From: Blautia parvula
GTDB lineage: Bacteria; Bacillota; Clostridia; Lachnospirales; Lachnospiraceae
DNA: 64,000 bases
Direction of reading: 5' to 3'
Assembly (NCBI RefSeq): GCF_020215665.1
Contig: NZ_CP084061.1
Location: 5,554,501-5,618,500 of the forward strand
The position numbers and the translations under genes are program-made. The notes beneath the pieces are model-generated. The model did not search any database, was not told the DNA's origin, and was given only the letters and a program-made list of their open reading frames with translations. This document shows positions 1 through 64,000 of this stretch, one piece after another (position 1 is the stretch's first letter; each line of letters opens with the position of its first letter).

Positions 1-287
1 ACCCCATTGCTTCCGTGCTTGCCACCATGTCTGTACATAATCTGACCGTGGATGATGAAGCACCGAAAAAATTCAAGATCATCATGGGTCTGCTGATCAC
101 AGCTACCGCCTATACGACCGTTGCAACAGATGGTGTCAATGCGGTAAAAGCCATGTATGTTATCCTGGGGGCGCCGATTATGCTGATTGTGGGAATCTGT
201 ATTTTTTCCTTCTTTAAGCAGGCAAAAGAGATCCAAAAATATCCCAATGACATGCTGCCGGAATCAGAAAAAAGTGATGAAGAATAA
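1..287 (+). CDS. BCCT-family betaine/carnitine/choline transporter, C-terminal end (5' partial)
   Basis: The reading frame is open from the window edge, so only about 95 C-terminal residues are visible. They hold two hydrophobic segments (roughly window codons 24-42 and 48-69) joined by a short loop containing Asp-Gly, then a charged tail rich in Glu and Asp. The pattern of a small-residue stretch, a Thr-Met-Ser segment, a polar loop, two helices and an acidic tail matches the last two helices of BCCT secondary carriers, which import quaternary amines such as glycine betaine, carnitine or choline. The gene ends 29 bp before the aconitase-X large subunit, so the two are probably co-transcribed. 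A substrate with an N-methyl group would fit the MttB-type methyltransferases downstream. Family assignment from a fragment is moderately secure; the substrate is unknown. Confidence 0.7.
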   Translation, partial: PIASVLATMSVHNLTVDDEAPKKFKIIMGLLITATAYTTVATDGVNAVKAMYVILGAPIMLIVGICIFSFFKQAKEIQKYPNDMLPESEKSDEE

Positions 288-316
288 AAATAGTATGAGA
301 AAAGAGAGGTATTCCT

Positions 317-1609
317 ATGAAATTAACACCATATGAACAGGACATGCTGGATGGAAAATTCGGCCGTTTTAAACAAATCGCATTGGAAAATGTTTTAAAA
401 TATGCCCGTGTCGTGGGCGCGGAAGAACTGGTTGAGATTACAAAATCCACACTGTATTTCGGGGCACATTCCTATCTGGAGACCTGCGATGCAGATACAT
501 ATGATGAGATATTTGCCAAAATGTATCTCTGTACAGATGAAAAAGTGGAATTAGGCGAATTTGAGAAGACCTGTTACTGTCAGACCTGTGTTGCGCCCTG
601 CGATCAATATGATTATAAAGTGACACATCTTCCGAAAGAATTGTTTGACAGAAATACAGAATATTTAGGACGTACACTGAAGGCAGGCTGCTGCATCGCC
701 GGTTCCTGCACGCCGTATCTGAACGGCTGGGTGCCGTTATTCGGAGAACATGTGGTGACATCTGAATCCAGCAATATCACCATGAGCAATTCTGCATTCG
801 GCGCAAGATGCAACGCAGACGGAGAAGAGGCGATCACATGGATATCCATCTGCGGCCGTGCTCCTAAATGGGGATTTTATCTTCAGGAAAACCGTTACGC
901 GGATACGGTATACCACATTGAGTGTAAATCAGAGACAAGATTTGACTGGGATATCATTGGCTACACAGTAGGGCGTATGCTGCCCTCCGCCGGAGTTCCT
1001 GTTTTGACCGGAGATTTCCACAGACCTACCCTGACCATGTTGAAACAGTGCTTTACCGCAATGGCTACTACGAGCGCATGTGAAATGTGCCATATTGTCG
1101 GTGTGACTCCCGAGGCGCGTTCCCTGGAAGATGCCCGAGGAAACAAACCGCTCAGAGGCGAATTTACCATCACACAGGAGGATTATGAGGAATCCCGCCG
1201 CCAGATCTGCAGTGCGGGAGAAGGCAAGATCAACTTTGTACTGATGGGATGCCCGCACTACAGCCTGGAGGATATCCAGCAGGTAGCAAATTATATAGAA
1301 GGGAAAAAGGTAGCGGAAGGTGTAGAACTCCATGTCTGGACAGATATGTCTACGCTTGCCATGGCAAAAGCAAGCGGTTTTGTAAAAACAATTGAGGAGG
1401 CAGGCGGAAATGTATTGTCAAGCAGCTGTGCTATGGTCATGGATCCTGCAGCTTTTGCGCATGTCACTGCCATGGTGACGGATTCCGGTAAACAGGGACA
1501 TTATATGCACTCCTGCTTTGGAGCAGGCAAGCATGTCCCGATCTATTATGGCGATATCTATCAATGTATTGACGCCGCTGCAGCAGGCTATTGGAAAGGA
1601 GAAGCATAA
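317..1609 (+). CDS. Aconitase X (AcnX) catalytic large subunit, two-subunit type
   Basis: This 430-residue protein belongs to the aconitase-X family (formerly DUF521), metal- or Fe-S-dependent dehydratases related to aconitase. Characterised members are bacterial cis-3-hydroxy-L-proline dehydratases and archaeal phosphomevalonate dehydratase. Visible family features are a Cys-rich stretch (Cys86, 88, 91, 95), a second cluster (Cys125, 126, 131), the block around residues 144-165 that reads GEH..TSESS..NSAFGARCN, a GCPHYS motif in the C-terminal half and a final HSCFGAG segment. Length fits a stand-alone large subunit; the swivel domain is a separate gene that overlaps the stop by one base. 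A good GAGAGG ribosome site precedes the ATG. In this context it may dehydrate a hydroxylated amino acid or betaine rather than mevalonate phosphate, but the sequence does not settle the substrate. Confidence 0.88.
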   Translation: MKLTPYEQDMLDGKFGRFKQIALENVLKYARVVGAEELVEITKSTLYFGAHSYLETCDADTYDEIFAKMYLCTDEKVELGEFEKTCYCQTCVAPCDQYDYKVTHLPKELFDRNTEYLGRTLKAGCCIAGSCTPYLNGWVPLFGEHVVTSESSNITMSNSAFGARCNADGEEAITWISICGRAPKWGFYLQENRYADTVYHIECKSETRFDWDIIGYTVGRMLPSAGVPVLTGDFHRPTLTMLKQCFTAMATTSACEMCHIVGVTPEARSLEDARGNKPLRGEFTITQEDYEESRRQICSAGEGKINFVLMGCPHYSLEDIQQVANYIEGKKVAEGVELHVWTDMSTLAMAKASGFVKTIEEAGGNVLSSSCAMVMDPAAFAHVTAMVTDSGKQGHYMHSCFGAGKHVPIYYGDIYQCIDAAAAGYWKGEA

Positions 1610-2028
1610 TGGAAAATACGATGATCAAAGGACGCGGAGCCTATGAAGGAGTCATGGAAGGAGAAGCGCTTGTTCTTCCTGACAGTGTACAGGGATGGGC
1701 CGGTTTAGATGAAAAAACGGGTATCATCATAGAGGAAGCAAACAGCAAATTCGGCGCGTATATCGGGGGAAAGATCCTGATCCTTCCCTGTGCTAAGGGA
1801 AGCAACGGGTGGGCCAGCCATTTTTATTCTGCCTCTGTGGCAGGCCACAAGCCCATCGCATGGGTCATTGAAAAACTGGATTCCCGCTGTGCTGCCTGTA
1901 TTGTGGAACTGGGAATACCCGCAGTTGTGGAGACTGAAACAGAGGCCTGCAAGATCATTCATGACGGAGACTACATTCGCGTGGACGGCAACAAGGGAAC
2001 CGTAGAAATATTAAAACGGGCAGAATAA
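1609..2028 (+). CDS. Aconitase X swivel-domain small subunit
   Basis: This 139-residue protein is the DUF126-type small subunit that completes the AcnX active site with the large subunit just upstream. The glycine-rich FGAYIGGKILILP segment (residues 44-56), followed by a KGS tripeptide (about residues 59-61), corresponds to the conserved swivel-domain loop where a serine faces the substrate. I chose the ATG at 1609, which overlaps the large-subunit stop (TAATG), because GGAAAGGAG sits 8-16 bases upstream; a TTG at 1591 in the same frame lies inside that ribosome site. The overlap implies translational coupling and a 1:1 complex. Beta-strand-rich content and length match stand-alone small subunits in bacteria and archaea. 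Confidence 0.87.
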   Translation: MENTMIKGRGAYEGVMEGEALVLPDSVQGWAGLDEKTGIIIEEANSKFGAYIGGKILILPCAKGSNGWASHFYSASVAGHKPIAWVIEKLDSRCAACIVELGIPAVVETETEACKIIHDGDYIRVDGNKGTVEILKRAE

Positions 2029-2124
2029 AATTTTTAACTTTCTGAATATTTAAAGAAAGACATCCATAACCTTATGATGAATGAAATAATGAATAAAGTA
2101 TTTCATGCATTGGAGGGATTATGG

Positions 2125-2811
2125 ATGTTTTTTTATTATGATGCCACATATCTTCTGGTCTTAGCAGGTGTAATACTCTGTGTCATAGCATCTGCAAATG
2201 TGAACCAGACCTACAAAAAGTACAGTACCGTGGGAAATGCCCGGCACATGACAGCGGAACAGGCAGCCAGGACCATACTGGACCGTGCGGGAATCAGCCA
2301 GGTGAAGATTGAGAGGGTCGGCGGAAATCTCACAGACCATTATGATCCCAGAAGCAAAGTACTGCGGCTGTCTGAAACCGTCTACGGCTCAGAGTCCGTG
2401 GCAGCCATCGGCGTGGCGGCCCACGAGTGCGGCCATGCGATCCAGGATGATGTGGGGTATGTACCGATCAAGATCAGAGGCGCGATCGTTCCGGTCGTAA
2501 GTCTTGGTTCTGCCCTCTGCTGGCCGCTGTTCCTCATCGGCCTTCTCATGGGAGCACCGGGTCTTGTAAACGCGGGTATTATTTTATTTTCTCTGGTGGT
2601 GGCCTTTCAGCTTGTTACCCTGCCTGTGGAATTCAACGCGTCCGGCAGAGCACTCAGGATTCTGGACGGTGCCGGAATCCTGGAGGGAAATGAACTGCAG
2701 GGGGCCGGGAAAGTTCTGCGCGCAGCAGCACTGACCTATGTGGCCTCGGCACTCTCATCTATCCTGCAGCTTTTACGTCTGGTACTGCTTTCCGGCAGAC
2801 GGAGAAATTAG
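2125..2811 (+). CDS. YugP-like membrane zinc metallopeptidase
   Basis: This 228-residue protein has an N-terminal membrane helix (residues 8-25), a soluble part with the zinc motif HECGH at residues 100-104, further helices at about 120-165 and a likely third zinc ligand at Glu169. This is the layout of the YugP (Mep2) family of integral-membrane neutral zinc peptidases, which are widespread in Firmicutes; their cellular substrates are poorly defined. I start it at ATG 2125 because TTGGAGGG lies 7 bases upstream. An ATG at 2074 has no comparable site. It sits between the AcnX genes and the PocR regulator but shows no evident link to the amine pathway, so it may be a passenger. The C-terminal tail is short and basic. 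Confidence 0.85.
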   Translation: MFFYYDATYLLVLAGVILCVIASANVNQTYKKYSTVGNARHMTAEQAARTILDRAGISQVKIERVGGNLTDHYDPRSKVLRLSETVYGSESVAAIGVAAHECGHAIQDDVGYVPIKIRGAIVPVVSLGSALCWPLFLIGLLMGAPGLVNAGIILFSLVVAFQLVTLPVEFNASGRALRILDGAGILEGNELQGAGKVLRAAALTYVASALSSILQLLRLVLLSGRRRN

Positions 2812-2936
2812 GCCGCTGCTGTTTACAGCCGTTGTCCCGCAGGGGGAGTTATGCACATACGCATAAAAATACCGAGTTTACTTTTTCTCCCTCCGGCAGT
2901 AGAATAAAGACAAGAGGAATAGTCCGGAGGAAGCAT

Positions 2937-4208
2937 ATGGCAGAGGGATACGAACATTCAGAGGAAAAAGATTACCTGGAAGAGATGCTTGACAATTTCG
3001 CAAAGGCAACAGAGCTGGGAATCATAGCAGTGAACACTTACGGGGAGGTCTTCCTTGCCAGTAAAGACTACTACGAGTGCGCATACTGCCGTCAGGTGCA
3101 GGACACGGAGGTGGGAAGAGCACGCTGCAGGCGTACCTATAAAAAGGCCTGCAGGCAGGCATTCCTGTGGAAAGAACCGTATTTTTTTGCCTGTCATGCC
3201 GGCCTTGTCATGTGGGCAGTCCCCATCTATGCGGATGGAACAGAAGTGGGAGCTGTCATGTGCGGACAAGTCCTTCTGTGGGAGCCGGATCATGTGTTCT
3301 GTCAGGACGCGGAAAAGTTCTGTCTGAGCGAAAAGGACCGCAGAGAGATGGAGCAGAAGGTAAAAAAGCTGCGCGTGATCTCCGCAGACCAGTGCCAGTC
3401 CTCTGCCAACCTTCTCCAGGTCATGATGCAGTATCTCTCAAAGACGCAGAACGCCATTTTCATGGACCAGAAGAATCTCATGAGCTGGCGTGATGCCATG
3501 ACCACCAGGATCGAAGAGAGAAAGAAGACACTGAAAAATGAAAAATTCGACTGGTCTGTCTATCTGAAAAGGGAAAAACGGTATCTCCAGTACGTCCGTA
3601 TGGCGGACAAAGAAAAGATACAGAACATGCTGGAAATGTTGTTCACGGATATCGAGATCTTGTGTTCCTACGACAAGGCTCTTGTGAAGTCAGCCCTGCA
3701 CGATTTCATGGCTGTGACCGCCAGAGCCATCGTGGAGGCAGGGGCGGACAGCGAAGTCGTCATGAATGGTGTAAAACATTACAGGCAGGACATGAAGCAT
3801 GTGGAAAACATTGAGGAAATGATGGAGATCACCTACCGGATGCTGAACCGGTGGTTTGACAGTATTTACCTTCTGGGGACAGATGACCATATCAGTGTCA
3901 TGAAAAATGTCAGGGATTACATAGAAGAGAATTACAATAGGAAGATTACCCTGGATGACATCTGCAGCCACGTATTTTTGAGCAGGTCTTATCTCTGTAC
4001 CTTATTCCGTCAGAAGACCGGAGGAACCATCAGCGATTATATCCTGAGGGTCAGGATCGAAAAGTCCATAGAGCTGATGGGGAACAGGGAACTGAGCCTG
4101 AAGGAGATCATGGAACAGTGTGGGTTTGAAAGCCAGAGCTACTATACAAAGACATTCCGAAGGCTGATAGGAGTCAATCCGGGACAGTACAGGAACAAAT
4201 TCTTATAG
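2937..4208 (+). CDS. PocR-domain AraC-family transcriptional regulator
   Basis: This 423-residue protein has an N-terminal PocR sensory domain (about residues 15-170) with the characteristic spaced cysteines (C..C then C, C and C within about 45 residues), a middle helical region and a C-terminal AraC double helix-turn-helix (about residues 325-423). PocR domains sense small hydrocarbon-derived ligands such as 1,2-propanediol and often control corrinoid-dependent pathways. The start at ATG 2937 is set by GGAGGA 6 bases upstream; an in-frame ATG at 2832 lacks a ribosome site. The stop lies 10 bp before the corrinoid protein gene, so regulator and corrinoid protein are probably one transcript. 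It likely activates the demethylation genes in response to substrate; that is inference from position. Confidence 0.88.
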   Translation: MAEGYEHSEEKDYLEEMLDNFAKATELGIIAVNTYGEVFLASKDYYECAYCRQVQDTEVGRARCRRTYKKACRQAFLWKEPYFFACHAGLVMWAVPIYADGTEVGAVMCGQVLLWEPDHVFCQDAEKFCLSEKDRREMEQKVKKLRVISADQCQSSANLLQVMMQYLSKTQNAIFMDQKNLMSWRDAMTTRIEERKKTLKNEKFDWSVYLKREKRYLQYVRMADKEKIQNMLEMLFTDIEILCSYDKALVKSALHDFMAVTARAIVEAGADSEVVMNGVKHYRQDMKHVENIEEMMEITYRMLNRWFDSIYLLGTDDHISVMKNVRDYIEENYNRKITLDDICSHVFLSRSYLCTLFRQKTGGTISDYILRVRIEKSIELMGNRELSLKEIMEQCGFESQSYYTKTFRRLIGVNPGQYRNKFL

Positions 4209-4218
4209 GAGATGCAGA

Positions 4219-4866
4219 ATGGATATATATGAAGAAATCAGGCGGAACCTTCTGGGCGGGAAGGCGGATGAGGTGGTAAATCTGATCAGAAAAGCCATTG
4301 CTGTCTGCTATCCTCCGGAGTCAGTGCTCAAAGAGGGACTGATTCTGGGCGTGGATACACTGGCGTACAAGTTCCGCAACAGTGAGGTCTGCGTGCCGGA
4401 GGCGCTGCGTGTGGCCCGTGCCTTAAATGCCGGCCTCAGATGTCTGACTCCCTATCTGGATCAAGGGGGTGCCAGGCAGTGCACTGCGGTCATCGGTACC
4501 GTGGAGGGGGATGTCCATGACATCGGAAAGAATCTGGTCAAGATATACCTCTCCACTCTGAATATAGATATGGTGGATCTGGGGGTGGATGTCAGCAAAG
4601 AGGAGTTTGTGGAGGCAGCAGTGGAACATGACGCCAGGCTTGTCATGGCGTCTGCACTTCTGCCCACAACGGTCTGTGAATTGAAGGGTGTCATAGAGGA
4701 GCTTAAGAAGGCAGGCATAAGGGACAAGGTCATTGTCTTCGTGGGAGGCCTGTCTGTCAGCAAAGAGTATGCGGAAGAGATAGGAGCGGATTATTATACC
4801 AGGGATGCCATTGAACTGCGGGACTTCCTGAACAAGAATCTGTCCAAACTCCTGAAAGAAATATAG
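4219..4866 (+). CDS. Corrinoid (B12-binding) methyl-carrier protein, MttC/MtbC-like
   Basis: This 215-residue protein shuttles a methyl group on cobalt between a substrate methyltransferase and a second methyltransferase acting on tetrahydrofolate or coenzyme M. The N-terminal helical cap covers residues 1-85. The cobalamin-binding Rossmann domain follows, with the base-off motif DVHDIG at 98-103 (axial His100), SALL at 145-148 and a GG pair at 176-177. These are the three classic B12-binding signatures. It lies directly upstream of an MttB-family methyltransferase, its probable partner, but is separated from it by a strong hairpin with a T-run (4902-4972). No corrinoid-activating RamA-like protein or methylcorrinoid:folate methyltransferase is present in the window. 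Confidence 0.93.
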   Translation: MDIYEEIRRNLLGGKADEVVNLIRKAIAVCYPPESVLKEGLILGVDTLAYKFRNSEVCVPEALRVARALNAGLRCLTPYLDQGGARQCTAVIGTVEGDVHDIGKNLVKIYLSTLNIDMVDLGVDVSKEEFVEAAVEHDARLVMASALLPTTVCELKGVIEELKKAGIRDKVIVFVGGLSVSKEYAEEIGADYYTRDAIELRDFLNKNLSKLLKEI

Positions 4867-4901
4867 AGCAATAAATAGCAAAATACAGCAAAAGTAACAG
4901 A

Positions 4902-4972
4902 CCCTGTTCTGTGGTATTCTTGATGTATCAAAAGAAGATACGTATCGGGAATGCAACAGAACAGGGTTTTTT
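4902..4972 (+). terminator. Intrinsic terminator or attenuator between corrinoid protein and methyltransferase
   Basis: An 11-bp perfect inverted repeat, CCCTGTTCTGT (4902-4912) and ACAGAACAGGG (4956-4966), is followed by six T. The long loop contains a second small hairpin, GTATC (4925-4929) with GATAC (4937-4941). The ribosome site of the next gene starts only four bases after the T-run, so this is unlikely to be a plain end-of-operon signal and may tune methyltransferase expression by partial read-through. Confidence 0.75.
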
Positions 4973-4988
4973 ATGGAGGAGGTAAAAC

Positions 4989-6428
4989 ATGAGACCATCG
5001 ATCAAGTATTTAAGCGACGCGGAAGTAGTACGGGTACATGAAAAAGCATTGGAGATGCTGGAAGATCTGGGAATGAAATTTGAGGGGGCAGAGGCAAGAG
5101 AATACTTTGCAAAAGCAGGGGCAGAAGTGTCCGGACAAATCGTGAAAATACCGCGCAGCATCATCGAGGAAGGATTAAAGACGGTTCCAAAGCGAGAGGA
5201 ATTCGTTTTATATGGAAGGACACCGGATAAAGATGTGCATGTGAAAGACAGGGTGCCGTCACTGGCTGCCATGACCATGGCTACCCATGTGCTGGACCCG
5301 GAGACAGGACTGCGCAGGAAAGCTACAGACAGAGACCTTGCCCTGATCACAAGGATCATGGAAAAACTGGACACCGTGACCATTGCCAGTGCACTGGTCA
5401 CACCCCAGGATGTGCCCATGGCGGCATCCGACTGGTATACCTGGGCGACTTCCATTAAAAATACCACAAAACACATCACCGGCGGAGCTGTAGGAAAAGA
5501 GGGTGTGCGGGATGCCATCAAGATGGCCAGTCTGGCAGTGGGAAGCGAAGAAGAATTCCTGAAACGTCCTTTCATCTCCTTCTGGGTCCTGACTATGCCG
5601 CCGCTCCGAGTGGATGAAAATACATCCAATGTATTGATGGAGGCAGCCGTGCATAAGGTACCGTCAGTGATCAGCTCCGGCGGAATCCTGGGCATGACAT
5701 CCCCCATGTCCGTGGAGAGTGCACTGGTGCATACCCATGCGGAGACATTAGCCTGCATCGCACTGTCCCAGCTTGTCAATCCGGGGGCGCCTGTGATCTA
5801 TTCCAGCTATGTGCGCAGCATGGATATGAAGACCATGTGCATCAATATGTCCTCACCGGAGAGTATTATCATGAAGGTAGGCATGTCACAGATGGGAGAT
5901 TATGTTGGGCTGCCGACCAAGATGCCGGCCAATCTGCGGGACGGCAAGGTGCTGGATGCACAGGCCGGATTTGAGACCGGTATGGGCGGACTCGCCGGAG
6001 CACTGAGCTGTGATTTCATCGTTTCTATGCAGCTTGACATGGACCTTATGGTGGACTTTGCGGATATGATCTATTCCGATGAGTGCATGCAGATCCTGCA
6101 GAGAATGGCCCGTCCGCTCAGCTTTGACGATGAGACACTGGCCTATGACAATATGGAGGAAGTCGGCCCCGGCAACACATTCCTGGAGACTGACCACACC
6201 TTTGAACATTTCAAGGATGAAATATGGATGCCGAGATATATGGAGAGAGGCACCTGGGAGAACTGGGAGGCGAACGGAAGCCGTGATATCCGTGATATCT
6301 GTGCGGAAAAAGTGAAGGATATGCTGGAAGAGCTGCGTGACTATGAGATCCTGCCAAAAGATGTGAGGGATGCCATAGACGCTGTCGCTGCCGGTTCCTC
6401 GGAGAAGGCGAAGAACATCAAGCGTTAG
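4989..6428 (+). CDS. MttB-superfamily (trimethylamine methyltransferase-like) corrinoid methyltransferase, non-pyrrolysine
   Basis: This 479-residue protein has the length and motif pattern of the MttB superfamily, TIM-barrel enzymes that transfer a methyl group from a quaternary or tertiary amine to a corrinoid protein. The frame is continuous with no internal amber codon, so it is a pyrrolysine-free member. Such members act on glycine betaine, proline betaine, carnitine or butyrobetaine in Clostridia. Conserved-looking blocks include the ...LVNPGAPVIY... stretch near residues 258-267 and a glycine-rich GMGGLAGALS segment near 331-340. GGAGGAGG precedes the ATG by 5 bases. It is the closest partner to the upstream corrinoid protein. 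It is clearly divergent from the second family member at 8534, so the two probably act on different substrates or successive demethylations. Confidence 0.9.
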   Translation: MRPSIKYLSDAEVVRVHEKALEMLEDLGMKFEGAEAREYFAKAGAEVSGQIVKIPRSIIEEGLKTVPKREEFVLYGRTPDKDVHVKDRVPSLAAMTMATHVLDPETGLRRKATDRDLALITRIMEKLDTVTIASALVTPQDVPMAASDWYTWATSIKNTTKHITGGAVGKEGVRDAIKMASLAVGSEEEFLKRPFISFWVLTMPPLRVDENTSNVLMEAAVHKVPSVISSGGILGMTSPMSVESALVHTHAETLACIALSQLVNPGAPVIYSSYVRSMDMKTMCINMSSPESIIMKVGMSQMGDYVGLPTKMPANLRDGKVLDAQAGFETGMGGLAGALSCDFIVSMQLDMDLMVDFADMIYSDECMQILQRMARPLSFDDETLAYDNMEEVGPGNTFLETDHTFEHFKDEIWMPRYMERGTWENWEANGSRDIRDICAEKVKDMLEELRDYEILPKDVRDAIDAVAAGSSEKAKNIKR

Positions 6429-6444
6429 AGGGGAGAGGATGCTT

Positions 6445-7347
6445 ATGGATAAGACAAAAGGCAAGACCATAGGGCTGCTGGCCATGGTGGTAGTCGTCAC
6501 GATTTACGGTGTGTCTTATATTTCCAGGGCTGTAATCAGTGAATACCTTCCTACGGTAGTGATTCTGGTCATTCAGATGGCAGTCATGACGATTTTGTTT
6601 ACCGGATTTAATCTCGTGACCGGAAAGAATATGAAAGTGAAGAAAAAGGATTGGGGCATTATCATCCTGTCCGGCCTGGTCGGTACGACATTCTTCCATG
6701 GGTTCACTATTTTAAGTGTTACATCCATAGGGGCTACGGTTTCCTCCCTGCTTTTTGGATTTGCCGCTGTCTTTGCGCTGATCATGGAAATCGTTCTGTT
6801 TCACAGGAAGAAGACAAAGCTGGGAATCCTGGGTATATTGATCTCTCTTGTCGGTGTGTATATTCTGATGGGAGTGAAGATCGGGGATCTGATGGCAACC
6901 AATTTCAAGGGATATGCGCTGTGTCTTTTGAGCATCATTTCCTGGGTAGTCTATTGTTTCCTGACAGACAAGATATCGGATGGATATGAGAAGACCGTAT
7001 TGCTGAACTACCAGGCACTTGTGGGGGCTGTCACTACGCTGCCGTTTTTATTCTTCTATCATGTGGAGCCGTCCGTCCTTGCAAAGCCGTCGGTGTTCAT
7101 GAACCTGATCGTGCTGGGAGTATTTAATTCTACGATTGCTTATTTTTTGAATATATTTGCGATCAAAAGGATCGGTGTACTGCTGTCAAATCTGATGATG
7201 GATTTTCTGCCGGTAGTGACCATCGTGATTTCACTGGTACTATACAGTACAATACCTACTGCGAACCAGATCATCGGTGGAATCATCATTCTGGTCTCTG
7301 TGTTTATGCTGGATAAAGACCAGAGGAATCTGGACGCGCAGGCGTAA
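6445..7347 (+). CDS. EamA/DMT-family transporter
   Basis: This 300-residue protein consists almost entirely of hydrophobic helices, about ten in two five-helix halves, as in EamA drug/metabolite transporters. Basic residues cluster after helix 2 (KKKDWG) and in the inter-helix loops, as expected. It follows the methyltransferase by 16 bp and is therefore probably in the same operon. Family members export or import amino acids and small metabolites; here it may export a demethylated product or take up the substrate. I prefer ATG 6445 because the GGGGAG ribosome site at 6430-6435 is nine bases away; ATG 6439 would be too close. A bidirectional terminator follows the gene. Confidence 0.85.
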   Translation: MDKTKGKTIGLLAMVVVVTIYGVSYISRAVISEYLPTVVILVIQMAVMTILFTGFNLVTGKNMKVKKKDWGIIILSGLVGTTFFHGFTILSVTSIGATVSSLLFGFAAVFALIMEIVLFHRKKTKLGILGILISLVGVYILMGVKIGDLMATNFKGYALCLLSIISWVVYCFLTDKISDGYEKTVLLNYQALVGAVTTLPFLFFYHVEPSVLAKPSVFMNLIVLGVFNSTIAYFLNIFAIKRIGVLLSNLMMDFLPVVTIVISLVLYSTIPTANQIIGGIIILVSVFMLDKDQRNLDAQA

Positions 7348-7384
7348 AAAGAGAAGGCGGCAGGTTTTCCCTGCGGTGTAAAAC

Positions 7385-7430
7385 AAAAAAGGATCCTTAT
7401 CCCATACATCCGGATAAGGATCCTTTTTTT
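7385..7430. terminator. Bidirectional intrinsic terminator between convergent genes
   Basis: An A-run plus GGATCCTTATCC (7385-7402) pairs perfectly with GGATAAGGATCC plus a T-run (7412-7430), giving an 18-bp stem with a 9-base loop and U-runs on both strands. It lies between the convergent transporter (+) and IclR regulator (-) and can stop transcription from either side. Confidence 0.93.
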
Positions 7431-7454
7431 GCTGCCTGCTGATGAAATAATATG

Positions 7455-8228
7455 CTACCGCATGACATATCCAAGAGTCGCGGACAGCCTTCTTACAGCA
7501 GCGATAAGTGTTTCACTTATTGCATGCTCCTCCTCCTCGGTGAGCGTGGTGCCGCTGATACTGATCGCACCCAACGGCGTATTGGTATAATTCATTACAA
7601 GAGCGCCCACACAGAAGATGTTATATTCATTTTCTTCCCTATCCAGCGCATAATGCCGCTGTTTCACTTCACTGATATCCTGAAGTAAAGCGTGGACATC
7701 CGTAATGGTGTGTTCTGTGAGACGCTTTACATTAAATTTTTCCCATTTCTCAATAATCTCATGGTTTGAATATGTGGACAAAATCGCCTTGCCGGCACTT
7801 GTGCAGTACAGAGGAGAACGCCGTCCAACGTTTGTATAGACGGAGAAGGAAGGTGCAGTCTGTCCAATGCTCTGTACACATAAAAGCTGATTGTTATCCT
7901 CAACAGAGAATTGTGCAACCCGCCCTGTCTCTCGGCTCAAATCGGCAAGTGTGGAGTTGATCAGTGAAATCTGATCCAGATTCTGTACGGCGTTGATACC
8001 CACTTCATATGCCTTTAATGTGAGACTGTATTCATTGTTCGGTCTCTTCTCAATATAACCATTTTCCACCAGCGTATATACTAAACGTGACAGGGAAGCC
8101 TTGCTGATGTTCATCTTTTCATGTAATTCAGCTAATGTCATATTGCCTGAACGGGATATTGTTTCGAGAATTTGGAAAGCACGGTCTATAGCCTGAATCG
8201 TTTCCATTTTCTGTATTGCCTTGCTCAA
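7455..8228 (-). CDS. IclR-family transcriptional regulator
   Basis: This 257-residue protein has an N-terminal winged helix-turn-helix (about residues 10-75; ASLSRLVYTL is the recognition helix region) and a C-terminal IclR ligand domain (about 80-250) with the typical SAGKAIL and LGAISISG blocks. It is transcribed divergently from the second methyltransferase and probably controls that promoter and its own. The start is TTG at 8228: GGAGG lies 7 bases upstream on the minus strand, while the first internal ATG is codon 8 and has no ribosome site. IclR proteins usually bind small acids or aromatic ligands; an intermediate of the amine pathway is a plausible ligand. Its end converges on a strong bidirectional terminator. 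Confidence 0.92.
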   Translation of the reverse strand: MSKAIQKMETIQAIDRAFQILETISRSGNMTLAELHEKMNISKASLSRLVYTLVENGYIEKRPNNEYSLTLKAYEVGINAVQNLDQISLINSTLADLSRETGRVAQFSVEDNNQLLCVQSIGQTAPSFSVYTNVGRRSPLYCTSAGKAILSTYSNHEIIEKWEKFNVKRLTEHTITDVHALLQDISEVKQRHYALDREENEYNIFCVGALVMNYTNTPLGAISISGTTLTEEEEHAISETLIAAVRRLSATLGYVMR

Positions 8229-8533
8229 AGTATATCCTCCTTATCCTGATTTCTGAAATTAATAATTTATTTCATTATACATTTATATGAATGAGTGTGC
8301 AAGAGAGATTTTGAACATTAACTTAATATAATGATTTATTGCGCAGAAAACAGAATATTAATTTATAAAAATGAAATAAATTATGAGTAGTACAATGTGC
8401 ATAAAAGCAGATAAAAAACATTATGCATAATTTTATAATATTATATTTGTAAAATGAATTATAATATAGTAAAATGAAATAAATAATAAAAATAGAAACT
8501 TAAAATAAAATTATGAAATAAAGGAGAAGGAAA
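8229..8533. promoter_or_regulatory. A+T-rich divergent control region with repeated ATGAAATAAAT motif (putative IclR operators)
   Basis: This 305-bp gap between the divergent IclR and methyltransferase genes has no gene. It contains ATGAAATAAAT at 8371-8381 and 8474-8484, ATGAAATAAAG at 8513-8523, and the same motif inverted at 8265-8275. Near the regulator it forms a near-palindrome, TGAAAT (8254-8259), nine bases, ATTTCA (8269-8274). Repeats this specific, on both sides, look like regulator binding sites, with one copy beside the IclR start (autoregulation) and one just before the methyltransferase ribosome site. The extreme A+T content makes individual -10 boxes ambiguous. Confidence 0.6.
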
Positions 8534-9970
8534 ATGGAAGAAATGAGAAGAGTATCGCTGTCCATGTTCAGCGATAAGGATCTGCAGAGAGTTCACGATT
8601 ACTCTATGAAGCTTCTGGCAGAGAACGGTGTCAATATCACCAGTGACAGAGCACTTGAACTTTTTAAGAAACATGGTTTCCGTGTAGACGGCACACAGGT
8701 TTACATGACAGAGTCGCAGGTCAGGGATGCGCTGGAGAAAGCTCCTTCGCAGTTTGTGATGCATGGACTTGATTCCAAGAAGAGCATTAACCTGGGCGGA
8801 GGCGATTATGGCGTACCGGGTCCCATCGGACCGGTGAATGTAACCGATCTGGACAATGGCATCCGCCGCGGTACGCTTCAGGACGTGATAAATCTGGTCA
8901 AGATCTACCAGGGCAGCAAAGTCATGACCATGAACTCCAACAATGGTGTAGAGGCCAACGATGTGGACCCGGTCAACCGCCATCTTGAGATCATGCGTGC
9001 TCTTTTGAACCATACGGATAAACCCTTCTATACCAAGCTGTTTTCTTATGAAGAAATGCATCAGGCTATTGATATGGTAGAGATCGCTGCAGGTGAGAAG
9101 TTAGAGCCGGGTGGAAAAGTATATCTGGCACCGGGGTCTGCGCCTTCTATGAGTCCGATGTCCTATAGCCGTGAGGTGGCTGACAATATCATTGCGCTGG
9201 CTGAGCGCGGACAGGCTGTTACCATGGGGACTGCCACAAGTACAGGGGTGACCGGTCCTATCCGTATCTTTGGCACGATCACCATGCAGAATGCGGAGAT
9301 CCTGGCAGGCATTGTTCTGACACAGCTTGTGAATCCAGGCAATCCTGTAGGCTACGGAGTGGGTGCCTGCCCCGGCAATATGAAGGGTGCGACTTACTGC
9401 TGCGGTTCTCCGGGACGTGTGATGCTTCAGATCGGTTCCATGGAGATGGGCAAAAGGTTCTATAACCTGCCGTCCAGAACGATACCCTACAGCACAGATG
9501 CCCTGAACTGTGATATCCAGTGCGGTATTGAATCTTATGAAGGTACCATGGCGAATATCCTTTCGGGTGCAGATTACCAGTTATCTGAGATTGGAACCCT
9601 TGACAGCCTTATGACTACTTCCTATGAAAAAACCATTATCGATGAGGAGATTACCAGCCGTCTGCTCTATATCAGAAACGGTATCGACGTATCGGAGGAG
9701 GCTGCTTCCTTAGAGTCCATCATGGAAGAGGGCAGCGGCGGACAGTTCATTACCAGTGACGATACTCTTGATTATATGTATAGCGCATGGTACCCGGATT
9801 ATACGGACTGGGACAGTAATTATAAGAAGAGGCCAATGGAGGATTATACCTATGTACTCCGCCGTGCCAATGAGGAATGGAAGCGCCGTCTGGAAGAGGC
9901 ACCGGAAACTTTACTTGATAAGAGTACAGCCGAAGAAATCGATGCATATGTAGCAAAGCACAGCAGATAA
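8534..9970 (+). CDS. Second MttB-superfamily corrinoid methyltransferase, non-pyrrolysine
   Basis: This 478-residue protein has the same overall length and barrel layout as the enzyme at 4989 but is only distantly similar. Shared signatures are an N-terminal helical start (...RVHDYSMKLLAENGV), the central LVNPGNPVGYG stretch and the C-terminal tail. The frame has no internal stop, so no pyrrolysine is used. An AAGGAGAAGG site precedes the ATG. It is divergent from the IclR regulator and lies upstream of the oxidoreductase cluster, so its product is probably the compound oxidised there. No corrinoid protein is next to it; it may share the carrier encoded at 4219. The C-terminal 60 residues are rich in Tyr, Trp and Asp, unlike the first enzyme, which suggests a different substrate pocket or partner surface. 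Confidence 0.88.
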   Translation: MEEMRRVSLSMFSDKDLQRVHDYSMKLLAENGVNITSDRALELFKKHGFRVDGTQVYMTESQVRDALEKAPSQFVMHGLDSKKSINLGGGDYGVPGPIGPVNVTDLDNGIRRGTLQDVINLVKIYQGSKVMTMNSNNGVEANDVDPVNRHLEIMRALLNHTDKPFYTKLFSYEEMHQAIDMVEIAAGEKLEPGGKVYLAPGSAPSMSPMSYSREVADNIIALAERGQAVTMGTATSTGVTGPIRIFGTITMQNAEILAGIVLTQLVNPGNPVGYGVGACPGNMKGATYCCGSPGRVMLQIGSMEMGKRFYNLPSRTIPYSTDALNCDIQCGIESYEGTMANILSGADYQLSEIGTLDSLMTTSYEKTIIDEEITSRLLYIRNGIDVSEEAASLESIMEEGSGGQFITSDDTLDYMYSAWYPDYTDWDSNYKKRPMEDYTYVLRRANEEWKRRLEEAPETLLDKSTAEEIDAYVAKHSR

Positions 9971-10073
9971 CAGGGCATGACATTTTAAGAGAGCTGTGCG
10001 TGTTCTTTCGGCCAGAGCAATTTTCAAATACGCTCTGCTATGCAGCAGGAGATACAGATTACATGAAACTGAG

Positions 10074-10127
10074 ATATGGGCAGGGGTCCTGAACTGAAGG
10101 ATATATGGTACAGGAACCTGTCCATAT
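10074..10127 (+). other. Long imperfect hairpin in the leader of the oxidoreductase operon
   Basis: ATATGGGCAGGGGTCCTG (10074-10091) pairs with CAGGAACCTGTCCATAT (10111-10127) over about 17 bp with one bulge and one or two non-Watson-Crick positions. No T-run follows, so it is not an intrinsic terminator. It lies in the 224-bp gap between the second methyltransferase and the ferredoxin subunit and could be an RNA processing or stabilising element. The rest of the gap shows nothing else convincing. Confidence 0.5.
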
Positions 10128-10194
10128 TATGCAAATGGAGTCGGAAATCAAATATTAAAAAAATAAATGAAATATACCGAAAGGAGATTGAATC

Positions 10195-10398
10195 ATGGCA
10201 AAAGCAAAAGCAACTGCGGACACCAGCTTATGCAAGGGCTGCCGCCTGTGTGTAGGGGTATGTCCGGTGAAAGCCATTGAGCCTCTCACTGAGATCAACA
10301 AAAAAGGATACGAGATCATCAGAATCGATGAAGAAACCTGTATCGGATGCGGACAGTGCTATAAGATCTGTCCCGATTATGTATTTACCATTGAGTAG
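10195..10398 (+). CDS. 2x[4Fe-4S] ferredoxin subunit (delta) of 2-oxoacid:ferredoxin oxidoreductase
   Basis: This 67-residue protein has two complete CxxCxxCxxxC motifs: Cys13/16/19/23 followed by Pro, and Cys49/52/55/59 followed by Pro. This is the electron-carrying delta subunit found as a separate gene in four-subunit archaeal-type and clostridial oxidoreductases (Vor/Kor/Por). It passes electrons from the TPP centre to free ferredoxin. AAAGGAG precedes the ATG by seven bases. It is the first gene of a tightly spaced cluster with the alpha, beta and gamma subunits. The basic, Ala-rich first 10 residues are typical of these subunits. Confidence 0.93.
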   Translation: MAKAKATADTSLCKGCRLCVGVCPVKAIEPLTEINKKGYEIIRIDEETCIGCGQCYKICPDYVFTIE

Positions 10399-10413
10399 AA
10401 GGAGGCAGAGAAG

Positions 10414-11499
10414 ATGAGTAAAGGATTTCAATTAATGAAAGGCAATGAGGCGATCGCTGAGGCCGCTCTCCGTGCAGGATGCCGCTTCTATGCAGGTTAC
10501 CCTATCACGCCCCAGAGTGAGATACTGGAATACATGTCAGCCAACATGGCGGACCGCGGGGGCGTCTTCATCCAGGGGGAAAGCGAGATTGCAAGTATGA
10601 GTATGCTGTGGGGAGCTGCAGCATGCGGTGAGCGTGTAATGACAAGCTCTTCCGGTCCGGGGTATGATCTGAAGCAGGAAGGGATCTCCTATCTTTCCTC
10701 CTACAATCTTCCGGCGGTCATCATAGATGTCATGCGCTACGGTGTAGGCGACGGTGAGATCACAGAGGGTCAGGATTCCTACTGGCTGGCGACCAGGGGC
10801 GGCGGCCATGGAGATTCCAGGCAGCTTGTCCTCACACCGGGTTCCGTGCAGGAATGCGCAGAGCTTACATACGAAGCTTTTGACCTGGCTGAAAAATACC
10901 GCACTGTGGTGATCATCTTAAGCGATGGCGGAATCAGCCAGATGATAGAAAAGGTAGTCCTTCCCGAACCGAAGGAACACGACAGAAGTAAATTTGACTG
11001 GGCGATCAAGGGTGAGAAGAAAAAAGATGAACCGAAAGTAAAGGTCACCAATCTGGACCGTTCCATGGATTACAGTGCATACGATGCGATGGTACGGAAA
11101 AAATTCTCCGATATGTATCACAATGAGCAGCGCTGGGAGAATTTCATGACAGAGGATGCCGAGCTTATCCTTGTTGCCTATGGAATCTCTTCGAGAATAT
11201 GCAAGTCAGCAGTGAGAAGAGCCAGAGAAGCAGGCATGAAACTGGGCCTCATCCGTCCCATCACGGCATGGCCTTATCCGAAAAAAGCCTTTGAAAATCT
11301 CCCGGAGGGATTAAAAGGGCTGGTAACTGTTGAGATGAGCCTCTCCTCCCAGATGGGACTGGATATCCGTCTGGCCACAGAGTATAAGGTTCCCCTCTAC
11401 GGTTATCTGACATCAAAATATGTTCCCACAACTCAGGGAATCGTAGACTTCTGCAAAGGGGTACTGGCAGGAGATGTTAAGGAACTGGAGGTATATTGA
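10414..11499 (+). CDS. 2-oxoacid:ferredoxin oxidoreductase alpha subunit (VorB/KorA-like)
   Basis: This 361-residue protein carries the pyrimidine-binding half of a thiamine-diphosphate oxidoreductase that converts a 2-oxoacid, CoA and oxidised ferredoxin to acyl-CoA, CO2 and reduced ferredoxin. Family marks are the GNEAIAEAAL...YPITPQSEILEY start (conserved Tyr-Pro-Ile-Thr-Pro-Ser/Gln region near residues 29-36), the TSSSGPGYDLKQEG segment near 72-85 and the C-terminal transketolase-like domain. The subunit architecture and length favour the branched-chain or 2-oxoglutarate class over pyruvate oxidoreductase. GGAGG precedes the ATG; it follows the ferredoxin subunit by 15 bp. The 2-oxoacid substrate cannot be read from sequence. 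Confidence 0.92.
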   Translation: MSKGFQLMKGNEAIAEAALRAGCRFYAGYPITPQSEILEYMSANMADRGGVFIQGESEIASMSMLWGAAACGERVMTSSSGPGYDLKQEGISYLSSYNLPAVIIDVMRYGVGDGEITEGQDSYWLATRGGGHGDSRQLVLTPGSVQECAELTYEAFDLAEKYRTVVIILSDGGISQMIEKVVLPEPKEHDRSKFDWAIKGEKKKDEPKVKVTNLDRSMDYSAYDAMVRKKFSDMYHNEQRWENFMTEDAELILVAYGISSRICKSAVRRAREAGMKLGLIRPITAWPYPKKAFENLPEGLKGLVTVEMSLSSQMGLDIRLATEYKVPLYGYLTSKYVPTTQGIVDFCKGVLAGDVKELEVY

Positions 11500-11500
11500 T

Positions 11501-12244
11501 ATGGCAGCTAAAATGACAAAACCGGAAATGATCAACCAGCAGGTGGGATGGTGTCCCGGCTGCGGCCATGGTATCATACAGCGCCTGATCGCAGAGTGCT
11601 GCGAGGAACTGGGGCTTTGTGAAAAGACCATCCAGGTCGTGGATATTGCCTGTGCTTACTGGTCTATTGACACTCTGAACTGTGACGGCATCGCAGGTCC
11701 TCACGGGCGCTGCGCGGCAGTGGCCACAGCAATCAAAAAGGTTTATCCGGATTCCAATGTCTACGTCCATGCAGGGGATGGGTGCTCTTATGTGATCGGC
11801 CTTTCCGAGACCTGCTACGCGGCCCAGAGGAATGTTCCAATAACTATGATCGTGGTAAATAACGGAATATTCGGCATGACCGGCGGTCAGATGTGCCCGG
11901 CGACCACTCTGGTGGGAGACAAGACAGTCAGCAGTAAAAAAGGAAGAGATGACAAGGTGGCAGGAGAGCCGTTCGATATGCTGAACATCCTTCAGAATTA
12001 TAAAATCGCATATGCGGCTAGAGGTTCCCTGTGTGATCCTAAACACATTGATCAGACGAAGAAGATGTTAAAGAAAGGCTTTGAGAACCAGAGGGACAAG
12101 AAAGGATTTTCCATTATAGAGATCCTTTCCCCATGTCCGACTAACTGGAAATTATCGCCGGCAGATGCCATGAAGAAGATGAAAGAGGAAAATGAAAAGG
12201 TATTCCCGGTGAAAGTATATGTAGATAATGGGGGTGACGAATAA
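11501..12244 (+). CDS. 2-oxoacid:ferredoxin oxidoreductase beta subunit (TPP-binding)
   Basis: This 247-residue protein holds the thiamine-diphosphate-binding domain. Near the N terminus is the WCPGCGHG motif seen in all such beta subunits. The TPP motif runs from GDG (in HAGDGCSYVIG) to the paired asparagines VVNNGIFGMTGGQ about 25 residues later. ATG 11501 is chosen because CTGGAGG is 8-14 bases upstream and the gene then begins one base after the alpha-subunit stop; an in-frame ATG at 11474 lies inside the alpha gene. It forms the catalytic core with the alpha subunit. The short length without a cluster-binding C-terminal extension agrees with a separate ferredoxin subunit. Confidence 0.93.
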   Translation: MAAKMTKPEMINQQVGWCPGCGHGIIQRLIAECCEELGLCEKTIQVVDIACAYWSIDTLNCDGIAGPHGRCAAVATAIKKVYPDSNVYVHAGDGCSYVIGLSETCYAAQRNVPITMIVVNNGIFGMTGGQMCPATTLVGDKTVSSKKGRDDKVAGEPFDMLNILQNYKIAYAARGSLCDPKHIDQTKKMLKKGFENQRDKKGFSIIEILSPCPTNWKLSPADAMKKMKEENEKVFPVKVYVDNGGDE

Positions 12245-12783
12245 TGGCTGATATTATGTTTGCAGGTATCGGTGGTCAGGGCGTATTGACAGCCGGAAAG
12301 ATCCTGATCGAGATCGCGGCAGAGCACGGCAAAAATGTGAGCTGGACCAGCGAGTATTCTGCGGAGATGCGCGGAGGCATTGCCCTCTGCCGTGTGGTGG
12401 TATCCGATGAGGAGATAGGAAGTCCTTACCCGGATTACCTGGATGTGCTGTGCTGCATGAATGAGGACGCGTATGACAAATATGTGTCTGATATGCGGGA
12501 AGGAGGCTGCGTGATCATCAACCGCTCCGTATTCGGAGAAAAGCAGTTCCCGGAAAATGTGAAGGTATATGGTGTGGATGCTATGGAAATTGCCTCAGAA
12601 CTGGAGAACCAGAGAGGCCTGAACCTGGTAGTCCTGGGGGCCATGATCAGGGCTACCGGCATGATGGATGTAAATGAGTTTGCAGATACACTGGAAGCTT
12701 ATTTCAATAAAAAAGGCAAAGCAAGTGACAAAAACGTGCAGTGCTTTATGATGGGATATGAAAAAGCGGAGAAGATGCAGTGA
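12244..12783 (+). CDS. 2-oxoacid:ferredoxin oxidoreductase gamma subunit
   Basis: This 179-residue protein is the CoA-side gamma subunit. It opens with the family hallmark FAGIGGQGVLTAGKIL (residues 6-21), a nucleotide-binding-like glycine loop, followed by the SEYSAEMRGG block (residues 39-48). The ATG overlaps the beta-subunit stop by one base (TAATG), indicating translational coupling within the delta-alpha-beta-gamma operon. The remainder has the alternating strand/helix pattern expected of the POR gamma domain. It is followed after 10 bp by the ADP-forming acyl-CoA synthetase, which would consume the acyl-CoA made by this complex. Confidence 0.93.
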   Translation: MADIMFAGIGGQGVLTAGKILIEIAAEHGKNVSWTSEYSAEMRGGIALCRVVVSDEEIGSPYPDYLDVLCCMNEDAYDKYVSDMREGGCVIINRSVFGEKQFPENVKVYGVDAMEIASELENQRGLNLVVLGAMIRATGMMDVNEFADTLEAYFNKKGKASDKNVQCFMMGYEKAEKMQ

Positions 12784-12793
12784 GGGCTGATAT

Positions 12794-14875
12794 ATGGATT
12801 TGAGAAAATTATTGAAACCAAGGACAGTTGCCATCGTAGGTGCCAGTGAAAAAGCGGGATTCGGCGGTGATACCACCCGCAATTACCTCAAATTCTCCGG
12901 GAATCTGGATCATCTGTATCTGGTGAATCCGGGAAGAGAGGAGATCTTCGGCCACAAGGCATACCACTCCCTGTCAGAGATAGAGGGAGATGTAGACCTG
13001 GTCATTCTGTGTACCCCCCAGAAGACTATACTTTCCTTATTACGGGAAGCGGCAGGGAAGAACTGCGGCGGAGCCGTGGTCTTTGCCAGCGGATACAGTG
13101 AGACGGGAGCGGAGGGGAAAGAGCTTCAAAGAGAGCTGGTCCGGGAAGCCGACCGCCTGGGAATCGCGGTCATGGGGCCGAACTGTGCGGGGTTTGCCAA
13201 TTTCATTGACGGTATCTTTGCGTTTGCCTTTTTGGTGGAGGAACGGGACCGTTCCGGCAATATCGGTATGATTTCCCAAAGCGGACAGATCGTGCTTGGA
13301 GGGCTGGACAGTCCAAATATGGGATTCTCCCATGTGATCTCCTCCGGCAACTCCTGTAATGTGAAGGTGGAAGATTATCTGGACTTTCTGGTGGAGGATG
13401 AGGATACAAAAGTCGTGGCTGCATACATAGAGGGCGTGTCAAAACCGGAGAAGCTGGTGGAGACATTCCGCAAAGCGGCAATAAAGAAAAAACCGGTTGT
13501 GGTATTGAAGACAGGCCGTTCCGGCAAAGCGCAGGAGCTGGCAAAATCCCACACAGGCTCCCTTTCCGGGGCAGATAAAGTCTTGAGAGCTGTATTTAAG
13601 CGGTACGGTGTCATAGAGGCCAGGGATCTGGAAGAATTATGCGGTCTGGCTGCTGCATTTTCCTGGCTGGAAGAGCTTCCTAAGGGGGAGAGATGCGTAT
13701 TCATGAATGTTTCCGGCGGCGAAGCCGGAGTCATGGCAGACCTGACAGACGAGTTCGGAATCCGCCTGGCAGAATATCATCCGGAGACGAAAGCATATCT
13801 TCAGACTCTTGTTCCGGATTATGGTTCCGTAAATAATCCTTTTGATATGACAGCGGGAATCGGATACAACACCCCGGTCATGGTTCGGGCCATGGAGGCC
13901 ATCTCAAAAGACGATCATGTGGATGCCATCTGTATTGCCTATACCATCACGCCGGAGATCTGGGATGACACTATCTCCCACATGGTGGAGGCGGTATCCA
14001 TTGCCAAAGAGAATCCGGATATGAAACCGGTATTCTGGATTCCGTTCATTGAGCACACAAGGCATCAGGCGAGTGCGGATATCCTGCAAAAAGCAGGCGT
14101 GCCTCTGCTCCCGTCAGGGCGCTACGGATGCCGAATCTTAAAGCAGGTGCTGGATTTTGCCAATTTTGAATACCAGGATACAGAAGCGGCGGTTCCCGAA
14201 AGAACACATGGGCCTTCCCAAGGACTCAGCGAGTACGAGAGCCTGAATTACCTGAAAGCACACGGCGTTACGATTCCGCCCCAGGCTGTGGCTGCCACAG
14301 CAGATGAGGCGGTAAAGGCAGCCGGGAATCTGGGATATCCCCTGTCCGTGAAGATACATTCTGCTGATATTCAGCATAAGTCTGATGTGGGCGGTGTGAA
14401 ATTAAATATCAGGGATGAGGCAGAGCTTCGCCTGGCATTTGAGACGGTGATGGATAACTGCAGGAAAAACGCGCCGGATGCGAAGCTGGAAGGTGTACTG
14501 CTAAAACCCATGCTCAAAGCCGGAGTGGAGATGATCATCGGTGTGAACAACGATAAGGATTTTGGCCCTATGATCATGGTGGGAATGGGCGGTGTGTTCG
14601 TGGAGCTGTTCAAGGACGTGCAGCTCGCACCGGCGCCGCTCACCAGGGAGCAGGCAAAAAAAATGTTGGAGAGCCTGAACTCTTATCCCCTGCTGAATGG
14701 CTACCGCGGTAATCCGGTATGTGATAAGGAAGCGCTGGCGGATATGCTGGTGAGCATCAGCGAGATGGCAGCTAAGGGAAAGGACAGCATAAAAGAACTG
14801 GATATAAACCCGGTGTTTGTGACGGAAGAGGGCGTAGCCATTGCAGACGCACTGCTTGTACAGTATATAGATTGA
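12794..14875 (+). CDS. ADP-forming acyl-CoA synthetase (fused alpha-beta)
   Basis: This 693-residue protein interconverts acyl-CoA + ADP + Pi and acid + CoA + ATP; in fermenting anaerobes it runs towards ATP. Domain order is a CoA-binding Rossmann domain (about 1-125), a succinyl-CoA-ligase-like region (about 150-440) and a C-terminal ATP-grasp domain (about 480-693). The phosphorylatable histidine is His253 in the KSHTGSLSG motif, and the second conserved His lies in the HKSDVGGV block of the ATP-grasp part. It is co-directional with and 10 bp after the oxidoreductase, so the pair makes a substrate-level phosphorylation module: 2-oxoacid to acyl-CoA to acid with one ATP. Acyl specificity cannot be read. 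Confidence 0.92.
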   Translation: MDLRKLLKPRTVAIVGASEKAGFGGDTTRNYLKFSGNLDHLYLVNPGREEIFGHKAYHSLSEIEGDVDLVILCTPQKTILSLLREAAGKNCGGAVVFASGYSETGAEGKELQRELVREADRLGIAVMGPNCAGFANFIDGIFAFAFLVEERDRSGNIGMISQSGQIVLGGLDSPNMGFSHVISSGNSCNVKVEDYLDFLVEDEDTKVVAAYIEGVSKPEKLVETFRKAAIKKKPVVVLKTGRSGKAQELAKSHTGSLSGADKVLRAVFKRYGVIEARDLEELCGLAAAFSWLEELPKGERCVFMNVSGGEAGVMADLTDEFGIRLAEYHPETKAYLQTLVPDYGSVNNPFDMTAGIGYNTPVMVRAMEAISKDDHVDAICIAYTITPEIWDDTISHMVEAVSIAKENPDMKPVFWIPFIEHTRHQASADILQKAGVPLLPSGRYGCRILKQVLDFANFEYQDTEAAVPERTHGPSQGLSEYESLNYLKAHGVTIPPQAVAATADEAVKAAGNLGYPLSVKIHSADIQHKSDVGGVKLNIRDEAELRLAFETVMDNCRKNAPDAKLEGVLLKPMLKAGVEMIIGVNNDKDFGPMIMVGMGGVFVELFKDVQLAPAPLTREQAKKMLESLNSYPLLNGYRGNPVCDKEALADMLVSISEMAAKGKDSIKELDINPVFVTEEGVAIADALLVQYID

Positions 14876-14899
14876 TAAAAAATAAGCGGAGGAAAGAAT

Positions 14900-15280
14900 A
14901 TGGAACTGAAAGAATTAGTGAGCATGGAAGCATCCCCGGCACTGGGGCCTTACTGTCACGGAAGAAAATACGGCAATATGATCATTACCTCAGGCCAGAT
15001 TCCTCTTACAAAAGACGGGGAATATGTATATGAGATCAAAGCGGCCACAACGCTGGTGCTGAACAACCTGCTCAGCATTGTAGAAGCGGGCGGCGGATGC
15101 AGGGAAAGTGTGGCCCGTGTTGACGTGTACATCAACAGTCTGGACGATTTTGCTGCCATCAATGAGGCCTATGCGGAGTTTTTCGGCAGCCACAGACCCA
15201 CCAGAGTGTGCGTACAGGTGGAGGCGCTCCCGGAAAATGTCCCTCTGGAAGCATCCATGATCGCTTTTGCTGAGGAATAG
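14900..15280 (+). CDS. RidA-family (YjgF) enamine/imine deaminase
   Basis: This 126-residue protein matches the RidA family, trimeric enzymes that hydrolyse reactive 2-enamines and imines to 2-oxoacids and ammonia. The substrate-carboxylate-binding arginine is Arg102 in PTRVCVQV, and Glu117 in the PLEASMIA motif matches the conserved glutamate. Length is typical. It follows the acyl-CoA synthetase by 24 bp with an AGCGGAGG site. In this locus an AcnX dehydratase could generate an enamine, RidA would release the 2-oxoacid and the ferredoxin-linked oxidoreductase would burn it; this order is an inference from gene content. General detoxification is the alternative role. Confidence 0.92.
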   Translation: MELKELVSMEASPALGPYCHGRKYGNMIITSGQIPLTKDGEYVYEIKAATTLVLNNLLSIVEAGGGCRESVARVDVYINSLDDFAAINEAYAEFFGSHRPTRVCVQVEALPENVPLEASMIAFAEE

Positions 15281-15320
15281 ATCTGTATACACATTCCAGA
15301 GAACATAAAGGAGATTGATA

Positions 15321-16568
15321 ATGAATAGAATCGCATTAAAGGGCGGCCTGCTCATTGACGGCACAGGGGCCGCGGCAGTAAAGGACAGCCTGGTGCTGGT
15401 GGACAACGGTAAGATCACATATGCCGGCCCGGGAAAAGCGGTACCTAAGGGATATCATATAACAGATATTTCCGGTAAGACAGTGATGCCGGGATTGATC
15501 GATGCACATCTGCATTTTTCCGGCAATCTCACAGACAATGACAGTGACTGGGTGCTGGAGGACAATATCCAGAAAGCGGTGGTGGCTGTACAGCAGTCAC
15601 ATGAGTGCCTGGAAACAGGTCTGACGACCGTGGGGGAAATCTCAAGATTCGGCATCCATATCCGGAATATGATAGAGGCGGGTGTCATGAAGGGGCCGAG
15701 AGTAGTGGCCTCAGGCCTTGGATTCTGCGCCACATGCAGCCACGGGGATTCTCATAAGGTATCTATAGAGATGAACAGAGAATCTCATCCGTGGGCAGAG
15801 TGTGTGGACGGGCCTTGGGATCTTCGCAAAGCCGTGCGTCGGCGTCTCAGGGAAAACCCGGATGCTATAAAAATCTGGGCTACGGGAGGCGGTATCTGGC
15901 GCTGGGAGACGGCTATGGACCAGCATTATACCATGGAGGAAGTGCAGGCAGTTGTGGATGAGTGTAATATGCGTCACATTCCTGTCTGGTCCCATTGTTT
16001 TGGAAGCGCGTACAATTCTGCTAAGGCAGGAGTTCATTTGATTATACATGGACAGTCACTGGATGACGAGACACTGGATATTATGGCGGAAAAAAATATT
16101 GCTTTTTGTCCAACCATCAACTTTATGCCAGCATGGTTTGATACGTTCCCTCCAAAATACGATCCAAAGCTCCACGACAAATATCCGGGAAATTCAGTGA
16201 AAGAGAAAGAATTAAACCGTATTTATGATAATTTGAGAAAAGCCAGCGCCAAGGGTATTATTCTCACAATCGGTTCGGATTCTTTTAACTCTCAGATGAC
16301 GCCTTATGGAGAGACGACTGTCGGGGAATTGTACGCATTCGTAGAGAAAGCGGGAATCAGCGAGATGGATGCCATTGTGGCCGCTACCATCAACGGTGCA
16401 AGAGCCCTTCGTGTGGGAGATATTACAGGCTCTCTGGAGGAGGGCAAAAGCGCTGACCTGCTGGTTATAGACGGCAATCCCCTGGAAGATATCAGGACCA
16501 TAGCGGCAGAGCATATGGATGTGATCATGAAAGAAGGAGATTTTGTAAAAAACCGCCTGGAAAAGTAA
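15321..16568 (+). CDS. Metal-dependent amidohydrolase (imidazolonepropionase/prolidase-like)
   Basis: This 415-residue protein has the full amidohydrolase-superfamily metal site: His63-x-His65, the Lys184 expected to be carbamylated, His225, His243 and Asp320. The layout resembles imidazolonepropionase-related and Xaa-Pro-type amidohydrolases, which cleave cyclic amides or N-acyl bonds. ATG 15321 follows AAAGGAG by seven bases; a TTG at 15315 is too close to that site. It ends the long operon and is followed by a strong terminator. It may open a lactam or hydantoin-like ring or release an N-acyl group from the imported substrate. Substrate is unknown. Two nearby cysteines (Cys136, Cys139) are not part of the canonical site. 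Confidence 0.85.
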   Translation: MNRIALKGGLLIDGTGAAAVKDSLVLVDNGKITYAGPGKAVPKGYHITDISGKTVMPGLIDAHLHFSGNLTDNDSDWVLEDNIQKAVVAVQQSHECLETGLTTVGEISRFGIHIRNMIEAGVMKGPRVVASGLGFCATCSHGDSHKVSIEMNRESHPWAECVDGPWDLRKAVRRRLRENPDAIKIWATGGGIWRWETAMDQHYTMEEVQAVVDECNMRHIPVWSHCFGSAYNSAKAGVHLIIHGQSLDDETLDIMAEKNIAFCPTINFMPAWFDTFPPKYDPKLHDKYPGNSVKEKELNRIYDNLRKASAKGIILTIGSDSFNSQMTPYGETTVGELYAFVEKAGISEMDAIVAATINGARALRVGDITGSLEEGKSADLLVIDGNPLEDIRTIAAEHMDVIMKEGDFVKNRLEK

Positions 16569-16585
16569 ATATAGAATAGAAGCAG

Positions 16586-16622
16586 ACCGGCAGGGAATGT
16601 ATCATTCCGCTGCCGGTTTTTT
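16586..16622 (+). terminator. Intrinsic terminator of the amine-catabolism operon
   Basis: ACCGGCAGGGAATG (from 16586) pairs with CATTCCGCTGCCGGT (ending 16618) around a short TAT loop, with one bulged base, and the stem runs into six T. It lies 18 bp after the amidohydrolase stop. Confidence 0.9.
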
Positions 16623-16701
16623 GTCACTGCATTTCCCTGAAAAGAACATAATTTTACCATATAAAATACAAATTCTCCCCCATATTTTCCAAAGCCGTTT
16701 T

Positions 16702-16756
16702 TTGTTACAATAAATCCATCAAGAAAAGAGGTAACAAACCGCGGAAACTGTTACAA
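16702..16756 (+). promoter_or_regulatory. Repeated TTGTTACAA motif upstream of the GntP permease
   Basis: The palindromic TTGTTACAA occurs at 16702-16710, and CTGTTACAA at 16748-16756, with the inverted half GTAACAA at 16731-16737. Such dyads resemble GntR-class operators (T-GT-N-AC-A) and sit between the preceding terminator and the permease start. TACAAT inside the first copy could double as a -10 box, although no good -35 is seen. Confidence 0.4.
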
Positions 16757-16777
16757 GATGATGGAGGATAAGAAAAA

Positions 16778-18136
16778 ATGGAGAATTTTGTTGCATCACC
16801 GGAGCGGCTGATCATCGGCGCCCTTCTGGGATTTGCCGTGCTGCTGTTCATGATCATTAAGCTGAAGGTACAGCCGTTCCTGTCAATTATGCTGTCTGCC
16901 CTGATTATCGGCCTGGCAGTAGGTATGCCTTTTACCATGATTACAGATACTTTATCTGAGGGTGTGGGAACCACGCTTCAGACCATAGCCGTATTGATCG
17001 GACTGGGTTCCATGTTCGGAGCAATCCTGCAGGTGTCCGGCGGTGTGGAGGTGATCGCCCAGACACTGCTTGATAAGTTCGGAGAGAAAAAGGCTGCCTG
17101 GGCGTTAGGCGTCACGGGCCTTATTGTGGGAATGCCGGTATTTTTTGAGTCAGGCCTTCTGATCCTCATTCCCATTGCGTTTGGAATTGCGAAAAAAACC
17201 AACCGTTCCATTTTCCACTATGCCATTCCCCTGCTGGCCGGACTTGCCATAGGGCATGCCTTTATACCGCCCACACCGGGTCCTGTGCTGGTGGCAGAGA
17301 TGCTGAATGTAGAATTGAGCTATGTGATCATCCTGGGCATCATCATCGGGATTCCGGCCATGATCCTGGCCGGCCCTGTGTTCGGAAAATTCGCAGGGGA
17401 CCGATATAACTTTCCGGTGCCGTCCTCCTTTGAGCAGAATGAGAAGAAGATGGTGGAGGGAAAACTTCCGTCCTTCGGCACCGTGGTGGCCATTATACTG
17501 CTTCCGCTGTTTCTGATCATTCTGAATACCCTGTCATCCGTGATTCCGTTTATGAAGCCGCTGAATCCGGTACTGACCTTTTTGGGAACCCCTGTGATCG
17601 CCCTTCTGCTGTCCACGATCACGGCCATGGTGCTGCTGGGAATGCGCCACGGCTACACCAGGGAGGAGCTGACAAAGATCATGACAGAATCCCTGTCATC
17701 CGCCGGAAATATCATTCTGCTGATTGCAGGCGGCGGTATGCTGCGCTTCATTCTCCAGAATTCCGGTATCGGTGAAGCCTTCGGAAATTTCGTGGGAGGC
17801 CTTCCCCTGCCGCTGGTACTTGTGGCATTTTTGATCGCTGCTGTGGTGAGAATCTCCGTTGGTTCTGCCACGGTATCCATGACAATGGCTGCCGGGATCA
17901 TGGCATCCATGCCGGCCATTGCGGATCTGTCACAGATTCAGCTCGCCACTATCACCATTGCCGTGGCAGCAGGCGCTACTGCCTTCAGCCATGTAAATGA
18001 CTCCGGGTTCTGGCTCTCCAAATCCCTCTTTGAGGTGGATGAGAAGACAAATCTGAAGACCTGGACCGTGATGGAAACGATCATAGGCATCGTCGGTGTC
18101 ATAGGCGCCACGATCATCTGGTTTATTGTACAGTAA
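16778..18136 (+). CDS. GntP-family permease (gluconate/hexonate:H+ symporter)
   Basis: This 452-residue integral membrane protein has about twelve helices and the length typical of GntP carriers. Family-like blocks are GMPVFFESGLLILIPIAF (about residues 127-144), the GHAFIPPTPGPV loop (about 161-172) and the C-terminal AFSHVNDSGFW motif. These carriers bring in gluconate, idonate, fructuronate or related sugar acids. Mannonate dehydratase follows after 29 bp, so D-mannonate or a hexuronate-derived acid is the likely substrate. A GGAGG site lies upstream of the ATG. It begins a new transcription unit after the amidohydrolase terminator. Confidence 0.9.
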   Translation: MENFVASPERLIIGALLGFAVLLFMIIKLKVQPFLSIMLSALIIGLAVGMPFTMITDTLSEGVGTTLQTIAVLIGLGSMFGAILQVSGGVEVIAQTLLDKFGEKKAAWALGVTGLIVGMPVFFESGLLILIPIAFGIAKKTNRSIFHYAIPLLAGLAIGHAFIPPTPGPVLVAEMLNVELSYVIILGIIIGIPAMILAGPVFGKFAGDRYNFPVPSSFEQNEKKMVEGKLPSFGTVVAIILLPLFLIILNTLSSVIPFMKPLNPVLTFLGTPVIALLLSTITAMVLLGMRHGYTREELTKIMTESLSSAGNIILLIAGGGMLRFILQNSGIGEAFGNFVGGLPLPLVLVAFLIAAVVRISVGSATVSMTMAAGIMASMPAIADLSQIQLATITIAVAAGATAFSHVNDSGFWLSKSLFEVDEKTNLKTWTVMETIIGIVGVIGATIIWFIVQ

Positions 18137-18165
18137 GATTAAAAAAATAAGAGAGGTAAAAAATT

Positions 18166-19221
18166 ATGAAGTTATCATTTCGTTGGTATGGAAAAGAGGA
18201 CAAGGTCACATTGGAAAATATCCGTCAGATTCCGGGTATGCACTCCATTGTGACTGCAGTCTATGATGTCCCTGTGGGAGAGGTCTGGAGCCGGGAGAGT
18301 ATAGCGGAGCTTAAAAAGCAGACAGAGGAGGCTGGCCTTCACTTTGAAGTCATTGAGAGCGTTCCCGTACATGAGGATATCAAGCTGGGCAAGCCGGCAA
18401 GAGACCGCTATATTGCCAACTACTGTGAAAATATCAAAAGACTTGCAGAGGCAGGCATCAAATGTATCTGCTATAACTTTATGCCCGTCTTTGACTGGAC
18501 CAGGACACAGCTTGACCATGTGCTGCCGGACGGCTCTACCTCCCTTGTATACTACCAGGAGCAGATAGACCAGGTAAATCCTCTTGCCAGTGACAGCGAC
18601 CTGACACTTCCGGGCTGGGATGCCAGCTATACCAGGGAAGAACTGAAACAGGTGGTGGCTGAGTACAACAGCATGTCCGAGGAGAATCTGTGGGATAATC
18701 TGAAATACTTCCTGGAAGCAGTGATCCCCACAGCCGCATCCTGCGGTGTAAATATGGCGATCCATGAGGATGATCCCTGTTGGAGCATTTTCGGCCTTCC
18801 GAGGATCATCACCTGTGAGGAGAATCTGGACAAGTTCCTGAAATTAGTGGACGACCCGCACAATGGCATCACTCTCTGTACCGGTTCCCTGGGCTGCAGT
18901 GCAGAAAATGATGTGGTCAAAATGGCCGGAAAATACGCCGCCATGGGAAGGATTCACTTTGTCCATGCCAGAAATGTGGCCGTCCTGGAGGACAACAGAG
19001 GATTTGAGGAGAGGGCACATCTGTCAGCATGCGGAAGTCTGGACATGTTTGCCATCCTGAAGGCCCTTCATGACAATGGATTTGACGGTTACATCCGTCC
19101 GGATCACGGCCGCATGATCTGGGGAGAGACAGGCAGAGCGGGATACGGCCTGTACGACAGGGCACTGGGAGCCACATACTTAAACGGTATCTGGGAAGCC
19201 CTGGATAAAATAAACAGATAG
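18166..19221 (+). CDS. uxuA: Mannonate dehydratase
   Basis: This 351-residue protein is UxuA, a TIM-barrel metal enzyme that dehydrates D-mannonate to 2-keto-3-deoxygluconate in glucuronate catabolism. The start [20 protein letters not shown] is near-diagnostic. Other family blocks are [12 protein letters not shown] (about residues 104-115), MAIHEDDP (about 196-203), the LCTGSLG segment and VHARNV. Length fits the shorter clostridial form. It follows the GntP permease closely with an AGAGAGG site. Other pathway enzymes (uronate isomerase, fructuronate reductase, KDG kinase) are not in the window. Confidence 0.95.
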
Positions 19222-19229
19222 AGAATACG

Positions 19230-19277
19230 GACCGGCATATGGGGAACAGAATGATTTCTCATGGGCCGGTCTGTTTT
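19230..19277 (+). terminator. Probable terminator after uxuA with a competing downstream pairing
   Basis: GACCGGC (19230-19236) pairs with GCCGGTC (19265-19271), followed by TGTTTT. A second pairing, GGGAACAG (19242-19249) with CTGTTCCC (19279-19286), interlocks with it, so only a pseudoknot could form both. This may be a read-through switch rather than a plain terminator. Confidence 0.55.
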
Positions 19278-19294
19278 CCTGTTCCCAAAACCTG

Positions 19295-19303
19295 TGGTAT
19301 GAT
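19295..19303 (+). promoter_or_regulatory. Extended -10 promoter element for the binding-protein/kinase operon
   Basis: TGGTATGAT (TG-N-TATGAT) lies about 30 bp upstream of the lipoprotein start, with a weak TTTCCT at the -35 position (19275-19280). An extended -10 of this kind can work with a poor -35. Confidence 0.45.
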
Positions 19304-19333
19304 AAAATAGAAAATGGAAACGGAGGGAGCAAT

Positions 19334-20467
19334 ATGAGAAAAATACGATTTCTATCTGCTGTCCTCCTGCTGGCATTGGCCCTTACAACAAGCGGATGCG
19401 GCAGCAGGGATACAGAACGGGAAGAACCTTCAGAGACAAACACCATGCAGACAAATGACCGGAAAGTGGCATTTGTACAGAAAAGCATGAACACATATTT
19501 TCATCGTCTGTTAGACGCCTCTCTCAGAAATGATACCCAGGAAGCGGGATGGGAATTCCGGGAGGCAGTGGCGGATTACGACCAGACACGGCAGAACCAG
19601 CAGATGCTGAACTTCTGCGCCGGTAACCCGGATGTGATCGTGGCGGCGTCTATCGACAAGGACGGTATCAACTCTGCTATTGAGCAGATAAATGAAAAAG
19701 GCGTTCCCGTTGTTCTGGTAGATACGGAATCCACAGGCGGACAGGTCAGTCTTACCATAAATTTTGACAACTATAAAGCCGGAAAAATGGCGGCACAGGA
19801 GATCGTCAGGCTTCTCACAGAGAAATACGGGGAGCCAAAAGGCATTGTCTGCCATGGCTACGGCAGTGAGGAGAGCAGCGCCTGGAAAGCCAGAAAACAG
19901 GGATTCGAGGAGGAAATCGGAAAATACGAAGAGATCCGGTGTATCTCCGCTGATCTGAAAGGCGACCCGGAGGAGGCCAGGTCATGGCTTACTGGTGTTC
20001 TGGCGGATGGCACGCAGATAGACGCAGTCCACTGTTCCAGTGACCATCCGGCAAGAGGTCTTGTGCAGGCTCTTAAGGAGGCGGGAATGTGGAAAAAGAT
20101 AGGGGAGGCGGGACATATTATCTTTGTCACCATTGACGGGGACCCATTTGCCGGAAAACAGATCCGCGGAGGGTATTACGACGGCAGTGTAGTGCAGGAT
20201 GCCCTGGCGTACGGGGATGTGCTGGTGCAGATGCTGGATGGTTACATTTTTTCCGGAAAAGCGGTGCCTGTGGGGGAATATGCCCTGGCGGATACCTGGT
20301 TCAATACCTATGAAGTGCAGGAGGATGAGCGGGGAAGACACGCGGTCATACCGCCGTATTATATGAACCGGGACAACGTGGAAGACGGGCGGCACTGGTA
20401 TAAAAAAGCAGAGGAGCAGTGGGGCTATGCATACAATGATTCGCCGGATACGGAAACTGAAAATTGA
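19334..20467 (+). CDS. Lipoprotein sugar-binding protein (type-1 periplasmic fold), likely sensory
   Basis: This 377-residue protein has a signal peptide with lipobox LTTSGC (lipidated Cys22), then a ribose/galactose-type two-lobed binding domain; ...QKSMNTYFHRLLDASL and the ...VVLVDTESTGG... strand/loop are typical of this fold. No ABC permease or ATPase gene is adjacent. Two sensor kinases and a response regulator follow, the first overlapping this gene by 41 bp. This arrangement resembles binding-protein-assisted sugar sensing such as the clostridial XylFII-LytS system, where the binding protein presents a ligand to the kinase outside the membrane. GGAGGGAG precedes the ATG. Ligand unknown. 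Confidence 0.87.
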   Translation: MRKIRFLSAVLLLALALTTSGCGSRDTEREEPSETNTMQTNDRKVAFVQKSMNTYFHRLLDASLRNDTQEAGWEFREAVADYDQTRQNQQMLNFCAGNPDVIVAASIDKDGINSAIEQINEKGVPVVLVDTESTGGQVSLTINFDNYKAGKMAAQEIVRLLTEKYGEPKGIVCHGYGSEESSAWKARKQGFEEEIGKYEEIRCISADLKGDPEEARSWLTGVLADGTQIDAVHCSSDHPARGLVQALKEAGMWKKIGEAGHIIFVTIDGDPFAGKQIRGGYYDGSVVQDALAYGDVLVQMLDGYIFSGKAVPVGEYALADTWFNTYEVQEDERGRHAVIPPYYMNRDNVEDGRHWYKKAEEQWGYAYNDSPDTETEN

Positions 20468-22091
20468 AAAACGCCTGAGGACCTTCTTCTTCCTGGCATC
20501 CATTGTACCTGTCCTGATCCTGGGAATCTGCAGTGCTGTACGTTCCTATGAGGAAATGAAGGGTATGGCTGTGGAATATTCTGCCGCCATGGCAGACATT
20601 TCTTCCGGAAACATGGAGCAGCATTTCTCAAAATACATCAGCCAGATAGAGGCCGTGGAGGAGAACGAGACGCTTCTGCGGCAGCTTTCAGTCTACAGCA
20701 GCGCGGACTGGGATGAGAAAAAGAGGACGGAGAACGAAATGCGCCTTCTGATAAACAGTATTTTCGGGCAGAACCAGGAGGTAGATACTGTGGAGATCAG
20801 CAGTGCCGACGGGGCGAAGTTTTATTATCCATCGCCGGTCACGCAAAAGGAATCCCCCCTGCTTGCCAGGACAAAAGCCTCGGAGGGGCCGCTGTGGAGC
20901 TTTATCCCGAAAGAAATCGGTACAGACCGGGAGAATTATATTGTGATCTCCAAGACAATGGAACCCTACGGTAATATTGTCCTGGCCCTGAAAAAGGATT
21001 ATGCGGAGACGCTGTGCCAAAACGCAGGGGCGGGAAAGCAGTGGAAAACAGCCATATTTGACGGAAGCGGCGTGCTGGTGGCAGGGGAGGATGCCTTTGA
21101 CCGGATGTCCGGGGAGAAGGGGAACATCACTTCCACGGACCAGGGAAGGATGTTCACCTCCGGCCATGTGATCACAGCCATGCAGTGGAAGATCGTAAAC
21201 GGAGTGCCCTATTCTTATCTGCTGGGTGGTGTCTATCAGCAGACTGCTGTTCTGGTGGTTTTGCTGGCAGCAGGACTTCTGGTGGTATTCTTTCTCTCGA
21301 GGATCATGACAGCCAGTATCACGGAACCTCTCGGAAGGCTGACGAGAGCTATGGAACGTGACGGGTGGAGTGAACTTCTGACAGACGGAGGAAGGGATGA
21401 ATACCATGAACTGATCCGGGGCTTCAACCGGATGAATGAGCGCCTGGGGCATATGGGAAATGAAGTGCTGCAGATGGAACTCAAAGAGAGCCGTCTGGAA
21501 CGCATTAAAAAAGAGACGGAGCTTTCCGCTCTGCAGAAACAGATCAATCCCCATTTTCTCTACAATACCCTGGAGACAATCTATTGGAACGGGCAGTATG
21601 AGGGAGCAGAGGAAATCAGTGATGTGGTGATCGCGGTGGGGAATTATTTCCGCACCATTATCAGCAAAGGGCAGGAGTACACAACGGTAGGGCAGGAGGC
21701 TAAGAGCGTGGAGAACTATCTGTTTCTTCAGAACCTGCGCTTTGGGGACAGGATCAAAATCTCCTGGAAAATCCAGGAGGGAATAGAGGACTGTCAGGTA
21801 ATGAAACTGATCCTTCAGCCGGTCATGGAGGACATGATCAATGAGGCACTGGAAGAACGGGCAAAGGAAATTCAATTTTATGTGGAGGGAAAGCGGGAAG
21901 AGGACAGGATACGTTTTTTTGTAGGCGGTGTGCCGCAGACCACTGCACAGCATTTTCAGGAAAAACAGGATTTGCCCGGCTGTGACAATGTGGATCAGCG
22001 CCTGAAGCTTTATTTCGGAGAGGCTTATGGGATAGCAATAGAAGAAAGCGGGATCAACATTCTGGTGCCCATAAAGGAGGGGGATGTATGA
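20427..22091 (+). CDS. YesM-like sensor histidine kinase with degenerate ATPase domain
   Basis: This 554-residue protein has one N-terminal helix (about 20-38), an extracytoplasmic domain, a second helix (about 265-292), a HAMP linker (ITEPLGRLTRAM) and a His-kinase domain with the phospho-acceptor His376 in QKQINPHFLYN. The ATP-binding part is abnormal: the N box reads LQPVMEDMINEAL instead of the usual LQPxxENAxxHG, the DNGxG motif is missing (the matching place reads VGGVPQTT), and the domain is some 20 residues short. Its neighbour at 22088 has all of these. It may be a catalytically dead partner that is phosphorylated in trans or acts as a sensor-only subunit. It overlaps the binding-protein gene by 41 bp. 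Confidence 0.85.
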   Translation: MHTMIRRIRKLKIEKRLRTFFFLASIVPVLILGICSAVRSYEEMKGMAVEYSAAMADISSGNMEQHFSKYISQIEAVEENETLLRQLSVYSSADWDEKKRTENEMRLLINSIFGQNQEVDTVEISSADGAKFYYPSPVTQKESPLLARTKASEGPLWSFIPKEIGTDRENYIVISKTMEPYGNIVLALKKDYAETLCQNAGAGKQWKTAIFDGSGVLVAGEDAFDRMSGEKGNITSTDQGRMFTSGHVITAMQWKIVNGVPYSYLLGGVYQQTAVLVVLLAAGLLVVFFLSRIMTASITEPLGRLTRAMERDGWSELLTDGGRDEYHELIRGFNRMNERLGHMGNEVLQMELKESRLERIKKETELSALQKQINPHFLYNTLETIYWNGQYEGAEEISDVVIAVGNYFRTIISKGQEYTTVGQEAKSVENYLFLQNLRFGDRIKISWKIQEGIEDCQVMKLILQPVMEDMINEALEERAKEIQFYVEGKREEDRIRFFVGGVPQTTAQHFQEKQDLPGCDNVDQRLKLYFGEAYGIAIEESGINILVPIKEGDV

Positions 22092-23929
22092 CGGAAATAT
22101 TGAGAAAACTATCCATAAAACGCAGGATGGTCCTCTTCTTTTGCCTCCTCTGCCTTTTCCCTATACTGCTTCTCCTCTGCTTTTCCGGGTGGAGCGGCCG
22201 GTATCAGGCGGAAAATGGTAAGCAGCGGTTTACGAACATGTATCTGGAACAGGGGCAGAACCAGTTAAATGCCTATCTGGAAGAGTATGAGCAGAAAGTC
22301 AGATATCTGATAGAAAACCCGGATCTGCTGGCTGATGTCTATCTGTATCATGAAAACAGCGGTTATCGGGAGGAAACCACTGCGTCCAGAATAGAGAGTA
22401 TCCTGTACCATGCCTGCAGGGAGGAGGCATTCTTTGACTATGGGATTATTTTATCAGAGGACGGCAGTGTGTTCTTAAAAGGTCAGGATATGGAGGCGGA
22501 GGCTAGTTATTTTCAGAAGCTTATGGAATCCGAAGGGGAGAAAATAACTGCGAATAAGCCGGTTTTCCTTACAGGGGAAGACGGAAATGTGTATCTGGCA
22601 GGTCTTTTGAGGCCCGGTCTGGAGCCGAAACAGATTACGTGTTATCTGATCCTCAGATGTAATATGGATGCGTTCGGGGAAATAGTTGCACTGCTGAAAC
22701 GGACACAGGAGCAGAGATTCAGCCTGATGGGGGAAGAGGGACAGGTATTATTTAGTGATGCGGAGGCTGCTGTTGAGGCAGAGGCTGCTGATGATGCAGA
22801 GGCTACAGATGAGGCAGAGGCTGCAAATGATGCGGAGGCTGCCGATGATGCAGAGCTTTCGGATGAGACAAAGACCTCGGTGGATGCAGCGGCCCCGGAG
22901 GCGGTGGATACCATACGCTTGAGAAATGGCTGGAAACTTACCATTTCCGGTGATACCATCTCTTCAAAAAATCCTTTTGGTATTCAAGGACTGCTGGCCC
23001 TCATCCTTCTTCTTTTTTCAGCGGCCTGCATGTATCTGCTGGCAAAAAGCCTGACAATCCCTCTTGGGCAGATCATGGAAAAAATGTACCGCGCAGGTCT
23101 GAAAGGGGATACACAGGAAGCCACAGAAGAGAAAAGTACAGCAGTTCCGTCCGGCGATGAGCATCACATGCTGGAACAAAAACTGACAGAGATGATCGGA
23201 AAACAGCGGGAACTGCGCGATAAGATGTATATGAGCAGAATCGGTGAGGAGAAGATTCAGATGCGCATCAAAGAGCTGGAACTAAATGCCATGCAGCAGC
23301 AGATCAATCCTCACTTTCTTTTGAATGTGCTGGAAACCATTTACTGGATGGCTGAGGAAAAAGGATATGAACAGACAGAGGAGATGATCGCCGTCCTGGG
23401 TGATTATTTCAAACTCTGTGTCTCAACTGCCGGGGAGTTTGTGACCATCCGGGAGGAGATAGAAAATGCAAAAAGTTACCTGCAGATACTTGCCATATTA
23501 TATGAAAAGAATTTTGAAGTCCAATGGGAGACAGACCCGGATATCCTGGACGCCAGGACCATCAAACTGATCCTCCAGCCTGTCATAGAGAACGCCTTTG
23601 AACACGGGATACGCAGTATGAAACAGGGCGGCCGCATTAGGATCACGGGCCGCCGCACGGAACACGGAGTAGAATTCTGGGTCGAGGACAACGGAAGAGG
23701 CATGACAGAAGAACGCCTGAAGGAAGTGACAGATTATATGAAGGACAGCAATTATGATCCGGCCAGAAGCGTTGGCACCAAGAACGTGAATCTGCGGATC
23801 CGTCTCTATTACGGGGAAGCATACGGTCTTTCCTATGAGTCAAAAGAAGGTATGGGGACTCGGGCTGTCATAAGGATTCCCTGGGAGACCGGGGCCCGTA
23901 CACAGGGAGAAAATGTCATCAGAAGCTGA
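22088..23929 (+). CDS. YesM-like sensor histidine kinase with acidic repeat in the sensor domain
   Basis: This 613-residue kinase has helices at about 14-35 and 298-320 flanking an outside domain, a HAMP-like linker, the acceptor His409 in QQQINPHFLLN and an intact ATPase domain (ENAFEHG, DNGRG, VGTKNVNLRIRLYYG). At about residues 224-255, still outside the membrane, lie five imperfect six-residue repeats of the type AEAADD, encoded by 18-bp tandem DNA repeats. The start overlaps the stop of the degenerate kinase by 4 bp (ATGA-type), so the two are translationally coupled and probably form a heteromer. The response regulator gene follows after 29 bp. Confidence 0.9.
   Translation: MTEILRKLSIKRRMVLFFCLLCLFPILLLLCFSGWSGRYQAENGKQRFTNMYLEQGQNQLNAYLEEYEQKVRYLIENPDLLADVYLYHENSGYREETTASRIESILYHACREEAFFDYGIILSEDGSVFLKGQDMEAEASYFQKLMESEGEKITANKPVFLTGEDGNVYLAGLLRPGLEPKQITCYLILRCNMDAFGEIVALLKRTQEQRFSLMGEEGQVLFSDAEAAVEAEAADDAEATDEAEAANDAEAADDAELSDETKTSVDAAAPEAVDTIRLRNGWKLTISGDTISSKNPFGIQGLLALILLLFSAACMYLLAKSLTIPLGQIMEKMYRAGLKGDTQEATEEKSTAVPSGDEHHMLEQKLTEMIGKQRELRDKMYMSRIGEEKIQMRIKELELNAMQQQINPHFLLNVLETIYWMAEEKGYEQTEEMIAVLGDYFKLCVSTAGEFVTIREEIENAKSYLQILAILYEKNFEVQWETDPDILDARTIKLILQPVIENAFEHGIRSMKQGGRIRITGRRTEHGVEFWVEDNGRGMTEERLKEVTDYMKDSNYDPARSVGTKNVNLRIRLYYGEAYGLSYESKEGMGTRAVIRIPWETGARTQGENVIRS
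22757..22862 (+). repeat. Five imperfect 18-bp tandem repeats within the kinase gene
   Basis: Units of the form gcagaggctgctgatgat recur about five times in frame and encode Ala/Glu/Asp-rich hexapeptides (AEAADD, AEATDE, AEAAND, AEAADD, AELSDE). Copy number could change by slippage without breaking the frame. Confidence 0.85.
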
Positions 23930-23958
23930 TATGGGAGCAGAAAAGGAGGCTTGAAATC

Positions 23959-25572
23959 ATGTATAAGATCATGTTGGTGGAAGATGAAGCCATCATCCGC
24001 CGGGGAATCAAAAGAGGTGTCAAATGGGAGGAAAACGGATTTGAGATAGCAGCAGAGGCAGAAGACGGGGAGGAAGCGCTGAAGCTTTTGGAGGAGACCG
24101 GCGTGGATGTGATACTCACGGATGTAAAAATGCCGGGAATGAATGGCGTGGAGCTGTCCAAAAAGGTGAAAGAACAGTATCCGCAGATAGAAATCGTCAT
24201 TCTGAGCGGCTTTGCCGAGTTTGAATATGCGAAGGCGGCTGTCTCCTTCGGGGCCTTTGAATATATGGTAAAACCTGTGAGAAAACAGGAGATTGAAGCG
24301 GTCTTCGGCAGACTGAAAGAAAAGCTGGACCGGCGCTCCCGTGAGGAGGCAGAGGAACAGCGCCGCATGCTGGTGTTAAATGAGGGCATGGAAAAGCTGA
24401 GAGAGACACTTCTTCTGGAACTTCTGGAGGGGGAGAGGAAAGCCTATACAAACCTGGAGGAAGAGATCATGCGTCTGGAGCTGGAGCTGTCCACCCGGAA
24501 TGTACAGGCGGCTGTCATACGGACTGCAGTCTCTCAGGACGCTGAGACAGAAGAAATCAAACAGGCGTATCGGAAAATCTTACGGGAGTATGTCCCGGAC
24601 GGGGTTTCTGTGATACGCAGTGCACAGGAGATGGTGCTGGTCTTTTCTGATTTGGAGATGCAGAAAGAAAATCTGCTCGCTGTCAATCTGAAGAGGGCAG
24701 CAGAAAAGATGAAAGAGGAATGCTTCGGTGAGGCCAGACCTGAAGTGCGTGTTGGAATCGGAATGATATACCCCTCCATCACCCATCTGTACAAGTCCTA
24801 TGCCCAGGCGAAAAAAGCCATAGATTCCAATTTCCATGAGGCAGGCCAGATTGTAAATCTTTTCCGGGACGGAATTGAATATGAGTTTGAAAAACAGTGG
24901 ATTCAGGAATACCCCAGAGAGATAAGCAGTATCACGGAGCTGGTACTGGCAGGAAAAGAGGAAGAGGTAAGGTCTTCCATCGAAAAAATGTTCGCGGAGT
25001 TCGAGCACAAGAAAATGAATCCGGAGCTTATAAAAAACTATTGCTATGTCCTGGGAATCATGCTGAAAAATGCGGTCTACGGCATTCTGAAACCTGCACA
25101 GGAGCAGAGTTACCCGGACGGCTCTTTTGAGACAAGGGTGAAGAATGTCTTTTCCATGGAAGAATTAAAAGAGATCATGCAGCGGGCAGCCGGAGGCATG
25201 GTGCTTATGATGAAGGAAAACGGCGTGGAGGAACCGGCCAGGGACAGGCTTGTAATCGGCCAGGCAAAGGCTTATATAGCCGAGAACTACAGCAAAAAGA
25301 TATCACTGGACGAAATATGCCGGAATCTGTATCTGTCAACGACCTATTTTTCTTTTATCTTCAAAAAGGAGACGGGACAGAATTATATGGAATATCTGAC
25401 CGGTATCCGGATGGAAAAGGCAAAAGAACTGCTTGGTACCACCACAAAAAAGGTCTATGAAATTGCCGGGGATGTGGGATACAGTGATTACAAATATTTC
25501 ACGGCACAGTTCAAGAAATATACAGGGATGTCTCCGAAGGATTACAGACTGGGTGACAGGGCGGGACGGTAA
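23959..25572 (+). CDS. YesN-like response regulator (receiver + AraC HTH)
   Basis: This 537-residue protein has a receiver domain (1-120; phospho-acceptor Asp55 in ILTDVKMPG, with Glu9-Asp10 and the Lys of VKPV near residue 108), a long middle helical region and a C-terminal AraC double HTH (about 435-530). It is the output partner of the two kinases upstream. GGAGGCTTG precedes the ATG. It ends the operon before a good terminator. Likely targets are sugar-uptake or hydrolase genes elsewhere, because no importer is next to it; the GntP/uxuA pair is a local candidate. Confidence 0.93.
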   Translation: MYKIMLVEDEAIIRRGIKRGVKWEENGFEIAAEAEDGEEALKLLEETGVDVILTDVKMPGMNGVELSKKVKEQYPQIEIVILSGFAEFEYAKAAVSFGAFEYMVKPVRKQEIEAVFGRLKEKLDRRSREEAEEQRRMLVLNEGMEKLRETLLLELLEGERKAYTNLEEEIMRLELELSTRNVQAAVIRTAVSQDAETEEIKQAYRKILREYVPDGVSVIRSAQEMVLVFSDLEMQKENLLAVNLKRAAEKMKEECFGEARPEVRVGIGMIYPSITHLYKSYAQAKKAIDSNFHEAGQIVNLFRDGIEYEFEKQWIQEYPREISSITELVLAGKEEEVRSSIEKMFAEFEHKKMNPELIKNYCYVLGIMLKNAVYGILKPAQEQSYPDGSFETRVKNVFSMEELKEIMQRAAGGMVLMMKENGVEEPARDRLVIGQAKAYIAENYSKKISLDEICRNLYLSTTYFSFIFKKETGQNYMEYLTGIRMEKAKELLGTTTKKVYEIAGDVGYSDYKYFTAQFKKYTGMSPKDYRLGDRAGR

Positions 25573-25587
25573 CAACAGAGTATCATT

Positions 25588-25640
25588 AAAAAATCCAGGG
25601 CAATGCATTTGGCGGCATTGCTCTGGATTTTTTGTTTTTT
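25588..25640 (+). terminator. Intrinsic terminator after the kinase/regulator operon
   Basis: AATCCAGGGCAATGC (25592-25606) pairs with GCATTGCTCTGGATT (25615-25629) with one G-T wobble, followed by TTTTTGTTTTTT-type T-rich sequence. A short A-run precedes the stem. Confidence 0.9.
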
Positions 25641-25753
25641 CTGTCTTTCCCCAATTCTTAATATTTGAACCGTTAATTTTCGAATTTATAAGACTAAAAT
25701 ATACATAAACATGGATTCTTGGCGTTTGAGTTATAACACAACTGTTGACAACA

Positions 25754-25762
25754 TGCTATAAT
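25754..25762 (+). promoter_or_regulatory. Extended -10 promoter (TGCTATAAT) for the next two-component operon
   Basis: TGCTATAAT is a consensus extended -10. No good -35 lies 17 bp upstream, so an activator is likely. The TTGACA at 25745-25750 is too close (6 bp) to serve as its -35. Transcription would start near 25769, which places the real gene start at 25805. Confidence 0.65.
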
Positions 25763-25804
25763 AAATGGAAACTGTCGAATTTTGTAATTAGAGAGGTAAC
25801 ATTT

Positions 25805-27604
25805 ATGGTAAGAAGTATAAAAAAGCAGATAGGAGTCAGAGGAAAGATATTGTTGTCATGTCTGGGATTGATATTATGTGCTTTGTTACTGCAAACACTG
25901 GTTTTCCAGTATCAGTCATCCAGGTTAATATATAAACAGACATTGGAAATCAGCGAGAATGCCATCAATAATATGAAAGAAGAGATGAATAATACATTTG
26001 ATGTTCTGCACAATATGATGATGCAGATATATAATTACAGAGACTATATCAATGAGGTTTCGGAACCACACGATTATAAAAAAATGCAGTTAAAATATGC
26101 AGATTTAGCACATGATTTTGCGAGTGAAACGTTTGACACCTCTTACAGACTCAGGATGTTATATCTGTATGATGCAGGCAATCAATTGATAAGCCGTTAT
26201 AAGTATGCATCCAGTAGCCATCTTTCCTATCCGATTGATATATATAAAGAAGATGCCGGGAATAATGTGCAGACCGTCCGGGAGTATATAGATTCTGATG
26301 ATAAGGGCCTGTTGATTTCCAGTTATTATGATGAAAGACAGAAGAGAGATATTCTGCGTACAGTAATGAAGATTTTTACAGATAATGGGAGGACATGTAC
26401 CGGATATATTGTCTGTGATTTTGAAGAACATTTTATGGAAAAGATGATGAATAAATATCGGTTATTTGATGAGCAGATGATGTGGATACAGCCAATTGGG
26501 GACAGGCCCACCGTTGTTTATGACACGGTGATGAAGGAAGGCAGAGAATTTTTTGAACAGGTATCAGAGGACACTAAAAAAGGACTGGATATAGAAAATA
26601 AAGAGTATTCATTTTCTTATATGACATTATTTAGTGTAGACTCGGCAAAATACAATCTGCGTATTATATCCCTGGTACCGGATGCTTTGCTAAAAGAAAG
26701 TCAGAAAATTATGAATCAGGATTTATTTATCACTGCTGTACTTGTGACAGCGCTATTTGTCTGTATATCGGTAGGTATTTCGCGTCTGATATCAAAACCG
26801 CTGGTATATATGACGGGAATGATGCGGCGCATTAGTGAAGGGGAAAAGGAACTTCGTCTTTCTGTAAAAACAGATGATGAATTTGGGGAGTTGGGAAAAG
26901 CTGTGAATGAAATGTTGGACCAGATTGAAAAATTGAATTATCAGGAGTATTCATCCAAGATTTTACTGAACCAGGCTCGTTATAAAGCACTTCAGGCACA
27001 GGTAAATCCCCATTTTTTATATAATACGTTAAATACCATGGGAGGTATTGCAAAAGCGAAGAAATGTCCTGAGATATCAACTATGTGCAGGGCTTTGTCG
27101 AATATATTCCGTTACAGTCTCGGGATGAAAGAGCTGCAGGTTGCCCTTGAGGAAGAAATACGTTATGTGAAGAATTATATGTATATAATGGATATTCGTA
27201 ATCAGAACGAAATTGATTTTCAAATAGATATAGAGGAACAGCTTCTTGGGAAAAAAATACCCAAAATGTCACTGCAGCCGTTAATTGAAAATTCCATCCT
27301 GCACGGACTGAAGAATAAAGAAGGAGATAAAAAGATAATATTGGGTGGTGAACCAAGAGAGAATTATATGGTGATTACAGTTTACGATAACGGAATCGGA
27401 ATGGACACTGAAGAGATGAATAAAATGCTTTGGAATAAGGAGTATGATGCATTAAGCCAGGATAGTACTGTAGGACTGGCAAATATACATCACAGAATAC
27501 AGCTGCTATATGGAAATGTATTTGGAATTAGATTTAAAAAGGCAGAAGACGGCGGAACACTGGCTGAATTATGGCTGCCAAAAAACATGGAGGAGAACCA
27601 GTAG
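25805..27604 (+). CDS. YesM-like sensor histidine kinase
   Basis: This 599-residue protein has an N-terminal helix (about 14-34), a dCache-like outside domain, a second helix (about 290-312), a HAMP domain (SKPLVYMTGMMRRIS) and a His-kinase domain with acceptor His403 in QAQVNPHFLYN, ENSILHG and DNGIGM. All catalytic motifs are intact. ATG 25805 follows GAGAGG; upstream in-frame starts lie in the promoter. The gene is noticeably more A+T-rich than the preceding operon, as are the genes through 33.7 kb, which suggests separate origin. It overlaps no gene and is followed after 23 bp by its response regulator. It probably senses a sugar or methylated compound imported by the ABC system downstream. 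Confidence 0.92.
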   Translation: MVRSIKKQIGVRGKILLSCLGLILCALLLQTLVFQYQSSRLIYKQTLEISENAINNMKEEMNNTFDVLHNMMMQIYNYRDYINEVSEPHDYKKMQLKYADLAHDFASETFDTSYRLRMLYLYDAGNQLISRYKYASSSHLSYPIDIYKEDAGNNVQTVREYIDSDDKGLLISSYYDERQKRDILRTVMKIFTDNGRTCTGYIVCDFEEHFMEKMMNKYRLFDEQMMWIQPIGDRPTVVYDTVMKEGREFFEQVSEDTKKGLDIENKEYSFSYMTLFSVDSAKYNLRIISLVPDALLKESQKIMNQDLFITAVLVTALFVCISVGISRLISKPLVYMTGMMRRISEGEKELRLSVKTDDEFGELGKAVNEMLDQIEKLNYQEYSSKILLNQARYKALQAQVNPHFLYNTLNTMGGIAKAKKCPEISTMCRALSNIFRYSLGMKELQVALEEEIRYVKNYMYIMDIRNQNEIDFQIDIEEQLLGKKIPKMSLQPLIENSILHGLKNKEGDKKIILGGEPRENYMVITVYDNGIGMDTEEMNKMLWNKEYDALSQDSTVGLANIHHRIQLLYGNVFGIRFKKAEDGGTLAELWLPKNMEENQ

Positions 27605-27627
27605 AGGCAGATATAGGGGGATGGAGA

Positions 27628-29265
27628 ATGGATAAATATACAGTTTTGATTGCAGACGATGAATTTTGGATTCGTGACAGTCTGAAAAAGATGCTGGAGG
27701 AGAGCAAATTTGATTTTTATGTGCCGGAGCCGGCAAAAGATGGATTAGAGGCAGTAAAAAGAGCAGAGGAAGAAAAACCGGATATTATTTTGACAGATAT
27801 CAACATGCCCGGAATAAATGGAATCCAGTTGATACAAATGTTAAAGGAGAAGTCTTCGGATATAGAAATTATTGTAATAAGTGGATATCAGGATTTTGAA
27901 TACGTCAGAGATGCGTTGGTATTCGGAGCCATAGACTATCTTTTAAAGCCCATAAATCTGGCATCTCTGGAGGCTGTGCTGGAAAAGGCAGCTATGAATA
28001 TTCTTCACAGAGATGAAGATAATCAAAAAAAGAGCGTCAGGCAAAAGGATATGCTGCGTTATTCTTCTTATCTGCAGGATCAGGAATACAGTTTAATGGT
28101 CTCCCATTATGACAGTTTCGCAGTGATAGAAAATCAGATATCCGAATTGGAACTGGATTATGTGGGATATTGTCTGGTTCTTGTTAATTTAAGCGGTTTT
28201 ACACGTTTGTGCAGAAACAGTGAGGGGAAGGAGCTGCACGAAGAAATATATAAGATAAAGGAGTACATCAGAAAAAAACTGTCAGGCAGTATGGGAATTG
28301 TATTTCATAATATCTATGTGTCGGATGAGTTTGTGATTATCTGTGATTCTTCTCAGAATGAGATGCATAGGCTGGGAGAAGAACTGGCCAGAGAACTTCC
28401 TGTCAGGGAAAAATGTTACTGCACAGTGGGAATCAGCAGGTATACTTTTTCATGGAAGAAGATCAAGGAGGTTTATCTCTCCACAAAAGTAGCACTGCTA
28501 TCAAAAGAATACAGAAATTATAATTATGTGGGCATAGTTGATGAGGAGGAAAAAACAGAGGGAAGAAAAAGGATTTCTCCGGAACAAGAGCGAAATTTGA
28601 TACAGTCTGTCAGAATAAAAAATAGAAAAGAGATATTGTCTATATTGGAGGATATACATTTAGCGGACTGCGGAAAGGAAAAGTGGAGTTTTCTGGAGGT
28701 GAAACAGACAGTTAATAAAATCGCCTGGATTTTTATGGAGGATGAGGAGGTTATGAAAAACCAGCAGAAAAAGATAGAAATGGAATATTTATTTGAATAT
28801 TTAAATATGGTGCTGGAGAATTATAATATCCATATCGTCTTTCAGGTGCTGGAAGAGATGGCAGACAAATTACTGGAGCAAAGTCAGGATATACAGGACG
28901 AGAGCGAATCTATACAAGATATAGTTTTTCAATGTCAGGAATATATTAAAAATCATTTTTATGAAGATTTATCGCTTTCCGGATTGTCTGAAAAATATCA
29001 TGTGAGTGCACCGTATTTTTCAAAAGCATTTAAACAGGTTTCAGGCGAAAATCTTATGTCTTATATTTCCAGAGTGAGAATGGAGAAAGCGATTCAATAT
29101 ATGGAACAGGGGATTTCACTGACAGACATTGCCGAACGGGTGGGATATGACGATTATTCTTATTTTAACAGAGTGTTTCGGAAAATTACGGGAAAGGGAC
29201 CCAGAGAATATAAAGCGGCATGGGAAAGTGCAGCACATGAACGTGCCAGCACTCTGGAAGGATAA
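27628..29265 (+). CDS. YesN-like response regulator (receiver + AraC HTH)
   Basis: This 545-residue protein has a receiver domain with phospho-acceptor Asp57 in ILTDINMPG, a long linker region and a C-terminal AraC double HTH (about 440-535). It pairs with the kinase just upstream. ATG 27628 is used because GGGGGATGGAGA lies just upstream; an earlier in-frame ATG at 27571 overlaps the kinase gene. Direct repeats in the 94-bp gap before the binding-protein gene (29284-29333) are good candidates for its DNA targets. It probably activates the ABC importer and URO-D gene that follow. Confidence 0.92.
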   Translation: MDKYTVLIADDEFWIRDSLKKMLEESKFDFYVPEPAKDGLEAVKRAEEEKPDIILTDINMPGINGIQLIQMLKEKSSDIEIIVISGYQDFEYVRDALVFGAIDYLLKPINLASLEAVLEKAAMNILHRDEDNQKKSVRQKDMLRYSSYLQDQEYSLMVSHYDSFAVIENQISELELDYVGYCLVLVNLSGFTRLCRNSEGKELHEEIYKIKEYIRKKLSGSMGIVFHNIYVSDEFVIICDSSQNEMHRLGEELARELPVREKCYCTVGISRYTFSWKKIKEVYLSTKVALLSKEYRNYNYVGIVDEEEKTEGRKRISPEQERNLIQSVRIKNRKEILSILEDIHLADCGKEKWSFLEVKQTVNKIAWIFMEDEEVMKNQQKKIEMEYLFEYLNMVLENYNIHIVFQVLEEMADKLLEQSQDIQDESESIQDIVFQCQEYIKNHFYEDLSLSGLSEKYHVSAPYFSKAFKQVSGENLMSYISRVRMEKAIQYMEQGISLTDIAERVGYDDYSYFNRVFRKITGKGPREYKAAWESAAHERASTLEG

Positions 29266-29283
29266 AAAAGTACCAGTATTCTG

Positions 29284-29333
29284 GATAAAATAATCCTAAT
29301 AATAGAATACAGAATATTGATAAGATAATCCTA
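29284..29333 (+). promoter_or_regulatory. Direct repeats GATAA(A/G)ATAATCCTA, putative response-regulator sites
   Basis: GATAAAATAATCCTA (29284-29298) and GATAAGATAATCCTA (29319-29333) match at 14 of 15 positions with a 35-bp period. Partly similar AGTATTCT/AGAATATT sequence precedes each copy. They sit just upstream of the binding-protein gene, as expected for AraC-type activator sites. Confidence 0.6.
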
Positions 29334-29359
29334 TCAGAAAATTAAAGGAGGATTGTTTT

Positions 29360-30676
29360 ATGAAGTGGAGAAAAATGACAGGTCTGCTGATGACCGGAAG
29401 TATTGCTGCCGGGATGCTTTTTGGCTGTGGGGGAAAAGATGAAGGAAATACTACTGACACCAAAGGCGAAGAAGTTCAGGAAAGTACCGCAAAGGATGAG
29501 AAAGAACCTGTAACACTTAGAATTTTGCTGGCGGCAGGTTCAGGTACCGGGATGGATGAAATAATTGATGAAGCTTTGGCAGAGAACTATCCGGAGATTC
29601 AGGTGGAATGGGAGATGATAAACTGGAATGACCTGAATACAAAAATGCAGACATATATTCAGTCTGGCCTTCCGGATATAATTGTAGGAAAAGCAACAGA
29701 TGCAGTAACATACGGTAAGATGGGGATTTTAGGTGATTTAGCAGGTAAGCCGTATCTGGACAATGTTAATGAAGTGGGAACAGAAAGTGTTACGGTAGAC
29801 GGTAAGGTATATGGGCTTGCATTTGATGCTATGTATCAGGGGATTATCTATAACCGGAAAGTATTTGAAGAGAATCATGTTGAGATACCCACTACTTATG
29901 AAGAATTGGACGCTGCGATCCAGACATTTAAGGATGCGGGAATCACACCTTTTGCCACACATTTCGTGGATACTTGGAGTATAGGCAATCTGGCCATGCA
30001 GTTTGCCATGGGTGATGTTTTCAGCAAAGATCCACTTTGGGGTGACAAGTTTAGAAGCGGAGAAGTCTCCTTTGTGGACTCACCGGAATATCGGCAGGCA
30101 TATGAAAATATTAAAAAAATATATGACAATACATGGCAGGACGAAACATTTTCCATCGAAGAGACAGCAAGTGATGCAAAATTTATCGAAGGAGAGGCGG
30201 CAATGAAAGCACCCGGATTTTGTCCAACAGACACGTTATACACTCTTGATGAGAATTTTGATTACGGTCTATTTCCTTATCCTAATGCAACAGGGGATGC
30301 TAAACTATTGTTCCAGGCAGATACTACATTTATGAAAAATGAAAATAGTGATGAGGCTGTAAATGAGGCTGTGGATAAGGTGTTTACACTGCTTACAGAA
30401 AATAAAGAAATGGTTGGGGAAATCTGTGATATTACTATGAAAGCTCCTATGATCAAAGATGTGGAGACTACATATCCGGATCCAAGCAGAAATGATATAG
30501 AGAAGTATGCAGATGCAAATGAAATCGTGAATGTGGATATAGGAAATAACCAGCTTCAATGGGGCGGTTTCCAGGATGAGAATGCCAAGGCTATCGCTGA
30601 GTGGCTGCAGGGTGACATCACAATTGACGCGGCACTCAAGGCTGCAGATGACAGAAAAGATAACAGTCTGCAATAG
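29360..30676 (+). CDS. ABC sugar-type extracellular solute-binding lipoprotein
   Basis: This 438-residue protein has a signal peptide ending in a lipobox-like LFGC (Cys23) followed by a Gly/Asp/Glu-rich linker and a family-1 solute-binding fold; blocks such as YGLAFDAMYQGIIYNRKVFEE (about residues 152-172, quoted in part) are typical of carbohydrate-binding members. It captures the substrate for the two permeases that follow. AAAGGAGG precedes the ATG. Gene order kinase, regulator, binding protein, permease, permease is the standard YesMN-controlled sugar importer. No ATPase gene is present, as usual for such systems that share MsmX-type ATPases. Ligand unknown; a methylated sugar is a speculative option given the URO-D gene. 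Confidence 0.92.
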   Translation: MKWRKMTGLLMTGSIAAGMLFGCGGKDEGNTTDTKGEEVQESTAKDEKEPVTLRILLAAGSGTGMDEIIDEALAENYPEIQVEWEMINWNDLNTKMQTYIQSGLPDIIVGKATDAVTYGKMGILGDLAGKPYLDNVNEVGTESVTVDGKVYGLAFDAMYQGIIYNRKVFEENHVEIPTTYEELDAAIQTFKDAGITPFATHFVDTWSIGNLAMQFAMGDVFSKDPLWGDKFRSGEVSFVDSPEYRQAYENIKKIYDNTWQDETFSIEETASDAKFIEGEAAMKAPGFCPTDTLYTLDENFDYGLFPYPNATGDAKLLFQADTTFMKNENSDEAVNEAVDKVFTLLTENKEMVGEICDITMKAPMIKDVETTYPDPSRNDIEKYADANEIVNVDIGNNQLQWGGFQDENAKAIAEWLQGDITIDAALKAADDRKDNSLQ

Positions 30677-30706
30677 GTAGCGGCTTGCAGAAAGGAGGTC
30701 GCACCA

Positions 30707-31588
30707 TTGAGAAAAAGGACATTGAACCAGCGCATGGCAGGACAATATGCAATACTTGTACTTCCGGGCCTGATATTATTTACCCTGGGTATGATGATAC
30801 CCTTGTGTATGGCTTTTTCCTATTCCTTTACCAGTTGGAACGGGTTGGATGCCACTAAGAAATGGGTAGGGTTGGATAATTATATAAAACTGTTTCAGGA
30901 TAAATATGTAAGAGATGCGTGGCTGTTTACTATAAAATTTACTGTTCTTAACACAGTGATACAGAATATAGCTGCACTGCTCCTTGCGCTTCTTCTGGAC
31001 AGTACCATAAAAGCAAAGTCCCTGTTCCGCACTATTATTTTTATTCCGTGTCTGATAAGTGCTATTATCGCAGGCTTTGTATGGCTCCGTATCTATGGAA
31101 GTGTACTTCCGGCCCTGAATGAGATACTGGGTACAGATATAAATTTCATGTTATTTGGCAGTAAAGAGACAGTACTCACCGGGCTTGTGATCGCAAACAA
31201 CTGGCAGTGGGTGGGATATTGGATGCTGATCTATTTGGCAGGACTGCAGTCTGTGCCTCATGAGCTTCTGGAGGCGGCGAAGGTAGACGGTGCCAATGCA
31301 GTACAGAAATTTCTAAAAATCACTTTGCCGATGCTGGCACCAGCTATTACAATCTGCGTGGTGGGAATTACCACAGGATCACTGAAAGTCTATGATTTAT
31401 TGGTAAGCTCCACAAAAGGTGGGCCGGGATATGCGTCCACATCCATTATCATGCAGATTTATAACACTGCTATAGCTGGCAGACAGTATGGATATGGATC
31501 CGCTATGTCCATCACTTTGATTGCTGTACTGCTGTTGATCGCAGTAATACAACTGAAGTGGCTGAAAAAACGGGAGGTACAGATGTAA
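30707..31588 (+). CDS. ABC sugar transporter permease (MalF/UgpA type)
   Basis: This 293-residue membrane protein has six helices and the cytoplasmic EAA loop (EAAKVDGANAVQKFLKITLP), which docks the ATPase. It starts with TTG at 30707: AAAGGAGG ends 8 bases upstream and no ATG fits. It forms a heterodimer with the next permease, whose ATG overlaps its stop by one base. Substrate class is carbohydrate by family. Sequence and composition match the surrounding A+T-rich operon. Confidence 0.93.
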   Translation: MRKRTLNQRMAGQYAILVLPGLILFTLGMMIPLCMAFSYSFTSWNGLDATKKWVGLDNYIKLFQDKYVRDAWLFTIKFTVLNTVIQNIAALLLALLLDSTIKAKSLFRTIIFIPCLISAIIAGFVWLRIYGSVLPALNEILGTDINFMLFGSKETVLTGLVIANNWQWVGYWMLIYLAGLQSVPHELLEAAKVDGANAVQKFLKITLPMLAPAITICVVGITTGSLKVYDLLVSSTKGGPGYASTSIIMQIYNTAIAGRQYGYGSAMSITLIAVLLLIAVIQLKWLKKREVQM

Positions 31589-32421
31589 TGAAACAAAAGA
31601 AACGGGGAAAGACAATTCTTTTACAGCTGCTGACCATTGGGGCATCACTATTTTTTTTACTCCCAGTCCTTTTGGTAGTCAGCTATTCCTTTAAGACAAA
31701 GAAGGAAATGCTGATGGGCTCTCCATTTTCCCTTCCGTCTGAGTTTATGCTTGAGAATTACAGAAATGCAGTGCATAAGCTGGATTTGGTGCATACATTT
31801 TCCAATACTCTTTTATATACAGCAGCCGCAGTGTGCATTTTAGCACTCCTGTGCGGCGCCGGGGCCTGGGCCATTGCCAGGAGGAGAGAAAAGTTTTTTA
31901 AATTTGCGTACATATATTTTATCATAGGAATACTGGTACCAGCTCAAGCATTATTTATACAGATTTTTCTTGTTGGAAATACACTGCATCTGATCAATAG
32001 CAGAATCGGTGTTATATGTATGTATATTGTATCGGGGATATCATTTGGCATGTTTATGATGAACAGCTTTATGAATACGGTTCCTGTAGAACTGGAAGAA
32101 GCAGCACGGATTGATGGATGTTCTGTTTTCCGCACCTTTTTCAATGTGGTGGTACCGGTGTTAAAGCCGGCATACGCAACACTGATAATTATGCAGTCAT
32201 TTCAAATCTGGAATGAATATCTGATGTCAAGTCTTTTTATAAGTAAAAAAGAATTGCGGACTATTGTCATCAGTACACAGGTATTGTTTTCCACACTCAA
32301 AAATGATTACAGTACAGCTATGGCGGCAATTGTTATCTCTGCGCTGCCAATTACAGTTTTGTTCGTGTGTCTTCAAAAATATTTTATAAAAGGGATGACC
32401 ATTGGGGCAGTGAAAGGATAG
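31588..32421 (+). CDS. ABC sugar transporter permease (MalG/UgpE type)
   Basis: This 277-residue membrane protein has six helices and an EAA loop (EEAARIDGCSVFRTFFNVVV). ATG 31588 overlaps the previous stop (TAATG); GGGAGG about 11 bases upstream supports it over an earlier in-frame ATG at 31558. It pairs with the permease upstream. The URO-D-superfamily gene follows after only six bases, so import and that enzyme are tightly linked. Confidence 0.93.
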   Translation: MKQKKRGKTILLQLLTIGASLFFLLPVLLVVSYSFKTKKEMLMGSPFSLPSEFMLENYRNAVHKLDLVHTFSNTLLYTAAAVCILALLCGAGAWAIARRREKFFKFAYIYFIIGILVPAQALFIQIFLVGNTLHLINSRIGVICMYIVSGISFGMFMMNSFMNTVPVELEEAARIDGCSVFRTFFNVVVPVLKPAYATLIIMQSFQIWNEYLMSSLFISKKELRTIVISTQVLFSTLKNDYSTAMAAIVISALPITVLFVCLQKYFIKGMTIGAVKG

Positions 32422-32427
32422 AAACTT

Positions 32428-33690
32428 ATGGAAGCGATTACAGTAAAAGAAAGAGAATATCTGAGAGATTTGGCAAAAAAACAGCAGGAGTATGCAGAGG
32501 AAGAAAGGAATCTGCAGGCTATAAAATTATGGAAACAACATAATAGCTTCTGCGGCTCAAGACCTCCCGTTGTCATTGAGGAAATTGGTTTTTGGGAACA
32601 GATCCGTCCGCGGTTTTACTGCAGCAGTGAAATGGGACAATTCATGGAAAATAAACTTCTGCAGGCGACAGTTCCTATCTCGTTGATTAGGGATGACAGG
32701 ATTATAGAAGACTATTTTTCTATAGATGCGCCAATCAGTTCAGATACATATGGAATTGTGATGGAACGGAAAAAGGCGGGAGGAGTTGAAAATGTAGGGT
32801 ATCGTGATGTCTATGCGATAGAAGATCTGGAAACGGATCTGGATGGTCTTCGAGCATCAAAATTTTATTTTGATGAGGAAAAGATGAAAAGACAGATAGA
32901 TATATGCAGCGATATTCTGGATGGTATTCTGCCTGTCAGAGTTGAAAACCGTACACTTGACTGGAGTGGTATAGCAGAGCGCATGATACATCTTATGAGT
33001 ATGGAAAATCTCTGTATTGCAATGTATGATTGTCCAAATAAAGTACATGAATTTGTGAAGTTTGTTACAGATGATTTGCTGAATTTTGCAAAATGGCAGG
33101 AAGAGCAGGGGATTCTTACCCCGAACTGGAATCTGCAGCGTTGCTGCGGCGTCAGCTATGGAATTACGGACGAGCTTCCTCAAGGGAAAAGAAAGAATAC
33201 AGAACTTGAAAAGGGACGGACAGATATCAGACTTAAGGACCTTTGGATAAACACCAATGCACAGGAGACTGTGGTTATATCAAAGGATATGTATATAGAA
33301 TTTTTCCTTTCCCATTATCAAAGACTTACACAGGAATTTGGATTGGTATATTATGGCTGCTGTGAGCCGGTACATACAGTATTTGAAAATGGACTTGACC
33401 AGATTGAAAACTTAAGAAAGCTCTCAATCTCTCCCTGGTGTAATGAAGAAATGATTGCAGAACAGCTTCAAGGCAAAAAGATAATATATTCAAGAAAAAT
33501 CAGTCCTAATTATTTAGGAGTAGGACATAATTTGGATGAACAAGCATTCCGGAAGCATATCAGGAAAACACTGGATACAGCTAAAGGGCTTGAAATTGAA
33601 ATTTTAAGCAGAGATGTTTATATGCTGGACGGAAACATTAAAAAACTGGCAAGGGCGACAGAAATCATCAGAGAGGAAATAGAACGTTAG
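32428..33690 (+). CDS. URO-D superfamily protein (possible corrinoid/zinc methyltransferase), function unknown
   Basis: This 420-residue protein resembles the uroporphyrinogen-decarboxylase/MtaA superfamily, barrel proteins that include zinc methyltransferases. Clues are the length and the C-terminal block YYGCCEPVH with a candidate metal-binding Cys pair, then a conserved-looking KLSISPWC and the closing strand/helix pattern. A haem biosynthetic role is unlikely: no other tetrapyrrole gene is near and it is the last gene of a sugar ABC operon, six bases after the permease. A methyl-transfer step on an imported methylated compound is an inference. No corrinoid protein lies beside it. Family placement is fairly good, function open. 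It ends at a strong terminator. Confidence 0.7.
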   Translation: MEAITVKEREYLRDLAKKQQEYAEEERNLQAIKLWKQHNSFCGSRPPVVIEEIGFWEQIRPRFYCSSEMGQFMENKLLQATVPISLIRDDRIIEDYFSIDAPISSDTYGIVMERKKAGGVENVGYRDVYAIEDLETDLDGLRASKFYFDEEKMKRQIDICSDILDGILPVRVENRTLDWSGIAERMIHLMSMENLCIAMYDCPNKVHEFVKFVTDDLLNFAKWQEEQGILTPNWNLQRCCGVSYGITDELPQGKRKNTELEKGRTDIRLKDLWINTNAQETVVISKDMYIEFFLSHYQRLTQEFGLVYYGCCEPVHTVFENGLDQIENLRKLSISPWCNEEMIAEQLQGKKIIYSRKISPNYLGVGHNLDEQAFRKHIRKTLDTAKGLEIEILSRDVYMLDGNIKKLARATEIIREEIER

Positions 33691-33699
33691 AAAAAGGCG

Positions 33700-33750
33700 A
33701 TGCGCATATCAGCAGTCTAATTTAGCAGATGCCTGATATGCGCATTTTTT
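33700..33750 (+). terminator. Intrinsic terminator after the ABC/URO-D operon
   Basis: ATGCGCATATCAG (33700-33712) pairs perfectly with CTGATATGCGCAT (33733-33745), followed by a T-run. A short A-run precedes the stem, so it may also act on the minus-strand kinase gene, whose stop overlaps the T-run. Confidence 0.92.
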
Positions 33751-35038
33751 ACAGATTCCCAATCAAAACAGTAACGGTAAACCGATCATCCGTATAAGCA
33801 ATATCCAGATTCCCTGCATATTTATCCACCACATCACGGACATTCTGCACCCCAAATCCATGGGAACTCTTGTCTTTTTTCTCTGTTACAAAGCGGTCCT
33901 TTTTTACTGTGACGGGATTCGCCTTGGAATTAGAAATCTCATAGCTGAGGAATCCCTTATCATACCTCGCCTTCAGCGATATCTGCCGTTTGGAGATGTC
34001 CTGTATTTTTTCACATGCTTCGATGGCATTGTCAAGAGTATTGGAGAACAGGGAACAGAGGCTTACATCATCGATTCCCAGCAGTCCGTCAATGGAAATA
34101 TTGAAAAAGCAGTCTATCTTTTTATCCAGTGCGGCACTGTATTTACTGTTCAGTACAGCGTTAACAATACTGTTTTTACAGAAAATACGGTTATTCACTG
34201 TCAGCTCTCCTGAAAGCTCCCGAAAATATTTCGCAGCGCCTTCAAAATCTCGGTTCTGGATAAAAGAATAGATGACACTCAGATGATTCTTCATGTCATG
34301 GCGTATTTTCCTGACGGTTTTCTGGTTTTCCTCCAATTCCTCGTAATAAGACTGCTGGTACTTCAGGTTCTGTATTTCAAACTCGTTTCGGATGGTCTTT
34401 GCTACATAGGAAGTCAGATAGAGACATCCTATACTGGTCAGAATGCAGGCGATACAGGCGGGATATGTGGTATGGGCTCCCTCCTGGGGAGAGTTATAGA
34501 TAAAAGTAATAAGACCAATCGCCGAAGCGAGGCAGATGATATCTATGACCAGCCACATACGTTCTGTCAGCTCTCTGGCCCTGGGGACCCATCTGCGGCA
34601 AAGCAGCCAGATCAGAAACCAGGCAGGGATACGAAGATAGGTGGTAAAAGAATGCAGGGCAGTCTGTGCCAATGGGGACATATCCCTATTGGCCAGCCAG
34701 ATCTGGAAACCAATATTTTCAGTTATAAAATTAAGAGTCACCAGTATTGGATACAATACTATACAAACAGAAACACGCTCCAGTATTTTCCCTTTAAAGA
34801 ATATCAGCAGATACAACAGAAAGAGGAAAAGAACCGAAATGGTTCCGGTCAGCTCCTCCGGATATATGATGGGTCCGGATAAGGTGGTCAGCATCAGAAA
34901 GGATGCCAGGATAAAAAGCTTCCTTTCACTTCGGAGTATGAGAAAACGGCGAATCAGAAGGTAAAGGAAAAATACATAGGCAATGGTACCTGTGAAATTG
35001 ACGATGTATTCCAGCCAATAGATTAGTTGAGATGTCAT
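33749..35038 (-). CDS. AgrC-like GHKL sensor histidine kinase
   Basis: This 429-residue protein has about six N-terminal membrane helices (residues 10-215), a coiled linker, the acceptor His247 in KIRHDMKNHLS and a C-terminal GHKL ATPase domain (N-box SNTLDNAIEACE, then HGFGVQNVRDV). This is the architecture of peptide-pheromone receptors such as AgrC/VirS and related kinases. It is the last gene of a minus-strand operon with a LytTR regulator and an M20 peptidase. A small hairpin, GCGGCT/AGCCGC (35069-35090), lies in the 58-bp gap before it. AGGAGG precedes the ATG. A peptide ligand is plausible; a candidate peptide gene lies at 37125. Confidence 0.88.
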   Translation of the reverse strand: MTSQLIYWLEYIVNFTGTIAYVFFLYLLIRRFLILRSERKLFILASFLMLTTLSGPIIYPEELTGTISVLFLFLLYLLIFFKGKILERVSVCIVLYPILVTLNFITENIGFQIWLANRDMSPLAQTALHSFTTYLRIPAWFLIWLLCRRWVPRARELTERMWLVIDIICLASAIGLITFIYNSPQEGAHTTYPACIACILTSIGCLYLTSYVAKTIRNEFEIQNLKYQQSYYEELEENQKTVRKIRHDMKNHLSVIYSFIQNRDFEGAAKYFRELSGELTVNNRIFCKNSIVNAVLNSKYSAALDKKIDCFFNISIDGLLGIDDVSLCSLFSNTLDNAIEACEKIQDISKRQISLKARYDKGFLSYEISNSKANPVTVKKDRFVTEKKDKSSHGFGVQNVRDVVDKYAGNLDIAYTDDRFTVTVLIGNL

Positions 35039-35096
35039 TTTATCCTCCTAAGCTTGTATAAAATAATGGCGGCTTTACATGGACAGCCGCGGCAGC

Positions 35097-36236
35097 TCAC
35101 AGTTCTGTATACTGCAGCATTAATCCAAGCGCAATCTTCATTCCTGTCGGAATGGAATCCAGGTCCACCCATTCTTCTCTGGTATGGGCATTTTTTCCGG
35201 CAATGGTTCCGATGGTGTTGGCTGAAATACCCAGGGAGAGAGGGATATTGGAGTCCGTGGAAGCAGCATTGTAGTCGATCTCTCCGGGACAGAACATTTG
35301 GATGATCTCAGCATTTTTTTCTGTGAAGGCTTTTAATGCCTCTGCGGAAATGTCCCCATTTCCGGGACGTACGCCCATAAGCTCAGTTTCAATGGTAAAT
35401 GCACCTTTCATGTCTTCAAGGATATCGTCAAAGTTTTGCTGCATGATCTTCAGGCATTTTTGGCTGGTGGAGCGGAATTCATATAATACGGATGCCTCCT
35501 GTGCAATGGAATTGACGGTAGTGCCGCCCTGGATATAGCCCACATTATAGGTGGTCCTGGCTTCTGTGGGAACCTGCACACGGTATAATCTTTCAACTAA
35601 CCTGCACAGGATCTCAATGGCGTTGGGAGTGCCGAAATCTGACCAGGAATGTCCGCCTGCTGTTTTTACGGTGATTTTGTACCGGTAAGAGCCCACTGCT
35701 TCACAGGTGCAGTTGGACAGGCTGCCGTCAAAGGAATAAAATGCCCGTATCTGACTGCCATAAGTGCGGAAGATCTCTTTACATCCGTCCAGATTACCCA
35801 GACCTTCTTCGCAGGCGTTGGCGACGATGAGGAATCCGGTATTCATTTTCGGTTTATTCTGCAGAAGAAATTTGGCTGCCATGAGAAGATTGACCAGATT
35901 GGCAGTGTCATCCCCGATTCCGGGTGCATACAGTCTTCTGCCTTCCTGTTTCATAGTCAGAGGTTCAAGGTCAGGAAATACGATATCCATATGTGCCATA
36001 AATACAATAAGATTCGTATCTTTTTTTACACCAATTTTACACACCACATTTTTAGCAGCGTCAATCGTAACATCTTCGGCTCCCTGGGAGAGAAGCCAGT
36101 CCCGGCAGAATACGGCACGTTTGTCTTCCCGGTGACTGGGGGCCGGGATTTTTCCAAGCTCCATGAGAAGCGTTTCAGCTGTTTGTGTCTGGGAGGCGGC
36201 GTATTCTTCTATGATCATTTTTGTTTTTTCATTCAT
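35097..36236 (-). CDS. M20-family metallopeptidase (PepT/ArgE-like)
   Basis: This 379-residue protein has the M20 zinc-peptidase motifs: HMDIVFPD (first metal His and catalytic Asp), PGIGDDTAN (bridging Asp), ANACEEGLGN (general-base Glu and metal Glu) and GGHSWSDFG of the lid domain. These enzymes remove residues from di- or tripeptides or deacylate amino acids; no signal peptide is seen, so it is cytoplasmic. It lies between the LytTR regulator and the AgrC-like kinase on the same strand, which is unusual and suggests a role linked to peptide signalling or re-uptake. Peptidase T-like specificity is the best guess. Confidence 0.9.
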   Translation of the reverse strand: MNEKTKMIIEEYAASQTQTAETLLMELGKIPAPSHREDKRAVFCRDWLLSQGAEDVTIDAAKNVVCKIGVKKDTNLIVFMAHMDIVFPDLEPLTMKQEGRRLYAPGIGDDTANLVNLLMAAKFLLQNKPKMNTGFLIVANACEEGLGNLDGCKEIFRTYGSQIRAFYSFDGSLSNCTCEAVGSYRYKITVKTAGGHSWSDFGTPNAIEILCRLVERLYRVQVPTEARTTYNVGYIQGGTTVNSIAQEASVLYEFRSTSQKCLKIMQQNFDDILEDMKGAFTIETELMGVRPGNGDISAEALKAFTEKNAEIIQMFCPGEIDYNAASTDSNIPLSLGISANTIGTIAGKNAHTREEWVDLDSIPTGMKIALGLMLQYTEL

Positions 36237-36256
36237 TTTTCTTGCTCCTTTTCTGC

Positions 36257-36958
36257 TTAGTTCAGCATATATTTTGCAAAAGCAATCGCCAGATCCTGTT
36301 TGCAGGAACGGCTCACCGGAAGTTCTTCCCCAGCCATTTGAACGGAATTTCCCTGTATGGACTGTACATATTTCAGATTCACAAGGTAACGGTTATGGAT
36401 CCGCACGAAATTTTCAGGCAGTTCTGTCTCCAGTTCGGAAAGCTTTCCGTAAAAGGTATGGGTCTCCTCTGCTGTGACAGCGTTTACGGACCGCCGGTCA
36501 CTGAAGAAATATTTTATCCGGCTTAAGGGAAGGCGCAGGGTCTGTCCCCTGGATTCCACCATATAATATTTTTCAGAATCCCTGCCCAGGCGTTCCAGGG
36601 CGGTATGCAGGACAGAGATGATTTTCTCTTTCTGATATGGTTTCAATATGTAATTGAGGGCCTGTACCTCATATCCCTGGAATACAAAGTCAGGATAGGA
36701 GGTAACAAAAATAATCTCCGGTGCGGAAGTCCTTTTCCTTATCTCCCTTGCGGTTGCAACGCCGTCCAGATCCTTCATCTCTATATCCAGAAATATAATA
36801 TCAAACACAGAGTCGTTAAGCGCACGGACAAGTGATTCTCCGCAGTCAAATTCCGCAATCTTAAATGTCTGCCCGCACAGTTCTAGCTCTGTTTCCAATA
36901 CTTTTCTCAAATCATTCCGCAGTGTCCGCTCATCATCGCAGATTACCAGATTCAGCAT
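36257..36958 (-). CDS. LytTR-family response regulator (AgrA-like)
   Basis: This 233-residue protein has a receiver domain (1-120; phospho-acceptor Asp58 in IFLDIEMKD, acidic pair Asp8-Asp9) and a C-terminal LytTR DNA-binding domain (about 135-233) ending ...FVRIHNRYLVNLKYVQ.... LytTR regulators bind paired direct repeats and mostly serve AgrC-like kinases. It heads the operon that also encodes the M20 peptidase and GHKL kinase. GAAAGGATT precedes the ATG. A TTGTAA-18-TATAAT promoter lies upstream on this strand (37010-37039). Confidence 0.92.
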   Translation of the reverse strand: MLNLVICDDERTLRNDLRKVLETELELCGQTFKIAEFDCGESLVRALNDSVFDIIFLDIEMKDLDGVATAREIRKRTSAPEIIFVTSYPDFVFQGYEVQALNYILKPYQKEKIISVLHTALERLGRDSEKYYMVESRGQTLRLPLSRIKYFFSDRRSVNAVTAEETHTFYGKLSELETELPENFVRIHNRYLVNLKYVQSIQGNSVQMAGEELPVSRSCKQDLAIAFAKYMLN

Positions 36959-37009
36959 AGGTCAGTAATCCTTTCAGTGTTAATGTATATTTAAGAATTA
37001 TATTATAAG

Positions 37010-37039
37010 ATTATAACTTATTCGGGGTGGAGGTTACAA
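37010..37039 (-). promoter_or_regulatory. Probable promoter of the LytTR/peptidase/kinase operon
   Basis: On the minus strand TTGTAA (37034-37039) and TATAAT (37010-37015) are 18 bp apart, about 50 bp before the regulator start. Further TATAAT-like sequence follows, so the exact start is uncertain. Confidence 0.5.
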
Positions 37040-37124
37040 TAGTATTTTGGCAGATTAAGGGTGAAAGGATAGCAGAAATCCATGTTACGCCATATGTAGC
37101 ATCTGAATAATGAGGAGAGAAAAT

Positions 37125-37184
37125 ATGCAGAGAAGAATTGCAATTTCAAATTTAATTGGTAGCATAAAACGAGCTGTGAAGTAA
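37125..37184 (+). CDS. Putative 19-residue cationic amphipathic peptide
   Basis: A very short frame with an excellent ribosome site (GAGGAG at 37112-37117, seven bases before ATG) encodes MQRRIAISNLIGSIKRAVK. Hydrophobic residues at 7, 10, 11, 14 and 18 and basic ones at 3, 4, 15, 16 and 19 would make an amphipathic helix like phenol-soluble modulins or linear peptide signals. There is no Cys and no leader, so it is not an AgrD-type precursor. It is divergent from the LytTR/peptidase/AgrC-like operon and about 170 bp from it, a typical place for a signal peptide. It could equally be an attenuator leader or chance. I do not recognise a family. Confidence 0.4.
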   Translation: MQRRIAISNLIGSIKRAVK

Positions 37185-37241
37185 AAATTTACAGAGTTGG
37201 AAGTGTGAAATTATTTATTGAGAAGTTATTGTACAAAACAG

Positions 37242-37300
37242 TAAAATAAAAGTAATCTGAAAGAAAAACATACCCCCCACTTGTTTTTCCTTCAGATTAC
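37242..37300 (-). terminator. Terminator of the OmpR/ABC/lipoprotein operon (minus strand)
   Basis: GTAATCTGAAAGAAAAACA (37252-37270) pairs with TGTTTTTCCTTCAGATTAC (37282-37300) with one mismatch. On the minus strand the stem runs into a T-rich tract (37242-37251). It lies 14 bp after the last small gene. The remaining stretch 36959-37241 holds the promoter and peptide described separately. Confidence 0.85.
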
Positions 37301-37314
37301 GACATTTTAACCTT

Positions 37315-37455
37315 TTATGATTTTTGACTTTTTTTCATCCGGCAGAGAATAATAACAGCAACCAATATCCCCAGAGCAATTTTATGTGAGAACAGAAACC
37401 CAATCACCCATATTAAGATGAATAATAAAAATAATAAAAGCACCAGAATCTTCAT
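37315..37455 (-). CDS. Small membrane protein, 46 residues, unknown function
   Basis: This short frame codes for a highly hydrophobic Leu/Ile-rich protein beginning MKILVLLLFLLFILIWVIGF, probably two membrane helices separated by SHK, with a basic tail RMKKSQKS. Its ATG overlaps the stop of the 57-residue gene upstream by four bases (ATGA), which strongly supports translation. It is the last gene before the terminator in an operon with an ABC exporter. Small hydrophobic proteins in such operons may be transporter or kinase accessory subunits; this is speculation. Confidence 0.65.
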   Translation of the reverse strand: MKILVLLLFLLFILIWVIGFLFSHKIALGILVAVIILCRMKKSQKS

Positions 37456-37625
37456 CTATTTTTTCTCCCCTCTGCGAAACGCAGGAATGTATTTATGATT
37501 TCGATAAGAACATCAATTATCACAAAAAGTATGCAGACAGGCACCAGCAATAAACAGGAGAGCGCACAGCCAAGCCATATAATTCCGGATGAAACAGTTT
37601 TTCCAAAAGGATTTTTATTCCTCAT
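37452..37625 (-). CDS. Small membrane protein, 57 residues, unknown function
   Basis: It encodes MRNKNPFGKTVSSGIIW followed by one long hydrophobic stretch (about residues 15-45) and a basic end (RFAEGRKNR). The ATG overlaps the lipoprotein stop by four bases, and the stop overlaps the next small gene by four bases, so three genes form a translationally coupled string. No family recognised. Position suggests an accessory role for the ABC/FtsX exporter upstream in the operon. Confidence 0.65.
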   Translation of the reverse strand: MRNKNPFGKTVSSGIIWLGCALSCLLLVPVCILFVIIDVLIEIINTFLRFAEGRKNR

Positions 37626-38176
37626 TCTACTTTTAGTGACAGGCTGCCGGTAAAGTCATTGCCCTCCAAAACAATAAAATTATCCCCGGCGGTCATTGTA
37701 AATTCATAAACATCATCAGCAGTTGCTTTTGTAATCATATGAACCTCCTTATCTCCGGAAATGATATGGCTGTCAGGACTGCCCAGCCAATATAAGGCTG
37801 CAGTACCGGATTGGATCTTTAGTGAGTAAGCTGCTTTCAGTGCAGTGCCGAACTCACGTTTCAGCAAAGTACCACCGAAGATATACTCCTTTCCATTAAA
37901 CTGTGTATAGGATGCTTCATAACTTCCGGCATATTCATCAACGCCAAGTTTTCGTTCACCCTTCAAATTTTTGTCTTTCGTTATGGCATAGTTGCTGGCA
38001 AAGCCCATCCATTCATTGATCTCAGCCTTCAAGCCATCTTTCAGTTCACTTTTTATCCCTTCCTGATTATCTTCTAACTCATTCAGTAAGCCGCGGCCAA
38101 TATCGGAACATCCGGTGAGACAGAACATAAGCGTCACCACGAGCAGCAATGCAGGAATGAATCTGCGCTTTAACAT
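37622..38176 (-). CDS. Secreted lipoprotein of unknown function
   Basis: This 184-residue protein has a basic start, a hydrophobic signal and lipobox LTGC (Cys23). The mature part is mostly beta-rich with a charged helical segment near residues 35-60. I do not recognise the domain. GGAGG precedes the ATG. It follows the FtsX permease by nine bases and is coupled to two small membrane proteins downstream, so it probably works at the cell surface with that transporter, for instance in cell-envelope stress or peptide resistance. Confidence 0.8.
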   Translation of the reverse strand: MLKRRFIPALLLVVTLMFCLTGCSDIGRGLLNELEDNQEGIKSELKDGLKAEINEWMGFASNYAITKDKNLKGERKLGVDEYAGSYEASYTQFNGKEYIFGGTLLKREFGTALKAAYSLKIQSGTAALYWLGSPDSHIISGDKEVHMITKATADDVYEFTMTAGDNFIVLEGNDFTGSLSLKVE

Positions 38177-38185
38177 AATTCCTCC

Positions 38186-40516
38186 TTACAGTTCATTTAT
38201 AGTTTCCGTAACAACCATATTCCGCAGTCGTTTGGCGGGAGCATAGACAGCGGCGGCGGCAGAGACCAGAATAAACAAAATGATCACGCCCAGTAAGACT
38301 ACCGGGAATTCCCATGGAATCCCGAAGAAATGTGTGAGCAGTCTGACATGCAGGAAACCGCTGAGCAAAAGTCCGATCACACAACCGACGATCAGGCCGG
38401 AAACCGCATAGGTAAAAGTCTCGGCGGCAATCATCCCGGTGAGCTGGTTTCCGTCCATGCCGACAGCCCGCATGGCACCGTACTGTTTTATCCTGGCGGT
38501 CACACTCATGGAAATACTGTTGATAATATTAAACAGCGTAATCATGGCAACCACTGCCAGAAAACCATAACCAATGAAACGCGTGGCCAGATAGGTAGCC
38601 TTGATTTCCTGATTACTTTGTCGGTTATCTGTAAAAATTACATCGTCTTGTGCAAGATCACTGATCTTCTGCACGGTTTTCTCCGTGGCATCTGTACCGA
38701 GCTGGATACAGATCAGATTATAATTTTGTTCCCCCATCAGCCGGTCAAAGGTTTCCTGGGAACATATTACGCCCATTTCGCTTGAATATAATCCGTCTGA
38801 TACGGCGCAGGTGATCTTCATCTCATTTTCGCCAATCCGGATGGTATCGCCCACTTTCATTGGATTGTCCTTATTGCGGATGATCATGACACAATTGCTG
38901 TCACCATAGATTGTGGAAATATCGCCCTGAACGACTCTGTCTTTTGAGCCATCCAGCAGATAGTCAGTATAGGAAACCAGATTAATATTCTCAATGCCCT
39001 CCCGTGAGGAGGTCACCGGAACCTTATTGATGTAGGAACTGCCGAATACATGTGAAACACCAGGTATCTGACTGATTTCATCACTGAGCTGCCGGTCAAG
39101 TACCAGAGAATTGGCATAACCGTTCAGACTGATATCCGGCTGCCAGGAACGAAAAGACGGAAGAAGCTGGCCTGCAAAATCGATTCCTACAAAAAAGCAG
39201 AGAAACAGAATGATACTGAGGGAAAAGGACGCTGTCATCATAAGCCAGTTTCTTTTGGAAGCTATGGCATGATGAACACCTAATGTCCACTCGATTTTGC
39301 CGAACCCTGATTTAACCGCATGTTTTACAGAGGGCTTTGTCTCCCCATTGCCTGAGACTGCTGCCATCGGAGAAACCTTGGCAGCGCGTTTTGCCGGGGA
39401 ACGAGCCGCCAGAAGCACAGTTACCACACCAACCACCGCACCGCTTATGAGTCCGACAGGACTGAGTGCAAATACCGGCATCACGGAAAATTCACCGCCA
39501 ATGCCATAGTGCAGTATCGCGCAAAGTACCCAACTGACTGCTGTGCCCAGAACCATGCCTACAGGCACGGCGGTTTTACACCAGCTCAGAGCCTCCAGCC
39601 GGACAAAACGAATGATTTGGCTGCGGCTTGCACCGATACAGCGCATCATACCAAAGAATTTTGTCCGCTGGGCCACGTTGCTGTTCATACTGCTGGAAAT
39701 CATCAATACCCCTGCTGACAACACCAGTACAAATAAAACAGCCGCTATCCCGTAGAAACTCATTATGGACGTATTCTTACTTTTTCCTGCAATCCCCATG
39801 ACCGCCGTATTTTCAGAGATACTTTCCTTCGGAAGCTGATATTGTTCCTGCAAATCCGACATGGATTTTTCAGCCTTGCCGGCATCCTGATACTGGATAT
39901 AACAGAATGGATTGTTTTTTATGCCATTTTGTTCCATGATTCCGGTAAAAGCATTCCGTGTCATGTATACGGCCACCAGATAGGTCTGTCCCTGATAATA
40001 CTCTTTCTCATCAGAGCCAAAACCGGACACAATAAAGTCTGTATCACCGGCAGGGGTGCGTAAGGTTATACTTTCGCCAATCTGTGCATGGAGAGCAATC
40101 TTTGCATTGCTGCTGAGGAGGACCTCGTTATCCTTCTGCGGAAAACTGCCTTCCTCAAGTCCATCTGTAAGCCGGGTCATATAGGTTTCATCGGTGCCGC
40201 ACAGGACTGCTTTTTTTTCACCGATGTAATAAGGCAGTTCTGCGTCATCATTAAATTTTTCTGACCATCCCACGGCGGTAACATCAGGGCGCCTGATGAT
40301 CTTATCTGCGGCTTCCTTTGGCGGATTTTCTAACTGAATATGCCAGCTGCCATGCTTTTTCTGCAAAAAGATACTTTCTGTCCGGATCATCATATCCGCT
40401 CCGCTGAAAATAGTTGTCACCAGCAGTACGGATATGATGATGCATAATATTGTCATCCGATTCTGCCGTTTATGCACTTTCGCTGAAATGGGAACAAGGT
40501 TCAGATAGCTTTTCAT
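38186..40516 (-). CDS. FtsX-family ABC transporter permease (two FtsX domains)
   Basis: This 776-residue protein has an N-terminal helix (about 22-42), a large outside domain, three helices (about 255-370), a second long helix (about 425-447), another outside domain and three C-terminal helices (about 650-776). This duplicated MacB/LolCE-like layout is found in exporters for antimicrobial peptides or lipoprotein release. The ATG overlaps the ATPase stop by four bases. Together with the OmpR/kinase pair it forms a typical detoxification or envelope-stress operon. Substrate unknown. Confidence 0.88.
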   Translation of the reverse strand: MKSYLNLVPISAKVHKRQNRMTILCIIISVLLVTTIFSGADMMIRTESIFLQKKHGSWHIQLENPPKEAADKIIRRPDVTAVGWSEKFNDDAELPYYIGEKKAVLCGTDETYMTRLTDGLEEGSFPQKDNEVLLSSNAKIALHAQIGESITLRTPAGDTDFIVSGFGSDEKEYYQGQTYLVAVYMTRNAFTGIMEQNGIKNNPFCYIQYQDAGKAEKSMSDLQEQYQLPKESISENTAVMGIAGKSKNTSIMSFYGIAAVLFVLVLSAGVLMISSSMNSNVAQRTKFFGMMRCIGASRSQIIRFVRLEALSWCKTAVPVGMVLGTAVSWVLCAILHYGIGGEFSVMPVFALSPVGLISGAVVGVVTVLLAARSPAKRAAKVSPMAAVSGNGETKPSVKHAVKSGFGKIEWTLGVHHAIASKRNWLMMTASFSLSIILFLCFFVGIDFAGQLLPSFRSWQPDISLNGYANSLVLDRQLSDEISQIPGVSHVFGSSYINKVPVTSSREGIENINLVSYTDYLLDGSKDRVVQGDISTIYGDSNCVMIIRNKDNPMKVGDTIRIGENEMKITCAVSDGLYSSEMGVICSQETFDRLMGEQNYNLICIQLGTDATEKTVQKISDLAQDDVIFTDNRQSNQEIKATYLATRFIGYGFLAVVAMITLFNIINSISMSVTARIKQYGAMRAVGMDGNQLTGMIAAETFTYAVSGLIVGCVIGLLLSGFLHVRLLTHFFGIPWEFPVVLLGVIILFILVSAAAAVYAPAKRLRNMVVTETINEL

Positions 40517-41196
40517 TCATGGCACCTCCCCAGATCGGTCAGTACGCCATCCGTTACCTGCAATACACGGTCAGCCGTCTGTGCGATACTCCGATTGTGT
40601 GTGATCATGATAATGGTCTGCTCATATTTTTTCGATGCTTCTTTCAAGAGCGCGATAACTTCACTGCTGTTTTGAGAGTCCAGGTTTCCGGTAGGCTCAT
40701 CCGCCAGGATGAGGGAAGGCCGGGTGATCAATGCACGCCCTATGGCGACTCGCTGCTGCTGGCCGCCGGATAACTGACTGGGAAGGTGATGGCGGCGTTT
40801 TTCCAGATTGAGCACATGAAGAAGCTCCTCCAGATATTTTTTGTTGGGCTTCTGATAGTCAAGAAGCACAGGGAAAATGATATTTTGCTCCACTGTCAGT
40901 TCCGGAATCAGGTTAAACGCCTGGAAGATAAAGCCGATATTCCGGCGCCGGAAAACCGTAAGGTTATGCTCTTTCATGGAAAAAGTATCCTTACCGTCGA
41001 TAATGACCTTGCCGGAGGTTGGGGTGTCCAGGGCGCCCAGCATGTTGAGAAGTGTACTTTTGCCGGAACCTGACTCACCGACCACTGCCACAAATTCGCC
41101 TTTTGGTATGGAAAAGCTGACTTTTTTCAAAGCGTGTACGGCTGTTTCGCCGCTGCCATAAGTTTTTGAAATGGATTTGACTTCCAATAAGTCCAT
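40513..41196 (-). CDS. ABC transporter ATPase (MacB/LolD/BceA type)
   Basis: This 227-residue ATPase has Walker [10 protein letters not shown], signature LSGGQQQR, Walker [13 protein letters not shown] and the switch histidine in MITHNR. MacB/LolD-type ATPases drive FtsX permeases. The start at 41196 follows GAGGTG by seven bases; a longer frame beginning at 41262 runs through the leader and has no ribosome site. It follows the sensor kinase gene after a 71-bp gap that includes the palindrome CCTACAA-TT-TTGTAGG (41267-41282), which could be a regulatory site. Confidence 0.92.
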
Positions 41197-41267
41197 AATG
41201 AAACACCTCTTTCTTTCTTGATAAGGAAAGTCTACCATGTGAACCTTACTGGCAGATGACAATAAGC

Positions 41268-42305
41268 CTACAATTTTGTAGGAATTAAGAAACTGAGTGT
41301 AAATGTGGTACCTGCTCCCAGTTCACTGTCAACCTCAATGGTTCCGCTGTGTGCTTCCACAATAGCCTTTGCAAGAGACAGCCCAAGTCCGATACCCTGG
41401 GTATCTTTGGAGAAGCGGCTTCGGTAAAATCTTTTAAATATATAATGTAAATCCTCCGGGTGAATGCCGCTTCCGTTATCCTTCACTATGATCTGGACAA
41501 CCGATGCGGACTGTTTCCATTCAACCGATATTGTATTTCCCTTTTCCGTATGGTCAAAAGCATTTTTTACTATATTACTGACTGCTTCCATCATCCAGGT
41601 ATGGTCACACAATAATGTGACGGTGTCATCACCAAAAAGAGAGAAGTTCTTTTCTTCCTGTTCTGCACGGTAGGAAAAGTGGCTTTCAATCTTGCTCATC
41701 ATCTCGGATATATTTTCTGCCTTTTTTTCCAGCACGATTGTACCGGAATCCAGTTTTGTGATCTTCAACAGGTTCTGTACAAGAGTTTCTATTCTGTCCA
41801 GCTCCTGTTCCGAAAAATCCACAAATTCTTTGATCGTGGGGTATTCCACTGCCTCTTCCTGTAATATCCCATTGTAGATATTAAGGGCAGCGAGCGGTGT
41901 TTTTAGCTGATGGGAAATATCGGATATTATGTTTTTTAAAAATTTCTTTGTTGCCTTTTCGTTGTCAACATGAGCATTCAGGATGGCTGCCAGCGCATTG
42001 ACCTCGTGGAATAACCGGTATAATTCGCCTTCGTCGTTACATTCAATACGCGCATTTTCATTTCCGGACACATATTCTTTCATCTGTGTGACCGCATCTT
42101 CCATGATCTTATTTTGGTCATTGAAATACCAATACCCAACTGCCAGTATAAAGAGAACCATGCACAGAGATAGGGCCAGCACATATATAGCTGCATGTTT
42201 CACGTTCAAACAGATCAAGAGAACAGAAAGCAGGGAAAAGATTATGACAGACAGAACGGACAGGGAAAAAAATAATTTGATTTTTCTATTCACAAGTATT
42301 TTCAC
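41268..42305 (-). CDS. Sensor histidine kinase (HAMP-HisKA type) of an antimicrobial-resistance-like operon
   Basis: This 345-residue protein has two closely spaced helices (about 11-33 and 38-60) with hardly any outside domain, a short linker, the H box SDISHQLKTPL with His132, and an ATPase domain with VKNAFDHT, DNGSGI and GLGLSLAK. Intramembrane-sensing kinases of this shape often detect signals through a partner ABC permease. The start is GTG at 42305, set by GGAGG six bases upstream. It follows the OmpR regulator by 16 bp. Confidence 0.92.
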   Translation of the reverse strand: MKILVNRKIKLFFSLSVLSVIIFSLLSVLLICLNVKHAAIYVLALSLCMVLFILAVGYWYFNDQNKIMEDAVTQMKEYVSGNENARIECNDEGELYRLFHEVNALAAILNAHVDNEKATKKFLKNIISDISHQLKTPLAALNIYNGILQEEAVEYPTIKEFVDFSEQELDRIETLVQNLLKITKLDSGTIVLEKKAENISEMMSKIESHFSYRAEQEEKNFSLFGDDTVTLLCDHTWMMEAVSNIVKNAFDHTEKGNTISVEWKQSASVVQIIVKDNGSGIHPEDLHYIFKRFYRSRFSKDTQGIGLGLSLAKAIVEAHSGTIEVDSELGAGTTFTLSFLIPTKL

Positions 42306-42321
42306 TTTGCACCTCCACGTT

Positions 42322-43008
42322 TTAATCCACAGTATTCCATTTGTATCCCATACGCCGGACGGTCACGATCTTCTTCGGCTGGCTGGGGTTATCTTCAATC
42401 TTTGTGCGGAGCCTGCGGATATAAACGGTAAGCGTGTTGCTGTCAATGTACTTTTCGTCACAATCCCAGAGTTTACTTAAAATCTGTTCAGGCGAAAGGA
42501 CAATGTCCGGGTTTTGCATAAACAAACACAAGAGTTTATATTCACTTGCCGTTACGTCAAGCAGTTCATTATCTTTATAGACTTCGCCCTTTAAGAGCTG
42601 AACTTTTATTCCGTTGGAATCAAGCTCGGCATCGGCCCGGTTAAAATTGTCACTCCTGCGGAGCAGGGCATTGATTCGGGACAGGAACACAGCAAGCTTG
42701 AAGGGCTTTGTGATGTAATCGTCACCGCCGATATCAAGTCCCATGATGATATCCGTCTCCTCGTCAGCCGCGGTGAGAAAGATGATCGGCACTTTTGATG
42801 TTTTGCGGATATTTTTACATAAATCATAGCCGGAACCATCGGGGAGAGAGACATCTAAAATGACTAAGTCATATTTACCGTTTATCCACATTTTCTCCGC
42901 TTCAAGATATGTGCGGGCTATGTCTGTTTCGTATCCCTGCTTTTTGATGGCAAAAGACAGACCATTGATCAAACTCAAATCATCTTCTACAAAAAATATA
43001 CGTTTCAT
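42322..43008 (-). CDS. OmpR-family response regulator
   Basis: This 228-residue protein has a receiver domain with Asp52 in VILDVSLPDGSG, Lys near 101 in ITKPF and a C-terminal winged helix (about 130-225, ending VRRMGYKWN). It heads the operon with kinase, ATPase, FtsX permease, lipoprotein and two small proteins. A palindrome AAAAACTG-A-CAGTTTTT (43098-43114) about 90 bp before the start may be its own operator. Confidence 0.93.
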   Translation of the reverse strand: MKRIFFVEDDLSLINGLSFAIKKQGYETDIARTYLEAEKMWINGKYDLVILDVSLPDGSGYDLCKNIRKTSKVPIIFLTAADEETDIIMGLDIGGDDYITKPFKLAVFLSRINALLRRSDNFNRADAELDSNGIKVQLLKGEVYKDNELLDVTASEYKLLCLFMQNPDIVLSPEQILSKLWDCDEKYIDSNTLTVYIRRLRTKIEDNPSQPKKIVTVRRMGYKWNTVD

Positions 43009-43222
43009 TTATTTACACCGTCCTTTTCCGCTTTTCCTGTATTGTTTGGTACTGTCTTAATCTTCTCACATATATGGGGAATCTGCAACTGTAGGTAAAA
43101 AACTGACAGTTTTTAAATTATCTATTGTTCCGGAAACTATGAGTAAAATGTTGGTTGACCGGGAACTGGAAACAGATATGTGGTATTAGGTGTCAGCATT
43201 GATAAAGTAGGTAGAAAGGGTT
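43009..43222. promoter_or_regulatory. Upstream region of the OmpR operon with a palindrome
   Basis: The perfect inverted repeat AAAAACTG (43098-43105), one base, CAGTTTTT (43107-43114) lies in an A+T-rich gap before the minus-strand regulator gene. It could be a regulator binding site. I see no clear -35/-10 pair and nothing else in this stretch. Confidence 0.35.
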
Positions 43223-43537
43223 ATTATTGATATACAGAAAGAAGTGTTAATAGTTAATTTAAAATCTAATAGATTAAAAGATTTAGAGATTGGTGACTTC
43301 GTGTTTGTACCTGTTGGATAAGATTGTCACGAGGCAGGTGTTGAGGTGGTAAATATCGAATACTTTCTTGAAGACAATGTTATGTTTCTATTGAAAAGAC
43401 GAAGCAAATTATTCGCAGAAGTGTTTCGGAGCAGAGAACAAAAAATGATATTCTTTGTTCCCCGCTTTCTTAATGAGAAAAATTACATATATTTCATTAC
43501 AGGCAATGCAGCCGCCTCTGTACATCAGTATATCTGA
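43223..43537 (+). pseudogene. Decayed gene fragment with an in-frame stop
   Basis: One frame reads through about 100 codons with a single TAA at 43319-43321: before it ...RLKDLEIGDFVFVPVG, after it DCHEAGVEVVNIEYFLEDNV and so on to the stop at 43535-43537. The text before and after the stop reads as one continuous protein, and no ATG with a ribosome site opens it. The pattern weakly resembles the N-terminal strand region of PriA-like proteins. It looks like a degraded remnant with no promoter in view. Identity is uncertain. Confidence 0.4.
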
Positions 43538-43549
43538 TAAGCCATCACT

Positions 43550-44422
43550 TTAACTTTCAGATTTTAAATTTTCTGACACACAATAAACCTTCCGAAACTG
43601 CGAGGGAGACATATAACAGAATCTTTTAAATACCGTAGCAAAATACTGGCTTGAGGAAAATCCATATTCAAATGCTATTTCTGTAATGGAAAGTCTGGTT
43701 GAAAGCAGTAGTTCTTTTGATTTCTTGATTTTCTCCTGCAATATATATTCTCCTGGCGGAATACCAGCTATTCGGACAAAATTTTTCTTAAATGCAGATA
43801 GGGACATATTTTCCATCTGTGCAAGTTCTGAAACATAAATCACCTCTTTTAAATGATTTTGTATGTAGGACATACTGTTCTCAATCTCCCCGTTATGTGA
43901 ATCCTTGCCGGGGATAAATGGGGTCGAAAGGGAAATCAATACTTCGGATAATGCATTTCGTATATGTGTATCAAAATGCATATCCGGTATTATAAAAATT
44001 TCCAGCAATCGTCTCAAGGCTGTGGTAAGATGTGGCGACGGTTTGAAAATACGTGATCCAATATTTCTGAAATAATTGTCCATCTTTGTGTATTCATTTT
44101 CGGATATAAAAATATCTAATTCAGAGATTAAACACAGGTCTACGATAAGATAATACAGGACAGATATCTCTTCCGGCAGGATTCCCGTGCTGTGAGGCTC
44201 ATTAGGCTGTGTAAAAAATACCTCCCCCTGATGGACAGTGTATATCTCATCTATGGTCTGATAGCTCTGCGTTCCTTTTTCAAGAAAAACAAATTCCGTC
44301 ATATTGCCATGTTCATGAAGCGGTATCGGAGGCTGGGCTTTCTGATAGCGTTTATGACCAAGACGGAAAAGAAAATGATTATGGTAATAATAATCATATA
44401 TTTGTGCGTATTCTCTTCCCAT
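43550..44422 (-). CDS. AraC-family regulator with N-terminal cupin
   Basis: This 290-residue protein has a cupin-like ligand domain (about 20-100, with PLHEHGNMTEFVFLEKG and later PHSTG) and a C-terminal AraC double HTH (about 190-285). It is divergent from the URO-D gene and very likely regulates it and the binding protein downstream. AGGAGAG precedes the ATG. Such one-component AraC regulators usually sense sugars or aromatic compounds directly. Confidence 0.9.
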   Translation of the reverse strand: MGREYAQIYDYYYHNHFLFRLGHKRYQKAQPPIPLHEHGNMTEFVFLEKGTQSYQTIDEIYTVHQGEVFFTQPNEPHSTGILPEEISVLYYLIVDLCLISELDIFISENEYTKMDNYFRNIGSRIFKPSPHLTTALRRLLEIFIIPDMHFDTHIRNALSEVLISLSTPFIPGKDSHNGEIENSMSYIQNHLKEVIYVSELAQMENMSLSAFKKNFVRIAGIPPGEYILQEKIKKSKELLLSTRLSITEIAFEYGFSSSQYFATVFKRFCYMSPSQFRKVYCVSENLKSES

Positions 44423-44492
44423 TGAACTCTCCTTTCTGCTGCAAAATCCGGGGGAATGGAAATGTTTGAAAATGTATTTTAGCTAATGTTAT

Positions 44493-44521
44493 AAGACAAA
44501 ATTATACAGATTTATTATACT
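44493..44521 (+). promoter_or_regulatory. Probable promoter of the URO-D/binding-protein operon
   Basis: AAGACA (44493-44498) and TATACT (44516-44521) are 17 bp apart, about 40 bp before the URO-D start. The -35 is imperfect, as expected for an AraC-activated promoter. Confidence 0.5.
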
Positions 44522-44561
44522 TAATATATCATTTATTTATTAAGAAAGGAAGAGAAATACT

Positions 44562-45614
44562 ATGTATGACAGAGATAATGTTCTAAAAGCCATACGCTTT
44601 GAAACTCCAAAATACATACCCATGAAATTTGTTATAAACGATTCCTGCTGGAATGCATATCCACAGAAAGAACTGTTTGACCTGATGGAAGAGCATCCAT
44701 TCTTGTTTCCGGATTTTGAGAGAAAAGAGATTCCCTACGTGCCTGATTATTCCAATGTAGCACAAAAAAATCACCCCTATATGGATGATTGGGGATGTCT
44801 ATGGGAGACAACAGACGATGGTATTACTGGTTCCGTAAAGCAGCACCCACTGGCTGATTGGGAAAATTATGATTCGTATCAGTTTCCTGACCCTGAAAAA
44901 TGTATGGGGATTGGAAAAATAAATTGGCAGTCAGAACAGAAAAGGATACAGGAACGGCAAAAAAAAGGACTTTTGACCATGGAAGGACTGCGGCATGGAC
45001 ATACTTTTTTACAGCTTTGTGATATCAGAGGGTATCAGGAGACGATTTTTGACATGGAGGATGAAGAGCAGAAATTCAGCGATCTGCTGGATAAAATTGT
45101 AGCGTTTAACACTTATATTATTGAGCGCTATGCAGGAATGAATGTGGATATTATGACTTATGCGGAGGACTTGGGTATGCAGGTGGGACCTATGCTGTCT
45201 CCGGAAAATTTTGAACGTTATATACTGCCATGTTATGAAAAGATGATGAAACCGGCAAAGGAAAAAGATATTTTAATCCATATGCATTCAGATGGTGATA
45301 TACGTACTCTGATTCCATTTCTCCTTAAAAGTGGAATACACGTTATAAATTTACAGGATTTGGTAAATGGTATTGACTGGATCAAGGAAAATTTAAAAGG
45401 AAAAGTTTGTATTGACCTTGATATTGACAGGCAGAGGATAACACCATACGGAACGGAGCAGGATATTGATGATCTGATATTGAAGGAGGTGAAAGAACTG
45501 GGTTCGGCAAAGGGAGGGCTTATGATGATTTATGGGCTTTATCCGGGAGTACCGCTGAAAAATATCAAAGCTTTGATGGATGCAATGGAAAAATATGCGT
45601 TTTACTACAATTAA
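44562..45614 (+). CDS. URO-D superfamily protein (possible methyltransferase), second copy
   Basis: This 350-residue protein has the length and strand pattern of uroporphyrinogen-decarboxylase-like barrels. Visible blocks are the start ...RDNVLKAIRFETPKYIPM, DIMTYAEDLGMQVGP (about 208-222), and ILIHMHSDGDI (about 236-246) where MtaA-type zinc methyltransferases carry an HxC motif; here the Cys is absent. The final stretch MMIYGLYPGVPLKNIKAL also fits the fold. It is only distantly like the 420-residue relative at 32428. It shares an operon with an ABC binding protein and a divergent AraC regulator, not with haem genes. Methyl transfer or decarboxylation of an imported compound is a guess. Confidence 0.8.
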   Translation: MYDRDNVLKAIRFETPKYIPMKFVINDSCWNAYPQKELFDLMEEHPFLFPDFERKEIPYVPDYSNVAQKNHPYMDDWGCLWETTDDGITGSVKQHPLADWENYDSYQFPDPEKCMGIGKINWQSEQKRIQERQKKGLLTMEGLRHGHTFLQLCDIRGYQETIFDMEDEEQKFSDLLDKIVAFNTYIIERYAGMNVDIMTYAEDLGMQVGPMLSPENFERYILPCYEKMMKPAKEKDILIHMHSDGDIRTLIPFLLKSGIHVINLQDLVNGIDWIKENLKGKVCIDLDIDRQRITPYGTEQDIDDLILKEVKELGSAKGGLMMIYGLYPGVPLKNIKALMDAMEKYAFYYN

Positions 45615-45667
45615 ACAGTTATCATATGGATACCAGGTGGGGTTGTTTCAAAATGGAGGATTAAACT

Positions 45668-46948
45668 ATGGCAAGGAAAAAAGTTATAGCAGTTATAATA
45701 TCATCGGTATTGATGGCAGCTATATTCTCAGGATGTGGAAGTGTAGAGGGGGATAACGCAGGGAATAAGAGTAATTCTGAAACAAAAAAAGAGGACGAAG
45801 GTATAGTGCTAAGTGTATTTGACGCACAGGCATACGGATTGGAAGAGTATGCGAAGGTAGTGGAAGCTTTTGAAAAGGAGCATCCGGGAGTTACTGTAGA
45901 AGTACAGCATGCTGCAAATGACAGCACCACTATATTACAGTCACGCATCAATTCCAATAATATTCCAGATGTATTTGCAGTAGAAACGGGAACATCCGCA
46001 AAGCTTTATTATGAGTATGCGTATGATTGGAGTGAAGATAATGATGTGACTGGTCTGTTCCTGGAAGATGCGTTAAAAACAGGGATGGATCAAGAAGGGA
46101 ATATTAAATCGCTGCCATGGTCCTATGCTAATATGGGTTTACTATATAACAAAGAATGTTTTGAGAAAGCGGGAATTACGGAACTACCTGTTAATATGGA
46201 TGAGCTGGAAGCGGCATGTGAGAAATTAAAGGCCTCCGGAATAACTCCTATTTCTCTGGCTGCGAAGGAAAGCTGGGTTCTCGGGCAATTGGCAACACAT
46301 TTTATGATAGACAAGGATCTGGATGCAGAGGGAACAAATGATGCTTTAATGTCAGGTAAATTAACATTTGCAGACCTGCCAAATTGGGATAATCTTTTTC
46401 GCTTTTTGGATTTGGCTGTGAAATACGGAACGAATAAACCGCTGGAAATAGACTGGGAGCAATCGGAAAATATGCTGGCAAACGGGGATGCTGCTATCAT
46501 TCATATGGGAGACTGGTGTCAGTCCACATTAGATTCCTTTAATCCTGATGCAGACCTTGCGTTTCTTCCTGTTCCGGTGGGAGAAACAGAGGAGGATGCA
46601 ACGGTTCTCTCCTGCTGTAACTGGACATATATAGTAAATAAAAATTCCGAGAATCTTGAGCTGGCAAAAGAATACACAGAATATATATTAACCTCTGAAA
46701 TGGGACAAGAATGGACATGTGACGGAGTCGGTGCAGCACCAGCGGTGAAGACTGACAGAGAGGTAAAAGGGTTGCTGGCAAATGATGCAAATAAATATAT
46801 TACTGCAGGCAAGACAAATGGCTGGATTCACCCAATTGCTCCCAAGAGTTATTCAGAGACTTGCGGACCGTATTTACAGGCTTATATGACAGGCGAAATG
46901 AGTCAGGACGAAGTAACAGAACTTTTTCAGGAATTTTTCACAAACTAA
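45668..46948 (+). CDS. Orphan ABC sugar-type solute-binding lipoprotein
   Basis: This 426-residue protein has a signal peptide with lipobox FSGC, an acidic linker and a family-1 solute-binding fold (for example GLLYNKECFEKAGI, typical of carbohydrate-binding members). It is followed by a strong terminator, with no permease or ATPase gene. It may deliver ligand to the permeases encoded at 30707-32421, whose operon also has a URO-D gene. TGGAGG precedes the ATG. Ligand unknown. Confidence 0.9.
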   Translation: MARKKVIAVIISSVLMAAIFSGCGSVEGDNAGNKSNSETKKEDEGIVLSVFDAQAYGLEEYAKVVEAFEKEHPGVTVEVQHAANDSTTILQSRINSNNIPDVFAVETGTSAKLYYEYAYDWSEDNDVTGLFLEDALKTGMDQEGNIKSLPWSYANMGLLYNKECFEKAGITELPVNMDELEAACEKLKASGITPISLAAKESWVLGQLATHFMIDKDLDAEGTNDALMSGKLTFADLPNWDNLFRFLDLAVKYGTNKPLEIDWEQSENMLANGDAAIIHMGDWCQSTLDSFNPDADLAFLPVPVGETEEDATVLSCCNWTYIVNKNSENLELAKEYTEYILTSEMGQEWTCDGVGAAPAVKTDREVKGLLANDANKYITAGKTNGWIHPIAPKSYSETCGPYLQAYMTGEMSQDEVTELFQEFFTN

Positions 46949-47307
46949 TATATAAAACCATAATATTGAAAGGATGCTAGAAAAACATCCTGATTAAAAG
47001 AGGAAATTCAACTTGATTTAATGAGCTGAATTTCCTCTTTTTATGATGTAATGGAAGTCCGTTATCTGTACGTATCCTGTTCTAAAGCCTAATCATGAAG
47101 GAAAATCTTCGAGATTTGCAGTTTGGAGGTATGCTGATACTAAAAGAATAGCATATAGTTAAAATACACTAAACCCAACCTTAAAAATTTTAATGTTCAT
47201 AGAAAAATATTCTATGTTTTCTTTCTCTTACATCAGATATACTGTCAATATCAACAAAAACAAAGAACACGGAAAAAAGTGTCAAAGGAAAGGGAGAGAA
47301 TAAGTAT
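46949..47307 (+). promoter_or_regulatory. Intergenic region before mglB: terminator, palindrome, weak promoter
   Basis: After the terminator at 46997-47042 this stretch holds an inverted repeat CATAGAA (47198-47204) / TTCTATG (47210-47216) followed by a T-rich run, and TATACT at 47238-47243 as a possible -10 with no good -35. The palindrome could be an operator or weak attenuator for mgl. No gene is apparent. Confidence 0.4.
46997..47042 (+). terminator. Intrinsic terminator after the orphan binding protein
   Basis: AAAGAGGAAATTCA (46997-47010) pairs perfectly with TGAATTTCCTCTTT (47027-47040), followed by further T. A 14-bp stem with a 16-base loop. Confidence 0.92.
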
Positions 47308-48612
47308 ATGAAGAAAAAAATTGTTTTGATCACAATGGCGGTACTTTTTGGACTTTCAGCTACAGCATGCGGCTCTGGCGGTTCTTCGTCAGAAAAGACA
47401 GACACAACAAAAAAGACAGAAACAGAGGAACCGGCAGCCGAGACATCAGACGTGGCAAACAAAGACAAACCTTTAGTATGGTTTAACCGCCAGCCGTCCA
47501 ACAGTTCTACCGGGGCACTTGATATGACAGCACTTTCATATAATGACAATACATATTATGTCGGATTCGATGCAAACCAGGGCGCTGAGCTTCAGGGCCA
47601 AATGGTAAAAGATTACATCGAGAAAAATATTGATAAAATCGACCGCAACGGTGACGGCGTGATCGGATACGTTCTGGCGATCGGTGATATCGGACATAAT
47701 GATTCCATTGCTCGTACAAGAGGTGTTCGGAAAGCCCTTGGCACAGGAATCGACAAGGACGGCGATATCAACAGTGAACCGGTCGGAACAAATTCAGACG
47801 GATCAGCAGCAGCCGTACAGGATGGTTCCATAGAAGCAGGCGGCAAGACCTATACGATCCGTGAGCTGGCTTCCCAGGAGATGAAGAACTCCGCAGGTGC
47901 TACATGGGATGCGGCTACAGCAGGCAATGCAATCGGAACATGGGCATCCTCCTTTGGTGAGGAGATTGATGTTGTTGTTTCCAATAATGATGGTATGGGC
48001 ATGTCCATGTTCAATGCATGGTCAAAGGACAACAAGGTTCCGACATTCGGATACGATGCAAACAACGACGCGGTAGCAGCTATCGCGGAAGGATACGGCG
48101 GAACGATTAGCCAGCATGCAGATGTTCAGGCATACCTGACCCTTCGTGTTCTGCGCAACGCCCTTGACGGAGCAGACATTGATACCGGTATCGGCACAGC
48201 GGATGAAGCAGGCAATGTTCTGGGCGATGACGTATATGTATACAAAGAGGACGAACGTTCCTACTACGCACTGAATGTAGCAGTTACTGCTGACAACTAC
48301 CAGGACTTCACAGATTCCACAAAGGTTTATGAGCCGGTTTCCACTCAGCTTGAGGAAAGTTCACATCCTACAAAGAAGGTATGGCTTGACATCTACAATG
48401 CATCCGATAACTTCTTAAGCTCAACTTACCAGCCGCTTCTTCAGAACTATGATGGTCTTCTTAACCTGGATGTGGATTACATCGGCGGTGACGGACAGAC
48501 AGAGTCCAATATCACAAACCGTCTCGGAAATCCAAGCCAGTACGATGCATTTGCCATCAACATGGTGAAGACAGACAATGCAGCTTCTTATACATCCTTG
48601 CTTAATCAGTAA
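47308..48612 (+). CDS. mglB: Galactose/methyl-galactoside-type binding lipoprotein
   Basis: This 434-residue protein has a signal peptide and lipobox TACG (Cys at about 21), a Ser/Thr/Glu-rich linker, and a galactose/glucose-binding fold. The EF-hand-like calcium loop of MglB is recognisable as DRNGDGVIGY at about residues 111-120. It is much longer than the E. coli protein (about 330), with extra sequence after the calcium loop that contains a second DKDGDI motif. The ATPase and permease genes follow, separated by two hairpins that may favour accumulation of this transcript. Codon use is high in G+C relative to the preceding operon. Galactose or a related hexose is the expected ligand. Confidence 0.9.
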   Translation: MKKKIVLITMAVLFGLSATACGSGGSSSEKTDTTKKTETEEPAAETSDVANKDKPLVWFNRQPSNSSTGALDMTALSYNDNTYYVGFDANQGAELQGQMVKDYIEKNIDKIDRNGDGVIGYVLAIGDIGHNDSIARTRGVRKALGTGIDKDGDINSEPVGTNSDGSAAAVQDGSIEAGGKTYTIRELASQEMKNSAGATWDAATAGNAIGTWASSFGEEIDVVVSNNDGMGMSMFNAWSKDNKVPTFGYDANNDAVAAIAEGYGGTISQHADVQAYLTLRVLRNALDGADIDTGIGTADEAGNVLGDDVYVYKEDERSYYALNVAVTADNYQDFTDSTKVYEPVSTQLEESSHPTKKVWLDIYNASDNFLSSTYQPLLQNYDGLLNLDVDYIGGDGQTESNITNRLGNPSQYDAFAINMVKTDNAASYTSLLNQ

Positions 48613-48633
48613 TATCCAGTAACTGTTCAGTCA

Positions 48634-48724
48634 GGTCTGCGCATTTACTGCGCTGACCGTGCAAAAGAGTAGTTACAATATCCATTGAAATGCAGACTAT
48701 TAGGGAGAAGAAATTCTCCCTAAT
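48634..48724 (+). other. Two intercistronic hairpins between mglB and mglA
   Basis: The first, GGTC-T-GCGCA / TGCGC-T-GACC (48634-48658), has nine pairs and one T-T mismatch. The second, ATTAGGGAGAA (48699-48709) with TTCTCCCTAAT (48714-48724), is a perfect 11-bp stem closed by a GAAA loop. Neither is followed by a T-run, so they look like mRNA-stabilising or processing structures that let mglB be made in excess. Confidence 0.65.
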
Positions 48725-48802
48725 AATTTACGAAAATAGAAAGCCTGCGAAGCATGTTTTCTATTGTTTATGACTATAAAAATCATACAGGAGTAAAAAT
48801 AT

Positions 48803-50311
48803 ATGGAAGATAAGAAAGATGATATCGTCTTATCCATACGCGGTATGAGCAAGTCCTTTGGCCGAAACAGAGTGCTGGACCATATCAACCTGGATGTGAA
48901 GCGCGGAACGGTCATGGGGCTTATGGGTGAGAACGGTGCCGGTAAGTCCACAATGATGAAGTGTCTTTTCGGTACCTATCAGAAGGATGAGGGCAATATC
49001 TTCCTTGAAGGCAGGGAAGTTAGCTTTTCCGGACCGAAAGATGCTCTTGAGAACGGTATCGCAATGGTTCATCAGGAATTGAACCAGTGTCTGGAACGAA
49101 ATGTGATCGATAACCTGTTCCTCGGACGTTATCCCACCAATTCCATGGGAGTGATCGACGAGGGCAGAATGAAAAAAGAAGCCTCAGAGCTTTTCAGAAA
49201 ACTGGGCATGACCGTAAACCTCACACAGTCCATGCGTCATATGTCTGTATCACAGAGACAGATGTGTGAGATCGCAAAAGCAATTTCCTATAACTCAAAA
49301 GTGATCGTTCTCGATGAGCCTACATCCTCACTGACAGTACAGGAGGTGGATAAGCTCTTTGAGATGATGAGAATGTTAAAAGAGCAGGGAATCTCCCTGA
49401 TCTATATCTCTCATAAAATGGATGAGATCTTTGAAATCTGCGATGAGATATCCGTACTCCGTGACGGTAATCTGGTCATGACAAAGAGTTCCAAAGACAC
49501 AGATATGAATGAACTTATTGCAGCTATGGTTGGGCGTTCTCTTGAAAACAGATTCCCGCCGGTTGACAATACGCCAAAGGATGTGATTCTGTCCATTCAG
49601 CATTTGTCCACAAAGTTTGAACCTCATTTACAGGATATTTCATTTGACGTAAGAGAAGGCGAGATTTTCGGGTTGTACGGCCTGGTTGGGGCAGGCAGGA
49701 CAGAGCTTCTGGAAACCATCTTCGGTGTGCGCACCAGGGCGGCCGGGCGTGTTTATTTTAATAACCGTCTTATGAATTTCAGCAGCGCCAAGGAAGCCAT
49801 GGAACATGGATTTGCCATGATAACAGAGGAGCGGAAAGCAAACGGCCTTTTTTTGAAAGGAGACCTTACGTTTAACACTACGATCGCCAACCTGGAACAG
49901 TATAAGTCGGGGGTGGCTCTCTCTGATTCAAAAATGATCAAGGCAACGGCAAACGAGATCAAAATCATGCATACCAAGTGCATGGGTCCGGATGATATGA
50001 TCTCAAGTCTCTCCGGCGGCAATCAGCAGAAGGTCATTTTCGGAAAATGGCTGGAGCGCGGTCCCCAGATCTTCATGATGGACGAGCCGACGAGAGGAAT
50101 TGACGTGGGTGCAAAATACGAAATTTACGAGCTGATCATCAATATGGCAAAACAGGGAAAGACCGTCATTGTTGTCTCTTCTGAAATGCCCGAGATTCTG
50201 GGAATCACGAACCGCATTGGAGTCATGTCAAACGGACACCTTTCCGGAATCGTGAACACAAAAGAGACAGATCAGGAAGAACTTTTAAGACTCAGCGCAA
50301 AATACCTATAA
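48803..50311 (+). CDS. mglA: Galactose/sugar ABC importer ATPase (two nucleotide-binding domains)
   Basis: This 502-residue protein has two ABC domains, as in MglA/RbsA. The first carries Walker A GENGAGKST, a signature-like MSVSQRQM and Walker B VIVLDEPTSSL. The second has a degenerate Walker A (GLVGAGRTE), signature LSGGNQQK and FMMDEPTRGID. Length and the asymmetric domains are typical of sugar importers of this type. It drives the permease encoded 18 bp downstream. CAGGAG precedes the ATG. Confidence 0.95.
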   Translation: MEDKKDDIVLSIRGMSKSFGRNRVLDHINLDVKRGTVMGLMGENGAGKSTMMKCLFGTYQKDEGNIFLEGREVSFSGPKDALENGIAMVHQELNQCLERNVIDNLFLGRYPTNSMGVIDEGRMKKEASELFRKLGMTVNLTQSMRHMSVSQRQMCEIAKAISYNSKVIVLDEPTSSLTVQEVDKLFEMMRMLKEQGISLIYISHKMDEIFEICDEISVLRDGNLVMTKSSKDTDMNELIAAMVGRSLENRFPPVDNTPKDVILSIQHLSTKFEPHLQDISFDVREGEIFGLYGLVGAGRTELLETIFGVRTRAAGRVYFNNRLMNFSSAKEAMEHGFAMITEERKANGLFLKGDLTFNTTIANLEQYKSGVALSDSKMIKATANEIKIMHTKCMGPDDMISSLSGGNQQKVIFGKWLERGPQIFMMDEPTRGIDVGAKYEIYELIINMAKQGKTVIVVSSEMPEILGITNRIGVMSNGHLSGIVNTKETDQEELLRLSAKYL

Positions 50312-50329
50312 TGAGGGAGATGGAAGGAT

Positions 50330-51985
50330 ATGGCGAAAGGAAACAGTAAGATTCTTACGGCTGAACAGGAAATACAGCTGCGTCAGCCAATCGAGGATTA
50401 TGTCGGCAAGATTCAGGCAAAGATCGACAGCTTCAGAGTGGATGGAATAGACAAAGTGATCTCTCTTCAGAATAAAATCGACAGTATAAAGAGAGACCGT
50501 AATTTTACAAAAGAAGAGAAAGATGCCGAGATTGCCAAAATCCGGACAGAGATGGAGACGGCAAAGGCGGTCGAGGCAAAAAATAAAGATGAGGTTTCAA
50601 AACTGATATCCGATGCGGAGGCATATCTCAAAACGCATTTTGACAGGGATTATTATCAGCCGGTCAAAGAAAGCTGTGAGCAGGAAAAAGCAGCCGTCCA
50701 GGAAAAACACCGCAGAAGGATTGCGGAACTGGAAAAAGAGCATCAGCAGATCATGTCAAAACTTACGGATCATCAGGAGATAAAGGATGAAAAGTATGTT
50801 TATAAGAACCGGCTGTTTGACGCCAAAATGCAGTTGGAAAAGGACCTTCAGCAGGTAAAAGACAGAAGACATATGGCATATAACTACAAATATCATCTGA
50901 TTGATATGCTTCGTATGTCAAAATTCACCTTTGTGGAGTCAAGAGCGCAGAAATGGGAAAATTATAAATATACATTCAACCGCAGAGCCTTTCTTCTGCA
51001 GAACGGATTGTATATTGCCATCATTCTGATCTTTATCATGCTGTGTGCGATCACACCTATGGTAAAAAATGTACCTCTGCTTACCTATAACAATGTATTG
51101 AACATTCTTCAGCAGGCTTCCCCCAGGATGTTCCTGGCGCTGGGCGTTGCCGGACTGATCCTCCTTACCGGTACGGACCTGTCCATTGGCCGTATGGTTG
51201 GTATGGGTATGACAACCGCAACGATCATCATGCATCAGGGCATTAATACAGGCGCGGTTTTCGGACATGTGTTTGACTTTACAGGTATGCCTATTGGTGT
51301 GAGAGTGATCCTGGCTCTGGTGGTTTGTATTGTGTTATGTACCTTCTTCACAGCGATCGCAGGCTTTTTTACAGCCAGATTTAAAATGCATCCGTTTATA
51401 TCGACCATGGCGAACATGCTGGTCATCTTCGGACTTGTTACATACGCGACTAAAGGTGTATCCTTCGGTGCCATTGAGCCCACGATACCCAATATGATCA
51501 TTCCTAAACTAAACGGTTTCCCCACCATCATTATCTGGGCAGTTGCAGCAATCGCAATTGTGTGGTTCATCTGGAACAAGACAACCTTCGGCAAAAACCT
51601 GTACGCAGTGGGCGGCAACCCGGAGGCAGCGGCAGTTTCGGGTATTTCTGTATTCGGTGTAACGGTCGGGGCTTTCATTCTGGCAGGTATTCTTTACGGA
51701 TTCGGTTCCTGGCTTGAATGCGCACGAATGGTTGGCTCCGGTTCTGCAGCCTATGGTCAGGGCTGGGAGATGGATGCGATCGCAGCCTGTGTTGTGGGCG
51801 GTGTATCCTTTACCGGTGGTATCGGTAAGATCTCAGGCGTGGTAGTTGGTGTTATGATCTTCACAGCGCTTACCTATTCCCTTACCATTCTCGGTATTGA
51901 TACGAACCTTCAGTTTGTATTTGAAGGTATCATCATCATTGCGGCTGTAACACTTGACTGTCTGAAATATGTGCAGAAGAAATAA
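50330..51985 (+). CDS. mglC: Galactose/sugar ABC importer permease with N-terminal coiled-coil extension
   Basis: This 551-residue protein has a C-terminal BPD_transp_2 permease (about 220-551, eight to ten helices) with motifs GTDLSIGRMVGMG and the AVGGNPEAAAVSGI ATPase-docking loop. The first about 215 residues are hydrophilic, strongly charged and helical with repeated Glu/Lys heptads (for example KHRRRIAELEKEHQQI), so a long cytoplasmic coiled coil precedes the first helix. E. coli MglC is 336 residues and lacks it. The extension may scaffold the ATPase or a regulator. The frame is continuous and the ATG has a GGGAGATGG site, so this is not a fusion artefact in the sequence shown. A terminator follows. 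Confidence 0.92.
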   Translation: MAKGNSKILTAEQEIQLRQPIEDYVGKIQAKIDSFRVDGIDKVISLQNKIDSIKRDRNFTKEEKDAEIAKIRTEMETAKAVEAKNKDEVSKLISDAEAYLKTHFDRDYYQPVKESCEQEKAAVQEKHRRRIAELEKEHQQIMSKLTDHQEIKDEKYVYKNRLFDAKMQLEKDLQQVKDRRHMAYNYKYHLIDMLRMSKFTFVESRAQKWENYKYTFNRRAFLLQNGLYIAIILIFIMLCAITPMVKNVPLLTYNNVLNILQQASPRMFLALGVAGLILLTGTDLSIGRMVGMGMTTATIIMHQGINTGAVFGHVFDFTGMPIGVRVILALVVCIVLCTFFTAIAGFFTARFKMHPFISTMANMLVIFGLVTYATKGVSFGAIEPTIPNMIIPKLNGFPTIIIWAVAAIAIVWFIWNKTTFGKNLYAVGGNPEAAAVSGISVFGVTVGAFILAGILYGFGSWLECARMVGSGSAAYGQGWEMDAIAACVVGGVSFTGGIGKISGVVVGVMIFTALTYSLTILGIDTNLQFVFEGIIIIAAVTLDCLKYVQKK

Positions 51986-51998
51986 ATAGATATACTTG

Positions 51999-52032
51999 CC
52001 AAAAGGGTCAGAGATTGTTCTGACCCTTTTGG
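51999..52032 (+). terminator. Terminator after mglC
   Basis: CCAAAAGGGTCAGA (51999-52012) pairs perfectly with TCTGACCCTTTTGG (52019-52032), a 14-bp stem with a six-base loop. The T-run after it is weak (TCGATTTT), so some read-through into the sensor operon is possible. Confidence 0.85.
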
Positions 52033-52053
52033 TCGATTTTGGAAAGGCTGACG

Positions 52054-52082
52054 TTTACATTTATTTTTGGATTTGCTATACT
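52054..52082 (+). promoter_or_regulatory. Strong promoter of the mgl-linked sensor operon
   Basis: TTTACA (52054-52059) and TATACT (52077-52082) are 17 bp apart, with TGC just before the -10 (extended -10). Transcription would start near 52089, before the chosen gene start at 52127. Confidence 0.75.
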
Positions 52083-52126
52083 ATTACAATACAAGGCGGA
52101 TATACACGCACATGGAGACAAAAGAT

Positions 52127-53737
52127 ATGGATACATACGCAGTGCTTTTGGTAGATGATGAGGAAGAAGTGATTCAGGTCATCATGAAAAAAATCAACTG
52201 GGAAGGCCTGGGCTTCTCAGTCATCGGATATGCCAACAATGGCATGAAAGCCCTGGAAATGATGGAGGAATTCCAGCCCGATGTGGTGATGACCGATATT
52301 AAAATGCCCTACATGGACGGCATGGAGCTGTCCAACCGCATTAAAACAGAATATCCGGCAACCAAAATCCTGATCTTTACGGGATTTGATGAATTTGAAT
52401 ATGCGAAAGAGGCTGTCCACCTGGAAGTGGAGGAGTATATTCTGAAACCGGTCAATTCCATAGAACTGACCAATGTGCTCACCCAGCTCAAAATAAAACT
52501 GGATCAGGAGATCAGTGAAAAACGAAATGTGGAAATCCTGCAGAAATGTTATATGGAGTCCCTGCCTCTTCTGCAGGCGAACTTTTACTCCACGCTGGTG
52601 GAGGGAAGGATTCATGAAGATGAGATTCCGAAGTATCTCACAGATTATCAGATTTCTTTTCCGGGACCATGTTTCTGCTGTCTTGTCATACATACATCAT
52701 CCAGTCAGGTGCCGAAGGATATGAATCCTTTGCTGCTGTCCACGTCTGTCCATAACCAGGCCAGGGAACGTCTGGGCGAAAAGTGGCAGGCAAAATGCTT
52801 TTCTTATCTGGGAAATACCATTCTGATCGCACAGCTTAAAAATGAATATGAAGTCTCGGAACTGACCGATGAATGTGACAGGTTCTGTAGATATGCACAT
52901 CGTATCATCGGCGCTGTGGTCACAGTGGGAATCGGCCAGGTCTGCAGAAATATCATGGATCTGCCCCAGTCTTACAGCGGTGCCAGGGAGGCGGTTTCCT
53001 ACCGGGTGATCTATGGTGCCTCCAGGGCGATCAATATGAAGGAGATCGCTCCCCAGGAGATGAGCACAACGGATTTCGCCAGCGACGCGGAACTGTCTGA
53101 ACTGTTTAAAATGATCCGTTTAAAGTCAGCCGATGATGTTGTCCGGGCAGTCAATCAGTATCTGGATCATATCTCTTTTCCTGCAAAATCCCTGCAGCAG
53201 CACCACATTGATATCATGGAACTGGTAAGTGCTCTGTACCGATTTTCTGCAAATAATGATATTGCGCCGGAGGATTTTTCGGGGGATATGCGGACACTGT
53301 ATGGCAGCCTTCTTGATCTGGGGCCTGATGCGCTGCGGAAATGGCTCGTTGATCTCAGCCTGTCCTTCCGTGAAAAATTGATCAGTGCCAGAAGCAGGTC
53401 CACGAAATCCATTGTATCCAGAGCCATGGAATATATCCGCAGCAACTATTCGGATGAGGAACTTTCACTGGACAATATCTGTGAGGTTCTGGGCGTGTCA
53501 AATTCCTATTTTTCTACGATTTTTAAAAAAGAGACCGGCAATTCCTTTATCGGCTGTCTGACGGATTACCGGATGGACCGGGCGTCACGCCTGCTGATCG
53601 AGACAAATGAGAAAAGTTATATCATAGCGAAGAGTGTGGGGTACACAGATCCCAACTATTTTAGTTATGTATTTAAGAGGCGGTTTGGAGTGTCACCTTC
53701 AAAGTACAGAACGGAGCATACAGAAAGTGAAAAATAA
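52127..53737 (+). CDS. YesN-like response regulator (receiver + AraC HTH)
   Basis: This 536-residue protein has a receiver domain with Asp57 in VMTDIKMPY and Lys in LKPV, a long middle region and a C-terminal AraC double HTH (about 430-530). ATG 52127 is used because GGAG lies 10-13 bases upstream; an ATG at 52112 and one at 52067 in frame have weaker or no sites, and the last lies inside the promoter. It is the first gene after mglBAC and probably activates that operon. The kinase gene overlaps its end by 11 bp. Confidence 0.92.
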   Translation: MDTYAVLLVDDEEEVIQVIMKKINWEGLGFSVIGYANNGMKALEMMEEFQPDVVMTDIKMPYMDGMELSNRIKTEYPATKILIFTGFDEFEYAKEAVHLEVEEYILKPVNSIELTNVLTQLKIKLDQEISEKRNVEILQKCYMESLPLLQANFYSTLVEGRIHEDEIPKYLTDYQISFPGPCFCCLVIHTSSSQVPKDMNPLLLSTSVHNQARERLGEKWQAKCFSYLGNTILIAQLKNEYEVSELTDECDRFCRYAHRIIGAVVTVGIGQVCRNIMDLPQSYSGAREAVSYRVIYGASRAINMKEIAPQEMSTTDFASDAELSELFKMIRLKSADDVVRAVNQYLDHISFPAKSLQQHHIDIMELVSALYRFSANNDIAPEDFSGDMRTLYGSLLDLGPDALRKWLVDLSLSFREKLISARSRSTKSIVSRAMEYIRSNYSDEELSLDNICEVLGVSNSYFSTIFKKETGNSFIGCLTDYRMDRASRLLIETNEKSYIIAKSVGYTDPNYFSYVFKRRFGVSPSKYRTEHTESEK

Positions 53738-55580
53738 GTTTTTCGGACGTTTGAAAAGCGTGAAGCCCAGGGGCATACAGTCAACGATCATGTTTGCCAT
53801 CTCCGTTATATCTATTTCCATCATGCTGATCCTGGGGATCGTGATGTACATCAGGTTTTCCGTTTTATCCCGGCAGGAGATCATACAAAGCACGCAGAAA
53901 CTGATGGAACAGGCAGGAGAGAATCTGGAAGATTACCTGGGCAGTATGCGGCAGATTTCAGACGCGGTCTATTATAACGTTATAAAAGAAAATGATCTGT
54001 CCAATCAGGATATGGATATCCAGAGAGGGATGAATCTTTTGTATGAGGCGAACAGAGACAGCCTGCGCAGCATTGCCATTTACAATAATTACGGCAGCCT
54101 GATGGCAGCGGAACCCCTTGCGTCCCAGAAAGAGGACCCGGATGTGACCAGGCAGGACTGGTTCAAACGTGCTATGGGGGAAATGGAAAATATGCATTTT
54201 TCCACACCCCATATCCAGAACCTGTTTGATGACGGCACCTTCCGGTATTACTGGGTGATTTCTCTGAGCCGCGTGGTTGAGCTGACCAATAAGGGGGATT
54301 CCCAGTTAGGCGTCCTGCTTGTGGATATGGATTATTCCAATATCTCCCGGATGATGAAACAGATCAATACCCTGAACAACGGACAATATTATTATCTGTG
54401 CGACAGCAACGGGGAAATTATCTATCACATGCGGCAGATACAGATCAGCGATGGAATCGGCAGTGAGAACAGTAAAACAGCCGCAAAATACAAGGACGGT
54501 GTCTACGACGAGACCTTTGAGGGGGAACACCGCAAGGTGATCGTCAACACCATAAGCTACACCGGATGGAAGCTGGTCGGAGTGATCCCTTATTCCACAT
54601 TTACACACGGAATGGTCAATATCCGGTATTTTATCATGGTGCTCATGCTCTTGATGGCAATGATGCTTGTGATCATCAACCGCGTTGTGTCTGTCAGGAT
54701 TTCCAGCCCTATTTTGAAACTGAATAACTCGGTCATGGAATATGAGGCGGGGGAAAAGCCGGAGATTTATACGGGAGGCTCCCTGGAAATCCGGCATCTG
54801 GGGGATTCCATACAGCGGTCCTATGAGCAGATTGACACCCTTATGCGTAAAATTGTGCTGGAACAGAATGAAAGAAGAAAAAGTGAGCTGGATGCTCTGC
54901 AGAGCCAGATCAATCCCCACTTTTTATACAATGCCCTGGAATCGATTACGTGGATGGTGGAGGGGGAGCGGAACGATGATGCTGTATTTATGATCTCACA
55001 GCTTGCAAGGCTCTTTCGGATCAGCCTTTCCAAGGGCCGCACGGTGATCAGTGTAAAAGATGAACTGCAGCATGCCCAGAGCTATATGAATATTCAGAAG
55101 GTCCGGTATAAAAACGCGTTTTCCGTTACATTTGACGTGGATCCTTCCATATATTCCTATTGTACGGTGAAGCTGATCCTACAGCCGATTCTGGAAAATG
55201 CCATTGCCTATGGCGTCAGCAGCATGGATGACTGCGGAGAGATCAGGGTGACCGGAACCATGAGAGGGGAAAATATTGTTTTCTCGGTGGCAGACAACGG
55301 AATCGGAATGTCAGAGGAAGAGGTGAGCCTTATCCTTACGGACAGCAAACGGGTACATAAACACGGGTCCGGTGTTGGCCTTGTGAATGTGAACAACCGC
55401 ATTCAGATTCTCTTTGGAAAAGAATACGGCCTTACCGTTGAAAGTGAACCGGATGAGGGGACCACCGTCTCCATCTGTATGCCGGCGGTTCCTTATACGG
55501 AGGAAAACAGCAGGATTCTGGAGAAGGGCTATATCTTCAGCCGGGAAGAAATGATTGACAGGAAAACACAGGGTAAATAG
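53727..55580 (+). CDS. YesM-like sensor histidine kinase
   Basis: This 617-residue protein has helices at about 20-43 and 300-320, an outside dCache-like domain, HAMP, the acceptor His398 in QSQINPHFLYN and an intact ATPase (ENAIAYG, DNGIGM, GVGLVNVNNRI). It starts with GTG at 53727, overlapping the response regulator by 11 bp, with GGAG 11 bases upstream; earlier in-frame ATGs lie deep inside the regulator gene. Two binding proteins follow on the same strand, so the kinase probably reads a sugar-bound binding protein outside the cell. Confidence 0.9.
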   Translation: MKNKFFGRLKSVKPRGIQSTIMFAISVISISIMLILGIVMYIRFSVLSRQEIIQSTQKLMEQAGENLEDYLGSMRQISDAVYYNVIKENDLSNQDMDIQRGMNLLYEANRDSLRSIAIYNNYGSLMAAEPLASQKEDPDVTRQDWFKRAMGEMENMHFSTPHIQNLFDDGTFRYYWVISLSRVVELTNKGDSQLGVLLVDMDYSNISRMMKQINTLNNGQYYYLCDSNGEIIYHMRQIQISDGIGSENSKTAAKYKDGVYDETFEGEHRKVIVNTISYTGWKLVGVIPYSTFTHGMVNIRYFIMVLMLLMAMMLVIINRVVSVRISSPILKLNNSVMEYEAGEKPEIYTGGSLEIRHLGDSIQRSYEQIDTLMRKIVLEQNERRKSELDALQSQINPHFLYNALESITWMVEGERNDDAVFMISQLARLFRISLSKGRTVISVKDELQHAQSYMNIQKVRYKNAFSVTFDVDPSIYSYCTVKLILQPILENAIAYGVSSMDDCGEIRVTGTMRGENIVFSVADNGIGMSEEEVSLILTDSKRVHKHGSGVGLVNVNNRIQILFGKEYGLTVESEPDEGTTVSICMPAVPYTEENSRILEKGYIFSREEMIDRKTQGK

Positions 55581-55582
55581 AG

Positions 55583-56557
55583 ATGAAAAACAGCAAAAGA
55601 TTGTTTATTCTGATAGAAGCGGTTCTGGCCGCAATGGTGATTGTACTGGCCTTTGTCATGCTTCAGGAGAAAAACGGCAGGGATCTTGACAAGGTCTCCG
55701 TGATCATCCAAAATTCTGATGACAACCAGTGGTCCGCATTCAAATACGGGCTCAGAATGGCAGCGGAGGACCGGAAAATAGAAATGTTTGTCGTCAGCAC
55801 GGGGGGCACACTGACTGCAGAGGAGGAAAAGAGCCTGATCGAACGCGAGATTGAGAACGGGGCAGATGCAGTTATAGTACAGCCCGCTCCGGATGCTGAC
55901 ACGGAAAACATGTTAAGAGATGTGGAAAAGAAAGTTCCTGTCATGCTGGCAGGGTGTACAGCGTCAAAGGAAAAAGAGGACTCCGCCCTGCCGGTCACAG
56001 AGCCGGACCACTATGCCATGGGCACGGCCCTGGCGGAGGAACTGCTGAAAGATTACAGCGGAAATATAGAAGGTAAGACAGTGGGAATCCTCTCAGAGAC
56101 CGCTGATTCGGAAGCGGCAGCCAACCGGGAGAAAGGATTTCTCGATGGATTGAAAGACACAGGCGCTGTGATAAGCTGGTCTGTATATGATTCCTTTTCG
56201 GAGACAGACGAAAATGCGCTGGAGTTCCGTTCGAGGGTGGATTTTGTCATTGCGCTGGACGACAACAGTCTGAGGACAGCCGGTAAATATTCTGCAGCCA
56301 AGAATCTGCACGGAGCTCTGGTGTATGGAATCGGCAATTCCACGGAGGCGGTCTATTATCTGGACACAGGCTTTGCGGAATGCCTGGTGGTGCCCGATGA
56401 ATTTAATGTGGGATATCAAAGTCTTACCGAGACGGCAGAAAGTCTGGATGATTATTTTCACACAATGCAGAACAGAACTGTTTCCTATACGGTGATCCGC
56501 AGGGATACACTGTTTTCAAAAGAGAATCAGGAAGTTCTTTTTACAATGAGCCAGTAG
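55583..56557 (+). CDS. Membrane-anchored sugar-binding protein, likely sensory
   Basis: This 324-residue protein has an N-terminal hydrophobic helix (about 7-27) with no lipobox Cys, so it is probably anchored by that helix, followed by a two-lobed type-1 binding fold (VSVIIQNSDDNQWSAFKYGL, then VIVQPAPDADTE). It starts two bases after the kinase stop. No permease is nearby. A role as ligand-presenting partner for the kinase fits the position. The C-terminal half is less typical, so ligand binding may be weak or altered. Confidence 0.82.
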   Translation: MKNSKRLFILIEAVLAAMVIVLAFVMLQEKNGRDLDKVSVIIQNSDDNQWSAFKYGLRMAAEDRKIEMFVVSTGGTLTAEEEKSLIEREIENGADAVIVQPAPDADTENMLRDVEKKVPVMLAGCTASKEKEDSALPVTEPDHYAMGTALAEELLKDYSGNIEGKTVGILSETADSEAAANREKGFLDGLKDTGAVISWSVYDSFSETDENALEFRSRVDFVIALDDNSLRTAGKYSAAKNLHGALVYGIGNSTEAVYYLDTGFAECLVVPDEFNVGYQSLTETAESLDDYFHTMQNRTVSYTVIRRDTLFSKENQEVLFTMSQ

Positions 56558-56596
56558 AGTACGCTTTAAGCGGCCGGAAGAAATCAGGGGTATAGT

Positions 56597-57646
56597 ATGA
56601 GAGGAAAAAACATATTGGCAGCAGGATTGATCTTCTGCATGAGTACACAGCTCTTATGTGCCTGCCAAAAGCAGCAGCCGGCTGTGTCTGACAAGGTTCA
56701 CGCGGGGGTGATCTGCTATAATCAGAGTGATACCTTCCTGGATGAGCTGATCACTTGTTTTAAAGAAAAGCTCAGTGACTATGGAAGTGAGGAGTTTAAG
56801 ACCACTGTGACACTTAGGGACGCCGCCGGTTCACAGAGGACCCAGAATGACCAGGTGAAGGAACTGATTGACGCGGGCTGTAATGTCCTCTGTGTAAACC
56901 TGGTGGATCGGGCGGACCCATCGGAGATCATTGACCTTGCCAGGGATAATAATGTGCCTATCATATTTTTTAACAGGGAACCCGTTGCTGAGGATCTGAT
57001 GCAGTGGGACGGTCTTTATTATGTGGGCGCAGAGGCAAAGCAGTCCGGAGTCATGCAGGGGGAACTGGCAGTAGACGTAATACAGGCAGACAGCCGCATA
57101 GACCGCAACAAGGACGGCAGGATCCAGTATGTAGTGCTGGAAGGAGAACCCGGCCATCAGGATGCCATCATCCGCACGGAAAACGCGGTGGATACCTTGA
57201 AAAACAACGGCATTGAACTGGAGAAACTGAGCTATGGAATCGCGAACTGGAATCGTGCCCAGGCACAGAACAGGATGTTATTGCTGATCAGTCAGTACCA
57301 GAATAAGATAGAGCTTGTTTTAGCCAACAATGACGATATGGCGCTGGGCGCCATTGATGCCTACAAGAAGTTGAATTATTCAGAATCTGCCCTTCCGGTA
57401 TTTTTGGGGATCGACGGCACGGATGTGGGACTCCAGGCAGTCCTGGACGGGGAAATGTCCGGAACGGTATATAACGATAAAGAAGGACAGGCAGAGGCTA
57501 TGGCAGAGCTGGCAGTTGCCCTTGTGTCAGGTAAGGGGATGGAAGATATTAAGTTCGAGAAGGATAAGTATATCTATCTGCCTTATTCTAAGGTTACGAT
57601 GGATAACGTGGAGGATTATCTGCCGGAACCCGCAAATTACAGATAA
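56597..57646 (+). CDS. MglB-like galactose-binding lipoprotein, likely sensory
   Basis: This 349-residue protein has a signal peptide with lipobox LCAC (Cys23) and an MglB-type fold, closer in length and motifs to E. coli MglB than the 434-residue protein at 47308: the calcium loop is DRNKDGRIQY, followed by EGEPGHQDAIIRT, LVLANNDDMALGAIDAY and FLGIDGTDVGLQAV. It ends the sensor operon. It may be a second importer component or the kinase's sugar sensor; its position after kinase and regulator favours sensing. A clear terminator follows. Confidence 0.88.
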   Translation: MRGKNILAAGLIFCMSTQLLCACQKQQPAVSDKVHAGVICYNQSDTFLDELITCFKEKLSDYGSEEFKTTVTLRDAAGSQRTQNDQVKELIDAGCNVLCVNLVDRADPSEIIDLARDNNVPIIFFNREPVAEDLMQWDGLYYVGAEAKQSGVMQGELAVDVIQADSRIDRNKDGRIQYVVLEGEPGHQDAIIRTENAVDTLKNNGIELEKLSYGIANWNRAQAQNRMLLLISQYQNKIELVLANNDDMALGAIDAYKKLNYSESALPVFLGIDGTDVGLQAVLDGEMSGTVYNDKEGQAEAMAELAVALVSGKGMEDIKFEKDKYIYLPYSKVTMDNVEDYLPEPANYR

Positions 57647-57709
57647 ACGTAGGCTGCGGTCTTTCTGCATGGAGATACGCACAGGAAGGAAGTGAACAGG
57701 CGAACTCTG

Positions 57710-57742
57710 ACCGGGGAATGCATTTGGCATTCTCCGGTTTTT
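57710..57742 (+). terminator. Intrinsic terminator after the mgl-linked sensor operon
   Basis: ACCGGGGAATGC (57710-57721) pairs with GCATTCTCCGGT (57727-57738) with one mismatch, followed by a T-run. Confidence 0.9.
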
Positions 57743-57966
57743 ATTAAATTAAAAAAATACAAATCTGTCATCAAATGCAAAACTTTACAAAAATCATGTC
57801 AAACTTGTCATTCACTCATCTGTAATCGATTCCCTTTTTTCGATAGAATAAATACATACAAACAACAGCCGTCCGGCTCATCAAAAGCTTCTTAACGGCT
57901 GAATTTCCGTATCAGTTCAAGATATTTGAACGACTACAAATTTATAGAAAACAGGGAGGATTACAT
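57743..57966 (+). promoter_or_regulatory. Leader and control region of the BceAB-like operon
   Basis: This 224-bp gap contains a perfect dyad GTTCAA-GATAT-TTGAAC (57915-57931) and a longer-range pair CAGCCGT / ACGGCTG (around 57868-57905). Either could be a regulator site or leader structure. TAGAAT near 57844 may be a -10. No gene seen. Confidence 0.4.
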
Positions 57967-58710
57967 ATGTTACAGGTAAATCATTTATACAAGAGCTACA
58001 AGACAGGGAACACCACTTACGAGGTGTTAAAGGACGTTTCATTTTCCATAGAGGAAGGCGAATTCGTGGCAGTTATGGGGCCGTCCGGTTCCGGGAAAAC
58101 AACCCTTTTAAACTGCATTTCCTGCTTCATCCCTCACGACAAAGGAGAAATCCTGCTGGACGGGGTCAATATTTCCAATATGAAAGAGGAGCAGATCGCC
58201 AAGATAAGAAACGAAAAGCTGGGATTTGTTTTTCAGGATTTTATGCTTCTGGACGGGCTGAATGTTTTTGAAAATGTATGTGTCCCGAAAGTCATCCATC
58301 AGGAACCGTACAGGCAGATGGAGACAAAAGCGGAGAAGCTTCTGAAAATGTTTGAGATCTCCGATATCGCCGGCAAATTTCCGGCAGAGATATCCGGCGG
58401 CCAGAAGCAGCGTGCCGCAGTGGCAAGAGCGCTGATGAACAATCCACTTCTGATCCTTGCGGATGAGCCTACCGGCAATCTGGACAGCCGTTCCAGCGAA
58501 GCCGTGATCGGAGCTTTTCTGGAGGCGCAGAAGGAATTGAATGCAACCACATTTATGGTGACACATGACAGTTTCTCTGCCAGTTACTGTGACCGGGTGA
58601 TCGTGATGAAGGACGGAACCGTTTATACAGAATTGACCAATAATGGAAATCACAGGGAATTCATGGAAGAGCTTTTAGATGTTTTGAGAAAAATGAACGG
58701 TGGTGAATAG
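57967..58710 (+). CDS. ABC transporter ATPase, BceA-like
   Basis: This 247-residue ATPase has Walker A GPSGSGKTT, signature ISGGQKQR, Walker [13 protein letters not shown] and switch His in MVTHDS. With the large FtsX permease that follows it forms a BceAB-type transporter, a family that removes or senses cell-wall-active antimicrobial peptides. A GGGAGG site precedes the ATG. The permease gene starts one base after its stop. Confidence 0.93.
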   Translation: MLQVNHLYKSYKTGNTTYEVLKDVSFSIEEGEFVAVMGPSGSGKTTLLNCISCFIPHDKGEILLDGVNISNMKEEQIAKIRNEKLGFVFQDFMLLDGLNVFENVCVPKVIHQEPYRQMETKAEKLLKMFEISDIAGKFPAEISGGQKQRAAVARALMNNPLLILADEPTGNLDSRSSEAVIGAFLEAQKELNATTFMVTHDSFSASYCDRVIVMKDGTVYTELTNNGNHREFMEELLDVLRKMNGGE

Positions 58711-58711
58711 A

Positions 58712-60808
58712 ATGAAGCTGAGCGGATTATTTGCAAAATTACGGAAAAACAACAAAAAGGAATATATGCAGTTCCAGTTCTGCATGTCCCTGTCCATTCT
58801 TTTGATCACATCGTATCTTGTTATGTATGGGAGTGACCTGGTGCAGAAAACACTGCCGAATGGGGGTGACTCCAGAAAAATAGCGGATATGATCTTCTTC
58901 CTTGCAGCAGCAGGCTGCATTATGTTCAGTATCTACGCGGCAAGTCTGTTTTTGAGATATAAGAGCAGAGAGACAGGGATTTTCCTTGCACTTGGTGCCG
59001 GAAAAAGTAAACTTGGCAGGGCTTTATTTACAGAGATCGGCAAGATGATGGTCAGATGCTCCGTTGTGGGAATTCTGCTTGGCATTGGTCTTGCAAGTGT
59101 TATCGGTGTTATTTTTGAGCATATTGCAAGCAGCGGGAATGATAACCATTTTTCCCTCTCATTTTTGGGAATTGCAGGAGGAATTGTCTACTGCATGCTC
59201 CTGATTATCTGTGTGGCTGTGATGTGTGTGCGTTTTATGAAGAGAAGCAACGTTATGGATATCATCAATGAGCAGCGCAAACAGGAGCCGCTGCGAAAGG
59301 GCATCACATTATCTTACCTGATATCCGGTATCGTGATGATTCTTGTGGGGGTTTTTATAGGATATTTTGTGCCTATCCTCTCCGTTAACATCAGCGGACA
59401 CTGGATGGGGGCCTGGACCAATTTGTTTTATATTCTGGCCGCTGTTGGGCTTTACCGGATTTTAGTCTACTCCATCGCCTCACACAGGAAAGGAAAGAAT
59501 GCGCAGAAATATTATGATAACATGATATCCTACGGCATGTTAAAATTCCAGGGAGGTTCCATTGTCAGAAATATGCTGGTGATCGCATTACTGCTTATGG
59601 GAGTACAGTTTGGCGTCTTTTATCTGCCGCTTCAGGGGGGCGACAATTACGGAGAATATGAAGACGATATCTCTTACCGCTATCCCATGGATGCAGATGA
59701 ACTGTCAGAGGAAGAAGTATTTGCCATGGCTGATAAGTATCAGGTATCTGTGCAGGATTACCGGGAGGAGGAATTTATTCAGGTTCTGGGGGACGGTGTA
59801 AACCGTGAGGACATGGATGAAAATAATAATATGATTGAGGAATACAACGAAAAATATTTTTATTACGAATGCATCAGCGCAGCGCAGTTTGAAGCCATGA
59901 CAGGAAAAGAGACCGAGATCGCAGAGGGGCATTACAGGGTAATCCAGTCAAAATCGGGCTATGAAAATATTTTTAACAGATTTGACGATACAACCAGGCT
60001 TTATCTGCAGAATGAAGAAGATTTCATTTCTATGGAATATGACGGACTGGAGATATACCGCTCTCTTGTGATAGGAGCAGGGTATGGTGAGGATTCCAGG
60101 TATATCCTGAATGATGCGGACTATGAAAAGCTGAAGGCAGATATCAGCCAAGACAAGATTATCCGCCAGGTACTGTTTCAGGTGGAAGACAGCAAAGAGA
60201 CCTACGCATTCAGCAAAGATCTCTATGAACAGTTCTGCAGCAGGGCCCCCGAAAGCATGAATCATATTGGGGCATACAATGCATATCAGGCAAAAGTGCA
60301 GGGAGAGGAATATGGATACGATCTTCCGGGTATTTATGACGGCAAAAGGCCTGCTTTAGAGGCAGACTGGCTCTACAAGCCCTCCATTGTGCCGATGGAA
60401 AAGGAAAACAGTATTATGAGACGTGCCATCTTTTTACTGCTGTTTGTATACATCGCTGTGATATGCCTGGCTGCTGAAAGTATTATCTTATACACAAGAA
60501 GCCAGAACGTAGCCATGAAAAACAGCCAGATATTCAAAGATCTGGAAAAGCTGGGTGGAAATAAGAAATACCTGCGCAGGCTTCTGAAAAGCCAGTTGGC
60601 AAAAACCTTTGTACTGCCTACGATCATGGGATGTCTTCTGATGTTTTTATATGAGCTGCTCCTTCTGTGGCAGAATGACGGCATTCTTACAACGGGTGAA
60701 ATAAAAGTTGCCGGATTGATGCTGGCGGTCATTGCCCTGATAGGACTCTATCAGTTTGCTTTGTACAAGATTTCCATGAAGAACGCAGCAGGTGTTCTGG
60801 AGATTTAA
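58712..60808 (+). CDS. ABC transporter permease, BceB-like
   Basis: This 698-residue protein has ten predicted helices in the BceB layout: a first helix near 24-44, three FtsX helices by about 220, helices to about 300, a large outside domain (about 310-560) and three C-terminal helices. The large outside domain is the peptide-sensing part in known members. ATG 58712 is preferred to ATG 58700, which lies before the ATPase stop, because GGTGGTG is six bases upstream of it. BceAB partners are usually BceRS kinases; here the neighbour is a LytTR/GHKL system instead. Confidence 0.9.
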   Translation: MKLSGLFAKLRKNNKKEYMQFQFCMSLSILLITSYLVMYGSDLVQKTLPNGGDSRKIADMIFFLAAAGCIMFSIYAASLFLRYKSRETGIFLALGAGKSKLGRALFTEIGKMMVRCSVVGILLGIGLASVIGVIFEHIASSGNDNHFSLSFLGIAGGIVYCMLLIICVAVMCVRFMKRSNVMDIINEQRKQEPLRKGITLSYLISGIVMILVGVFIGYFVPILSVNISGHWMGAWTNLFYILAAVGLYRILVYSIASHRKGKNAQKYYDNMISYGMLKFQGGSIVRNMLVIALLLMGVQFGVFYLPLQGGDNYGEYEDDISYRYPMDADELSEEEVFAMADKYQVSVQDYREEEFIQVLGDGVNREDMDENNNMIEEYNEKYFYYECISAAQFEAMTGKETEIAEGHYRVIQSKSGYENIFNRFDDTTRLYLQNEEDFISMEYDGLEIYRSLVIGAGYGEDSRYILNDADYEKLKADISQDKIIRQVLFQVEDSKETYAFSKDLYEQFCSRAPESMNHIGAYNAYQAKVQGEEYGYDLPGIYDGKRPALEADWLYKPSIVPMEKENSIMRRAIFLLLFVYIAVICLAAESIILYTRSQNVAMKNSQIFKDLEKLGGNKKYLRRLLKSQLAKTFVLPTIMGCLLMFLYELLLLWQNDGILTTGEIKVAGLMLAVIALIGLYQFALYKISMKNAAGVLEI

Positions 60809-60868
60809 AAGTACGGTTCACGTTTTGCTGTACCGCGAGGTGTTTTCGGGCCAAAAGTGGTTATGCCA

Positions 60869-60897
60869 TTGCACAAGCGTATCCTATCCCCTATAAT
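60869..60897 (+). promoter_or_regulatory. Promoter of the second LytTR/GHKL operon
   Basis: TTGCAC (60869-60874) and TATAAT (60892-60897) are 17 bp apart, about 35 bp before the regulator start. This is close to the vegetative consensus. Confidence 0.75.
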
Positions 60898-60930
60898 ATA
60901 AGAAAGACGGAGACGAAGAGGGGGAAGGAT

Positions 60931-61650
60931 ATGCTGAAAATAGCAGTCTGTGACGATGAGGCATCCGCAGTTGCCCTGTCGGAGAAATATACCAGGCAGT
61001 GCCTGAAGACCTGCGGGGCCGTGGCAGAGATAACGACCTATACAAGCAGCAGGAATCTGCTGTATGACATTTCCGAGGATGGATTTCATTATGATCTGAT
61101 CCTTCTGGATATCGAGATGCCGGATACGGACGGCATGGAACTGGCGGCAGAAATAAAGCCTTTTCTGCCGGATGTGAAGATCATTTTCATCACTTCCCAT
61201 CTGGAATATGCCATTGATGCATATGAACTCGCCATATTCCGCTATGTTCCGAAAAATGATATGGAAAAACGCCTGACAGCAGCCATCACGGACGCTGTCA
61301 GGCTGCTTTTGCTTGAAGAGGGAGATTCCTATACCATAAAAAACGGCAGTTCTCTGGAAAAGGTAATGTATCGTGACATTTATTACATTATGAAAGATGG
61401 AAAAAATTCTGTGTTTCACACTTCCAGGGGAATCTCAAAAGTCCGGAAAAGTCTGCAGCAGGTATATGAGGAACTGCAGGCAGAAGAATTTATTTTCACG
61501 GACAGGGGTTGTATCGCAAATATCATCCACATTATGCAGCTACAGAAGCAGTCACTGGTTTTAAAAAACGGGGAGGAGCTGCCTGTCAGCCGTTCCCATA
61601 TGCAGGGGGTAAAAGAACAGATCACAGCGTATTGGGGGGCACATATATGA
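60931..61650 (+). CDS. LytTR-family response regulator
   Basis: This 239-residue protein has a receiver domain with Asp60 in ILLDIEMPD and acidic Asp8-Asp9, and a C-terminal LytTR domain (about 140-235) with RGCIANIIHIMQLQ. Kinase translation is coupled to it (ATGA overlap at 61647-61650). Likely targets are the direct repeats at 62951-62986 upstream of the last operon. GGGGAAGG precedes the ATG. Confidence 0.93.
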   Translation: MLKIAVCDDEASAVALSEKYTRQCLKTCGAVAEITTYTSSRNLLYDISEDGFHYDLILLDIEMPDTDGMELAAEIKPFLPDVKIIFITSHLEYAIDAYELAIFRYVPKNDMEKRLTAAITDAVRLLLLEEGDSYTIKNGSSLEKVMYRDIYYIMKDGKNSVFHTSRGISKVRKSLQQVYEELQAEEFIFTDRGCIANIIHIMQLQKQSLVLKNGEELPVSRSHMQGVKEQITAYWGAHI

Positions 61651-62945
61651 TGGGATGGATGGTGTTGGTTTCCGGCTTTTTTACAGACAGTATCTGCATT
61701 TTGCTGTACTTCTTTCTCATCCGTACCTGGGACGGCGGCAGGAAAGAAAAAAGCCATACAGCGGTATTGGGGACAGCGTTTTTCCTGGCAGCCTTGTCAG
61801 GTCTTCTTTTTATACTGAAAGTGCCGGAATTTCCGATATTGACTGTGCAGGTTATTCTGGCGGCATCTGCCGGAGCATGGATTTATGGAATCAGGAGAAA
61901 AAGGGCTCTGTTTCTGGCTGTAGAATATGCAATGGCACTCAGCCTGTGGAAGTTTATCCTATGCGGAGCTATTGGTGTTATACTGCGCATGGATACCCTG
62001 CCGGGCAGAGGGACAGGGGGAAATCTGGCTGCGGACTGGATCGTTTGTGTGCTCACAGGTGTGTTATCCTTTTTTCTTTATAAAAAAAGGGAGGAGGAGA
62101 AGTCTGTCCGGCAGATACTGTCCAGGACCGCAGTTGCGGGACTGATACTGACAGTGACGCTCACGGAGCAGAATATTCTTCCCATAGGAGAAGAGGAAAT
62201 GCTGGCTCCTCTTATATTTGCCATGGTCCTTCTCATGGGAATGCTGGTGTATTATACGCAGAGGCAGTACGAGAGGGAAAAGGAGCTGGCAGAATTAAAA
62301 TCTACCCAGAAGGAGCTTTTAGAGAGGGATTACAGGCGGCTCAATGAAATCTATGCGGGTAATGCAAGGCTTTTTCATGATTTTCACAACCATATGACAA
62401 TTCTGGGACAGCTTCTCAGGGAGGGAAAAACAGAGGAGGCATCCGCTTATCTGGAGGACATACAGGGGCCTGTCAAGAGGATTGCCAAAACAGTATGGAC
62501 CGGGGATGAAACCATGGATTACCTGATCAACAGCAAATTGATGGCGGCAAAGGAAAAGCAGATCCATATGGAGATCAATATAGAATTTCCTAGACAGACG
62601 GGCATACGCAGCGCTGATTTGTGTGCGGTTCTCGGGAATCTTCTGGACAATGCACTGGAAGCGGCAGGGCAGGCAGAGGATGACAGCAGACGCAGCATTT
62701 GGCTGACCATACGGCGCATCAATCATATGCTGGTCATAAAGGTTCAAAATACCTGTGAAAAACAGCCTGTGCGGGAAAATGGGGAATGGATGACCACAAA
62801 AGAGGACAAATCCCTTCATGGATGGGGATTGAAGAGCGCTGCCGCCGCAGTGGAAAAATATAACGGCACCCTGCTGAACCGTTGGGAGAACTCTGTGTTT
62901 ACAGCTACGGCGGTCATGTATTACCGGGAACAGGAGGAAATGTAA
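61647..62945 (+). CDS. GHKL sensor histidine kinase (AgrC/LytS-like)
   Basis: This 432-residue protein has about six N-terminal helices, a coiled linker, the acceptor His244 in LFHDFHNHM and a GHKL ATPase domain (LGNLLDNALEAAG, then HGWGLKSAAAAVEKY). ATG 61647 overlaps the regulator stop by four bases and has GGGGGG upstream; a frame opening at 61509 lies inside the regulator. Peptide or membrane signals are the usual inputs for this class. Confidence 0.9.
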   Translation: MMGWMVLVSGFFTDSICILLYFFLIRTWDGGRKEKSHTAVLGTAFFLAALSGLLFILKVPEFPILTVQVILAASAGAWIYGIRRKRALFLAVEYAMALSLWKFILCGAIGVILRMDTLPGRGTGGNLAADWIVCVLTGVLSFFLYKKREEEKSVRQILSRTAVAGLILTVTLTEQNILPIGEEEMLAPLIFAMVLLMGMLVYYTQRQYEREKELAELKSTQKELLERDYRRLNEIYAGNARLFHDFHNHMTILGQLLREGKTEEASAYLEDIQGPVKRIAKTVWTGDETMDYLINSKLMAAKEKQIHMEINIEFPRQTGIRSADLCAVLGNLLDNALEAAGQAEDDSRRSIWLTIRRINHMLVIKVQNTCEKQPVRENGEWMTTKEDKSLHGWGLKSAAAAVEKYNGTLLNRWENSVFTATAVMYYREQEEM

Positions 62946-62950
62946 AGTTT

Positions 62951-63016
62951 CCATTTGCGGACAAAATGCCTCCATTTACGCCCAAATCCGTACAGCGGAT
63001 TCCTCTGTGCTATGAT
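62951..63016 (+). promoter_or_regulatory. Putative LytTR-binding direct repeats and extended -10 promoter
   Basis: CCATTTGCGGACAAA (62951-62965) and CCATTTACGCCCAAA (62972-62986) match at 12 of 15 positions with a 21-bp period, two helical turns, as LytTR regulators prefer. They end where a -35 would be for the extended -10 TGCTATGAT (63008-63016). This should control the small-protein/ABC operon that follows. Confidence 0.65.
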
Positions 63017-63052
63017 AAGACCATAGAAAAAAGCAAAGAGGAGGAATCAAAT

Positions 63053-63217
63053 ATGCGTCATTATTACTTTCGTTTATTCTTTGGAATCATCTGGCTGTTG
63101 GCAGCATTGGTAAGCTTTCTCTCGGCAAATATCTGGTTTGGTATCCTGTATATAGTGTTGGGAGCTTGTTTTCTTCTTTCGGCATATCATTTGGGAAAGG
63201 ACAGGGAGGACAAATGA
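63053..63217 (+). CDS. Small two-helix membrane protein, 54 residues
   Basis: This protein, MRHYYFRLFFGIIWLLAALV followed by a second hydrophobic segment (about 27-45) and a charged tail KDREDK, is translated from an ATG with GAGGAGGAA upstream. Its stop overlaps the ATPase start by four bases. It likely is an accessory subunit of the ABC transporter encoded after it. No family function known. Confidence 0.85.
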   Translation: MRHYYFRLFFGIIWLLAALVSFLSANIWFGILYIVLGACFLLSAYHLGKDREDK

Positions 63218-63909
63218 AAGCAGAATTTTCCGTAAAAGGCCTTACCGCCTGGTATGTGAAAGAGAAGCCGGTTCTGCAGAATCTGACCTTTCAGTTACAG
63301 GAACATGAGGCAGTGGGGATGATCGGGTTGAACGGTGCGGGTAAGACCACCTTGCTCAATTGTCTCTGCGGCCTTCATGACCGGTTTCAGGCAGAACACA
63401 TCCAATGGGAGGGCGAAGATATCTCTTTGAGAAATCCTGCATTTATGTCACGCAGATATGCTGTTTTTGACGGGGAGGCGCCTTTCGGATATTTTACATT
63501 TCGGGAATATCTGGCCTATGTATTCGGCACATACAAGAGGCAGGTTCCTGATATAGAAACGCTGGTGCAGGGGTTTTCCTTTGAGAAATATGAAGATGTA
63601 CTGATAAAAGAGCTGTCTACCGGTAATAAAAAGAAAGTGTATCTCATCACAGCATTTGCGCTGCGCCCGGAGCTTCTCTTCCTGGATGAACCGGTTAACG
63701 GGCTGGATTTTCAGAGTACGGAATTTTTGTATACGCAGATCAAAGAATATAAGGAGCACGGGACGGTTTTCTTTTCTTCCCACGTGCTGGAAAGTGTGTC
63801 TCTTACAGCGGACAGGATTCTGCTTCTGAAGAACGGAAGCATGGAGGAGCTTAAGGACAGGGAATGGAAAGAAAACGGGGATATAAGAGAGGTGCTTCGT
63901 CATGTATGA
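63214..63909 (+). CDS. ABC transporter ATPase
   Basis: This 231-residue ATPase has Walker A GLNGAGKTT, a divergent signature LSTGNKKK and Walker B LLFLDEPVNGLD, with switch His in FFSSHVLES. The type resembles bacitracin/lantibiotic or ABC-2 exporters. ATG 63214 overlaps the small gene's stop; AGGGAGG is upstream. The membrane component begins at 63902. It is probably induced by the LytTR/GHKL system just upstream. Confidence 0.9.
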   Translation: MKAEFSVKGLTAWYVKEKPVLQNLTFQLQEHEAVGMIGLNGAGKTTLLNCLCGLHDRFQAEHIQWEGEDISLRNPAFMSRRYAVFDGEAPFGYFTFREYLAYVFGTYKRQVPDIETLVQGFSFEKYEDVLIKELSTGNKKKVYLITAFALRPELLFLDEPVNGLDFQSTEFLYTQIKEYKEHGTVFFSSHVLESVSLTADRILLLKNGSMEELKDREWKENGDIREVLRHV

Positions 63910-64000
63910 GACTTTTGCAGTGTTCTTAAAAAAGCTGCTGGGTAAGCGCTGGGAACGCGCTGGCAGGTCTTTTTTATACTGTGGGATCGGAGTTACCGCC
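63902..64000 (+). CDS. Start of the partner ABC permease (3' partial)
   Basis: An ATG with AGAGGTG upstream opens a frame that runs to the window end (MYETFAVFLKKLLGKRWERA then a hydrophobic start), overlapping the ATPase stop by eight bases. A short amphipathic start before a helix is typical of ABC-2 permeases. Only 33 residues are visible. Confidence 0.65.
   Translation, partial: MYETFAVFLKKLLGKRWERAGRSFLYCGIGVTA

Follow-up and report, generated by a model that had tools for sequence, protein, structure and literature searches.

Which compound, or compounds, would be degraded by a locus of the gut bacterium Blautia parvula that places a betaine-type carrier, an aconitase X (AcnX) dehydratase, two MttB-superfamily methyltransferases, a RidA enamine deaminase and a 2-oxoacid:ferredoxin oxidoreductase side by side? 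An earlier note on the window (the whole 64,000-nucleotide stretch of DNA that was analysed) had described these genes as one tightly spaced stretch. Pfam and NCBIfam profile searches bear out its gene list (Table 1), and the gaps are indeed short (-26 to 122 bp, except for 224 bp between MttB2 and VorD), but the genes form two units, separated by a divergent IclR gene that lies 305 bp from MttB2. Unit A comprises the BCCT carrier, both AcnX subunits, a zinc peptidase, a PocR-AraC regulator, a corrinoid protein, MttB1 and an EamA transporter; unit B comprises MttB2, VorDBAC, an ADP-forming acyl-CoA ligase, RidA and an amidohydrolase. The zinc metallopeptidase and EamA genes had been missing from the earlier list. 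A UxuA/GntP operon lies downstream within the window. Rfam models at gathering thresholds gave zero matches in positions 1-20000.

Table 1. Genes of units A and B, with the regulator between them and the evidence for each assignment.
Feature	Position	Strand	Evidence and remarks
BCCT betaine/carnitine/choline-type transporter, C-terminal part (gene begins upstream of window)	3..287	+	PF02028 36.1 bits; last 94 codons in window; 29 bp before AcnX-L
BCCT full-length gene	L005:15220-16788		
Aconitase X large subunit (AcnX-L), uncharacterised clade	317..1609	+	PF04412 330.5 bits (cut-off 31.5)
Aconitase X swivel (small) subunit (AcnX-S)	1591..2028	+	PF01989 61.7 bits (cut-off 27); 19 bp overlap with large subunit
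Neutral zinc metallopeptidase (Zn_peptidase_2)	2074..2811	+	PF04298 305.9 bits
PocR sensory domain - AraC regulator	2832..4208	+	PF10114, PF00165
Corrinoid (methyl-carrier) protein	4219..4866	+	PF02607, PF02310; DVHDIG motif
MttB1, non-pyrrolysine MttB-superfamily methyltransferase	4989..6428	+	PF06253 315.9 bits; TIGR02369 345.8 (cut-off 525)
EamA-family transporter, final gene of unit A	6439..7347	+	PF00892
IclR-family regulator, divergent from MttB2	7455..8228	-	PF01614, PF09339
MttB2, non-pyrrolysine MttB-superfamily methyltransferase	8534..9970	+	PF06253 306.3 bits; TIGR02369 252.6 (cut-off 525)
VorD, ferredoxin-like subunit	10195..10398	+	67-aa ORF, two CxxCxxC clusters; assigned by eye
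VorB, 2-oxoacid:ferredoxin oxidoreductase subunit	10414..11499	+	NF005507 416.1 (cut-off 399)
VorA, TPP-binding subunit	11474..12244	+	PF02775
VorC, gamma subunit	12244..12783	+	PF01558
ADP-forming acyl-CoA synthetase (ACD)	12794..14875	+	PF13607, PF13549, PF13380
RidA enamine/imine deaminase	14900..15280	+	TIGR00004 107.3 (cut-off 106.25); catalytic Arg in PTR motif
COG1228-type amidohydrolase (AHS)	15315..16568	+	PF01979; closes the colinear run of unit B in G255

Both units are kept in a genome of the same genus (G255), where 16 of 16 genes, from AcnX-L through the amidohydrolase, are colinear and have dN/dS values of 0.008-0.068 against their counterparts here. The gene array is therefore not random. 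Two ORFs are extra in G255, one IS110-like in the BCCT/AcnX interval and one of 619 aa and undefined kind in the EamA/IclR interval. We read the locus as, most probably, an island of genes for the catabolism of a β-hydroxylated quaternary ammonium compound, a reading in which our confidence falls a little short of even.

Co-occurrence of AcnX and MttB genes in other genomes, for which the earlier note had proposed a search, recurs over several phyla. On a 71-row AcnX tree, one clade stands out: 23 of its 27 scorable rows have an MttB within about 10 kb, compared with 3 of the 39 scored elsewhere, and the trait changes state six times. Loci found by AcnX alone had an MttB match in 17 of 30 cases. 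Among 398 genomes of the phylum, a sample less subject to selection, a listed MttB lay no more than 10 kb from 7 AcnX genes out of 37; these were 4 of the 5 clade members and 3 of the 32 others. In seven other genomes with 3-27 MttB genes and an AcnX of another type (G679, G984, G790, G656, G688, G694 and G716), no MttB lay that near to AcnX on its contig. The core of AcnX-L, AcnX-S, BCCT and MttB is also found in Clostridia (L034), Tissierellales (L035) and Spirochaetes (L036). AcnX, MttB and RidA also come together at another locus of the B. parvula genome itself (L007). Same-clade AcnX genes without MttB occur at L037, L038 and L039, and at L083 the nearest MttB is 10.9 kb away. We consider it probable that AcnX and MttB work in one pathway. 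The pairing recurs in several phyla yet seems undescribed: a literature search that reached few subscription journals found nothing tying AcnX (DUF521) to MttB, betaines or corrinoid methylation; among the papers naming aconitase X, none had a title or abstract opening concerned with methylated amines, and there was nothing on point for betonicine or hydroxyproline betaine/stachydrine in anaerobes.

Both methyltransferases exceed the PF06253 cut-off and have open frames with no in-frame amber codon, and are thus of the non-pyrrolysine kind; neither reaches the pyrrolysine MttB model TIGR02369. PDB matches were obtained for MttB1. Both fall outside an 18-row MttB clade that contains the AcnX neighbours of L034-L036 and of most AcnXb loci, as do the AcnX-neighbour MttBs of L044, L050, L060 and G917. 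At a strict threshold (E up to 1e-120), orthologues of MttB2 were found in its own genome alone among 392 genomes of the order. The corrinoid protein's DVHDIG fits the DxHxxG motif of such proteins. No gene for a corrinoid reactivator or a methyl acceptor (an MtqA-like methyl-corrinoid:THF methyltransferase) is present among those of units A and B; the genome has an acetogen background of two CdhD-family and three RACo-family (PF14574) matches, one of the latter with an in-frame TAG and none in the locus. The MtyB/MtqC/MtqA, MtcB and MtpB systems of Eubacterium limosum are similar in that a gut acetogen pairs a non-pyrrolysine MttB with a cognate corrinoid protein (PMC8604678); the locus here differs in its adjoining candidate carbon-skeleton genes AcnX, RidA, VOR and ligase.

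If the product of AcnX is an enamine, then RidA is expected near it. In support of this idea, which the earlier note had put forward, 12 of 30 AcnX loci carry RidA in the stretch that was fetched, though RidA comes and goes beside AcnX: it is present in 18 of the 71 rows and changes state 11 times over the tree. Its catalytic Arg, within P-T-R here, is present in all 15 distinct copies inspected. At L054, AcnX and RidA are followed by a KDPG aldolase and a PfkB kinase, an order that reads as AcnX and RidA supplying a 2-oxoacid from an acyclic substrate. Genes of DUF1904, a family linked to tautomerases, lie near AcnX at L035 and L037. Distant homologues (22-28%) of the four-subunit 2-oxoacid:ferredoxin oxidoreductase are found within 10 kb of AcnX at L034, L035 and L053. 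The ACD has CoA-binding, Succ_CoA_lig and ATP-grasp_5 domains and reaches no substrate-specific equivalog (best 469.5 versus 1200). Unit B resembles amino-acid fermentation by VOR and ADP-forming acyl-CoA synthetase, which leads from 2-oxoacid to acyl-CoA to acid and ATP; it differs in having MttB2 before these genes, RidA after them and no aminotransferase. The closest solved structures to the amidohydrolase are 2qs8 and 3mtw (Xaa-Pro dipeptidase, Arg carboxypeptidase).

From this gene content we infer a set of reactions in the host, their order and a class of substrate. The BCCT carrier would import a betaine, and from MttB1 and MttB2 its methyl groups would reach the corrinoid protein and, in turn, the host's Wood-Ljungdahl pathway. 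AcnX would strip the β-OH and α-H from the (partly) demethylated β-hydroxy-α-amino acid, and RidA would hydrolyse the resulting enamine to a 2-oxoacid and (methyl)amine. VorDBAC would convert the 2-oxoacid to acyl-CoA, CO2 and reduced ferredoxin, and the ADP-forming ligase would convert acyl-CoA to acid and ATP; the amidohydrolase and zinc peptidase may free the substrate from a conjugate. A single route from a methylated hydroxy-amino acid, as the earlier note had drawn it, is plausible in its logic. Against one route through all the genes stand the position of MttB1 and MttB2 outside the MttB clade usual at AcnX loci, the lability of RidA, the lack of a ligase beside AcnX at other loci, and the occurrence of the amidohydrolase on its own elsewhere.

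The chances that units A and B work in one pathway are, in our judgement, evenly balanced. G255 keeps them together, and RidA, a frequent AcnX neighbour elsewhere, sits in unit B here. In another Lachnospiraceae, a 12-kb contig (L033) mixes IclR, VorD, parts of VorB and MttB2, AHS, RidA, BCCT and AcnX, and thus holds AcnX with most unit-B genes; the contig shows no ligase and no link from AcnX to VorA or VorC, and its VorB'-MttB2' junction looks like an assembly chimera or a deletion. The joint conservation in G255, the mixed gene content of L033 and the place of RidA argue against two independent operons side by side, in which unit A (AcnX, MttB1) would serve a β-hydroxy betaine and unit B would demethylate another amine via MttB2 and ferment a 2-oxoacid derived from amino acids or peptides via VOR and ligase. 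We regard this alternative as a serious one, if somewhat less probable than a shared pathway. It draws on the divergent IclR gene, the separation of 305 bp, the different regulators, and the 24% identity and different lineages of MttB1 and MttB2. The ligase, moreover, has no match at any of 30 other AcnX loci, and the amidohydrolase, taken as the anchor of unit B, has orthologues (69-72%) in four further genomes of 397, with no match to AcnX, MttB, RidA or VOR beside them.

In AcnX, both superfamily domains are above their curated cut-offs, and the catalytic set is intact by the residue landmarks of PMC8184944: equivalents of Ser70, Glu292, Ser293, Lys530 and Tyr534, and of cluster Cys 273/449/508. 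AcnX-S keeps the catalytic Ser and the Trp (Trp35), and has Asn and Gly at the equivalents of Cys71 and Thr72. What replaces Asp203 depends on the alignment (Tyr47 by MAFFT, Gly49 by phmmer, Phe48 by matching the next Gly by eye); the stretch concerned, LYFGAHSY, has no acidic residue. Archaeal phosphomevalonate dehydratase (type IIb) shares the separate large and small subunits and the three-Cys cluster pattern. We rejected this identity, as Ala47, Ser50 and Asn79 become Tyr, Ala and Glu (the first two calls depending on loop alignment) and small-subunit Leu27 and Val64 become Trp and Gly; the gene context here is also catabolic. Types IIc-IIf carry no assigned function in the structure paper, which describes the type II substrate as an acyclic β-hydroxy acid (PMC8184944).

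A carnitine-like substrate, to which activity on an acyclic β-hydroxy acid lends some support, is one alternative. MttB would turn a β-hydroxy-γ-betaine into norcarnitine, AcnX would dehydrate this without CoA activation, and tautomerisation and RidA would yield dimethylamine and succinic semialdehyde. BCCT carriers and MttB recur in known carnitine use, the DUF1904 genes at L035 and L037 would fit, and the gut fate of norcarnitine and of the demethylated γ-butyrobetaine product is stated to be unknown (PMC8604678). We nonetheless find this unlikely: the 2-oxoacid:ferredoxin oxidoreductase is left unexplained, and the vinylogous enamine is speculative.

Slightly less probable still is a hydroxyproline-type substrate for AcnX (cis-3-hydroxy-L-proline, its N-methyl derivative or its betaine). 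Hydroxyproline dehydratase belongs to the same superfamily and shares the catalytic Ser/Glu/Lys/Tyr, Trp35, a two-subunit layout as in type IIa and an expected enamine product; the 2-oxo-5-aminovalerate formed could feed VOR, and a betaine-specific variant might lose exactly Asp203 and Thr72. Those two residues, however, both bind the proline nitrogen in hydroxyproline-type AcnX (PMC8184944), and both are missing here, whereas other rows of the tree (L070, L072-L075) retain the xDGCx(Y) signature. The third cluster Cys is at the type II position, units A and B have no proline racemase or pyrroline-carboxylate reductase family matches, and against NF051439, a hydroxyproline dehydratase model built on a fused protein, AcnX-L scores 189.7 bits and AcnX-S 30.8, far under the cut-off of 700. 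We rejected membership of that family on its landmark residues, and hydroxyproline betaine, the example substrate of the earlier note, is not supported; on chemical grounds, 4-hydroxyproline betaine would also lack the α-H/β-OH arrangement that the AcnX family requires. Equally improbable is that AcnX dehydrates a sugar acid or an amino sugar acid and adjoins the methyltransferases by chance. The L054 order, the UxuA/GntP operon and, at L037, a TRAP carrier and an Fe-S serine dehydratase near AcnX could be cited for it, but 23 of 27 clade AcnX genes lie near MttB, the AcnX of L054 belongs to a sister clade whose pocket signature (LCCGST) differs, and GntP is absent from the roughly 500 bases beyond AHS in G255.

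As the substrate class we tentatively favour an α-(N-methyl)amino β-hydroxy acid. More speculatively, the locus may exemplify a widespread anaerobic pathway, as yet undescribed, that breaks down β-hydroxylated betaines by combining corrinoid N-demethylation with an AcnX dehydratase. AcnX would take the place of a PLP dehydratase where N-substitution keeps the amino acid from forming the PLP aldimine, the 2-oxoacid freed by RidA would be oxidised for ATP, and the methyl groups would go to acetogenesis. In that case the AcnX clade would constitute a new enzyme family, adapted to N-methylated substrates through loss of both hydroxyproline-nitrogen residues and retention of the pocket Trp. For some betaines, the partnership of MttB and AcnX, which RidA often joins, suggests a testable fate for the demethylated product. 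It also proposes a function for an AcnX clade that corresponds to neither of the AcnX activities characterised so far, and would add to the betaines that gut bacteria might steer away from conversion to trimethylamine.

Using open reading frames together with Pfam and NCBIfam matches, we confirmed the gene list of the earlier note, which had described one stretch; the genes are present, but their layout is that of two units rather than a single block. Unit A runs from a BCCT carrier gene, most of which lies upstream of the window, through the large and swivel subunits of aconitase X (AcnX-L, AcnX-S), a zinc metallopeptidase, a PocR-AraC regulator, a corrinoid protein and the methyltransferase MttB1 to an EamA transporter. 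Unit B comprises MttB2, VorD, VorB, VorA, VorC, an ADP-forming acyl-CoA ligase, RidA and a COG1228-type amidohydrolase (AHS), in that order, and an IclR gene sits between the units on the opposite strand. The metallopeptidase and the EamA transporter are additions to the list. By eye, a LysR-type ORF is divergent from the BCCT gene. As no GntP gene was found in the roughly 500 bases fetched past AHS in G255, a genome of the same genus, the GntP and UxuA genes that follow the locus are probably outside the system.

Both units are colinear between G255 and the window, save for two extra ORFs in G255: an IS110-like one (by eye) separating BCCT from AcnX, and one of 619 aa and unknown kind separating EamA from IclR. 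Across 16 genes, protein identity between the two genomes is 88.6-98.8% and dN/dS is 0.008-0.068. The exact locus is rare: AcnX was found at E <= 1e-30 in 7 of 20 genomes of the genus, with the window type only in the window's own genome and G255, and the one genome with this type in a family sample of 250 was again its own (next best, 44-45%). Another genome of the genus, G251, has AcnX and MttB together on a 6807-base contig, and the loci from our AcnX scan include DWUY01000186.1 (L040) of 'Candidatus Blautia avicola'.

The earlier note had proposed a genome search for co-occurrence of AcnX, MttB and Vor genes. An alignment of five AcnX sequences, used to scan genome contigs, picked up 77 pattern matches and 30 loci, with an MttB match in 17 (in L053 as a fragment of 112 residues at its edge), RidA in 12, an aromatic-amino-acid-lyase homologue in 10, BCCT in 6 and the acyl-CoA ligase in none; as several contigs are short, these counts are lower bounds. 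AcnX-L, AcnX-S, BCCT and MttB are common to L034, L035 and L036; to these L035 adds a corrinoid protein, DUF1904 and RidA, and CobW and a RACo-type activator lie close by. The closest named relative, L033 (76%), holds within 12 kb IclR, VorD, partial VorB, partial MttB2, AHS (83%), RidA (82%), a partial and a second BCCT, two LysR, a TIM-barrel protein, AcnX-L and AcnX-S; its VorB-MttB2 junction suggests a likely assembly chimera or deletion. The AcnX-MttB pairing recurs. In L034, L035 and L053, AcnX also has distant homologues of 2-oxoacid:ferredoxin oxidoreductases (22-28%) within 10 kb, a proximity that is a weak point because such enzymes are common. A second AcnX-MttB locus in the window's own genome, L007, possibly serves to break down a betaine of the histidine or aromatic type. 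AcnXc, a further AcnX clade, has genes of the histidine pathway nearby in L098 (HutU, matched over cut-off, together with a ProV-type betaine ABC ATPase) and L108 (HutI and a carbamoylase-family protein scoring 358.5 with the ErtE model, below the cut-off of 520); L098 and L099 also have MttB.

Coordinates of the locus and of features discussed in the text
Feature	Location	Content
AcnX-MttB locus	window 1-16568	units A and B
Genes following the locus	window 16778-25572	GntP permease, UxuA mannonate dehydratase, periplasmic sugar-binding protein, histidine kinase, AraC-type response regulator
L007, own genome	C1:1704000-1723000	two AcnX pairs, two MttB, RidA, Ldh_2 dehydrogenase, SSF carrier, two aromatic-lyase homologues
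L033, UBA11957 contig	L033:1790-2730	overlapping frames of truncated VorB and MttB2
L053, Spirochaetaceae genome	L053:11711-12898	octopine-dehydrogenase-like gene directly 3' of AcnX-S
L054	L054:9983-13968	AcnX-L, AcnX-S, RidA, KDPG aldolase, PfkB kinase, in this order

On an AcnX tree of 71 rows (short and duplicate rows removed, the genome's own AcnXb copy among them), we scored each row for MttB within about 10 kb: 26 had it, 40 did not, and 5 were set aside as their contigs end too soon. MttB is nearby in 23 of 27 rows of one clade (support 90/91) and in 3 of 39 others (Fisher p about 1e-10, relatedness ignored), a comparison in which in-clade rows come mostly from a search with window-like AcnX and outside rows mostly from a sample of PF04412, the AcnX large-subunit family, and in which window and G255 are near-duplicates and L042 counts twice. 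The trait changes six times on the tree. Four clade members break the pattern: L038, L039, L083 (MttB at 10.9 kb) and L037, which has an Fe-S serine dehydratase and a TRAP carrier. Taken by itself, the PF04412 sample (37 AcnX genes in 32 of 398 genomes) has at least 7 of 37 within 10 kb of MttB, namely at least 4 of 5 clade members and at least 3 of 32 others (four of the 32 off the tree), among the MttB matches listed. In seven genomes that carry 3-27 MttB genes and whose AcnX is of other types, none of the MttB matches listed was linked to AcnX on the same contig. Our literature search returned no paper linking AcnX with MttB, and PMC12155760 does not contain 'aconitase'.

Other observations tell against the single pathway that the earlier note had drawn from these genes. 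On a tree of 36 MttB rows (that of L045 left out; the MttB of L033 and L053 are fragments), an 18-row clade (100/100) groups the MttB beside AcnX in L034-L036 with those of most AcnXb loci; outside it fall the MttB of L044, L050, L060 and G917 and both window proteins, MttB1 and MttB2, which are 24% identical. With a strict threshold, a search of 392 genomes of the order yielded nothing matching MttB2 outside its own genome. RidA, present by our labels in 18 of the 71 AcnX rows, changes 11 times on that tree and is therefore a labile partner of AcnX. Of 397 genomes, four more carry an AHS orthologue, none of them with a match to AcnX, MttB, RidA or VOR alongside it; three of the four orthologues adjoin an apparent amino-acid permease (by eye).

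Scored against the landmark residues that PMC8184944 gives for AcnX types, the window AcnX has kept Trp35, the Ser that acts as general base and, in the active site, Glu, Ser, Lys and Tyr; its three cluster Cys follow the type II pattern. The phosphomevalonate landmarks are absent. Also gone are Thr72 (Gly instead) and Asp203, described there as binding the proline nitrogen; the Asp203 position depends on the alignment (Tyr47 with MAFFT, Gly49 with phmmer, Phe48 by eye), and the LYFGAHSY stretch has no acidic residue. The protein fits the description of subclasses IIc-IIf, functionally unassigned in that account, with no particular subclass assigned. The loss of both nitrogen ligands with Trp kept would suit an N-methylated nitrogen.

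RidA lies near AcnX in different AcnX clades, and all 15 distinct copies inspected, a set outside which those of L045, L047 and L060 fall, retain the catalytic Arg. The gene order in L054 reads as a route in which an amino sugar acid is dehydrated and deaminated to give a 2-keto-3-deoxy acid, and the dehydration looks PLP-free. These observations support, without proving, action of AcnX on acyclic β-hydroxy-α-amino acids. On chemical grounds, an AcnX substrate must carry a hydrogen α and a hydroxyl β to a carboxylate, so the hydroxyproline betaine suggested earlier fails as a direct substrate in its 4-hydroxy form; carnitine, β-hydroxy-trimethyllysine, 3-hydroxyproline betaine and the betaines of serine or threonine are still candidates.

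The aromatic-lyase homologues bear on the betaine theme. We aligned twelve from AcnX loci (one twice, L021 being the L046 contig; that of L060 left out), the two of L007 among them, and none carries the MIO-cofactor triad Ala-Ser-Gly where it usually stands. Ergothionase needs no MIO, as trimethylamine is a good leaving group. The homologue in L042 (Dethiosulfatibacter aminovorans), close to the solved ergothionase 6s7j (634 bits), lies beside BCCT, with two AcnX pairs and an MttB transcribed towards it, and adds to the betaine theme of AcnX loci.

The host genome (6.25 Mb, one contig) has two CdhD-family and three RACo-family matches, which suit an acetogen. PMC8604678 describes as unknown what becomes of demethylated carnitine and γ-butyrobetaine in the gut. 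With its recurrent partnership of AcnX and MttB, the locus would represent a new form of quaternary-amine demethylation.
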